Both the position numbers and the translations under genes were made by a program. This document shows positions 1 to 64,000 of a stretch of 64,000 bases of DNA, piece by piece. The stretch is from Bedellia somnulentella (Eukaryota > Arthropoda > Insecta > Lepidoptera > Bedelliidae): positions 186,001 to 250,000 of the forward strand of contig OY755171.1 of the NCBI GenBank assembly GCA_963576735.1, written 5' to 3'. Position 1 is the first letter of the stretch; each line of letters begins with the position of its first letter. Below the pieces are notes generated by a model. That model saw nothing but the letters and a program-made list of their open reading frames with translations. It made no database searches and had not been told where the DNA came from.

Positions 1-190
1 AACCAGCGAATGGAGATTGAATTCTTGGTCAGCGAACTTTTCAGAAATATTTTATATGGTCATTTTTAATTTGGTATTTAAACACTTAATATTTTTTATT
101 GTAACCCATATGATAGACATGAATTTTGATGGAAAATGAGTTTTTTTTTGTTTTGAGTCTTATTTAATTGAGTTTTTAAATTTGTTCCAG

Positions 191-196
191 TATGTG
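191..196 (+). CDS. Micro-exon 1 (6 nt, Tyr-Val)
   Basis: Exon TATGTG lies between acceptor tttgttccag and donor gtaagtt. It is the first exon visible; the 5' part of the gene is left of the window. The following intron is 146 nt. Confidence 0.82.
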
Positions 197-3100
197 GTAA
201 GTTATATTTTTGTAGTCGTATATCATCGTATTGACTGAAGCCTAAAAGAAAATATTTTAAAAAGAAATTTTAACAGTAATTTATTATTTTTATTTGCAAA
301 TATATTTATTTTAATGAACTAATGCTTTCACATGTGTTTCAGGGCTATGTAAGTTAAAACCTATGACTAAATTAGTGTGATACTAGCTAATTATATTAGT
401 ATAGTAAACAACGACCGTGATAGCTCGATGGGTAGAACACCGGTTATCGTGCAGAAGAGGAGGGTTGGAATCCCGGGTCGGGCCGGCATCAATTTTTCTC
501 TTCTAAAGACATATGTGTGGTTGATTAATCATGGTTATTAACGGTAAGGGAAAATATTGTTAGGAAGCTTACATGGCTAAGTTGTACTTATTCTTGTTAC
601 AGTGTATTCGTAGAAAACGGCGATAGGCCTGCCCCCTATCACGTGAGTACACTGTCCATGCAAAACGTGGGTACTCTGAACACCAGGTGCAAATGTCATG
701 TGATGTTTAGAAGTGTTAGTACCTCTGCCAACCCCTTCGGGGATGTACGTCGTGAAAGTTTGAGTTTGAAATATTTGCCAAGTCCTGAAATTTATTTTCC
801 TAAGTCAAGTGTATGGTTAATTTATCATGGTTGTTACCGGTGAATGGAAAATTTGTGAGGAATCTCACATGGCGAAATTGTATAGTCAGTCAGGTGATAG
901 TGTATTTCTACAAGACGGCGATGGGCCTGCTCTCGATCACGTGAATGCACTGTCCAAGGAAAACGTTGGTATTCTCGTCGGTGACAATATTGTTACATGA
1001 CCATACCCCAACCACCTCTCAGGGGTATTGCGATGTAAACGTTGAGTTTGAGTTATCATAACTGTTCATTTACGAACTTCCAGTGGCCGGTAAGTTGACA
1101 TTTTAATTCCCTTTTAAAACTTTCTTAAATCAGTTAAGCTACGTGAAAAATAATTAAATAGGAATCAGAAAGGTATTGGAGAAATAAGATAATTACTATG
1201 AAATTCTATAAATATTATATTTTAGTTATATTTTGCTAGAACGGATCATATTTATTTGCAAATTTTTATCGGTATATTTGGTATTGCTGGCAGTTCTATT
1301 AATTTGTTGCTATATTATTATCTAACTATATATACATCTAACGCACATATTTAACCTCATTTACTTTTCCTTCGCATATGGTGGTCCCATAGATTTAGTA
1401 TGCTATACTTTCGTTTATAGATTGGCAAAACAAAGACGACAGACGAGACCAAAAAAAAGCACAATAGTGTGCGTAAATGCGTGTGTGTGCGTTAGTTGGG
1501 CGGATTCCATACTAGCACTATTAAAATTGATAAAAATTCACGTATATGTTGTTTTTTCCAAATTGTAAACTTTTCAGTAATTGTAATATAATGATGATAG
1601 GAGATATTTTTATCATATATTTGCATTGAAAACTTTGGTTTAAGATCTATAATAAAGCGCATAGGCTGTTAATTATAACAATCTTAATTTGGACATGAAT
1701 GGCTTAAAATTTTCTGTTAGCCAAATAATATGTATTTGAATTACATTATGTGCTGTTAAATATTAATAATTTTATCAAAAAATCACCAAAGTTAAGACTT
1801 AAATACCAGGATTAACGTAAATAGGACAATTATTTTCTTTCATGTTTGATGCCAAAACCGTTATAGGCTGTTATCGTGCCTTTGTCGACGTTTATGCTAT
1901 GACGTTTGTCACTTAATGCCAATCTATGGGTTCTATATCTATGGGTGGTCTAATGGAACTTTTATGATAGAAAATTGCGGCGATTTCAAGTATACGAATA
2001 CTTGCTATTACTGTTTAGTTTATCTTTTTTCGAAGTATTAAATAATTGTAAACACAGGCATTCTTATCGTGTTTGTATTATTTAATTTGTAATATACGAA
2101 AAAACACAGTAAATTGTAATATTACTCACATGTTTTTTTTAATATTCTAGTATTATGTAAGTAAAACTTATTACTACAAAGAGAAATTTGACAATTGTTG
2201 ACCAAAAGAGAAATCAATTAACCTCAGTCACTTATCCAATTACTATTAATTTTTAACCATTTCAATGACTATAGCAGCAGTATGATTAATTATTCTGAAA
2301 TTCTCATTAACCATCAACAGTTTTAAATCATTTTTGATTATGAAAAACTTTGAATAAGAAAAAAATATGGCAAGTAGCTAGGAACAGTGAGAATAACATT
2401 ACATACATACACACATATACTCACGGCCATAAATCCCAAAAGGGGTAGCCAGAGCCTCAGAGCCAAAAAATCCTGTAACATTTGGAAGTTGGTAAGGCAC
2501 ATACATACATACATATACTCACGGCTATAAATCCCTAGAAGGGGTAGCCAGAGCTAAGGAACTAGAAGTTCCTCAGCCACTTTTGGAAAGTTGAGTGGGG
2601 AAAATATGGCAAAATAAAGGTTGTTGGTGATGGATCTCCAACCGCGTCGCCCAAAATCCCTTAAATCCCCAATACCGGTAAGGCACGAGATGGTAAAAAT
2701 AAAGTATCGTTGGTTATGGGTCTCAAACCGCAAGCCCAAAACCCACTTAAAAAGCCCCAAACCCTTAGTCGCCTCTTACGACACCCGCGGGTAGAACGGG
2801 TGGTGACATGTGCAGGGCTGCCAGTTATATGACAGATGAAATAACTGTTATCTGATATTTCTAATTCAAATTTAAGTTTAGCCTAGGATTCCTAGTGAGT
2901 CAAAGTATAAACGAATAGGCTGTCAGTATTAGGTATATTACAATCAACTTTTTAATATAATCATATTTGAACTGAAGAACTACTTTCACTTTCAGGCTGA
3001 GGTAAATAAAATTAACACTAACTGTTCAATCATTCATTCATTTTTTATTTCTTTTTATAAAAAAAGTTACGCATGTAGCTTATTTATTACTAATAAATAA

Positions 3101-6100
3101 AGAATAAATAAAGGAAAGAAAAATTTCGACACAGGCGGGATTCGAACCCGCGACCTCGGGTATACGCCTCCGTCGCTCTTGCCAATTGAGCTACCGTGTC
3201 AATGGCTGCCAGCGCGAAATTCTTCTATCCTTTATTTCTTTTACACGTTTTAGTAGTGTTTGCGTTTCCTACCTCCGAATTTTTTACTAATTCGGAAGGC
3301 CATTTGTCTATCTTTTCAGATAGAATGCAAATGTTGAAAACGCCTAACTTTCACATAATTTAATTCTTTTTTTCATGAAAACCTCATGTGGGGATTATTA
3401 CTAATAAATAAAGAATAAATAAAGGAAAGAAAAATTTCGACACAGGCGGGATTCGAACCCGCGACCTCGGGTATACGCCCCCGTCGCTCTTGCCAATTGA
3501 GCTACCGTGTCAATGGCTGCCAGCGCGAAATTCTTCTATCCTTTATTTCTTTTACACGTTTTAGTAGTGTTTGCGTTTCCTACCTCCGAATTTTTTACTA
3601 ATTCGGAAGGCCATTTGTCTATCTTTTCAGATAGAATGCAAATGTTGAAAACGCCTAACTTTCACATAATTTAATTCTTTTTTTCATGAAAACCTCATGT
3701 GGGGATTATTAATAATAAATAAAGAATAAATAAAGGAAAGAGCGACGGGGGCGTATACCCGAGGTCGCGGGTTCGAATCCCGCCTGTGTCGAAATTTTTC
3801 TTTCCTTTTTTTATTCTTTATTTATTAGTAATAATCCCCACATGAGGTTTTCATGAAAAAAAGAATTAAATTATGTGAAAGTTAGGCGTTTTCAACATTT
3901 GCATTCTATCTGAAAAGATAGACAAATGGCCTTCCGAATTAGTAAAAAATTCGGAGGTAGGAAACGCAAACACTACTAAAACGTGTAAAAGAAATAAAGG
4001 ATAGAAGAATTTCGCGCTGGCAGCCATTGACACGGTAGCTCAATTGGCAAGAGCGACGGGGGCGTATACCCGAGGTCGCGGGTTCGAATCCCGCCTGTGT
4101 GGAAATTTTTCTTTCCTTTATTTATTCTTTATTTATCTATACTTATAATAAATCTGTAGAGAGGTCAATTCTGTACATTAAATATATTTTCAAAATAAGA
4201 ATCAGGGGGTGATTAGTGATCGATACTGATGCTAAAAATGTAATCAGTAAAATTTTTGTCTGTCTGTCTGTCTTTCTGTCTGTCTGTCTGTCCGTCTGTC
4301 TGTCTGTCTGTCTGTCGGTTTGTATGTTCCTTATGGAAATAAAAACTACTCGACGGATTTTAACGAAACTTGGCACAATTATTTTTCATACTCCTGGGCA
4401 GGTTATAGTATACTTTTCAGCAGAATAGTGAAGGGGAATTTTGGGAAATTTTGGGAAAACGGGAAAAGTTACTCCACTTTTTAAGGTTCCGTCGCGTGTG
4501 CAGCCTTAATGGTTAAAGTTACATAGAAATCATGTATGATGGAAATATTCCACATTAAATTGTCATTAAAATATTGCTGAACAGCATAAGTCTATCTTTT
4601 ATGGTTGACTCACAATAACACGTGTAACTGCTGATAGCTTAGCAGTTCGGAGCATTCTGACTATATTTGTTTACTGTTATGTTTATAATACTCTCCTTTA
4701 TCTCTTATTTCAAATAGTTTATATTATCACCTATTAAATAAAAAAAGAATCATAGAAATCGGTATGGAAACACCAAACTTATACATGAAATAAGCCAGCG
4801 CGCCGTCGTTGCACGTGAATACTGAATCATGCTATAAGGATTATTTTGTGTAGCAGTTGCAAGGACAAAAGATAGCCGGGAGTATGTGTGTGTATGTGTG
4901 ATGTATGCAAAGTTTGTAACTCTGGCTTATTTTCGGAGATACTGAACCGTTCATAAAAGCGCTTTCACAATCTCAAAGCTACACTATTCAGGAGTCCTTT
5001 AAGTTGTAATCATTGCGCTAAATTTCACAAAGGGCGAGCAGTGATTGAAAATGCCTCGGATATTTTTAAAACTCCGCTACCTGTGCGTAGCTGGGCCGAT
5101 CCACTAGTTAGTAATAATCCCCACATGAGGTTTTCATGAAAAAAAAGAATTAAAGCTTATTTATTTTGCATTTGTTTAGCATTACTGCATAACTAGAACA
5201 TCCGAGTATTTGGTGCCAAGCAAATATTTAATTTTATTATTAGTAATTCTCCATATAAATTTGTGATTATCTCTCATAACGATTAACCTAGCTACCACGT
5301 TTAAAACGGTATATTCGCTTCCCATTGCCAACACAGGAGGCGTGGGTTGAAATCCTGAGTCGGGTCCACACCAATGTGTCTTTATGATTATGTGTTTTAT
5401 CCATCAAATCTGTTAACGGTGAGGGAATACATTCTAAGGAAACCCACATGGCCGAGTAATACTAAAACATCTATGACGTAACGATACATTACCTATTAGT
5501 GTGTCTGCCATGCCTCTGGCGATATGTAATGTAAATTATTAGTTGAAATAATACAGATAAATTTTTGCTCATAATCAGTGGAATCTGCTTAAAATAGCAA
5601 AAGTTTATTCATATTTATTGTCTCAATTCTCAAAATTATCAAAAACAAGGCAAATAAAAATTGGTAATATTTAAATTCTAGTTTGATAACATAAATAGAA
5701 CGCGACTTTTACTTTTTTATGGAGCTCACCTTGTTATCTATAATTCAGGAGACGTAAGTTCAAATCCCGAGTTAGATAATGTACCATTGACACCATTGTG
5801 TCTTCAAAATAACTGTAATAGGACCACTAACTTACAAATAATACACCTGGGGTCAGAAATAAGTAAGTCACACCTTTCAGGATTAACAAAATTCGGTTGA
5901 GCCTAAATAAAATAACGCGTTGAAGATAGTAAAGAGTGAGACATTTTAATGTCTGCATTTAAAAAGAATTGTTTTTGTTAGAATTTGAAACGCGTAAAGG
6001 CGGCTATATGATAATACCTTAATTAACTCTGCTTCGCTCGGTTTTGACATATTGCGTAAATGTGCAACCCTAAAATGACAGTTTTTTTATTTCATCGTTA

Positions 6101-9100
6101 CAAAATTATAATAATTTTATCGTTATAATAAAGATATTAATCTTTGCACAGTACATTGCAGTGTGACTCAATGGGAAAAAACGTGGCTTTGAACACAGAG
6201 TTTTTTTCATTGATATTATTTTCCGGTTAGGTATTAGTGCTACATATTTCAATAATAGTAAATATGAACTAATCATATAATTATAATGTTTTTGTTCATG
6301 AAAACCTCATGTGGGGATTATTTGATTCATTAATTTAACTAATCGTGTTAAAACATGCCTCCTGTAAACCTTTCACTGAACTGCCAAACTAAGTTTATAA
6401 AAATACTAGCAGACCCCACAGACTTCGTACTTTCAAAAGTGTAGACTTTCACGAAGTTAAACTGAAATATTTAAATATAAGTTAAGGGTCTCTGTCATGC
6501 GATGAGAAAAAAGGTGTTTTTCATAGTGTCCTCTCATTTTTTTCACTTTATAAATTTTAAGTTTATATTGGGTATTTATTATATTGGCTTTTAAGGGATT
6601 TTTGGGCGATGCGGTTGAAGACCCATCACCAACAACCTTTATTTTACCATCATTTCCCCACTCAACTTTCCAAAAGTGGCTGAGGAATTTCTACCCCTTT
6701 TAGGGATTTATAGCCGTGAGTGTATGAATGTAAGTTTATAAGTATAGTAGTTTCGGCTGAGCATTGATTCGAAGTCAGTCTGTCAGTTTGACCATTTTTG
6801 AAGAAAATTGATTGATCTCTGAATTTTTCTGGGATAAAAAGTGTCCTATTGTGTTAACTGGGATCATTACCCAGCTTTCTGTAAATTTTGTTTTAAATAC
6901 GTTCTATGAATTAGTCTTCATTTAGCTACAACCACACAAACATCTAAACTTTCACATTTATAATATTATTAGGATAAGGCTTAAACATAAGCTTCTCGCG
7001 CAGGTGACCTCGCTCGCCGGCCAGCGAGCGCAGCGTCTTGTCTTGCGCTTCATTCACGCGTGTAAATTTTGTTACGGAGTAATTTTAAAATATTATCTCC
7101 TAAGATATTAATTTAAATTAAGTGATGTCAAGGACAATTTTGTTCGCAACATATTTATTTGGATAAGGATTAATATTATGTTGATAAACCATTATGGCAA
7201 ATACATACATACGTACATATACTCACGGCTTTAAATCCCGTAACGGGGTAGCCAGAGCTTTGGAATGAAAAATTCCTCAGCCACTTTTGGAAGTTGATTG
7301 GGAAAAGATGGTAATAATAAATAAATGTTTTTGGTGACGGGTCTCCAACCACATCGCCCAAAAATCACTTAAAATGCCCCTATACCCTTAGTCGCCTTTT
7401 ACGATCACCCACGGGTAGAAATGGGGTAGTGTTATTCTAAGCCGACACTACACGGCCCACAATAATTGGCAACAATGCATTAAATTCGATCAAATTTGTT
7501 TACCGTAAAAATGTTTATAGTAAGTCAATCTTAAAAGGTAGAAATATACCGTCGCGGACAGTTTTTTAACCCGTTTAAATAGAAATAATTCTTTAGTACA
7601 TATTTTTTTGGGTAACTTAAACCGTTTACGCAGCGCACACACGGAAGCCTTAAAGTATGAATAATTATCCCCGTTTTCGCAACATTATTCGCTGACAGTT
7701 TGCTCCTGTGGGTCGCAGCATGAAGATATATAGCCTAAAACCTTCCTTAATAAATGGACTATCTATCACAAACATATTTTTTAAATTTGATTGGGCAGTT
7801 CCTGAGATCCTAGCGTTCAAACAAACAAACATACTCTTCAGCTTTATAATATTAATATAGATAATTATATGTTAATAAACTAATTAAAATTTTATAACTT
7901 TCAGACCATCGTAAGTTAATTTTTTTACAATTGATTTGATTATGTTTGATATAAAATATAATACCGTGTAGGATATAGCAAGCTTGAATGAACGTACTTC
8001 GGGCTTATAATAGTAGTTATAAATTTCTTCCCTTGGGTGCCTCCTCTTCAGGAATGTATGCCCTAGCGATTTAAGCATTTATATACAAATAATGTTAGCT
8101 ATCGTTTTACACTTGCAACGTACGTAACATCTTAGAGCTTGTTGGTGAATTTCAACAAGTTTTAGATTGCTTTGATTTTGCCGACCACCACGCAGGAAAC
8201 ACTAAGTCTGCTGTATCAAAATAATTGTAAATAAAAATCTAATTTTCATTTTCATTTTTCAGTGGCATGTAAGTTTATATTAACAGGCACTTATAGTTTC
8301 AATTTATATTAAGGCTTTTTTGTAATTAATGTTTTAATGTCAAATTATACTATACACATCATAATCATATTTAATAGTTTAGCATTTCAAATCTTAATTT
8401 AATTTTATAAGAAAACTGATTTCTTTTAACGTATCAAATTTGAAATAAAACATAATATCTAAATTAATAATATCTTTTGGACACACCGCATTTTTAATAT
8501 TAAATTATTATTTTCAGCTACCGGTAAGCAGAGTCTCAAAACGATCTCATAATGAGAAAAATAAGAGATAGTTTATACTTAAATCAATCAAACTAAAGTA
8601 ATGTACTAGTTTTATTAATTAATTTACTAAAAGATAAGCTAAGGTCACAATGTTAACTTCCAACCAATCAATGTGATGGGGGTGATCTCGATATGAGTGC
8701 TCCTATATTGAAATTGATGATATTGATAATACCCGACTAATCAGCAAACTATAGAATATTTACAGTTACATCAACAACCGATTGTATGCCTGTCGAAACT
8801 TTTCAGCATCCAACTTTCTTCATGACACGAGAATATACGTACATTCAAGAGCATTATTTTATATTTTTTATTTAACTTTCGTTCGATTCAGTTTGGTCAC
8901 GTCCTGGTAGCTTACTATCTATTGCAATATATTTAACCCATCTTTTTATCCATCGACGGCAGTTCAACAGCACAAGCAGATGTTCGCAAAACATTCGCCT
9001 TACTTAAGCGATGGAAATATTAATAAATATGCAAACATTTACAAACGTAAATGGGAATATTCGTTACACATCTAGGATCTATTTACGTATCATCAGACGA

Positions 9101-12100
9101 GCCCTCAAATTTACTAGTTTCACCAATCCCTTGGTGTAACTATATTATTTGCATTTCATATAAATTACGTTATTTTAATAATTTTAACTATCATATCCCC
9201 TTAATTCTTTTATTACTATGAAATACCAACGTTGCGTCACTGTACGAGGAATCACCAAGCTCATATTGAAGCCAATTAAATGCCATTAACTCTGATTAAA
9301 TTGTTTGATTAAGCACACTAAAATTATATTTCATTTTTTCAGAAATGTGTATGTATTCATTTTACTTATGAACTTATGTATAGGTTGGAGGCATTCCCTA
9401 ACTTTACCTATTAACAAATGTTTATTGTAACAAATGTCGTAAAAATACATTAATAACCCAGAGTACTGACGGAAAGAGATGACGTATCGTTACATCATCT
9501 CTTTCTGTGAGTACCACGTCAATGCACCTTGTACTTTTTAAGTGATTGGTTGCGATTCTCATATTTTACAACTATTTAATTTGTCAATCATTACTTTCTC
9601 GGGTACAACTTTACTTAAATATTCTAACATCGCAGTAATACTATGGTCAATTACAAAATCTAAAAAATTACCGTGATAGCCCAGTGGGTAGAACACTCGG
9701 TTATCGTGCAAACGACTAGTGTTCAAATCCTGGGTCGGGCCTACACCAATTTGTCTTTTGTAAAGACATATGTGTGGTTAATTTATCATGGTTGTTAACG
9801 GTGAGGGAAAACATCGTGAGGAAACCCACATGGCTGAGTTGTACTTAGTCATGTGACAGTGTATTCGTACAAAACGGCGATAGGCCTGCCCCCTATCACG
9901 TGAGTACACTGTCCATGCAAAACGTGGGTACTCTGAACACCAGGTGACAAAGTCACATGATGTTCAGGAGTAATAGTACCTCTGCCAACCCCTTCGGGGA
10001 TATTCGGCGTGAACGTTTATGTTATGTTATGTTAAAAAATGACAAAACTAAAACTATGAGATTGTGAAAATTGTGCGCTCATGTGTGAGTATAATTGTGT
10101 AACTAAATATAAAATATGTGTTAAATATATAATTTTTGCACCAAGAGTGTTATTTATCAGTGATATAATTTGCCTTATTTTATTAAACGTGCGTGATTTA
10201 TTATTTTAGCACGAAGTAAGTTATCATTGAATCTTCTTACTTAACTGACCAGTCATTCCGTATGGAGAAGGTTTCAACGAATATTGGTAACTACTGATAG
10301 AGTTCGTGGTACTACCAAGTGCACTACGTCCGCCAGCCAGCTGATAAGACGGGTCCACGCGATAATTGGAACCCCCTTAAGTTGTAGACTATTAATGTAC
10401 CTTATTTCATGCATTGAATATCACTCAGGAGGCCTTGCTTGCCTTGGTGGTGCTATTTCATGTATTTGCCAAGCTAAATATCCTGGTATTATACACATTG
10501 TTTAGCGCTTGTATAAAACTCTTAATTATACTTACTTACTTACTCCGCTGGCTCAGCGATGTGGGTCTTGCCTCAGACACAGGAAGTCGCCACTGGTCTC
10601 TGTCCTGTATTATATACATTGCCTAAACCATATACATACAATAAATAAGGTAAACTTTATATAGAGTTGGTTACCGAAGAAAATAAATTAACGACAAATT
10701 ATGTAAAAGTAGTATTTAAATGGTATTAAAGGTAAAAATTTAACCATCGACTAATTAATGGTATTCTTTTTACCTTTTTTCAGAAAATAAAAGTGAGTTG
10801 AACTTATTGATTGATAATGCTCCTTTGGAAGATACAAGATAAAAGGACAAAAAATTATAGTTTATATAATTTTCATTATCCAAATTAGGGTTATTAGTCG
10901 CATTTTATCATTCTAAATCCGATTTCCCAAAACAAACACTCCTATTATTCAAATATACGAGGGGTGGTCCCAAAGTCCGCGAAATGAAAGCAAGGGAGAG
11001 GGGTAATGTTTACTCGCGTAGTATCATTCTAATTATCAACTCATTACGAGTATAAAAAGACAAATTTCAGCCTCCTAACTTCATTAATCAAAGAGCTATC
11101 GTGCTGGGAACAAGAAAATCCGGAGGTAAGTTGCAAAAATGGAGCAAATTGAACATCTTGCCGTTATCAAGATCCTCATAAATTAAAAAGAACTCCGAAA
11201 ATCATCATTGAAGAAATGGGAGCCGTGTATGGGGACCAATGCCCTTCTTAAACAATGGTTTACAAGTGGCATGGACTTTTCAAACAAGGAAGAGATTCAA
11301 TAGAAGATGACCCTCACCCGGGACGCCTCGGATAACGTCGAGAAAATCGAAAAACTTGTACTGGAAGATGCCCGGTTAAAAAAGAAACAGATATCTGCAT
11401 TAACTGTAGAATCAGAAAACACAATTTTGAGGATACTCCATGACCACCTTGGTATGGCAAAAGTCTCCGAAAGATGAATACCGAGAATGCTTACGCCAAT
11501 TCAAAGAGAGCAACGAATCGATGAGTCGAACCACTTTTTGGAGGTCTGTGGCGAAGCACCAAGCGGTGTTTTGGCCCGAATTGTCACTGGAGATAAAACT
11601 TAGGTGCATCATGATGAATCCGAGTCAAAGCAAGACTCGATGCAGTGGCATAAAAAGGGTACAGCTCCCCCTAAGAAGTTAAAGGTGTCAGTATCAGTGG
11701 GCAAGATGATGGCGACGGTGTTTTGGGACTCTGAAGGAAGTTTGTTGATAGATTACAAAAAGAAACGTGTCAACATAACCGGAGAATATTATGCTTCACT
11801 ACTTGAAAAACTGAATGCAGCCATCAAAAAAAAAAGAAGAGGAAAATGGTCACGTGGGGTTCTTCTTTTGCAAGACATCGCGCTCCTTCACAAGTGTCAC
11901 AAAGCGATGGCTGCCTTACACAGATGTGGGTTTAAGGCACTTATTCATCCAGCCTATAGTCCAGAACTGGCCCCCAGATACTATTATTTTTTCCAAAAAT
12001 GAAAAAAGACCTTCGCGGAAGATAATTTTCGAAAGATGTTCTGCATCATCGTCAAGCAATTTCGGCTCATTTCATCAGTAAAGAAAAAATATATATTTCG

Positions 12101-14146
12101 AAGGTATACGAAAGTAAATTTTTAAGATCCGAAAAGTGTATTGAGCTTAAGGGAGACTGTGCTACGAAGGAAAAATAAAATAAATAAAATATTTAAATTC
12201 TTACCTTTTCATTCCGCGGACTTTTGGACCTCCCCTCGTATTATCATGTCAGTCAATCACGGTTTTGTTTAAATTTAATGTTATACTTTTCAGTTTAAGG
12301 TAAGAATACTAATTATATGCACTCATTACATTTAATTACATATAAGTTGAAACTTTCTATTCATGCCAATGACATAGAATCTCCGTCTCTCCAAGTCCAA
12401 GTAGATTTTATTGATTCAAAGCCAAAGCAGAACCAAGGTGATGGTTTTTTCACGTCATTAAGATTTGTATAAGATGATCAATAACATATTTAATCTTCAG
12501 TTCTTTTTAAACTGCAAATTCAGTAATATAATTTAGTTTAATTTAAATTCTCGTGTTTTCAGAGAGTGGTATGTGTCAATATTAACTTTTTTTATTAGAT
12601 AAAACAGTGATAACTTTGGGAAGTTACACAGCATCAAGAGTAATCAACATCGTCTTGCTCAGTATTATGACCAGAACAGGATCTCGGTGAATGCTAGTAA
12701 ATGCGTCCAAATATCATTCACTAGAAGTCTAAACCCCGTTGTTTATAATTACTCCATCAACAACCAACCTCTCGTACGCGTTGACTCCATCCGTGACCTG
12801 GGTGACATCCTCGACAGTAAACTTACTTTTGAAAAGCACATTACTTTAGCGATCTGATGTGTATAAAAGAGATTTATTAAGCTTACGTTAGGAGTATTCT
12901 CGAATACGCATCCAGTGTCTGGTCCCCAAATTATATAACGTACATTCAACGTATTGAACGTATTCAATCAAAATTTTTAAAACAACTAAACTTTAGGACT
13001 CATTTTTTCGGTTGCTCATATGAGGATTCGTGTCGCCAGCATCAACTCACTAGTCTTAAGGATCGCAGAGTTTTACTGGACATGATGCTATTACACGATA
13101 TTCTCTCTGGAGGGCAATTCTCGCAAGTTCGATATCATTATCACTATCGATACCACTATCGATATCACTATCATAGAAATTATAGCAAGTGTTCAATGTC
13201 GTGTGCAAAATATCACAAAGTGAAATATATTTCTATTGATATATTGAAACTGTATTCTCGCACACGGTAGTAGTTTTTCCTTAGACATTAAAGAATAAAG
13301 ATCGAAATCAATGATCCAAGCGAATGAAATGAATGAAAGGTCAGTTTAACTGTGATCTTAGTTATGAAAAGGTCTTCATATCTGTCAATATTTACGTATG
13401 TTTTGGTTTGTTAAAATTTTCCTTTAACTGGCACTTTGTCGGTAACTAGCAAAGTCTGAATTCCTAACTGGACCATCCGGCAACCGGCTTTAGTTTTTGA
13501 AGTTTTATAATGCCGAAATAATATATTTTTTATAAGTTTATAATACAATTAACGTTGATCCAAGTAGAAATTATTTACAACTTCTAAGACAATTTGATCT
13601 ATGATCCATTTAATATATTTACCTACATTTTAATTTTCTATCTATATTCAAACATATTTTGAAAAAAAAATGGCTACCGTTCGCACGACATCTTCAAATA
13701 TCATCATATCGACTGAACGTGACCACCCGATATCATCCTTTGATATATATCATCATATTGACTGGTTTTTAATAGAAAAATATCTATCGGATGAAGTGAG
13801 ATCGCAAAATACCACAAACGTGCATACACTACCATGCGAGAATTGCCCTCATGGTCGCCTTGATTCTCCAGTTTTGTTATGCCAACTGTCATTCTGTACT
13901 CCACAGCGCCGTACTCAGCACACTTCTGAAAGGCTCTTTTCTATAGCCTCTAATCATAATAGTTATGCAAGGAATTCTACAATGGTTCGCCTTGCCAATC
14001 AATTTAATAACCTCTTTGGTAAAACTGAACCATTTACTTCTTCAAATGCCAAATTCCGTTTCGACGTTATTAAGACGTTAGATAATAAATAGAGGGAATA
14101 AGTGAATCGCACACATATACACACACACACAAACATACACACACAA

Positions 14147-14192
<46 letters not shown>

Positions 14193-17100
14193 CGTAAATA
14201 ACACAAATCAATCATTCTACACATTTTATGTTACAACTTTTCTTACATATCTGTATGTACTACTGTTTTTTGTATCTTCTGTGGATGTCTGTTATTGGCT
14301 TTTTTTTTGTATTTATCCAATTGTAACTTATATGTTTATGTGCTGTTGATGTCCCTAATAAAATAAAATAAAAAAAATAAATAGTGATTACTGCAATTGG
14401 AAGTAAAAAATTGGTTTATCGTATTTCTAATATAGAATGACAAAAAATTACGACAAGGCCCAAAAACGAATATCGCTTCCGAATTCCGCCTAAACGCTGT
14501 CGTTACCCTTTGAGTAACTGACACACTTCGCATATTGGTCTTTAAGAGCACAAAAAAAAACTTAACGTTTGAATAAAACATGTTTCCACTTGGTGCCATG
14601 AAGAGTACTGATGCTATCTTTATAAAACTATTCAGGAGAAATCAATGTCTGGTTTGTAACAATGTTGAAAACTTCACTTAACTTTGTTTCCGTTATGCTA
14701 TATAAAAAAAATCGTGCTCAATGGATGATTCATTACAATGAATAATTTTCAGATTGACCGGGTAAGTTACTAAATTTTATTATGTTTTAAATTCCTTAAC
14801 GCTGTTTATTGAAATCCAATATTATTTTAACTTTAGTAAGGTACCTTGTACTTAAAAGAAATGATATAGAAAAATTACATACATACATACATACACTCAC
14901 GCCGTTAATTCCCATTGGGGTAGGCAGAGACTATCGATCGCCACTTCGTACGATCCTGGCAAACCTCTCTTGCTTCGTCTACATCCATCAATCTTTTCAT
15001 ACATGCTCTTTTATTCTTCATACTTCGGACGCCTGCCTTTTTGAGCACACTTTCAGAATTTGGTCCAAGTGTGTCTTTCGTGGCCGTCCTCTACTAACAT
15101 TACCTTCCACATTAGCTCTATAGATACCTTTTACCAATTTCCTATCATCCATCCTCTCGATGTGCCCAAACCATCTCAACATTCCTTTTTCTATCTTACT
15201 TACAATATCATCTTTTACACCACACCTTTCACGAATCACATCGTTCCTCACACGATCACATAACCTTACATTACAAACTTTTCTGAGGGACCTCATTTCT
15301 ACTGCATTCACTCTGCTTTCATGCTTCTTCTGCCACACCCAACATTCACTGCCATACATAAGCGTAGGAACAAGAATGGCATCATGCACAGCCATTCGGG
15401 CCCTTTCGGACACCGATTGACTAGACATTAGACCATCCAATGCTCCATTAATCGCATTACCCTTTTTCACTCTTCTCTCGATATCTTCATCACACTTTCC
15501 ATCCCTAGTAAATAAACTACCCAAATATACAAACTCTTTCACTTGTTCCACTTTCTTACCATTAATCTCAATCACGCATTCGGTCATATTCACCTCTCTC
15601 TCAAAAACCATAGTTTTTGTTTTATCCACATTCACCCTCATTCCCTTTCTTACAAAAGACTCACATGCAATATTCATCATCTCTTGCAACTCTTCTGCCG
15701 ATGATGCAAGTAGCACTTGATCGTCAGCATACAAGAGGCATTTAATGATGAATCCACCCATTCTTAGTCCATAATCACTTTCACGCAACTCTGTCAAACA
15801 GTCATCCATGAACAAATTGAAGAGCCACGGAGAAGCTACACATCCCTGTCGGACACCCCTAGAGATTCCGAACCAGTCAGTGTTTTCCCCGTTTACTCTT
15901 ACACATGCACTAGAATCCTCATAGAGTGATACCAATGCACGTATAAGTTGACTCCCCAAACCGAACTTGGATAAAACCTCCCATAAACACTTTCTTACCA
16001 CCCTATCATACGCCTTCTCTAAATCAATGAAGGAGCAATACACCTTTTGGTTCTTAGCTAAGAACTTTTCGGTGATGCTCCTTAGAGAGAAGATTTGATC
16101 CATACATCCCATTCCTTTCCTAAATCCTGCTTGCACATCCCATATTTTCTCATCAGTTTCATTCATCACTCTTTCGATCAATACCTTTGCATACAATTTA
16201 CCGACAATGCTGAGTAGGCTAATGCCGCGGTAGTTTTTAGCCTCCTGGCGTGACCCTTTTCCTTTATACAGGGGCACAATCACCGCCTTGCACCAGTCTT
16301 GTGGTACTTTGCCACTCGACCAGCACTTTTGGAAAAGGAAGTACAACCAAGAAGCCACCAACCCTTTACCAGCCCTCAGCATTTCGATCGTTATCCTATC
16401 ATACCCTGCCGCCTTCCCTATTTTCATACTTTTCATTGCTTTCATTATTTCTTCCATACTGATCTCACTTTCACTAAAGGCACCCATCGCATCGATCCAA
16501 TCAACATTACTGCCGATTGGCGAAGAAACGGATGCATCCTCTTTTTCAAAGAGTCCCTCAAAATAGTTCTTCCATACTCGTTTCATGCTACTTTCATCCG
16601 TCGCCAATTCACCCTGATCATCTTTCACTACATTCACTCTCGTGTTTTGGGAAACTCCCTTTTCTTTCCGGACATATTTCCAGAACAACTTTTTGTTATT
16701 CCGGAAATTATCAGAGAGTTTCCTTTCACACCATTCTACCATTCATATAGAAAAATTATTCTCTGATTTTGCATATTTCAGAAATTCGTAAGTTTGTTTT
16801 TGTACTTTTGAGATATGAACTATATTAAACATAAAACCAGTGTAAGGCGTGATAGACTAAGATCATATGACACCACATGTCGCCCGATGACACTCCTAGA
16901 GTCCGTGGGCCGACTGGCTCCGACTCTGCTCCGGTGTAAAAACACTCGCTGGGCAATTCTGAGCTCGCAGGTTTTATCAATTATTATTTAATAATAAAAG
17001 TTTAACATAAAACATAAATCATGACTACAGATGTTTAATGTAGATGTGTGATTATAAATGCCTTCGGTGTCAATTGTTTTTATAAAATGTGAAAAAAATA

Positions 17101-20100
17101 GTAGAGTAAATCAAGCTGCCCGCCCTCTTTATCCTCTATATCAACCCGCCCTCTATGTCCTCTACATCAACCCGCCCTCTATATCCTCTACATCAACCCG
17201 CCCTCTATATCCTCTACATCAACCCGCCCTCTATATCCTCTACATCAACCCGCCCTCTATATCCTCTACATCAACCCGCCCTCTATATCCTCTACATCAA
17301 CCCGCCCTCTATATCCTCTACATCAACCCGCCCTCTATATCCTCTACATCAACCCGCCCTCTATATCCTCTACATCAACCCGCCCTCTATGTCCTCTACA
17401 TCAACCCGCCCTCTATGTCCTCTATATCAACCCGCCCTCTATATCCTTATTTTCATCGTTTTTTTTAAGACCTTATACTAGCCTGGCCGGCTTTCTAACC
17501 GTGCATGTTAACCAAGAATGATAACCACTCAAGAATGATATTCAGAAAACTTCTTTAATTTAATCTATATTATTTCAGTATGACGTACGTAAAATATATT
17601 TTATTATCAACAACTTGATATTTTCAAGTTATCAGTTTTTCTCCGTTACCTATGAAATATTAATAATTATTAATTTTACTCTTGATTACTAGACACTTTG
17701 AGAATATTAAAGTGCCAACTCTAACAATCACACCATATACTCCCAAAGGAGTGATAGAAGTACTTACACTTCTGAAAATCACATGACATTAATGTCACCT
17801 GTGTGTTTTAAGTTCCCTCGCCTTTGGTTAGACCAGTTTGGACAGTGCACTGACGTGGTATAGTGCAATCCCATCGCCGTTTTTGTGCGAAAAAACTGTT
17901 ACGTGACTTAGTACAACTTAGCTATGTGGGTTTCTCTACGATTTTTCCTTCTACGTTAACAACCATGATACATTAACCACACATATGACTTTAGAAATGA
18001 AAAATTTGTATAAACCAGACTAAGGGACAAAACAAAAAGTAACGAATGAACCTTACTAATATTTATTAATCTTTATATAAATTAAAATCATGTTGCAGTA
18101 TGACGTAAGTATTTATAAATGACTAATTTCAAAATACAGTCGTTGAATGTGGGACTCTTTTATGTTGTATTTTAAGCACAGAGTTTTCAGTTTTAGTTTA
18201 TTTCCATTTACAAAAGTTTCTTTTTAATATTGATATAATAATATAAGTTAAAATCTTTTCCTTACTCAATTTTCAAAAGTGGCTGAGTAATTGCTTAATA
18301 TGAAGGTCTGACCACGCATTCTAGGCTAGAGTCTATGTATGTATTTATAACATAACATAAACGTTATATGTATGTATTTATGTATGTTTTAAAGTTCACA
18401 ATTCTACAGCCTACCATTGCATGGGTAACTGTCACAAGTAAAAACTTGTATACCTCAGTCACATTCACATGGGTTCGCTTTCGATGTTTATTGTTACTTT
18501 TAAGAGCTCTTTACACTTCTGTTTATTTTAAATTTTCAGGAAGTAAGTAAATGTATTATACCCAAACGGCTAATTATAGAGTTGCCTTCTAGCTTTATAA
18601 AAACAAATTATATTTTACATTTTACCCATCAGTTCTTTGACAACTCACCGAGTGCACCCTGCACCGTACAATGCAGTCACCAGTGAGATTGGTTTCTGAA
18701 ATGTGCTATGTTTTTGTCCGTGAGTAGTCTTTGAATCCTTTTGCATTGTGGGTGACTTCGATGGCGTATCTCTCGAGTCCCAACGTTTGAAATTACGAGA
18801 TATAATCAAAGTTGATTTGATATCGTTAGAAAAATAAGACATTTAACTGATGTACAGACCGCTCGTTTAGTTTACTATAGTTATTTTCATAGCATCATGT
18901 CTTATGGCATTTTACTCTGGGGCAGAGCTGCTGATGTTGGGTCCATATTCATTCTACAGAAAAGAGCAATAAGAGCTATTTATAATTTAGGTTCACGAGA
19001 TTCCCTTAGAGAATTGTTTAAAACCATAAATATAATGACTCTGCCATGTCAATATATTTATGAAAACATCATGTATGTAAGAAAAAAATTGAAAGCATTT
19101 TCCAAAAACTGTGACAGACATACTAGAAGTCTTAGAGATAATAATAAAATTTCAATTCAAAAGTATAAATTGTCAAAAATAAATACATCTTTTATGGGGT
19201 TGTGTGAAAAATTTTATAATAAAATACCTGATGACATTTTGAATCTAACAGAAAAGAAATTCAAAGTAATTATGAAACGCAGTCTTCATTTAAAAGCTTA
19301 TTACAGTTTAAATGATTATATGATAGATGAAACTGCTTGGTGTCACCAGGGCTTTATTCAGGATATTTCCAGACATACACCAATATTGTAATATGACTAA
19401 GAAAAGATGTGTGTTGCTGAGTTACAACACCCACAACGAGAACAATACACCTTCCGAATCCGAAGGAGAGTCAGTAGAGTAAGATTGAACTTATACGTAA
19501 GTTTGTGACGTTCAAAAAATAGAGAACAATTCTTTTTATTTTGAAATAAATATTTTTTATCTTTATCTTTATCTCGACGCAAGATAATTAATAGAGGGCT
19601 GCCGTGTATTTCGAGATGAAAAGCGGTTTAGTAGTTATAATTATGTCATAGGAACACTCGTATAATTCGTATTTTAGTGACATGCCACGTCATAAATCCA
19701 TGCAATGTCATCGATATTTTTAATTAACTGAAAACAACCTTAATTATATTGTTAAGGATGGGGCTTTTGGGCAGAGATTTTGTATATTTGTTTCGTTTAG
19801 AGTTCTATTGAAGAAAAATTAAAAGCTTAAAATCGAAAAAAAAACATTAAAAGAATGTTGGACTGGATTTTCAGGCACTCTTAGTCACTGCCTGTTATTA
19901 AAACTTAATGAGTTAATTACTTCTTGAAGGATAAAAAAAAAATCATAAATTAAAAAAAAAACACCAATAGAACACTCTCCACACACACACACACACACCG
20001 TTAATTGAACCAAATCAATTAAAGGTTGTAGGATGAAGATATGAGCAGAATTTTCAGTGGCTAATAATGAACAATAAGATATAGATAAATATTCTTCCTT

Positions 20101-23100
20101 ACAAACAAAAAATCACGCTTCATATAGTAACAAAAAGATCTCATAATTTTCTTGTAACGGTCCAAAACTTGTATTAATATAATAATTATCTTATTCAGGA
20201 TACTGTAAGTAAAGTTTCAATTAATCAAGTTGTTTTTTCTATAATTCTTAATTTTCTTTATTTGATATTAAGCCTAACTGATATGATGCCATACATTTTG
20301 AAATAAATTTGTTGTAATAAAATGTTTTAATAAGAATATTCTTATTTCAGGAATTTGTAAGTTTTTTCATTATACGTAACTGCAAGAGAAAAATAATATC
20401 TTGCAATATAATTGATTTTATTAAATATCTTTTAGTATGAGGTGAGTAAAATATCCGTAGTATCATTGTTGTGTAGTGTCAGCTTAGAATATCACCAACT
20501 CATTTCTCCCACGGGGTCCGAACGAGGCGAATTAAGGTATTAGGGCTACCAAGTGATTGTTGAGCGATGCGATTAGATAACTTTACTAATGACATTTATT
20601 TTACAATACTTTCCTCTCCTCACTCATCATCCAATTCGGTATGCAAAGATTTTACTAATAAAAAAAGAATACCTAAATAAAGGAAAGAAAAATTTTTCTT
20701 TCCTTTATTTATTCTTTATTTATTAGTAATAATCACCATATGAGGTTTTCGTGAACCAAAAGATTTAAATTATGCAAAGATTTATTTTGGTATTTATTAA
20801 ATATTTTTATTCGATAGTAAACACGAAAATAAAAGACTGATTTGAATATTTTCCATTTTAAATGAGTAATTGTAAAGTTATGATTTTTTAAAGATTGTTC
20901 AACTTTTGTACTTAGCGACATGCAAATGAAGCGAAATGTTTTATAAAATGTTGCTCATTGCAAAACATATCACGAATTTGTGATGTCAAATGAAATTATT
21001 ACGATATTATACTAAACAAACCTACGATTTTCGATATTTTATTAATAAACTGCAAAACCGTATGTCTTTGAAACAACATTGAAGGTCAAACACTGTTACA
21101 GTTTTTTGATAAAATAACAGTCATCTTAGCTTCAATTGATATAATTTCAAGAAAATATTGTTTATAACCATAATATCTCGAAATGGTTTTGTAATCAACA
21201 TCACTTTAGTAAAACTTTGCATACCGAATTGTGGCTGAAATAATCCTAATTTGTAGCTTTTTGCCGCCTTTGGTATTTATATATGAGTATATGTATTTAT
21301 AAATAATGTAAGCGCTTTGCAATGTTTCAGTTTTCTCTATTATCTTTATCTTCTAAGTTAATATGTCACCTGAGGTTCAGAAGTATTGGGACCTATGCCA
21401 ACCCCTTCGCGGATGTACGTCGTGAACGTTTGAGTCCGTGAGTCTTAGGGCATGGTAGGCAAATGGCTTTTAGATCCAACACCACACAGATATCTACAGA
21501 ATAAAAATGGATCTGATCCCCTGACAGAGACCCTCAGCGGGTGAATATGTTACTTTGAACACATCCACATCGTGAATATCAATTAATTTAGTCGTCAATA
21601 AATAAAGTATGTCGGGTCGTTTAGTTATTAATGTTATTAAAAATGTTGTAGCATAATAAACCCTAATTCATTGTCTTCTAGGGGCTAACTTGATCTGTAT
21701 GATATGACCGTAGTTATTGTATATTATTACTGCCTAAAATAGCTTTCTTCTTGTTACAAACAATGCAACTACCTAAACTTTTCAATAAAAATATTTTTAA
21801 GACTTTTTACAATTTGTGCTGCGGTTGATGAATAAATCATAATTTGAAGATGGAAATATAGCTGTTTTAATTGTATGTTTATTTTGTATTGTACAGTTTG
21901 TTGTAAGTAGAATTCATGTTATTAAATTATATATTTTTTGTAATAATTTAATTTAATTTTCAATAACACGTTATAATAACAATAAATAGTAATTTCACTA
22001 ATACATGAAGAATATGTATATTTTGTACTGCACTCGACAATGTTTAGCATCGGTTAGTAAAATATAGTAGAAGTCCTTAATAATATAAACAGTAAGTAAA
22101 TACTTCGAGACCTAAATTGTTTCAGATCAAGTCAATAGTCAGAACAATTCTTAAGGCATCCAATGCACTCTGTTTATGTTTGTTATTTTTTAACAAAATT
22201 GTTTAACTTTATTTTATGTTTAAGGGTCATGTAAGTCAAACAAAATTATTTTTTATAAATGTATTGGTCCGACTTCGTGGTAAAGATGCTGTTGTAATGC
22301 AATCACTTCTTCAGAAACATAACGTAAATATATCCTGGAAAATAAAGGAGAAACAATGCCAAATAATATTAAAACGGCAAATTTTAGCAAGTAGTATAAG
22401 GGTAGAGGGTTCCTGAATTAATTATTTGATTATAATCAGCGCCTGAGGCACCTTTGGTGGAAAAATTGCAAATGATGATGAATTTTTGTGCCAAGATTTA
22501 GGATGAAAGTGAATTTGGAGAAACCACAGCTATGTAACTTAAGGAGGGGAAACTGTCACAGAATGTGTGAATGAAAATAATTGTAAGGAATTGGAACAAG
22601 TACGCGAGTTTTGGTACCTGGTATATTTGTTTACCATGGATAGAAAGAGTGGCGAAGACATGTAAAGAAGAATCAAAAAGGATATTGCAGGAAATGCAGC
22701 TGAGAATAGCTCCGCGTCGAGTCAGTCGGTGTCCCTAAAGACCCGAACGGCCGTGCATGATGCAGATCTAGTTCCTTTGCTTACGTGCGGTAGTGAATGG
22801 TAGGTGTGGCAGGGAAGCCGAGTAAAGCAGTAGGTATGAGATCCGTCAGTAAAAGAAGATTATAGAAGAAAGGGTAACAGACTTATATTAAGCCAATGAG
22901 GATGGTAATATTAATGGATGGCGGACTGTGTGATGTATTCAAAACGTCACAAGTTTGTAATAACAGGGTTTGTGTGAAAATTTTATGGAGCGGTAGGCGG
23001 TACAAATCTCCATAGTTTTTCCAAGTTGTTTTTCTTGCTATAATAACATACTGTTTTAAATTTTTTTAGTGGGATGTATGTATATTTTTTTAATATTTAA

Positions 23101-26100
23101 ATACTATTTTATAATATAAAAATGAAAAATTTGCGGTTCTTAGAGGGTATCCCTGTATCTACTGAGATAATATCAAAATAACTGTGATTAAAGTTGAATT
23201 TTTCTTAAATAATTTAATAGGATATACACGCATGTACCGTCATCCCTACCGAGGGGCTTGAGTCTACCCTGAATAGGGCGTTAAGGCTTAGCTTACATAC
23301 GGGTTGAGCAACATTAACAACCACTATGAGTACGTCTGACCTGCCCACCCAAACGAGGCATCATGTCTTTGATAGCGCAACAAAATACTGAACTCTGCAA
23401 ACTCCTAACTTTATATCTCACTATTACTGTGGTGAGGGAACCCCTTAAGGCTGTCAAAAGATTACCTCAGTTTTACAAGCCTATCTTTCTAACAGTCAGG
23501 TCATTCAGTAAACACACGTTAACTTATTACATTATTTAAACCCATTACTTCTGGAAAATCTTAAAAAAACCCACACCAAAAAAAATCCGAGATGATTAAT
23601 TAACAATATATAAAAAACTCAAAAATTTTAATTTTTTAATTTTGCTCATCGGCTAGAACGTTTTTTTGTAAATGAAAATGATATAGTTTATATATTATAT
23701 TGCTTTCAAATAGACAACTTAGTAACTAATTTTCCCTTTTTATCTAACGATTTTCAGAACGATAGAGATGTAAGTTTCATAAAAATATGTTCGTCGGTCG
23801 TTGAAAAAATAGATATTGCATTAGCATGATTTTTTAAATTAAATAATAATAAATACGAACTATTATACAGAGATCAAGTTAGCCCCAAACTAAGAAAGAC
23901 TTGTATTATGGGTTATTAACTCAACGATATATTGAATACTATATAATCCAAATATAAATAACACCCAGGGCTAAGTAACAATCATTTATGGTCATCACAT
24001 TAATGTTGCTCTCAGCGGGGATCGAACCCGCAACCTCCGGACCGAGATCGAGAAATAGAGTCACCTATCCACTCGGCCATGGCTGTCATAACATAATAAT
24101 AATAATATATAATAAATAAATTATCTTTATTTAAAAAAAAGAGCCTAATACAATACAATTATTTAGTAACATCAACAATATATATCTTAATATATACTAA
24201 CAGTTTCAAGGCTATTTGACATAAAATAAGCACTTGACGCCTATAATAAACCTAGGTCTGAGCTATAGGCATCAACTCACTGAGCTGACAATAAGCCCGG
24301 TGTTTAGTATATACAATACAATACACTTTTTAGCACTCGGCTCTTAAATTAATAAAATACAAAATATACATTTACACTTTAAATACTCAGGAATTCACAA
24401 AAAAACAAGAAAATTTAGAATCAAATGGTCGTATCAAGGTGGAAAAGACAGCACTAGTATTACTATTACTATTAGTTTCTGTATTAATTTCATTTTATAT
24501 ACGAGTAATACTACCATGTAAAATAGCATCTATTGCCAAAAATATTGCAAAATACATATTAAAAAAAAGTTAACCTCTGAATCAACAATAGTTACAGGTC
24601 TACATAAAATAAAAATCCAATAATCAATCCAGAGAATCTCGTAAAGTATAGAAAACCAAATTTAAGAGAAACATTTAATATTAAATATATATGCATGTAT
24701 ATATATATACATACATATATATGTATATATATATAAACATATATATGGAAAATAATTAGTGAAACCTTCTTATATTATTAATTCTTAATACAAGGTTATT
24801 TTTGGGTAAGGAGCAGGGATTCAGTTCTTTCGTAAGTCATTTGTTTTAAATACGAAGTGACACTATTTTTTTTATTATATATTACACTATTTACATTCGT
24901 AATGATTAAGGAAGTGAATTGGAATAGAATTATTTATTTCATTATACAGATATGGTCCCAAGAAACAGAAAAATCGGTTTATAAAAGCTGTTTTGAAACG
25001 TGTGGATGGAATAATGTTTCGATTCCGCTTCGATGTGACCTCAGCTGGGAGAACAAGCGAATGCTGTTTCAAAATTGTGTATAATATAAATAATTGTCTT
25101 ACACTAAGAGTATCCCAATCAGAATGCAAGTCAGCAGTATGATACCAGCGTGGTTTGAATGAGCTTACCTTTAGAATGGTTCTCTGTGCAATTTCGGCTC
25201 TTAATAGGTTCGACTTTGCTGCACCACCCCACGATGTAATGCAGTAAATTGACAGAGATTGGCACAGTGCCTGGTAGATAGATTTTAACAAAGTGGGTTC
25301 AGCTACGAAACGAATTCTTTTAAAAATATAAATTAATTTTCTAACATGATTGCAAAGATATTCGATGTGATGATTGAAGTTTAATTTACTGTCTATAATA
25401 ATACCCAGATATTTAATTTTATCAACACGTGTAAGAACTGTACATGCGCACGGTTTATCAGCGGAGGTGTGCTGGCAATCCACAGAAACAGAGTATTCGT
25501 GTAATGAAGGCATTGATTTATTCATAAATAAAAGATGTTATTAAAGGAAAGAAAAATTTCGACACTGGCGGGGTTCGAACCCGCGACCTTCGGGTATACG
25601 CCCCCGTCGCTCTGCCAACTGAGCTACAGTGTCAGTTGGCATCCAGCGCGAAATTTCTCTATCCTTTGTTTCTTTTTTACACGTTCAAGTAGTGTTTGCG
25701 TTTCCTACCTCCGAATTTTAACTAATTCGGACGGCCACTTGTCTACCTTTTCAGATAGAATGCAAATGTTGGAAACGCTTAACTATCACATAATTTAATG
25801 TTTTTTGACATGAATTCCTCATGTGGGGATTATTACTCATAAATAAAAGATGTTATTAAAGGAAAGAAAAATTTCGACACTGGCGGGATTCGAACCCGCG
25901 ACCTTCGGGTATACGCCCCCGTCGCTCTGCCAACTGAGCTACAGTGTCAGTTGGCATCCAGCGCGAAATTTCTCTATCCTTTGTTTCTTTTTTACACGTT
26001 CAAGTAGTGTTTGCGTTTCCTACCTCCGAATTTTAACTAATTCGGACGGCCACTTGTCTACCTTTTCAGATAGAATGCAAATGTTGGAAACGCTTAACTA

Positions 26101-29100
26101 TCACATAATTTAATGTTTTTTGACATGAATTCCTCATGTGGGGATTATTACTCATAAATAAAAGATGTTATTAAAGGAAAGAAAAATTTCGACACTGGCG
26201 GGGTTCGAAGTGTCGAAATTTTTCTTTCCTTTAATAACATCTTTTATTTATGAGTAATAATCCCCACATGAGGAATTCATGTCAAAAAACATTAAATCAT
26301 TGATTTATTGCTTATTCCAAAAGTAATATAATGGGTTTTGCTTGTATTCAATGAGAGTAGGTGGTTACTTAACCACAAGCATACTTTTTTGAAACCAGCA
26401 TTAGCACTATCGAATACTTGTTTCTATGAATTGCCAGTAAAAGTTATAGCTGTATCGTCTGCAAAGGATATGACCTGACCGTTTTGCAAATTGATATTGC
26501 ATAACTCATTAATATAGTAAGGAATACACTTTACATGATACACTTTATTTCATACTTCTTGTTTGACTTTCAGAGCGGCCACGTAAGTTAAATATTTCTC
26601 CATTTTTACTACCATACGTTTCCGTACTCGAGTGAAAGACGAGCTACCTCGCGACTGGGAAGGTGACGGGGTGGATAGAGAATACCGGTGTAGGCTAGTC
26701 TTTATCGGTCTAACATTGTTGGAGTCGCGTCCTAGTCGAAGTGTATTGGACGACATCACGATGACAGACAATTTACAGTACAGGATCAAACATTTAAACC
26801 CAGGTATAGAGTATGTAAACTGCCCTAAAAGGTGGGTCGAGATCTTGCACCATAACAAAACGTGACTATATGTAAAAAGTAATTAATTGCAATGAAAAGT
26901 TTTAAAAAGGTAATCACGTTCCAGTTAATAAAAAAGTGATTTTATTTGAAATTGCTACTTGAATAGAGTGAGGTTAACAAAGAGATCTATATTGTTAACT
27001 TTTTGGTATATTCATAAATTAATACTACATTCCCTCTCAACTTCTATCCCAGCTTTTAAAAGCTGTTGAGGAATTAAAATTCGGAAACTCTGACTGCCCC
27101 TTTTGTACTTTCTGGCTTTGATAAAGTCATGCCAATTAGAGTGTGCTGTAAATTTTATTTAAAATATATCTTATTTTCCAATATTAGGAAGTACCTGTAA
27201 GTATTATTTAAATAACTGGACCAACTACCTACCGCTACTAAAATTTTCTTAACTGCTATCAAAGTTAAAAGGAAACGCACATTGACCAAGTTCACAAAAG
27301 TGCTATGATCAGTTTTGTGATAGAATATACTGATTTGATTCAATTCCATAGCTTATTTTTTATAATAAATAAGAATGAGAATCTTCAGTATATGCTTTTT
27401 ACCAAATTTTCAGCGAATAGTAAGTTAAATTTTCATAATATGTAGTTGTCACTGTATTTGTATTATTTTTTGTCCTAAGCTGTATTTAATTGAAATAACA
27501 TCTATAGTTGGTAAATAACAGTAGCAAAAGATATTTTAAATAGAGTGGCGTCGGCTCAGACTAGCATGAAGTCATTTCTACCCCAGGATTGTTGGACGAT
27601 CTGGTTGGACCCTTCATGGACCATCCTTCATTTCTCAATCTTTTCCCCACTATACTTCTAAAAGTGGCTGAGGGATTCATAATTCTGAAGCTCTGGCTAT
27701 TTTTTTTTGAGTTTTATAGACGTTAGTGTATGTTAAGAAAAAATTACTTGTGTTACTATTTTTGTTCTTATAACATACTTAAATTTTTCCTCCAGTGGAC
27801 GGTATGTTAAAATTTCACTATTATTAATTAAATATGCAGCAATGGGAAAAAATAAGTTAAACATTAAAACCGTAAATCTACGAGGAAGTGGCGGAGCTAC
27901 TGATAACTCTGAACTATGATAATGCAGAACACAACATTTTAACTCGCGTCTTCTGCATGCGAAGCGCTGGTTCTTCCACGGTACAAAATAAAGGATAAAA
28001 TTTTGAGTTTTAAGCCCAAACAATTATTGAATTTATGTCGAAATTAGCAATCATTTCATAATATCTAACTCTGGTGTTTGTGCACTATTGTGTACAAAAC
28101 TGCTATTATTTATTGACAACTGCATCCTTTTGATTTCCTTTCAAGTGTGATAAAAAGTGACAATTATATTTAATTTAAAATAAATAAGGTTTTATAAACG
28201 TCTTTTAGTGGATAGTAAGTAAAAAAACTATTTTTTTCATTTATATATTTAATTCTGTACTTCCTATATTATGTTTTAATGTTGATGTACAATAAGGGGT
28301 TTTCTAAATGGATGAATTGATAACTGGAAAACAGCATGTCTGTTGCATGAGATTTTTTTACATTACAGTTACAGTTTTTCCACGCTGATTTCAAAAATAT
28401 ATGCCGTTTTTATGTAGCAGCTCTAGTTTTGGAGTTACGAAGTGACAGGGTTTTTCATTGAAAATGCACATAGTTTAAGTTTAAAAAAATTATGAAATAT
28501 ATTTATTCTGAATAAAATTTCCTTTTTTTGGACTTTCTAGAGTGAGATGTATTATGAGTACTATTTTGAATGCTCCAACAATAATCTGCCATCATATGTT
28601 CATTCCAGTACCCCTGATACCTCTCCTCCATAGTGCGAATATCCTGGTGAAAGCGCTCTCCTTGTTCCTCGCTTAGGGCACCTAGATTTTCAGGAAAATA
28701 GTCTAGATGGCTGTGAAGGTAGTGAAGCTTAATACTCATGTTGCATCCAAGCCGCTGGAAGTGTATCAGCAACTGTTCAACGTGCTGAATGTAGCCGTCA
28801 GACTTCCTATTGCCCAAAAAATTTCTCACTACCCAAACAAACTCTTCCCATGCACATTTCTCGACAGCTGTCATATAGTTGTTAAAATTTTTGTCATCTA
28901 TCAACTTCCTGATTTGTGGGCCATCGAAAATACCACCTTTGATTTTCTCACTACTCAATTTTGGAAACACTTTTACAATGTATTTGAAACATTCGCCATC
29001 TTTGTTAAGACCTTTTACAAACTGTTTCATCAACCCCAGTTTTATATGCAAAGGAGGCAATATAATTCGGTCTCTGGATACTAGTGGAGCATTAATTACA

Positions 29101-32100
29101 TTTTGCTTACCGGGAACCAAAGCCTCCCTGGAGGGCCAGTCTCTTTTTGTCCAGTGCTCAGCTTTAGCTCGGCTGTCCCATAAGCATAGGAAACAGGGAT
29201 ATTTTGTGTAGCCACTTTGTTGGCCCAGGAGAAAATTTACCATTTTCAAATCAACACATACAACCCAGTTATGTTCCTTGTACTTGATTTTGTCGAGAAC
29301 TAAAGATATTGTAGGATATTCTTCTTTAGCCTTTGTAGAATGAGCAATAGGCAAGGAACCAAGTTTGTTACCATTATGTAAAAGTACACATTTCAAACTT
29401 CGTTTTGACGAATCAATGAACAACCGCCACTGATTTGGATTATACTCTTTTAATCCCATTGCAGTCATTAGGCCCGGAATATCAGTACAAAACACAAAAT
29501 TATCTTTTTTGGTAAAGAAAGGAAGTAAATCCTTTTCCCTGTTACGGTAGTACGATATCTTCGTTTCTCTGGTCAACAAATTTCTTTCTTTCAATCGGGA
29601 AGCTAAAATTTCTGACGCCGTTTTAGAGAGTCCAAGGTCCCTGATCAAGTCATTTAGATCATCTTGATTTAGTGGTCGGGGACTACCGTAGCAATCAAAA
29701 TCACTGTCGCTACCACTGCCGTCATTTTCGGTTTGTCCGCTGCACTGGTATGGATTTTCCGAAGATGTAGATGGCTGCTGTGGTGTTGATGTGTCACTAA
29801 TACTCAAGACTGGTCTTATGACAGATTTTAAGTTTGGATATATCCACTTAGAGCAATTTTTATGGTTTATTCCTATGATTTTCGTTACACAGAAATAACA
29901 GTCGTCATGATGGTTGGATGGTTCACGCCAAATCATAGGAGCTTTGTACTTAAAAGTGGGTCTTTTTTTGTTTGCCCACAGTCGTAAAGATTCAACACAA
30001 CTTTTACATGCCAAACTTGGTATCCAAGGTTTAGCGTTTGACGGCAACGGGAACCCAAAGTAGTCGAAGTATGCCTTTTTCACAAAGTCCGACACATTTA
30101 AACGAAATTTTTGGAACATATATTGTCCACAAATAACACAAAAACAATCAGGATTATTTAAACACGTCCTTCTTGAGGAAGACATAATGAAATTTATAGA
30201 GGAACTACTTAAGTTACACCGCTGTTGATAGAAACTACCGACTACTTATGTAAATTCGAGACGGTACCTGTATCTCACTAACTAGAGCTGCTACAAAAAA
30301 TCCGAGGGTAGATTTGAAATCAGCGCACCCAAATTAGTAAACAACAGTAGAAAAAATTCATGCAACGAAAAAAAAGTTTGATTTTTATTATAATTTATTA
30401 TAATACAAGAAGTTTTGTTTTTATGAAACAGATTGTTGTACAGTTACCTGTTTATATATTTATTCATACTTCTTTATATTTACAGAGCGCTGTAAGTTAT
30501 TCAAATTACTAAGGGTCCTGTTTTATTTAGAGATTCATTGTAACTCATTTCATCATCGATGATTTATCACGCGCCCTTTCTGGGAATATAACCGTGAGTT
30601 TATTTATAATTTTAAGAAAATAATTAATTAATCTGTAATTTAGAATTACAGATAAACTAATTATGACAGAGTGAAACAATAAAATATATAGTACATTAAT
30701 CAAGTCAGGCCGTTCTAGGCACGTGAAGACATTTGATGACAACAAAAACTGCATTTCTATATGAATAGATTCATATTTAACGTATTGAAAAATAGTAGAA
30801 AGTTAATTTGTACAAGATATTTCAATGTATGAATTATCTAATAATGTGAACATATTTTCAGGATGATGTAAGTTTCTCTATCCATCATAATCATTGGTTC
30901 TAATTATAACACAAATCTTTTACACCCAAAATATTTCTAAATAAATGATGACAATTTAATGAATGTTATTTTCCACACAATTAAAATTAAGTTAAAAGTG
31001 TTTAAGTGATACAACATAGGTTCAATGAAGGGGGTAGCAATTTTGATCCCAATGAGTCTAACTCTGATACTCGTAATACGTAATGCAGTATTTGATTTGT
31101 TTCAATTAGATTTCTTAAATTAATATTACTTTATTTTTTTATAGTTTCCGGTAATAAACAATTTTATTGTTCTTTTCACTTACATTTGATATTAAATCAT
31201 AAATCGCACTGTGGCTGAAAATATATCCCAACACAATAGTGCCGTGTAGTGCTTAGAATGTCACCGAAACCTTTCTACCCACGGGTATCGTAAGAGGCGA
31301 CGATGCGGTTGGAAAACAAACGATACATTAGTTTGACCATCTCGCCTTCTATCAACTTTCAAATGTGGCTAAGGAGTTTCCAGCTCTGAAGCTCTAGGTA
31401 CCCCATTTTGGGATTTATGGCCGTGAGTATATGTATGTACTAATGTATTATAAAAAAACACAGCTCTAACAGAGAAACTCAGCGTCAGACCCACGTTTGC
31501 CAGTCGCACTTGCACCTTGGTTTACACAGCACCGTGTTATACGCAGCGCTGTGTTAATCATTATATCGTTTTAAATAAATAAAATATATTTTTTCAAAGA
31601 AGGCTGTGGTTAGAGACCAACCACCAACGGGAATTTAAGTTTTCCCTATCAAATTTAAAACTGGGTAACGATTTTCTAATTCTTAAGTTGTGGCTCCCTC
31701 TTTTTGGGTATTATATATAATAAACTATAAATATAAGTAAAGTATAATAATATAAGGCTGTGTAGTGCCGGCATAGAATATCACTACCCCATCTCTTCCC
31801 GTGGGTGTTTCGTAAGAATCGACTAAGGGACTTCAGGGCTTATATCATCTTCGCCCTTACACCAATCTAAGGTCTGCCGTGCTGATAGATGCGTGGCCAG
31901 GGGTGAGCCTGGTCTCTAGCGTGCCACCGTCCCGGAGCCTGGTGAACTCCGGGCACTAAATAACCTTGCTTTGTCAAGCGGGGCTCTGACAAAGTGGACG
32001 GAATGCTTCCCTAGCTACTCGTGGGAATCACATGTGTTTAAATAAAAATCAACACGGAGATGGCGATAAAGCTCGCCACTTATCACGTCATAGATTCTCA

Positions 32101-35100
32101 TTGGGCGAAAAGTGGGCTGGAGAGACCCGCTTTAGTACGATGAATGTTTGCGGAGGAATGCAAGAAAAGTTAGATGAAGTATGCCTGGTAATGAAAGAAA
32201 AGAATTTAGATTTGCTGTGTGTAAATGAGACGAAGTGTAAGGGAAAAGAGGTCTCGCAACTTGTATCAATTACTGCCATCTGGTCGGGGGTCGACCCTAA
32301 TATCAGAGCTTGCCAAGGAGTGGGACTTCTTATGTCTGAAAGGATGGTTCAATGTATGTCAGAGCATGAGTGTGTGAGTCCAAGGCTCCTCTGGGTTACG
32401 TTGAAAGTGGGTTTGATCCGGTTACGCATAATATGCGTCTATGCGCCGGATATGTCGAAAGCACTAACTCAGAGGGAAGAGTTTTGGAATTTATTAGGTG
32501 ATGTAGTGAATGGGTGTGATTTGAATGAAAGGATAATCATGTTAGGGGATTCTAATGGTTGGGTTGGTGTGAAACGCAACGGATGTGAACGAGTATTAGG
32601 AAAATATGGGGATAAGAGAGTGAATGAAAATGGGGAAAAATTGATTGAAGTATGTTTGGAGAGGGATCTTTGTGTTACTAACACATTGTTTAAACACCAA
32701 GATATCCACATGTATACAAGGCAACGAGGTAGCGAGAGAAGTATGATAGATTTTGTGATTGTGGATGAAAGACTGAAATCAAAAGTGGTTGACACTAGAG
32801 TCTATAGAGGTGTCAACGTGGGAACAGACCATTTCCTCGTCGTGTCACGATAAAGGGGTCTGTTCAAACGGTGGCGTCATAGGACTAGAGTGCCAACTAC
32901 TGAACCTTCGAGAATAAGAGTAGAAAATTTAGTAGAAAATGAAAAAATGGGAGATGAATATGTTAAGAAATTGGATGAAAGACTGATGTGCGTAGAAATG
33001 ACGGATGAAATGGAAATTGAAGATGTATGGAGTGTGCTCAAATCTACGTTAGTTGAATGTGCGACGGAAGTGTGTGGAGTGAGCAAAAGGAAAATTAGAC
33101 CATCATCTAGTTGGTGGGATAAAAATGTGAAAGATGCAGTGAATGAAAAGAAGAAAGCTTGGCTCGATTTACTAGCAATCAAAGCTAGTAAACAGATGAA
33201 TGTGTGTATAAATGATGATGAAGTTGAGAGATTTGAAGATGAATATAAGAGAATAAAGAGAATGGTTAAGAATAAAATAGAGCAGAAAAAGCGAGATCTG
33301 AAAGAATGGAGTGAAAAGAAACTCTCCAATAATTTCCAAAACAATCCAAAATTGTTTTGGAAATATATCAGACGTGAAAGGGGAGTTTCACAAAACACCA
33401 GTACAAGTGTAATGAAGGATGAAAGAGGTGAATTAATGACTGATGGAATTAGAATAAAAAGGGTATGGAAGGATTATTTCGAGGGTCTCTTTGAAAAAGA
33501 GGATGACCCCACTACTTCAGCAATTGATATTAATATTAGTTGTAACCAAGTGTTGGGTGATGTGTGTGAAAGTGAGATAAGTATGGAAGAAATTGTAAAA
33601 GCGATGAAATGTATGAAATTAGGGAAAGCGGCAGGGTATGATAGAGTTAATATCGAAATGCTAAGGGCTGGTAAAGGATTAGTGGCTTCTTGGCTGTTCT
33701 TCCTTTTTCGAAAGTGTTGGGCACTTGGCAAAGTACCAAATGATTGGTGCAGAGCGGTGATAGTGCCCCTATATAAAGGGAAAGGGTCACGCCAGGTAGC
33801 AAAAAACTGCCGTGGTATTAGCCTAGTTAGTGTTGTCAGTAAATTGTATGCTAAGGTATTGATTGAAAGAGTGATGAAAGAAACTGATGAGAAAATCTGG
33901 GATGTGCAAGCAGGGTTTAGAAAGGGAATGGGATGTATGGATCAAATCTTCTCCTTAAGGTGCATCACAGAAAAGGTCTTAGCAAAGAACCAAAAAGTGT
34001 ATTGCACCTTCATTGATCTGGAGAAGGCGTATGATAGGGTAGTAAGAAAGAATTTGTGGGAGGTGTTGTCTAAGTTCTATGAGGGTGCATAGAGTGACTC
34101 CAATGCACGAAACCACTCCGTGCATGTGTAAGAATAAACGGAGAAAACACGGACTGGTTTGAAATCTCTAGGGGTGTACGTCAGGGTTGTGTAGCTTCTC
34201 CGTGGCTTTTCAATCTGTTCATGGATGACTGTTTGAAAGAACTACGCGAAAGTGATTATGGTCTGAGAATGGGAGGATTCATCATTAAATGCCTCTTATA
34301 CGCTGACGATCAAGTATTACTTGCATCAACGGTGAATGAGTTGCAAGAGATGGTGAATATTGCGTGTAAGTCTTTTGAAAGAAAGGGCATGCGAGTGAAT
34401 GTGTGACAAAACCAAGACAATGGTTTTCCAGAGAGAGGAAAGTATGACAGAATGTGAGATTATAATAGGTGGCAAGAAAGTGGAACAAGTGAAAGAGTTT
34501 GTTTATCTGGGAAGTTTGTTTACAAGGGACGGAAAATGCGAGGAAGATATTGAAAGGAGAGTAAAAAGCGAAATGCGGTAAATGGAGCCATAAACAGTCT
34601 AATGTCGAGCCAGTTCCTGTCTGAAAAGGCGCGAATGGCAGTTCACAATGCTGTACTGGTTCCTACGCTGATGTACGGTAGTGAATGTTGGGCATGGCAA
34701 AAGAGGCATGAAAGTAGAGTGAATGCAGTGGAAATGAGATCCCTCAGAAGTATATGTAATGTAAGGTTGTGCGACAGAGTGAGAAATAGTGTAATTCGTG
34801 AACGTTTAGGTGTGAAAGATGACGTAGTGTTCAAGATAGAGAAAGGAATGTTAAGGTGGTTTGGGCACATAGAGAGGATGAATGACAGTAAATTGGTGAA
34901 AGAGATCTATAGAGCCAACGTGGAAGGTAATGTGAGTAGAGGACGACCACGGAGGACACACCTGGACCAAATAGAGTGTGTGCTCAAAAAGGCCGGCGTC
35001 CGAAGTATTAAGAATAAAAGAGCATGTATGAGAAGAATGATGAATGTAACAGAAGCAAAAGTGATTTGCCTGGATCGTACAAAGTGGCGATCGATAGTCT

Positions 35101-38100
35101 CTGCCTATCCCAATGGGAACAATGGGCGTGAGTATAAGTAAGTAAGTAAAGTATAATAATTTGTTGTCGCTTCTGTATATTTGAGTTTATGTCAATTATG
35201 TCAATATTTCATAAAGTATTACTTACGTTGCAGTTTTATGTGAGTTATTAAAAAAATGCTAATAACATTATTACTATTATATTTTTTATTATTGTGGCTG
35301 ACAGATATCAATAAGCGGGTGTATGGTGGAGGTTCAAGCACACAGGTTCCAGCCTGTGTACTTGAACAAGACTTGAACTAACATACCAACTGCTGGCTAC
35401 AAATCACAGGATCCGCTTCATCCTACATCAACCTAAACTAAATATAGAAAGAATCCATTCTTTAGACGAAAATCAATGTAAAAACCATTGACTTTTCTTT
35501 TGACTTAGCACTCAGTTACAAAGATCATTAAGTATATATTATTTTAAAAGGTTTTATGTTACATGTTCAAAATATATAAAAGAGTCAACATTAAATTATA
35601 TTTTTGCTTATCTTTTTCCAGAATAAAGTAAGTTAATATTTGGAAAGTTACTCTTCGTGTGTCGGGTTAATTATAATATAACCTATAGCTCACATATATA
35701 CGTTTCCTTTGGTTTATTCATATCATCAGGACTTAGTTTAATTAAATGCATAAATTTTTTGCTGTGTAGTGTCGGCATAGAATAGCACTATCCCATCTCT
35801 TCCCGTGGGTGTTTCGTAGGAGTCGACTAAGGGAACAGAGCTTTTCCATCTTCGCCCTTACACCCAACCGAAGTCTGCCGTGCCAAGGGCCAAATCACTA
35901 TCCGAGAGGGAGGAGTTTTGGAATTTGTTAGACGACGTTGCAAATGGGTGTGATCAGAATGTGAGAATTATTATGTTAGGAGATTTTAATGGTTGGGTTG
36001 GGGGTGTCACGCAGCGGTTGCGAAAGAGTTTTAGGAAAGTTTGGTCATAAAAGAGTGAACGAGAATGGGGAGAAAGTGATTGATGTATGTTTGGGAAGGA
36101 ATCTTTGTGTTACGAACACGTTGTTTGAATACAAAGATATCCATATATATACTAGACAGAGGGGAAGCGAGAGAAGTATGATAGATTTTGTGATAGTGGA
36201 TGAAAGGCTTGGAGCAAAGGTTGTTGACACCAGAGTCTATAGGGGCATTAACGTTGGCACAGATCACTTCCTCGTGATATCACGATTGAGGGGACTGTGC
36301 ACGCGTTGACGTCACAGGGCCAAAGTGTCAACAACTGTTTTTGCGAGAGTAAAAGTGGAGAAATTGGAAGAAGATGAAAATATTAGAGATGAATACATGA
36401 AAAAATTGGACGAGAGACTACGTTGCGTGGAAATGAAGGATGAATTGCAAATAGAAGAAGCATGGGATATGCTTAAATCGTCAATGGTTGGATGTGCGAT
36501 GGAAGTGTGTGGATTGAGTAAAAGAACAAATAGACCACCAACAAGTTGGTGGGATAAAGATGTGAAAGAGGCAGTTGGAGATAAGAAGAAAGCTTGGTTA
36601 GATTTACTAGCGATTAAAGCTAGTAAACCGTTGCCGTGTAGTGCCGGCTTAGAATGTCGCTACCCCTTTCTACCCACGGGTGTCGTAAGAGGCGACTAAG
36701 GGTATTGGGGCTTTTTATTGGACTTTTGGGCGATGCGGTTGGAGACCCATCACCAAAAAACCTTTATTTTTACCATCTTTTCCCCACTCAACTTCCAAAA
36801 GTGGCTGAGGAATTTATAATTCCTTAGCTCTGGCTACCCCTTCTAGGGAAATATAGCCGTGAGTAAATGTATGTATGTATGTATGTATGTAAAGCTAGTA
36901 AACGAATGGATGCGAGTGTAACTGAAGATGTAGTGCAGAAAAGTGAAGATGAATATAAGAGAGTTAAGAATGAGGTAAAGAAGAAAATAGAAAAGAAAAA
37001 GCGAGATTTGCAAGAGTGGTGTAAGAGGAAACTTTCTGATAATTTCCGGAATAACCAAAAGTTATTCTGAAAATATATCCGGAAAGAAAAGGGAGTTTCC
37101 CAAAATAATATTTATTAGTAATAATCCCCACATGAAGTTTTCATGAACAAAAAAAAAGATTTAAATTAAAAAGTTTCCCAAAACATGAGAGTGAATGTAG
37201 TGAGAGATGAACAGGGTGAATTCGGTATGCAAAGTTTTTTTTTGGTATTTATTAAATATTTTTATTCGAAAGCAAACACGAGAATAAAAAAACTAATTTG
37301 GATATTTTTCATTTAGAATGAGTAATTGCAAAGTTATGATTTTTTAAAGATTGTTCAACTTTTGTACTTAATGACGTCATCGATTGAAAATATCACGTAG
37401 CGACATGCAAATAAAGCGAAATGTTTAGTAAAAATGTTGCTAATTGCAAAATATTTCACGAATTTGTGATCACAAATGAAATTATTACGATATTAAACTA
37501 AACAAACCTACGATTTTCGAGGTTTTATTAATAAACTGAAAGAACGAATGTCTTTGACATAACGCTGAAGGTCAAATATTGTTACAGTTTTAGCTAAAAT
37601 AACGGTCATCTTAGCTCTGTTTGATTTAATTTCAAGAAAATATGTTTTAAAAACATAATATCTCGAAATGGTTTCGTAATCAGCACCACTTTTTTAAAAC
37701 TTTGCATACCGAATTGGCGACGGATGAAAGTAGCATAAGAGGAGTATGGAAGAACTATTTTGAGGGACTCTTTGAAAAAGAGGATTCACTTATTTCTTCG
37801 CCCATTGGCAGCAATGTTGACTGGAATGAGGCATTGGGTAACAGTAGTGACAGTGAGATTAGTATGGAAGAAGTAATGAAAGCATTGAAAAGTATGAAAG
37901 TAGGGAAAGCGGCAGGGTATGATAGGATAAGTATCAAAATGCTGAGGGCTGGGAAAGGGTTGGTGGCTTCCTGGCTGTACTTCCTTGTTTCAAAAGTGCT
38001 GGTTGAGTGTTAAAGTGCCACGAGATTGGTACAGGGCAGTAATTGTGCCCTTGTATAAAGAAAAAGGGTCACAACAGGAAGCTAAAAACTACCGCGGAAT

Positions 38101-41100
38101 CAGCCTACTCAGTGTTGTCGGTAAATTGTATGCAAAGGTGTTGATTGAAAGAGTGATGAATGAAACAGATGACAAAATTTGGGATGTGCAAGAAGGGTTT
38201 AGAAAGGGAATGGGATGTATGGATCAAATCTTCTCTTTAAGGAGCATCACTGAAAAGTTCTTAGCCAAGATTCGTAAGGTGTATTGCTCCTTCATAGATT
38301 TAGAGGAGGCGTATGATAGGGTGGTAAGGAAGTATGTGTATGTAAGTTGTGGGAGGTGTTATCCAAGTTCGGCTTGGGGAGCCAACTTATACGTGCATTG
38401 GTATCACTTTATTTGGATTCTAGTGCATGTGTAAGAATAAACGGGGAAATGACAGACTGGTTCGGTATCTCTAGGGGTGTCCGACAGGGATGTATAGCTT
38501 CTCCGTGGTTCTTCAATTTGTTCATGGATAACTGTCTGATAGAGTTGCGTGAAAGTGATTATGGACTAAGAATGGGTGAATTCGTCATCAAGTGCCTCCT
38601 ATATGCTATTTACTTTACTGTATACATTATTTGCCCCGTTTATTCTAACACATGCACTAGAATCCTCATGCTGATGATCAAATGTTACTTGCATCGTCGG
38701 TTGAAGAGTTGCAAGAGATGATGAATATTGCATGTGCGTCGTTTTAAAGAAAAGGAATGAGAGTGAATGTGGATAAAACCAAAACCGTGGTTTTTGAGAG
38801 AGAGGAGAATATGACTGAATGCGTGATTGAGATCAATGGTAAGAAAGTGGAACAAGTGAAAGAGTTCGTATATCTGGGAAGTTTGTTTACTAGGCATGGA
38901 AAGTGTGATGAAGACATTGAAAGAAGAATAAAAAAGGGTAATGCGGAGAATGGAGCACTAGATAGTCTCATGTCTAGTCAATCGGTGTCCGAAAAGGCCC
39001 GAATGGCTGTGCAGTGTGCATGATGCTGTCCTCGTTCCTACGCTTATGTATGGCAGTGAATGTTGGGTGTGGCAGAAGAAGCATGAAAGCAAAGTGAATG
39101 CTGTAGAAATGAGGTCGCTCAGAAAAATTTGTAATGTGAGGTTATGTGATCGTGTGAGGAATGACGTGATTTGTGAAAGGTGCGGGTAAAAGATGATATT
39201 GTAAGAAAGATAGAAAAAGGAATGTTGAGATGGTTTGGGCATGTAGAGAAGATGGATGACAGTAAATTGGTAAAAGAGATCTATAGAGCCAATGTGGAAG
39301 GTAAGTAGAGGACGACCTCGGAGGACACATTTGGATCAAATTGAAAATGTGCTCAAAAAGGCAGTTGTCTGAAGTACGAAGAATAAAAGAGCATGTATGA
39401 AAAGATTGATGGATGTGAATGAAGCTAGAGAGGTTTGCCAGGATCCTACAAAGTGGCGATCGATAGTATATGCCTACCCCAATGGGAACTAACGGCGTGA
39501 GAATATGTATGTATGTATGTAAATGCATAAAATGTCAATGTACAGGATGAATGAGGAATCGGCCGCCATCGCGTAGATGTCGAATATTAAGTTGGCTGTG
39601 CAACACACGACTCAGTCACCCATGCGTCAACACAGATTTAGATCAAATTCATTGCGAATTATTTTAAGCCGCAAGTTACATCTGAAATTTTAACTATCGT
39701 AAATTATCCTTTTACAGGATATAGAAGTGAGTTTTGTTTTAATATACTTATAAATATATAAGGACATCAATATTACGAACAGATCAAGTTAGCCCCAAAC
39801 TATGTAAGACTTGTATTATGGGATACTAACTCAATGATATATTTAATATCATAAAAAACACATATAAATAACATTCAAGACTGAGAAACAATCATTTATG
39901 CTCATCACACATATAATGCCCTCAGCGGGGATTGAACCCGCAACTTCCGGACCGAGAAGCAGGTCACCTATCCACTCGGCCAGGTATAAATATAAACCTA
40001 TTAACGCCAATTCACACACTGTACGAAAGAAACTCATCTATTTTCTATTGAACTGAGAAATTTCTATGCATTCTGTATCCGATTTAGCTTAGGTACACAA
40101 TATTTGCCCCGCCAGGGCGGCTCCCAGCTGCCCAGACGCATAGTCATGACAAAGCCGCACAGGACAGGGCCAGCGGCAACCAATACATTGGAAAAAAAGT
40201 GATTATTTGGCCAAGTGGCCCATTATATTTTATTCATAAATGATGATGTTTTTTTGGTAAAATAATATGTATATTTTTTATAAATAATGTGTCCGCCAAA
40301 TGGTGCTGCTAGAGTTTAATTGGCAGCAGCGAATAAATGTTAGGTTTCTTTCTTTCTAAATGACTGTGAACGTATTTTTATACATTAATGATATACAGAC
40401 AGGCAAATATTTGTACATAATAGATATATATTGTATTTTTTTATTTGGTGAAGGCACTGTAAGAAGTGGTCAAATTACGCTATAGTTAATAAAAAAAAAT
40501 ACAGTTTCAGGAAGTGGTAAGATTTAATTTTAATTAATTTTTAGAAAACCTTGATAATAATAACACATGATAATTGTAAAGCCAATATATTTAACCCAAC
40601 TTCAAAAAATATGTTTATTGATGAATTCGATAATCAAACTTGCGATCATTTATACCACATTGCTCAAATAACTCCAGGTCACTTTTTTCTTAACAAACTT
40701 TTTATTAATAGCAAAGATAATGATGAGAAAAAATAAATATAACATAAGTGAGGTAAGTTAGTCACTACTACTCGTACCCAGGCTGGTTATAAACCCGAGC
40801 CATCTGCAGCTTCATTAACTTTTTCTTAAATTTTATTCCTAAATCCATAAACACATTCTCTTAGTAAATCTGACAACAGATATTTTTTAAGATTCCAGAT
40901 CCACTCCGATTCAAAAGTACTTTTTTAGTTTGTGTAAAGAATTCAAACAAGTCTGGATGAAAACATCCTAAAAGATCGTTAATGGTTATTGTTTTTCTAC
41001 GAAAATAAAGTATGGTAGGTCAAAACTTATAACTTTTTCAAGTTCCTGGGCATTTTGCATAGTATTATTTGCCTCATGTTATAGAAACTAATTAAACCGT

Positions 41101-44100
41101 TTTTACCAAAAGCTTGAGAAAAACATATTTTTTAAGAAAAATAATACATGAATAAAATATGTTTTACCATTGTCAAATGTTTATCCCTAACAATACGTAA
41201 TATCCAAATAAACGATCTTTTGGTTTCTCCAAAAAGCTCCCCGAAACGCAGCCAATGCAGGCTTCAGGGTCCACGAAAGGGTCGTTTTTGTTAAGATCTT
41301 ATCAATGCCTGACGAGAAGCTATTTAGCTCACATTTCAGGCTTTCACAAATCACTTTGCAAACAGCCAGTTCCACGACAACCACCTTGATACCGATGGTC
41401 TGTGACAGGCTCAGATACTGGTATGTTTTAGCTTCGGAGAGTGCCACCAAGTGATATTCCAGGATCGTCTCTGCAAGTGTGCTCCTCACCAAGTTCAAAT
41501 CCAGAGAGACTCTTCTCCGATCGTTTTCCGTACCATCCGTATCCGGGAGGTTAACAATTGGCTCCCTTCGCACTTTCCGTCCAGAGACAGGGGAAAGAAC
41601 CTGATAGGTGGCTCTTTGTCCAGTAAAAACAGCCTTGCGTTGTAATTGTTCGAGTTCAGCAGCGCTAAAAAGTTCTGAATGCTGTATGTAATCTAATCTC
41701 AGTGTCACTAAAGTTACTCATTGCTTCGTTCCAATCAACATTACTGCCAATTGGGGGAGAATTGCCAATAAGCGTGGACTGTTTTTCAAAAAGTCCCTCA
41801 AAATAATTTTTCCATACCCGTTTCACGTTATTTACATTCGTCGCCAATTCACTCTGTAAATTTTTCACTACATTCACTCTTAACTTTTGGGAATCTGCAA
41901 TTAAAACTAATACTAATTTGCTTCTTCTACCATTTGGGATTAAGCGGTCCTGTTAATGGCTAGGTATTATCAGGGACGTGAACGTTTGCGGTAGGGCATT
42001 TAGTGGGTGTGCTGGATAGATATATAGAACTTAGCCCAATCTTCATTCTTTGAGAAATGGCATAAAGTACTTTAATAGCTTAAACCAGAGTAAAAAAAAT
42101 AGTCGTATCTGTCCTTTTGGCATTGTTTGATTAATTTATATCAGAGAGGTTGATTCGGAATAAGGATTACCTTAAAGGAAAAGCAAGTTAATGCAAAGAC
42201 ATTACAATATTTTAGATATAGAAAGTTTTGTAATGAGGTGGAATCTCACAATGTCATTATTTTTTCACAATAAGAGATCTAAACAATCACAGATCAAGAC
42301 CTTTTCCTGTTAGATACAACATCGTGATTACACTGAATGCTGTGTAGTATCGGCTAAGAACAGCACTACCCCATTCCTTCCGGTGTGTGTACGTAAGAGG
42401 CGACTAACGGTATTGGGGCTTTTAAGGGATTAATGGGCGATGCGGATGGAGACCCATCGACAACAACCTTTAGTTTACCATCTTTTTCCCATGCAACTTC
42501 AAAAAGTGGCTGAGGAATTTCTCATTCCTTAGCTCTGGCTACCCTTTCTAGGGATTTATAGCCGTGAGTATGTGTATGTATGTATACTGAATCTCACCTT
42601 AAAACTTTTTTCATTCTAGATACGTGAACCTGTAAGTTGAAGTTTTGTCAAATTTTTCATTAATATAAGCATTATGTATGAGGCACATGTTGAAAAAAGT
42701 TATCGAACTCACTGATATTGCTTGACGATTTTAATTTGATTTTAATTTTCAAAGCCTAAACTACACTGTTACCACTGTAATATTTAACGAGTGACTTATG
42801 TGGCGGCAAAGGGTAATGGGACTTATTAAGTAATTTTGAGGCAACTTGGTTGAAAACCCATCTGATCTGCAGAAAGAATTCAAAATCTGAGGCTGTGGCT
42901 TCCTTTTTATGAAATTCAAGCCGTGAAATATAAAGAAGTAGGTATGTTAATATATTATTGACTTTGAAAGGTGTTTGGAAAACAAATCTATCAACTGAAT
43001 CATCGTTTTCGTTTGGGAACTATGTAGAATCCAAGATATACTAGCTTACTATAGGCTATACTAGCTTTTGGAAACTTGTTAGTTCTTCATTGTTGCTATA
43101 GCTGTGCAGTGTCGGTTTAGGAAAACACAATAGCCAATATTTTCCCGTGGGTGTAGAAAAAATCGATTTTGAGGTGTAGGATTGTTTAAGTGATTATCGG
43201 GCAATGTGTACCTGTTATTTTGGTTTTCATCCGTCAGTTTATGTATTTATGTGCTAGTTTAAATTTATTTTCATAACGTGACTATTTTTAGCATCGCGTA
43301 AGTAGTCCACATCTGAATATACATACATACATACATACATACATATTCTCACGCCGTTAGTTCCCATTGGGGTAGGCAGAGACTATCGATCGCCACTTCG
43401 TACGATCCTGGCAAACCTCTCTGGCTTCGTTTACATCAATCAATCTTTTCATACATGCTCTTTTATTCTTCATACTGCAGACACCTGCCTTTTTGAGCAC
43501 ATTTTCTATTTGATCCAAATGTGTCCTCCGAGGTCGTCCTCTACTAACATTACCTTCCACATTGGCTCTATATATCTCTTTCACCAATTTACTGTCATCC
43601 ATCCTCTCTATGTGCCCAAACCATCTCAACATTCCTTTTTCTATCTTTCTTACAATATCATCTTTTACACCACACCTTTCACGAATCACATCTGCATATA
43701 AATTTTGTTTATAATATAATCAATACATTTATATTATTTAAGAGTTATTCGAATCGAATAGTAAATATTGCTGCTTTTGTGCGTTTATTTAGTTTGATAG
43801 CTCGGTAGGAAAATCACTTTTTATGTTTGTATGTGTTAAATAATTAATTTAGCGGAGCAACCGGAGCTCCCATGGACTACTAGACCAAATTTTTAAGACT
43901 GATTCAGTTCCCAAAAATATTTCAGAAAAACAGGTCGTCTATGGGAAGTTATGTGTAAATAATGACTTGGCGTTATATAAAATTATGTAGTGTGGGCTTA
44001 AAATAGTACTACCCCATTCGTCCCGTGGATGTTGGTAAGAGTTTTTTTTAGGTGACGTAGATATGGTTTTGCACATGTTGTGCCTGTTATAGCTTTTGAT

Positions 44101-47100
44101 GATGATGAGGTTCTATAAAAGCAATTAAATAAATAAATTTAAACTTCATTAAATTTTTCCATATTTTAGCTAGAGGTATTGTTTCTAATATTATTTTTTA
44201 TTTAAATTTTTATTTTTATTTATTTATTAATTTATATATTTTTTTTTTTTTTAAAGCTGCGTTTTTCCTTTACTTTAGTTTGCAGATAAATTTTATTAGT
44301 AATACATTCCATTCTCAACTGCCTTTCCTTATAATTTGACCAATTCTGGTACTTTGCACCCATCTTGAGAACCCCGCGACCGTGAGTTTGAGAAGGAAAG
44401 AAGATAATAGAATCAGTGTGAATATCTCATGACGGGCCGCTGCGCTGCCGCGTTACATATCGTAACCGGCAAACTGCTCCGGCCTATGAATTATTAAATG
44501 ATATTAAATTCTCAAACCACGCTCAATAATTTTGATCTTACAAACAAGGAGACTTGTGCGATCTTACAATTCAACTCTCCATTTAAGTTTTTTTTTTTTT
44601 TATTTTTCTTCGGAAAACTTACATAATAGCTAAAACAAAATATATAACTTAATGCCAATAACAAGTTTTCACATATTACTATCTAAATGGATAAATATAT
44701 ACAATAATAAATCACAATAAAGCATTTTGCGCACAGTAAACGTAAAAAGACAATTTGTCTTTTCTAAAGTCATATGTGTGGTTAATTTATCATGGTTGCT
44801 AACGGTGAGGGAAAGCATCGTGAGGAAACCCACATGGCTTAGTTGTACTTAGTCATGTGACAGTGTATTCGTACAAAACGGCGATAGGCCTGCCCCCTAT
44901 CACGTGAGTACACTGTCTAAGCAAAACGTGGGTACCTTCTCTGGAAACTAGATGGCGCTTGCCATGTGAGTTCAGGAGTATTGGTACCTCTGCCAACCCC
45001 TTCGGGGATAAACGGCGTGAACGTTTACGTTTACGTAAACGTAAAACAAATTTAACATCACCGTGGTAAGCAAAAGTAAAAAATGGACAAAGCAGCAAAA
45101 CATAACAAAAACATAATTCTTAAATTCCATTGCATAAAACAAATTAACTTTCAAAGAACTGATTCACCAGAGCCGATCTTATAGAATGAGCACTAGAACT
45201 ATATGTCAACATCTAAGTCAATATTGTTTATGCTATGCGTAGATCTAATAACAAAAGAGTTTTTTCTATAATTAGTGTTAACTTTGGGTTCGACCAGTGT
45301 CCAGTCAGACCAGATATTTGAACAAATAAGAACACGAAGCCCATCGCCCGCCACGGCCGCTGCACCCGAGCGCGAGCGTCCTGTCATGTCAACTACATTA
45401 ATAGATTCGCAACAGTTTTAAGAAATAACGATATTTATTTATAATCTTTTTTTGTTTTATAATTATTTTTTTGAAGTAAATGTGTATAATTTCAAAATTG
45501 TTATTCATAATAAAATATTACCTGTTATTCGGTGTGGAGTATCATCATGTGTTACTTTTAACTCTACCAGCACCGTGTACCCTTTATAATATTTATAAAC
45601 AATTAATCATAGAAAGTTTTTTTAGGGTCCAGGCTTCAGGCATGTAAGTCAAACATAATACTACATGTAATTTCTAAGTAATATTTATTAATAATACAAA
45701 TATTTTAAACTATTCCATTACGAAATAAACAAATAGAAGCTAAAGTACCAAATAATAACAATTAATCAATGAATGCTTTTTTTAGGATGAATGGTACAGA
45801 TATGTAAGTCATACATAATATACTTAACACAAGTATTTTAAATTATTCCGTTACGAAATACACAAATAAAATCTAAAGTAACTAATGATGATCCAAAAAT
45901 GATTTAGCAGACAATGACTTCATCCAATTGCCACAAAGAACCGGTGCCGCGTGATAACTTTTGAATTATTCATTCAATTTGATTGGTGATACATTCTCTT
46001 TCAACCTTCTTTACCTCCTAATTTTAACCAATCCTGACACTCTTCGTTCATCTTGAGAACCCCGCAACCACAATATCAATATGAAAAAAAGACTAAAGAT
46101 ACATACATACATACATATACTCACGGCCATCAATCCTAAAAAGGTTTAGCCAGAGCTTCCGAGCTAGAAACTTCTCAGCCACATTTGGAAGTTGATAGGG
46201 GACAAGATGGTAGAAATAAAATATCGTTGGTGATGAATCTCCAACCGCATCGCCCAAAAACACGGTAGTGACATTCTAAGCCGGCACTACACGGTACAAA
46301 AGAATCAGTATAAAAATTTCACGTCTGACGGCTGCCACGTTTTATACTACAACAGTCAAACCTTCAGCCACTCCCAATAAATGAATGATGAACTGCGCTC
46401 GATCATTGTGATCATATAACAAACATTAAGACGGATGCCTGGACACCGATAGAGAGGAACTCCACGTAGCCCTAAACATTTACTATTATATATACATGTT
46501 CTCATCCCTACGGAAGTCCTCTTTACCTTTCATTCCTTCCGGTATACCGCAAAACTATAGTCTACAAAAATTTATCGAAGTAAAAATATTGACTACGCAA
46601 CATCAAACACATATAATTTTAACAAGAACGGAACCACCTTCACAGCCTATTGCGGAAAATGTTTTTTGATAATATTAAAATATTATTTTAACCACGCAAC
46701 CAAACCCTATGAAAATGTCGTGGGACCACCTCGGAAGCATATCCAACCGAACAGAAACACAATATGAGAAATCCATTGCCTAATAACAGAGTAATCAAGA
46801 AATATGAATACAAAAAAAACATACAATCGAATTGACATACATACATATACTCACGCCATTATTTCCCATTGGGGTAGGCAGAGACTATTGATCGCCACTT
46901 TGTACGATCCTGACAAACCTCTCTAGCTTCGTTTACATCCATCAATCTTTTCATACATGCTCTTTTATTCTTCATACTTCGGGCGCCGGCCTTTTTAAGC
47001 ACACACTCTACTTGGTCGAGGTGTGTCCTCCGTGGTCGTCCTCTACTCACATAACCTTCCACATTGGCTTTATAGATCTCTTTCACCAATTTACTGTCAT

Positions 47101-50100
47101 CCATCCTCTCTATGTGCCCAAACCATCTTAACATTCCTTTTTCTATCTTTTTTACAATATCATCTTTCACGCCACACCTTTCACGAATCACGTCATTTCT
47201 CACACGATCACATAACCTTACATTACATTTTTTTTTGAGGGACCTCATCTCTACTGCATTCACTCTGCTCTCATGCTTCTTCTGCCACTCCCAACATTCA
47301 CTGACCATTCATAATCGTAGGGGCCAGAACAGCATCATGCACTGCCATTCGGGCCTTTTCAGACACCGACTGACTAGACATGAGACTATTCAAAGCTCCA
47401 TTTATCGCATTACCCTTCTTCACTATTCTCTCGATATCTTCATTACACTTTCCATCCGTAGTAAACAAACTCCCCAGATATACAAACTCTTTCACTTGTT
47501 CCACTTTCTTACCATTCATTTCAATCACGCATTCGGTCATATTCTCCTCTCTCTCAAAAACTATGGTTTTGGTTTTCTGCACATTCATCCTCATTCCCTT
47601 TCTTTCAAAAGATGCACATGCAATATTCATCATCTCTTGCAACTCTTCAACCGATGATGCAAGTAATACTTGATCATCAGCATATAAGAGGCATTTGATG
47701 ACGAATCCACCCATTCCCAGTCCAAAATCACTTTCACGCAACTCTATCAGACATGTGGTAGATAGTGATGTGTGGACAATCCATGAACAAATTCAAGAGC
47801 CACGTCCCTGTCGGACACCCCTAAAGATACCGAACCAGTCCGTGATTTCTCCGTTTATTCTTACACATACACCTCCCACAAATACTGTCTTACAACCCTA
47901 TCATACGCCTTCTCTAAATCTATGAAGGAGCAATACGACTTTTCGGTGATGCTCCTTAAAGAAAAAAATTGATCCATACATCCCATTTCCTTTCTAAATC
48001 CTGCTTGCACATCCCAAATTTTATCATCCGTTTCATTCATCACTCTGTCAATCAACACTTTTGCATACAATTTACCGACAATGCTGAGTAAGCTGATTCT
48101 ACGGTAGTTTTTAGCCTCCTGGTGCGACCCCTTTCCTTTATATAGAGGCATTACCGCTTTGCACCAGTCTTGTGGCACTTTGCTACTCGACCAGCATTTT
48201 TGGAAACGGAAGTAACACCAGGAAACCACCACCACTTTACCAGCCCTCAGCATCTCGATATTTATCCTGTCATACCCGCTTTTCCTACTTTCATACTTTT
48301 CATTGCTTTCATTATTTCTTCCATACTAATCTCACTATCATCAAAGACACCCATTACTTCATTCCAATCAACATTACTGCCAATTGGCGAAGAAATAGGT
48401 GCATCCTCTTTTTCAAAGTGTCCCTCGAAATAATTCTTCCATACTCGTCAACAACTTTTGCTCTTAATCTTTCATCCACAATTACAAAATCTACCATACT
48501 TCGCTCGCTTCCTCTCTGTCTAGAATACATGTGGATATCTTTGTGTTTAAACAAGATTCCTCTCCAAACATACCTCAATCACTTTCTCACCATTCTCATT
48601 CACCCTTTAATCACCATACTTTCCTAGGATCCTTTCACAATCGTTGCGTGACACAACAACCCACCCATTGAAATCTCCTAGCATAACAATTCTCTCAGTC
48701 TGATCACACCCATTTACAACATCACCTAACAAATTCCAAAACTCCTCCCTCACGGATAGTGATTTAGACATGTCCGGAGCGTACACGCAAATTATGCACA
48801 CCCGGACAAGCTCTAATTTCATCTTTACCCACAGGAGCCTTGGACTCACACTTCATCATCTTTCATGCAATTAGCCATTCTTTCAGATATCAGAATTCCC
48901 ACTCCTTGGCAAGCTCGGTCACTGACATCGACGCCCGAAAAGATCGCTGTAATTTGGCCAAGTTGAGAAACTTCTTTTCCCTTTGCTTCGTCTCGTTCAC
49001 ACATAGAAAATCTAGTTTTCTTTCATTCATAATCATACATTTTTCCTCTAATTTATTATGCATTCCTCCACATACATTCATCGTAGCAAAACGTCTCTTT
49101 AGTCCACTTTTCGCCCCGTGAGAAACCATGGCGCAATGAGTGGCGAGCTACATTGCCGCCTCCGTGTGTATTTCTAGCTGAACACATTTTGGCCCCACGA
49201 AAAGCAAGGGAAATAAACTGTCCATTTAGCCAGAGGCCCGCTTGACTAGGTAAGGTTATTTAGTACCCAGAGTGCACCAGACTTCGGGACGGCGGCACGC
49301 TAACGACCAGACTCACCCCTGGCCACGCATCCCTCGGCACGGCAGATCTTAGATTGGCTTAAGGGCAAAGATGGTAAAAGCCCTATTCCCTTAGTCGACT
49401 CCTACAAAACACCCACGGGAAAAGATGGGGTAGTGCTATTCTATGCCGACACCACACAGCAGAATCGAATTGAATACCTCCTTTTTTGAAGTCGGTAAAT
49501 ATAAAGTTTTTTAATATGACCAATTTTATTGAAATTCGAAGAATATCTGTAAGACGGCAACCGTATAAAATCATCTAAGAATAACTTTTGTAAAGATTTA
49601 TTAAAGACTTAATTAATTTGACTTCAAAGAAACTACACTTTTTTGTTTTAAACTGGTTTCAAGATTGAGAAAATTTTGAATCGTTATTTATTTTTGTATT
49701 TAGTAATAAGTTATGTAACAAGATTCTTTATTATTCGTAACCATTGACATAATTTCCAAATTTACAGGATACAGTAAGTAAATATTTCTAATTCATAAAA
49801 GTTAGGGATGTCTGTACTTTATGCTGATATTCTATTGAAGTTATAAAATAAATTAATAGTTGATATTTTAACTCAGACTCAAGCAAAGTTGCGGGAAGCC
49901 GACGGATGAGGGCAGCACTGGACCGGTCGTTGTGGAGATCTTTGGGGGATGCCCGTGTCCAGAAGTGAACGTTTATTGGCTGATGATGATGATGATTTTA
50001 TAAAAGACAAATGTTGTAGGTCGCCTCGGGACTTGATCTCACACCTGTTTCTATGATGGACGGGTCTTCTACCCATAGAGCTATCACGGTGGTGATGTGT

Positions 50101-53100
50101 GAATTTTTTGGATACCTTTAAAAATGAGATCTGTTATTTTTCTACAAAAAGTTTTATTTGTTCCATTTCAGTATGACGTAAGTATCTAAACTGTAATTTA
50201 ATTATGTGATGCGGTTCAATGAACTTGTGGTGTTCACTTCAATTGGGGCGTAATTTCACAAGTCAATGTAATGGATTAACCTTGATTTTAGGATGTACCA
50301 TTTGGTACAATTGTTAAATTGCGTATTTCTCAGACTTATGCAGTTCAATCCTTCTACAATATGTAGGAGAGTTTTAAAAAACTGTAGGTTTTGACAGTGG
50401 AAGTCAGTTTTGTTGATTGGGTTCTCATACAAACACTACGGCATCTAAATGTAGTACGCAGTTATTTCGGGGACGCGGCAGACCCTTAGTTGAGGTTGCG
50501 ACGAAGACTACCGTGGAAGCGCCGAGGTATAGGGTAAACTGTTATGCATACATGTTACATACAAAAGTAAAAAGGCTAGTAAAGTAGCTAAAGATTACAA
50601 ATTAGACACTCCGACACTTTTGGAACTTAGATAGTTAAAAGATTGTAAGATTAAGGTTAAGTTTTAAGTTGCCATACTACATTTAGTATAATAACATAAT
50701 AATAATAATAAACATAAACTTTCACGCCGAATATCCCCGAAGGGGTTGGCAGAGGTACTAATACTTCTGAACATCACGTGACTTTGTCACCTGGTGTTCA
50801 GAGTACCCACGTTTTGCATGGACAGTGTACTCACGTGATAGGGGGCAGGCCTATCGCCGTTTTGTACGAATACACTGTCACATGACTAAGTACAACTCAG
50901 CCATGTGGGTTTCCTCACGATGTTTTCCCTCACCGTTAACAACCATGATAAATTAACCACACATATGTCTTTAGAAAAGACAAATTGGTGTAGGCCCGAC
51001 CCAGGATTTGAACACTAGTCGTTTGCACGATAACCGAGTGTTCTACCCACTGGGCTATCACGGTTGCTTTATCAATACATAGTATAAAACAAAGTCGCTT
51101 TCGCTGTATGTCCGTATGTATGCTTAGATCTTTAAAACTACGCAACGGATTTTAATGCGGTTTTTTTTAATAGATAGAATAATTCTTAAGGAAGGTTTGT
51201 ATGTATAATAAATGCATAATATAGTAGAGAAACACTGATACATTTAAAGGTTTCTAATGTGATGTCGTAAATAAGCACGTTTTTTTGCGCTTATATTGCA
51301 AACGCTGGCTGAACCCTACGAGATAGACCAAAATAATGTACTACAGTATTGTTCACCTTAAAAAGTTCAACAAAAAAGTCCGCGATGGTATATGTCTATC
51401 TCTTAGGGATAACCCAGGATAACCATTTTTATTCTTTACTAAAAAATGGTTATTTACGAAGTGATTTTAAACAATACAGCATTAATCCTTATCCAATTAA
51501 GTACCTTAAATAAATTGTGCATTTATTATTATAGATCAATATGCTTTTTACAGCATGTAATTTAAGTGAATATTACCGAAGATATTACAAATTTAAAATG
51601 CAGGGTCGTAGTTGTTTGCGCCGGGCGGCGCGTGCCTATATATGTCGATCGCACGCGTTTATCGGAGCTCTCTAGCGAGGAAAATATCAAGAATTAATTA
51701 AACTAATATAGAGAATAGAATAAGTATCTTTTCTTGAGTGTTGAGTGTTTTTCACATGGCCAATTATATGTCGCGCTGTCAAGAGTAACGTCTAAGCAAA
51801 ACATGTTTGTATTGGCTAATGACAAAAAAGCTGTGAACGTTGTGTATAAGGACATTCTGTCGTAGGTATATTTTGCATTGCACCCGTGCGAAGCCGGGGC
51901 GGGTCGCTAGTTTAGTATATATAACTTCAATATATGAAAACAAAACCATCGTTGTAATCCCATATTTATAAAGTGCGTCCATACGGCCTTGAAGGTTTTC
52001 GTAGTCACAATCTAGTATAGGCATCGGTAAATCAATGATGAGATAAAAGAAGCTTGTAAAATTTTGACAAACGTACCCACGTTTTCTTTGGACAGTGTAT
52101 TCACGTGACAGGGGGCAGGCATGTGGGTTTATCGACGATGTTTTCCCAACATACATAAGCAAACTTACACATATGACGTTAGAACAGACAAATTGGTGTA
52201 GACCCGATTATACTAGTGATAGTACGTTTCACGAATGTTGGGTCAGAACGGATTTACTCGTTCTAGCATGTCTTCAGCAACTCCCGTACAATTAAGGTTT
52301 TGAAGAACATTCAGATCTTGCAGGACTAACCGAGTGGCAACTTGTTTAAAATCCAAGTGCTTATTTAAAATAGTACGAAGTGAGTACGAACTGACTCGTG
52401 AGGCACAGATAGTTCGGCTTCTCTAACGGTTTTTTCTTTGCCAAGTTTGATGCTAACCTTTATAGGGTTTTACGTGTGTGTGTGTGTGAATTGTCTCGCA
52501 CATGTGACGTTTATGCTATGACGTTCGTCTCTTATGACCAATCTATTATATTATAAATCTATGTAAAAATCATAATTTATGTAGTCATTCTCATCAAAAC
52601 ATTTCAGCATAATGTAAGTGATATTTTTCATTCATGTTTTCTAAGTGGCGCTACATTCTATTTCATGGGATTCGTTATAAATATTTTTGGGACTAATAGC
52701 GTGACTATATGTATATAAGTTTGTAAAGAAAATTAAAATCAGCAAATAAAAGAATATTAGGCATAAGGTTAACTTTTTGCTATTGAATAACTCTTTGATC
52801 AAAATTTTCCCGATTTCGGTAAGTTTCATAATGGAAGTACATACTTACAATTACTAACTGCTCTAAATCCCTAAAATATTATAAAATATAGTAAAATAAA
52901 GGTTGTTAGTGCTGGGTCTCCAAACGCGTCGCCTAAAAAACACATAAAAGCCCCAAAGAATAAATGTGATAGAGCTATTCTAAGCCGACACTACACAGCT
53001 GAAACTGCTTTGTACTGGAACTATCTGTACATTTTCTTAACATGTATTTTCATTATCACGTTTTTTTTTAAATAAATTTAATGTTATTTTGCTACAAAAT

Positions 53101-55227
53101 GTTTTATACAATAAATTTCAGGGGCAAGTAAGTAAATGACCCATAATTTAATTTTCAAATTATCATTAACTCAATTTAAGAACTTTTGTAAACAGTTGGA
53201 GTTTGTTGAATCAGCCGATCGACCCTAAATGTTTGTGGTATGTTCGTGTTTTCTCTGCTACCATTTACTATGTTCGTGTTTCTCTGCTACCAACAACTAT
53301 GTTCGTGTTTCTGTGTTATTCCAAGTGATGTTTGTTCTTCAGTGATGGAAGGCTTACCGCTACACTGGCCGGCAGCACATCAATCAAGTTTCCTTTTAGC
53401 TTCAAATCAGTGAGTTGAAAAAACTCTGATCATTAGGCTGGAACTGGTGAGGTGTTCAGTCCTTAGTTCTTCCAAGTGGTTTGCTGGCTATTTTCAATAT
53501 TTTGTGGAGATCTGAATGCATTCAGTCTGGGATCAATAATACGATTCCCTGTCCAAGGAATATCGTGTCCTTTTATTCTTTCCTTTCGTATTTTACTAAT
53601 ATCTTCGACAGCTGTTTGTCGGGTCCAATGCTCTCAAAGCACATCAAAGGTTTTTGTTCCAGTGCGATAACTTTGCTATCGTCCACAATTTCACCGATTC
53701 ACAATATATACTATCAAAATATGCTGCTTCTATTTGTATCACAATACTCAAAATTTATACAATTCAATTACAATTTCAATACAACGTCCCGCCATTCCAA
53801 AATCAAAAGTGCAAGTCGAAAAGCTATTTTTATCTCAACTCAACTGTCAATCGATCTGTCACTGTCAATCGCAGACCAAATAAAATATGCCAAAGCCGCG
53901 AGTACATATCTGGCGCGAACAGTTTGATTCATACAAATTTTCTCTTAATATAATTAATAATTATTTGAATTTATATTTATTTATTATATTATGTTTATAT
54001 ATTTACTTATTATGTTATATTTATTATTAAAGTATGTATTTTAAGTACTTTCATTCATAATTATCTTATATATTATTACTTATGTATTTTTAACCTTGAA
54101 AACTAAGTATCTTATTTAGGTATATTTTATTATCATAAAATATTGTTAACATTATTTCCTAAAATCTCTATGCATATTTTCTAATCTTGTAGTGTTTGCT
54201 TGGTCTGGTGGGAATGACAATATAATTCATTTAACTGACATGACAATATAATTTATTTAACTTACTTAATTTCATCTGTATAAATTATCCATATTTCTAA
54301 CTGATGTATAATTGTTTTGTTTTCAATAGTTATTTTAATTTGCGTTTTTCTGTATCGTCTGTATAACAATTGGTAGAAACTTTATAGGTCAAGAACTTCT
54401 CTGTATTTTTATCTTATTTGAAACTAGTGGATCGTCCCAGCTTCGCACGGGTAGCGTTGTTTTTTAAATATCTGAGGTTTCTTTCTTTAGTCACTGCTCA
54501 AGCATTGTGAAATTCAGCGCAATGTTTTCAATTTATTAAAGCACTCCCTAAACAGTGTAGTTTGGTGATTTTGAATGCGCTCTAATGAACGGTTCAGTGT
54601 TTCCGTTTAATAGCAAATTTTGGAATAAAACGCTATGAAGTATTTATAACAATCTAAAAAATAAATCATTACGTGATGTAGGATGCAACTACTGGCGCCA
54701 TCTAGTATGTTATATGTAAATTAGTAAAGATTTGGTTTTGGTTACCGGCGCGATGGCTTATTTTATGTATAATTTCGGTGTTTCTCTACCGATTTCTATG
54801 ATTCTTTTTTTATTGAATAATGTTACCTTTTTTAAATTAGGGATGAGTGAGAGGTTTACAAACGTAAGAGTAAACAAATATAATCAGAATGTTCCAAACT
54901 GCTAAGCTATCAGGAATTACACGTGTTATTGTGAGTCAACCGTAAAAGATAGACATAAACTGTTGAGGATTTTTTTTTAGATAATTTTATGAAGAATATT
55001 TCTGTAATACATGATTTCTATGTAAAATTAACCATTAAGTCTGCACACACGGCGGAAGCTTAAAAAATGGAGTAACATCTCCCGTTTTCCCAAAATTTCC
55101 CAAAATTCCCCTTTACTACTCTGCTGGAAAGTATACAAAAACCTGCCTAGGAGTATAAAGAATAATTTTGCCAAATTTCGTAAAAATCCGTCGAGTAGTT
55201 TTTGTTTCCATAAGGAACATACAAACC

Positions 55228-55273
<46 letters not shown>

Positions 55274-58200
55274 AATTTTACTGAATGCATTTTTGGCATC
55301 AGTATCGATCACTAATCACCCCCTAATAGTTATTTTGAAAATATATTTCATGTACAGAATTGATCTCTCTACAGATTTATTATAAGTATAGATATTGTGT
55401 ACCGTTTGTTTCTCAAATAAATAAATATTTTTTTCATGCATGATAATGCAAGCACATTCACGGCTTCGGCGTAATTTTACAAGACAGTATGCGGATGTTG
55501 TAGTATTGCCTAGATTTTGGGTTGTGTTGATATTGCGCACCGTTTGATACTCGTAGTTGAACAGGGGATATTGGTATTTTCGCCCGGTGCCCCATGCCAG
55601 TCCCATTGCATCGATTATATTTGTAAATAGTAGAAAGCGAAAAACAAAGACCACCGTTGCATAGCCGGCGTATACGGTGAGGTGTGTACTTTAGTTGCGC
55701 TGGATAGAATATCGACCTTAACTTACACAAATAACCCGTGAACTATTTAAAACTCTCTGAAATTTGCAGCAAAAATCGTCCTTGCGTGATGCCTTATTTT
55801 AAAAAGTTAGAAGAGGGACACAAGTTTTCTCTCGAAAAAATCCAGCTCAATATTTTTCAATACTATATGGAACCACCTAAATCATTATTCATGAGATTCA
55901 CCCCAAGCTTTATGCAATGTATTCGTTTACATAATAACGTCGCGGTTACAGCTATTGTTGAATAATGATTTTCAAATGTCATATTTCAACTGTCGAATGA
56001 TCTATTCGGCAAGTTTTCGATGCTGTAGAACTGATTCAAATTATCAACTTTAAATCTTTTTGTCTAACTCTTTATTGTTATTTCAGCTTGTTGTAAGTAT
56101 GATTTTGAATATGAAAAGCTGCACTTTAATGTCTAACAGTGACAAAATACTCCGACAATAAAATAAGCATGCGTGGTCAATGTTGTAAAACAGGTCAAAT
56201 CATCATAATATTTCTAAATAAATAAAAAATAAATCTTTGAAAATAAGTGGTCAAAGTTAGCTTTTAATGTAAGTCTTAGGTTGACATTTTATGGAGATCT
56301 TGTTGTATTATGTAATACTACCATTAGCTAAACAGCGATGTTTCAATGTAGACATATTGTTAGTTTTTATCGGGGTTATTATCACAGAATAAAAAATAAG
56401 GGACGCCACAAATTGAGATTAATTTTGATATACTTTAATATTTTAGGGTGAAGTAAGTAATTACTACCATAAGTTATTTATTTATTTAAACTATTTACGT
56501 GGTTAATTTATCATGGTTGTTAACAGTGAGGGCAAACATCATGAGGAAACCCACAAGTCTAAGTTGTAATTAGTCGTGTGACAGTGCATTCGTACAAAAC
56601 GGCGATAGGCCTGCCCCCTATCACATGAGTACACTGTCCAAGCAAAACGTGGGTACTCTGAACACCAAGTGACAATGTCACGTGATGCTTACAAGTATTA
56701 GTACTACCGATGATACTTTATTTGTACCATCTTGCCCCCTATCAGCTTCCAAATGAGGCTCAGGAGTTTCTAGCTCTGACGTATGGATACCCCTTCTTGG
56801 GATTGTGAGTATGCGTATGTATGTATGTATTATGTCAAAAGGTTTTAGAAGTAGGGCTAATGGGCCAATACAATAGGTCACTTTTGACATTTGTCAACCT
56901 GTTGGTGGTTTTTTTGCCCTCTTACTCAGTCTACATACTTCCGTCGCCTTTCGTCCACTTTCACAAAATCTATCATACTTCTCTCGCTTCCTCTCTGCCT
57001 AGTACGGGTTGTGGGACGGTGCGCGTCGGCAACGTCACGCGTATGTTGGTCATTATGGACATATAGGTTGCAGTTGTGGAACTTTTTCATACTGGCAAGG
57101 GTAAAAACCGCATAAATATTTTAATAAATGTACTCTGTTACTAAAATTTTCAGTGGCTTGTAAGTTATTTATTATTTACGTAACACAGAATAAAAATAAT
57201 ATTAGGTGTCTTTTCTACTGTGACAGGGGTGCTACTGGGTGAAAATTTTACTTCACTGTTATTGCTAAAAACGTCCAAAAATGGCAGGATATTTTTCTTT
57301 AGCGACAGACAAAAAAGGAGAAAAGGATTGAGTGACAAAAACTATCTACCACAAGGTAAGATAGGTAAGAACACATTATAAATGGATATAAGTGATAACT
57401 GGGTGGTGCAAGCTTGCCAATGAAATATGAGCAAACGATTAAGATTACTATTTCTGTGGCAGACAATGAAATGAAAATACGAACATATTAGTTAGCCCGA
57501 AACAAAGTTAACTTGTATTAGAGGATACAAACTCAAAGATATATTTAATATTATAAAATACACATCCAAGACTAAGAAACAATCATAAGTGCTCATCACA
57601 TAAATGTTGTCTTCAGCGGGGATCAAACCCGCAACTTGCGGACCTCGACCTCGGACGTCGTCGTCCGTAAATACCTAGTAGACGATAATGTGAATACTAG
57701 CTCACGCAGCTTCAACTTGAACGTTTGTCTATGAAACAACAAAGCACTTTCTTCATGTTTCATCGGATGGGTTCGCCGAGCACATCGTTTTACTTCTATT
57801 TCGTATGCGTACTTATCTTGCAGCAGTACAAGGTATTGGCAACCGAGTGCTGAAGCGGTAAAGCCAGTTTTTATAAGGCGCTAACGCAAAGCGCAAACTG
57901 GGCTTCTTTTAACCTTTTATTAAATTTTTCGTTGATTATTAAGATTTGTCATTTTCAAAAATTTCAGACTAAGGTAATTGAACATCATATAATGGTTGTG
58001 TGAACATACGTAATAATAATAACTCTTCATTCAGATTAAAATTATACAAAATTTTCAAGAGTCAGCTGGACCCAAACTAGGCTCATCGTCCGTATTTCAG
58101 GATACAGCTTTTTGTTCCTATCAATATATTAGTTGATTTGTAGGAAAAAAGACTTATTAGAAATATTAACAAAGTAATATTTAATGAATTGCATAGACTT

Positions 58201-59308: not shown

Positions 59309-59362
59309 GTAAGTATTTTGTTTAAGGAATACATACATACATACATACATATTCTCACGCCG

Positions 59363-60457
59363 TTAGTTCCCATTGGGGTAGGCAGAGACTATCGATCGCC
59401 ACTTTGTACGATCCTGGCAAACCTCTCTGGCTTCGTTTACATCCATCAATCTTTTCATACATGCTCTTTTATTCTTCATACTGCGGACACCTGCCTTTTT
59501 GAGCACATTTTCTATTTGATCCAAATGTGTCCTCCGAGGTCGTCCTCTACTAACATTACCTTCCACATTGGCTCTATATATCTCTTTCACCAATTTACTG
59601 TCATCCATCCTCTCTATGTGCCCAAACCATCTCAACATTCCTTTTTCTATCTTTCTTACAATATCATCTTTTACACCACACCTTTCACGAATCACATCAT
59701 TCCTCACACGATCACATAACCTTACATTACACACTTTTCTGAGGGATCTCATTTCTACTGCATTCACTCTACTTTCATGCTTCTTCTGCCACACCCAACA
59801 TTCACTGCCATACATAAGCGTAGGAACGAGGACAGCATCATGCACAGCCATTCGGGCCTTTTCAGACACCGACTGACTAGACATTAGACTATCCAGTGCT
59901 CCATTTACCGCATTACCCTTTTTCACTCTTCTCTCGATATCTTCATCACACTTTCCATCCCTAGTAAACAAACTCCCCAAATATACAAACTCTTTCACTT
60001 GTTCCACTTTCTTACCATTAATCTCAATCACGCATTCGGTCATATTCACCTCTCTCTCAAAAACCATAGTTTTTGTTTTATCCACATTCACCCTCATTCC
60101 CTTTTTTTCAAAAGACGCACATGCAATATTCATCATCTCTTGCAGCTCTTCCACCGATGATGCAAGTAGCACTTGATCGTCGGCATATAAGAGGCATTTA
60201 ATGATGAATCCACCCATTCTCAATCCATAATCACTTTCACGCAACTCTGTTAAACAGTCATCCATGAACAAATTGAAGAGCCACGGGGAAGCTACACAAC
60301 CCTGTCGGACACCCCGAGAGATCCCGAACCAGTCAGTATTTTCCCCGTTTACTCTCACACATGCACTGGAATCCTCATAGAGTGATACCAGTGCACGTAT
60401 AAGTTGGCTCCCCAAGCCGAACTTGGATAACACCTCCCATAAACACTTTCTTACCAT
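59363..60457 (-). CDS. RTE LINE reverse transcriptase core and C-terminus (364 codons)
   Basis: Begins at the D2 junction (VRKCLWEVLSKFGLGSQLIR) and runs without a stop to AYPNGN at the LINE's normal end. Contains GVRQGCVASPWLFNLFMDD and the catalytic YADD in CLLYADDQVLLASS, then the conserved C-terminal blocks SECWVWQKKHESRV, GMLRWFGHIERMDD and SRGRPRRTHLDQ. With the endonuclease it would carry out target-primed reverse transcription; this copy is split by an insertion. Confidence 0.9.
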   Translation of the reverse strand: MVRKCLWEVLSKFGLGSQLIRALVSLYEDSSACVRVNGENTDWFGISRGVRQGCVASPWLFNLFMDDCLTELRESDYGLRMGGFIIKCLLYADDQVLLASSVEELQEMMNIACASFEKKGMRVNVDKTKTMVFEREVNMTECVIEINGKKVEQVKEFVYLGSLFTRDGKCDEDIERRVKKGNAVNGALDSLMSSQSVSEKARMAVHDAVLVPTLMYGSECWVWQKKHESRVNAVEMRSLRKVCNVRLCDRVRNDVIRERCGVKDDIVRKIEKGMLRWFGHIERMDDSKLVKEIYRANVEGNVSRGRPRRTHLDQIENVLKKAGVRSMKNKRACMKRLMDVNEAREVCQDRTKWRSIVSAYPNGN

Positions 60458-60760
60458 AAATAAAAGATGTTATTAAAGGAAAGAAAAATTTCGACTCTGG
60501 CGGGGTTCGAACCCGCGACCTTCGGGTATACGCCCCCGTCGCTCTGCCAACTGAGCTACAGTGTCAGTTGGCATCCAGCGCGAAATTTCTCTATCCTTTG
60601 TTTCTTTTTTACACGTTCAAGTTGGCAGAGCGACGGGGGCGTATACCCGAAGGTCGCGGGTTCGAACCCCGCCAGTGTCGAAATTTTTCTTTCCTTTAAT
60701 AACATCTTTTATTTATGAGTAATAATCCCCACATGAGGAATTCATGTCAAAAAACATTAA
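60456..60760 (+). mobile_element. Fold-back tRNA-headed element (family D2) in RTE copy 7
   Basis: Flanked by ACTTTCTTACC (60445-60455 and 60761-60771). Left arm antisense with a full tRNA-like part (60493-60565), apex at about 60620/60621, right arm in sense starting inside the tRNA-like D arm (to 60679), then the family tail ending cattaa. Arms are unequal, so the inversion point is off centre. Confidence 0.88.
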
Positions 60761-61109
60761 ACTTTCTTACCACCCTATCATACGCCTTCTCTAAATCAAT
60801 GAAGGAGCAATACACCTTTCGGTTCTTAGCTAAGAACTTTTCGGTGATGCTCCTTAAAGAGAAGATTTGGTCCATACATCCCATTCCCTTTCTAAATCCT
60901 GCTTGCACATCCCAAATTTTATCATCCGTTTCATTCATCACTCTTTCAATCAAAACCTTTGCATACAATTTACCGACAATGCTGAGTAGGCTAATTCCAC
61001 GGTAGTTTCTAGCCTCCTGGTGTGACCCCTTTCCTTTATACAAGGGCACAATTACTGCCCTGTACCAATCTCGTGGCACTTTACCACTCAACCAGCACTT
61101 TTGAAACAA
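60747..61109 (-). CDS. RTE LINE reverse transcriptase, N-terminal segment
   Basis: Continues the ORF in another frame: MFQKCWLSGKVPRDW, NYRGISLLSIVGKLYAKVL, AGFRKGMGCMDQIF, FIDLEKAYDRVVRK, then cut by the D2 insertion. Confidence 0.85.
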   Translation of the reverse strand: MFQKCWLSGKVPRDWYRAVIVPLYKGKGSHQEARNYRGISLLSIVGKLYAKVLIERVMNETDDKIWDVQAGFRKGMGCMDQIFSLRSITEKFLAKNRKVYCSFIDLEKAYDRVVRKFNVF

Positions 61110-62784
61110 GGAAGTACAGCCAGGAAGCCACCAACCCTTTCCCAGCCCTCAGTATTTTGATACTTATCCTATCATACCCTGCCGCTTTCCCCACCTTCAT
61201 ACTTTTTAATGCTTTCATTACTTCTTCCATACTAATCTCACTGTCACTACTGTCACCCAATGCCTCATTCCAGTCAACATTGCTGCCAATGGGCGAAGAA
61301 ATAAGTGAATCCTCTTTTTCAAAGAGTCCCTCAAAATAGTTCTTCCATACTCCTCTTATGCTACTTTCATCCGTCGCCAATTCACCCTGTTCATCTCTCA
61401 CAACATTCACTCTCGTGTTTTGGGAAACTCCCTTTTCTTTCCGGATATATTTCCAGAACAACTTTTGGTTATTCCGGAAATTATCAGAGAGTTTCCTCTC
61501 ACACCATTCTATCAGATCACGCTTTTTCTTTTCTATTTTCTTCTTAACCTCATTCTTAACTCTCTTATATTCATCTTCACTATTCTTCACTACATCATCT
61601 GTTACTCTCGCATCCATTCGTTTACTAGCTTTAATCGCTAGTAAATCTAACCAAGCTTTCTTCTTATCTCCAACTGCCTCTTTCACATCTTTATCCCACC
61701 AACTTGTTGGTGGTCTATTTGTTCTTTTACTCAATCCACATACTTCCGTCGCACATTCAACCATTGACGATTTGAGCACATCCCATACTTCTTCTATTTC
61801 CAATTCATCCTTCATCTCCACGCAACTTAGCCTGTCGTCCAATTTCTTCATATATTCATCTCTAATATTTTCATCCTCTTCCAATTTCTCCACTTTTATT
61901 CTCGCAAATTCAGTTGTCGACACTTTGGTCCTGTGACGCCAACGCGTGCACAGTCCCCTTAATCGTGATATCACGAGAAAGTGGTCTGTGCCAACGTTAA
62001 TGCCCCTATGGACTCTGGTGTCAACAACCTTTGCTCTTAGCCTTTCATCCACTATCACAAAATCTATCATACTTCTCTCGCTTCCTCTCTGTCTAGTATA
62101 CATATGGATATCTTTGTGTTCAAACAACGTGTTCGTAACACAAAGATTCCTCTCCAAACATACATCAATCACTTTCTCACCATTCTCGTTCACTCTTTTA
62201 TCACCAAACTTTCCCAAAACTCTTTCACAACCGTTGCGTGACACACCAACCCGACCATTAAAATCTCCTAACATAACAATTTTCTCATTTTCATCACACC
62301 CATTCGCAACATCGTCTAACAGATTCCAAAACTCCTCCCTCTCGGATAGTGATCTGGACATGTCCGGAGCATAAACGCAAATTATGTGCATCCGGACAAG
62401 CCCCACCTTCACCTTTATCCATAGGAGCCTTGGACTCACACACGCATAATCTTTCATACACTTAGCCATCCTTTCAGATATCAGAAGTCCCACGCCTTGG
62501 CAAGCTCTGTCACTCTCGGCAACTCCCGACCAGATAGCTGTAAATGGGCCAAGTTGTGAAACCTCTTTTTCCTTGCGCTTCGTTTCATTTACACACAGAA
62601 AATCTAGTTTTCTTTCTTCCATAATAAAACATACTTCATCTAATTTTTCATGCATCCCTCCACACACATTCATCGTACTAAAGCGGGTCTCTTTAGCCCA
62701 CTTTTCGCCCCGTGAGGAACCACGGCGTGATGAGTGGCGAGCCACATCGCCGCCACCGCGTTTAATTGTAGTTTCTAAACACAT
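61081..62784 (-). CDS. RTE LINE endonuclease and linker (567 codons, frameshifted end)
   Basis: EN blocks in order: LDFLCVNETK (metal-binding Glu), IICVYAPDMS, MLGDFNGRVG (catalytic Asp/Asn), SMIDFVIVDE and VGTDHFLVIS (catalytic His). A Lys-rich linker follows (about residues 330-450), then the start of the reverse transcriptase (MKVGKAAGYDRI). The frame is lost near 61100, where other copies read FQKCW and this one reads VSKVLVEW. It acts as the target-DNA nickase of the LINE. Confidence 0.9.
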   Translation of the reverse strand: MCLETTIKRGGGDVARHSSRRGSSRGEKWAKETRFSTMNVCGGMHEKLDEVCFIMEERKLDFLCVNETKRKEKEVSQLGPFTAIWSGVAESDRACQGVGLLISERMAKCMKDYACVSPRLLWIKVKVGLVRMHIICVYAPDMSRSLSEREEFWNLLDDVANGCDENEKIVMLGDFNGRVGVSRNGCERVLGKFGDKRVNENGEKVIDVCLERNLCVTNTLFEHKDIHMYTRQRGSERSMIDFVIVDERLRAKVVDTRVHRGINVGTDHFLVISRLRGLCTRWRHRTKVSTTEFARIKVEKLEEDENIRDEYMKKLDDRLSCVEMKDELEIEEVWDVLKSSMVECATEVCGLSKRTNRPPTSWWDKDVKEAVGDKKKAWLDLLAIKASKRMDARVTDDVVKNSEDEYKRVKNEVKKKIEKKKRDLIEWCERKLSDNFRNNQKLFWKYIRKEKGVSQNTRVNVVRDEQGELATDESSIRGVWKNYFEGLFEKEDSLISSPIGSNVDWNEALGDSSDSEISMEEVMKALKSMKVGKAAGYDRISIKILRAGKGLVASWLYFLVSKVLVEW

Positions 62785-63255
62785 TCGGTTCCCACGTTAA
62801 GCAAGGGAAATATACTGTCCGCCTAGCCAGAGCCCCGCTTGACTAGGTAAGGTTATTTAGTACCCGGAGTTCACCAGGCTCCGGGACGGCGGCACGCTAA
62901 CGACCAGGCTCACCCCTGGCCACGCATCCCTCGGCACGGCAGACCTTGGATTGGTGTAGGGGCGAAGATGAAAAAAGCCCTTTTCCCTTAGTCGACTTCT
63001 ACGACACCCACGGGAAGAGATGGGGTAGTGCTATTCTATGCCGACACTACACAGCACTAAGAAATATGGAAGATTAAGGAATATATAACGAATATACAAA
63101 ACAATCTACACGAATGTCATGAATGATACAATGAATGATATCCAAAATGCAACTATACCGTATATTTTCATATATTAATACTACCGCCATCATCATCAAG
63201 ACATCGTTTTTGGCAGGATATGGCTGTTTTCTGTTTAATGTAGTTTTGAGCTGGG

Positions 63256-63533
63256 GCGTACCAGTTACCACTTGCCGTGTAGTGTCGACTTAGAATAGCA
63301 CTACCCCATTTCTACCCGTGGGGATTCGTGAGAGGCGACTAAGGGTATAGGGGCTTTTTGAGTGATTTTTGGGCGATGTGGTTGGAGACCCATCAACAAA
63401 AACGTTTATTATTATCATCTTTTCCCTAATCAACTTCCAAAAGTGGCTGAGGAATTTATCATTCCAAAGCTCTGGCTACCCCGTTAAGGGATTTATAGCC
63501 GTGAGTATATGTATGTATATATGCGTACCAGTT
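63256..63533 (+). repeat. Mini-RTE repeat (family B), full copy with target duplication
   Basis: GCGTACCAGTT at 63256-63266 and 63523-63533. From ttgccgtgtagtgtcgactt to tagccgtgagtatatgtatg. Element body about 63267-63522. Confidence 0.9.
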
Positions 63534-63585
63534 CTTGAAATTGAAAACTTATTATTTAAAAAAAAAATAACAGTATAATAAGTAG

Positions 63586-64000
63586 AATTTGTGGAAGGTG
63601 TTGTCTAAGTTCGGTTTGGGGAACCAACTTATACGTGCATTTAAGTCACTCTATGAGAGTTCCAGTGCATGTGTAAGAATAAACGGATAAAACACGTACT
63701 GGTTCGAAATTTCTAGCGATGTACGTCAGGATTGTGTAGCTTCTCCGTAGCTCTTCAATCTGATCATGGACGACTGTCTGAAAGAACTACGCGAAAGTGA
63801 TTATGGTCTGAGAATGGGAGGATTCATTATTAAATGCCTCTTATACGCTGACGATCGAGTATTACTTGCATCAACAGTAAATGAGTTGCAAGAGATGGTG
63901 AATATTGCGTGTAAGTCTTTTGAAAGAAAGGGCATGCGAGTAAATGTGGACAAAACCAAGACAATGGTTTTCGAGAGAGAGGAAAGTATGACAGAATGAG
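63586..64000 (+). mobile_element. RTE LINE copy 8, fragment running off the window
   Basis: Reverse transcriptase segment; 63766-63999 encodes MDDCLKELRESDYGLRMGG and the motif YADD (CLLYADDRVLLAST) in frame. Very close to copy 2 at 34221-34440. Its 3' end is beyond the window. Confidence 0.85.

Follow-up and report, generated by a model that had tools for sequence, protein, structure and literature searches.

A probable micro-exon gene of about fifty mostly two-codon exons, likely lepidopteran, in a 64-kb stretch of DNA

The + strand of the 64-kb stretch of DNA analysed here (hereafter the window, meaning the whole stretch) carries an array of micro-exons, confirming the observation made in a preliminary description of this DNA. 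Judged from the sequence, the array quite likely belongs to the interior of a single protein-coding micro-exon gene of a probable lepidopteran, with about 50 exons, mostly of two codons, in phase 0 and with GT-AG introns. The preliminary description had proposed a single coding micro-exon gene; the coding array stands, with spacing, frame, branch-point-like motifs and a donor trade-off in its favour, while that it is one gene, and spliced, is what we infer.

The array is most directly seen in the excess of closely spaced splice signals on one strand. Of the pattern AG-N6-GTAAGT, the whole 64-kb window holds 27 copies on the + strand and none on the - strand (26 had been counted at first, with none on the - strand, which holds); 300 first-order shuffles averaged 1.0 and never exceeded 5. 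After masking of repeats, defined as DNA recurring within the window, YAG-N6-GTRAGT is found 29 times on the + strand and 0 times on the - strand, while 1000 second-order shuffles of the masked DNA gave a mean of 0.49 and a maximum of 3, so that the check originally put forward, enrichment against shuffled sequence and the opposite strand, shows the excess to be real. Summed over k = 3-18 by threes, 42 YAG-Nk-GTRAGT units are observed in the masked DNA, where shuffles averaged 2.75 and reached at most 10, with the remaining spacings on the masked + strand giving 0-3 units each except for k = 9 with 7. The donor GTAAGT by itself is present 45 times on the + and 11 times on the - strand of unmasked DNA. 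With the threshold set at 13 and units of up to 30 nt allowed, a scored scan of the masked DNA returned on the + strand 51 units whose length is divisible by three and 4 whose length is not; at the same threshold the - strand gave one of each kind, and shuffled DNA gave 1.6 multiples of three per shuffle. The acceptor matrix used for scoring was trained on the listed exons themselves and the YAG-Nk-GTRAGT pattern counts are therefore the cleaner control.

The exon list was compiled from a position-weight matrix (PWM) scan and a second scan of masked DNA, in which the donor score includes the last exon bases. The first list held 52 units, from which 15057 was removed and to which 27796 and 31145 were added to give the 53 below; each entry is a micro-exon from the PWM scan unless marked otherwise.

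191..196, +, TATGTG (YV)
343..348, +, GGCTAT (GY)
1084..1089, +, TGGCCG (WP)
2151..2156, +, TATTAT (YY)
2996..3001, +, GCTGAG (AE), donor GTAAAT, AG end
7905..7910, +, ACCATC (TI)
8263..8268, +, TGGCAT (WH)
8518..8523, +, CTACCG (LP)
9343..9348, +, AAATGT (KC), donor GTATGT
10210..10215, +, CACGAA (HE)
10784..10792, +, AAAATAAAA (KIK)
12294..12299, +, TTTAAG (FK), donor GTAAGA, AG end
12563..12568, +, AGAGTG (RV), donor GTATGT
14753..14761, +, ATTGACCGG (IDR)
16782..16787, +, AAATTC (KF)
17579..17584, +, TATGAC (YD)
18099..18104, +, TATGAC (YD)
18540..18542, +, GAA (E), 3 nt
20199..20204, +, GATACT (DT)
20351..20356, +, GAATTT (EF)
20436..20441, +, TATGAG (YE), donor GTGAGT, AG end
21897..21902, +, TTTGTT (FV)
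22225..22230, +, GGTCAT (GH)
23070..23075, +, TGGGAT (WD), donor GTATGT
23758..23769, +, AACGATAGAGAT (NDRD)
26574..26582, +, AGCGGCCAC (SGH)
27188..27196, +, GAAGTACCT (EVP)
27414..27419, +, CGAATA (RI)
27796..27801, +, TGGACG (WT), donor GTATGT, weaker (score 12.8), picked by eye
28209..28214, +, TGGATA (WI)
30486..30491, +, AGCGCT (SA)
30862..30867, +, GATGAT (DD)
31145..31150, +, TTTCCG (FP), donor GTAATA, weaker (score 11.3), picked by eye
35234..35239, +, TTTTAT (FY), donor GTGAGT
35622..35627, +, AATAAA (NK)
39718..39726, +, GATATAGAA (DIE), donor GTGAGT
40511..40516, +, GAAGTG (EV), donor GTAAGA
42620..42631, +, ATACGTGAACCT (IREP)
43292..43297, +, CATCGC (HR)
45626..45643, +, GGTCCAGGCTTCAGGCAT (GPGFRH), 18 nt, first tandem copy
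45786..45803, +, GATGAATGGTACAGATAT (DEWYRY), 18 nt, second tandem copy
49768..49773, +, GATACA (DT)
50172..50177, +, TATGAC (YD)
51554..51556, +, CAT (H), 3 nt, donor GTAATT
52374..52379, +, TACGAA (YE), donor GTGAGT, doubtful, fails acceptor score
52608..52613, +, CATAAT (HN)
53122..53127, +, GGGCAA (GQ)
56087..56092, +, CTTGTT (LV)
56447..56452, +, GGTGAA (GE)
57154..57159, +, TGGCTT (WL)
57968..57973, +, ACTAAG (TK), donor GTAATT, AG end
58874..58879, +, TTCAAG (FK), donor GTAATT, AG end
59300..59308, +, AAACGTCGT (KRR), last one found

The listed exons total 366 nt (2 of 3 nt, 41 of 6, 6 of 9, 2 of 12 and 2 of 18), a coding share of about 0.6% over 59 kb. The span first given for the array, 191-59308, is correct, while the original number of units, 52, is replaced by 53 listed exons and a true number of about 50 to 53; one unit of the first list above (15057-15068, 12 nt) was dropped as an artefact that sits in a LINE copy. 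The claim that every exon is a multiple of three holds for the listed set and is in part a product of selection, a unit of 5 nt at 5749 having been left unlisted. A score of at least 13 and a length of up to 30 nt left 56 hits on the + strand. Listed exons account for 50 of these; three of the 6 unlisted hits use a splice site of a listed exon, and the three independent ones lie at 2877 (18 nt), 5749 (5 nt) and 42921 (21 nt, with in-frame stops). Lowering the score to 11 gave 62 hits with 52 listed, 5 of the other 10 again using a site of a listed exon. The exon at 52374-52379, with an acceptor score of -3.5, is doubtful yet was kept among the 53. One of the 27 AG-N6-GTAAGT units, AAATAA at 5857-5862, was rejected, having virtually no pyrimidine tract and containing a stop. 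Also rejected were the 12-nt GGATTTATAGCC or GGAAATATAGCC before GTGAGT at 6704, 36847 and 42552, which lie in masked dispersed repeats; this repeat ends in GG(A/T)..TATAGCC before GTGAGT, imitates a 12-nt micro-exon and is a trap in pattern scans. A search for longer exons of 21-300 nt with frame 0 open found 6 on the + and 5 on the - strand at the chosen cut, which is no excess, and none was adopted.

When the 53 exons are joined, frame 0 gives 122 codons (about 121 had been counted at first) with 0 stops, compared with stops at 5/121 codons in frame 1 and 22/121 in frame 2. The probability of 122 stop-free codons at the trinucleotide frequencies of the window is 4.5e-4. The list was partly hand-picked, 27796-27801 and 31145-31150 having been taken by eye from weaker candidates with the open frame in view. 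In a set defined by pattern only, the 26 YAG-N6-GTAAGT hexamers (the rejected AAATAA included), frame 0 has 1 stop in 52 codons, that of AAATAA, while the in-exon codon is a stop in 0/26 hexamers in frame 1 and 6/26 in frame 2, so that it takes the codons crossing the junctions to rule out frame 1. Adenine at the two second codon positions of the 41 hexamers is found in 18/41 and 21/41, compared with 27% and 33% in 81 decoys. Measured against the trinucleotide content of the window, D, E, W and Y are over-represented and S and L under-represented, with only D, E and S reaching p < 0.05 against decoy hexamers and W, Y and L not significant. The joined segment of 122 residues is acidic and aromatic-rich (pI 5.7, GRAVY -1.23), with 35 Y/W/F/H, 25 D/E and 19 K/R and no methionine. 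A repeated module seen by eye, DT..YE..(F/L)VG(H/E)W, was rejected, the self-alignment being no better than shuffles (score 37 against a shuffle mean of 33.8, reached by 60/200 exon-order and 46/200 residue shuffles). The joined peptide matched 0 Pfam-A families at E ≤10, and in the Protein Data Bank its best match had an E of 1.1 over 21 residues, with no solved structure found.

The donor is exactly GTAAGT in 35/53 exons, the same number as in the preliminary description, and GTRAGT in 40/53. Among 51 exons, those ending in AG have non-GTAAGT donors in 5/5 cases compared with 11/46 of the others (Fisher 0.0019), and weaker donors after AG-ending exons are what U1 pairing would predict. In the first list of 52 units T is found at -6 in 49/52 and at -5 in 50/52. 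In 28/53 exons a YTAAY motif is present 12-50 nt upstream, compared with 35/139 control acceptors from both strands (Fisher 5e-4), and in 14 of the 31 YTAAY motifs found within 60 nt upstream the putative branch A is at 19-22 nt. Unlike SRRM4-type neural microexons, the array has no enrichment of the upstream UGC motif, with TGC within 30 nt upstream in 8/53 exons against 22% of random positions.

The 52 introns range from 79 to 4903 nt with a median of 735, and 11 of them exceed 2 kb. This range, with several large gaps, would fit two or more adjacent micro-exon genes on the same strand, as would the finding that no significant internal repeat links the halves of the joined peptide. Such a division is nevertheless unlikely, with a single phase kept throughout and no start or stop exon recognised in between, and in 5/11 of the introns above 2 kb masked repeats make up half the length or more, which accounts for those gaps. 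On the preferred reading of one gene, the gene likely continues past both ends of the window because there is no methionine and the frame is open at both ends; within the window neither a start nor a stop exon was seen, nor a signal peptide or a long exon.

The ratchet points of recursive splicing regenerate a donor directly after the acceptor, with AG next to GT and no exon. The predicted array resembles these in having a donor right behind each acceptor along a long transcript, and differs from them in that six bases stay per step, the exon not being of zero length. As the exons are too small for recognition across the exon, the introns would likely be defined one by one and taken out stepwise; each next acceptor would receive the lengthening upstream exon, and the strong GTAAGT donor six bases on would start a new round, much as in recursive splicing, with two codons retained per step. 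Intron definition with Prp40 for microexons is described for worm and mouse in the passages cited (PMC11463390). Any exon could be skipped without a shift of frame, as the exons comprise whole codons and every intron is in phase 0; this may serve to tolerate errors or to generate variants, and the data are compatible with either.

It may instead be argued that the splice signals are real and form a decoy or recursive-splicing array in a long intron of another gene, the six bases being noncoding and mostly skipped or triggering decay. The span and spacing are like those of long introns with ratchet points, the introns are rich in repeats and start, stop and long exons are absent from the window, yet this reading is decidedly unlikely: classical ratchet points are exonless and YAG directly followed by GTRAGT occurs 0 times on the unmasked + strand (AG directly followed by GTAAGT, with any preceding base, occurs 3 times on the whole + strand), while 122 codons are open in frame 0 with A-rich second codon positions and the unit lengths are multiples of three.

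One exon is present in two tandem copies, each including flanking sequence:

45598-45756 and 45757-45889 (45598..45889), +, the two copies of the duplicated unit

The two exon copies differ at 8/18 sites compared with 18/114 in the flanks (Fisher 0.009, with a 27-column gap excluded), which hints, from the single pair 45626/45786, at an exon changing faster than its intron. In this pair 5/6 codons differ in residue and 7/8 differences are amino-acid-changing, a ratio that alone shows nothing because 14.8/18 sites are nonsynonymous. The second copy retains the AG, the length and the GTAAGT despite its changed exon. An origin of the exons by wholesale duplication was rejected; several flank pairs lie above the random 99% but the top ones are inserted repeats or overlapping flanks, and only the 45598/45757 tandem pair stands as a duplication of its own. 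Pairs in the flank comparison also include 23758/39718 and 27796/42620. The hexamer TATGAC serves as an exon three times (17579, 18099 and 50172) and GATACT/GATACA twice (20199 and 49768), and these recurring-hexamer exon pairs are absent from the top 15 of the flank comparison.

The divergence of this exon pair is also what might be seen in a decayed micro-exon gene that is no longer expressed, a reading to which the abundance of transposable elements in the introns (39% masked) and the homologue searches could be added. A search with an older list, including the false LINE exon, against proteins of about 67-213 aa gave no candidate, and one with the final list padded to 435 aa against proteins of about 239-761 aa gave 46 candidates with none at E ≤10, proteins of about 214-238 aa and above 761 aa lying outside both; the absence of an annotated relative carries some weight as the collection searched includes NCBI and UniRef insect proteins. 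A pseudogene is very improbable all the same, with 35/53 donors exactly GTAAGT, frame 0 free of stops and the tandem copy keeping its AG, length and GTAAGT though its exon is altered.

All 53 exons lie outside dispersed repeats, though masking covers 39% of the span. A single LINE family is represented by related copies within the repeat stretches 14871-16741, 31754-35150, 35757-39522, 46832-49464 and 59329-63056, in introns and beyond the last exon, with LINE DNA occupying most of the remaining window past 59300..59308. Reverse transcriptase and endonuclease domains of the family are present in the two frames examined, with the open reading frame at 61081-62796 (-) matching reverse transcriptases and endonucleases of Parnassius, Phthorimaea, Cydia and other moths and butterflies (best named match 50% identical, among 120 of 242 matches). 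A lepidopteran origin of the window is therefore likely, although mobile elements bear on it only indirectly. A tRNA-like repeat at 60461-60745 lies within the last LINE copy and breaks its frame. At 3084-3741 and 25518-26209 lie two tandem arrays whose units of 311-315 bp are tRNA-like in part, and there ARAGORN called tRNAs whose anticodon is not assignable. A 26-bp minisatellite at 17119-17447 (12.7 copies, 97% alike) is open in all three + frames, and a 580-aa stop-to-stop open frame at 28503-30245 (-), inside one intron of the array, has no Pfam match, is single-copy in the window and is perhaps a transposon-derived gene. Some early hits were repeat-borne (15057, 6704, 36847 and 42552), but an enrichment of AG-N6-GTAAGT by chance or by repeats is improbable in the extreme, the excess persisting after masking, against the minus strand and against 1000 second-order shuffles.

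Proteins of the schistosome micro-exon genes (MEGs) carry an N-terminal signal peptide and are secreted, and the micro-exons are alternatively spliced, while Drosophila micro-exons are known as single cassettes in otherwise normal genes; in the present array, by comparison, the whole visible gene is micro-exons. The layout of the array is known from MEGs and from the bicycle and megacycle genes of aphids, the closest known systems, from which it differs in exon size and phase. According to the passages cited, the coding region of MEGs is mostly very small symmetric exons separated by introns of 0.1-5 kb (PMC4350168, PMC10526429), with 10-20 exons of which the majority are 15 bp (PMC10526429), and fast evolution, with exons changing more quickly than introns, has been reported (PMC4350168). 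In keeping with this, the coding sequence here is mostly tiny symmetric exons (3-18 nt, threes by selection) with introns of 79-4903 nt, and one exon pair has diverged faster than its flanks. Purely by analogy, the product may be a fast-evolving secreted protein. In contrast to MEGs there are about 50 exons at least, 41/53 of them 6 nt and none 15 nt, in another phylum and with no sequence match.

Aphid megacycle has 118 exons over about 100 kb encoding 2092 aa, and bicycle and megacycle genes are described as having many single-phase micro-exons, evolving fast and being hard to detect by sequence, with internal exons of bicycle genes beginning at codon position 2 and no megacycle orthologue found outside aphids, as stated in the passages cited (PMC9168663). 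The array is likewise a predicted insect gene with many micro-exons in a single phase, the insect origin being judged from the LINE relatives. It differs in that its open frame begins at codon position 1, in the mostly 6-nt exons compared with a megacycle average of about 50 nt (our arithmetic, 2092 aa over 118 exons, from the cited figures) and in the lack of a significant internal repeat in the joined peptide; the paired CYC motif of bicycle genes is absent, there being 1 cysteine in 122 codons. Drosophila micro-exons of 3-30 nt, enriched in multiples of three, with 6-nt and 3-nt cases, are described (PMC8042270, PMC7392893). The array is thus set apart from MEGs by exon size and number and from bicycle genes by phase and motif. 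In the open-licence literature searched, neither a micro-exon gene from Lepidoptera nor a series of exons mostly 6 nt long came up; the earlier claim that a run of about 40 two-codon exons is undescribed stands in that narrower form, though megacycle has more micro-exons.

Tentatively, the array could be a moth gene that adds two codons at each recursive-style step, over at least 50 consecutive steps that are all skippable in frame, a payload ratchet by which one locus would yield a very large range of combinatorial proteins, with exons selected for change. If the gene is transcribed as predicted, it would push the known lower limit of gene fragmentation to two codons per exon over tens of consecutive exons. 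It would then lend itself to studying how the spliceosome copes when exons are too short to be defined as such, and would bear on the repeated origin of micro-exon genes in flukes, aphids and moths. Genes of this class are likely to be missed by common annotation, and a simple AG-N(3k)-GTRAGT scan can detect them in sequence alone.
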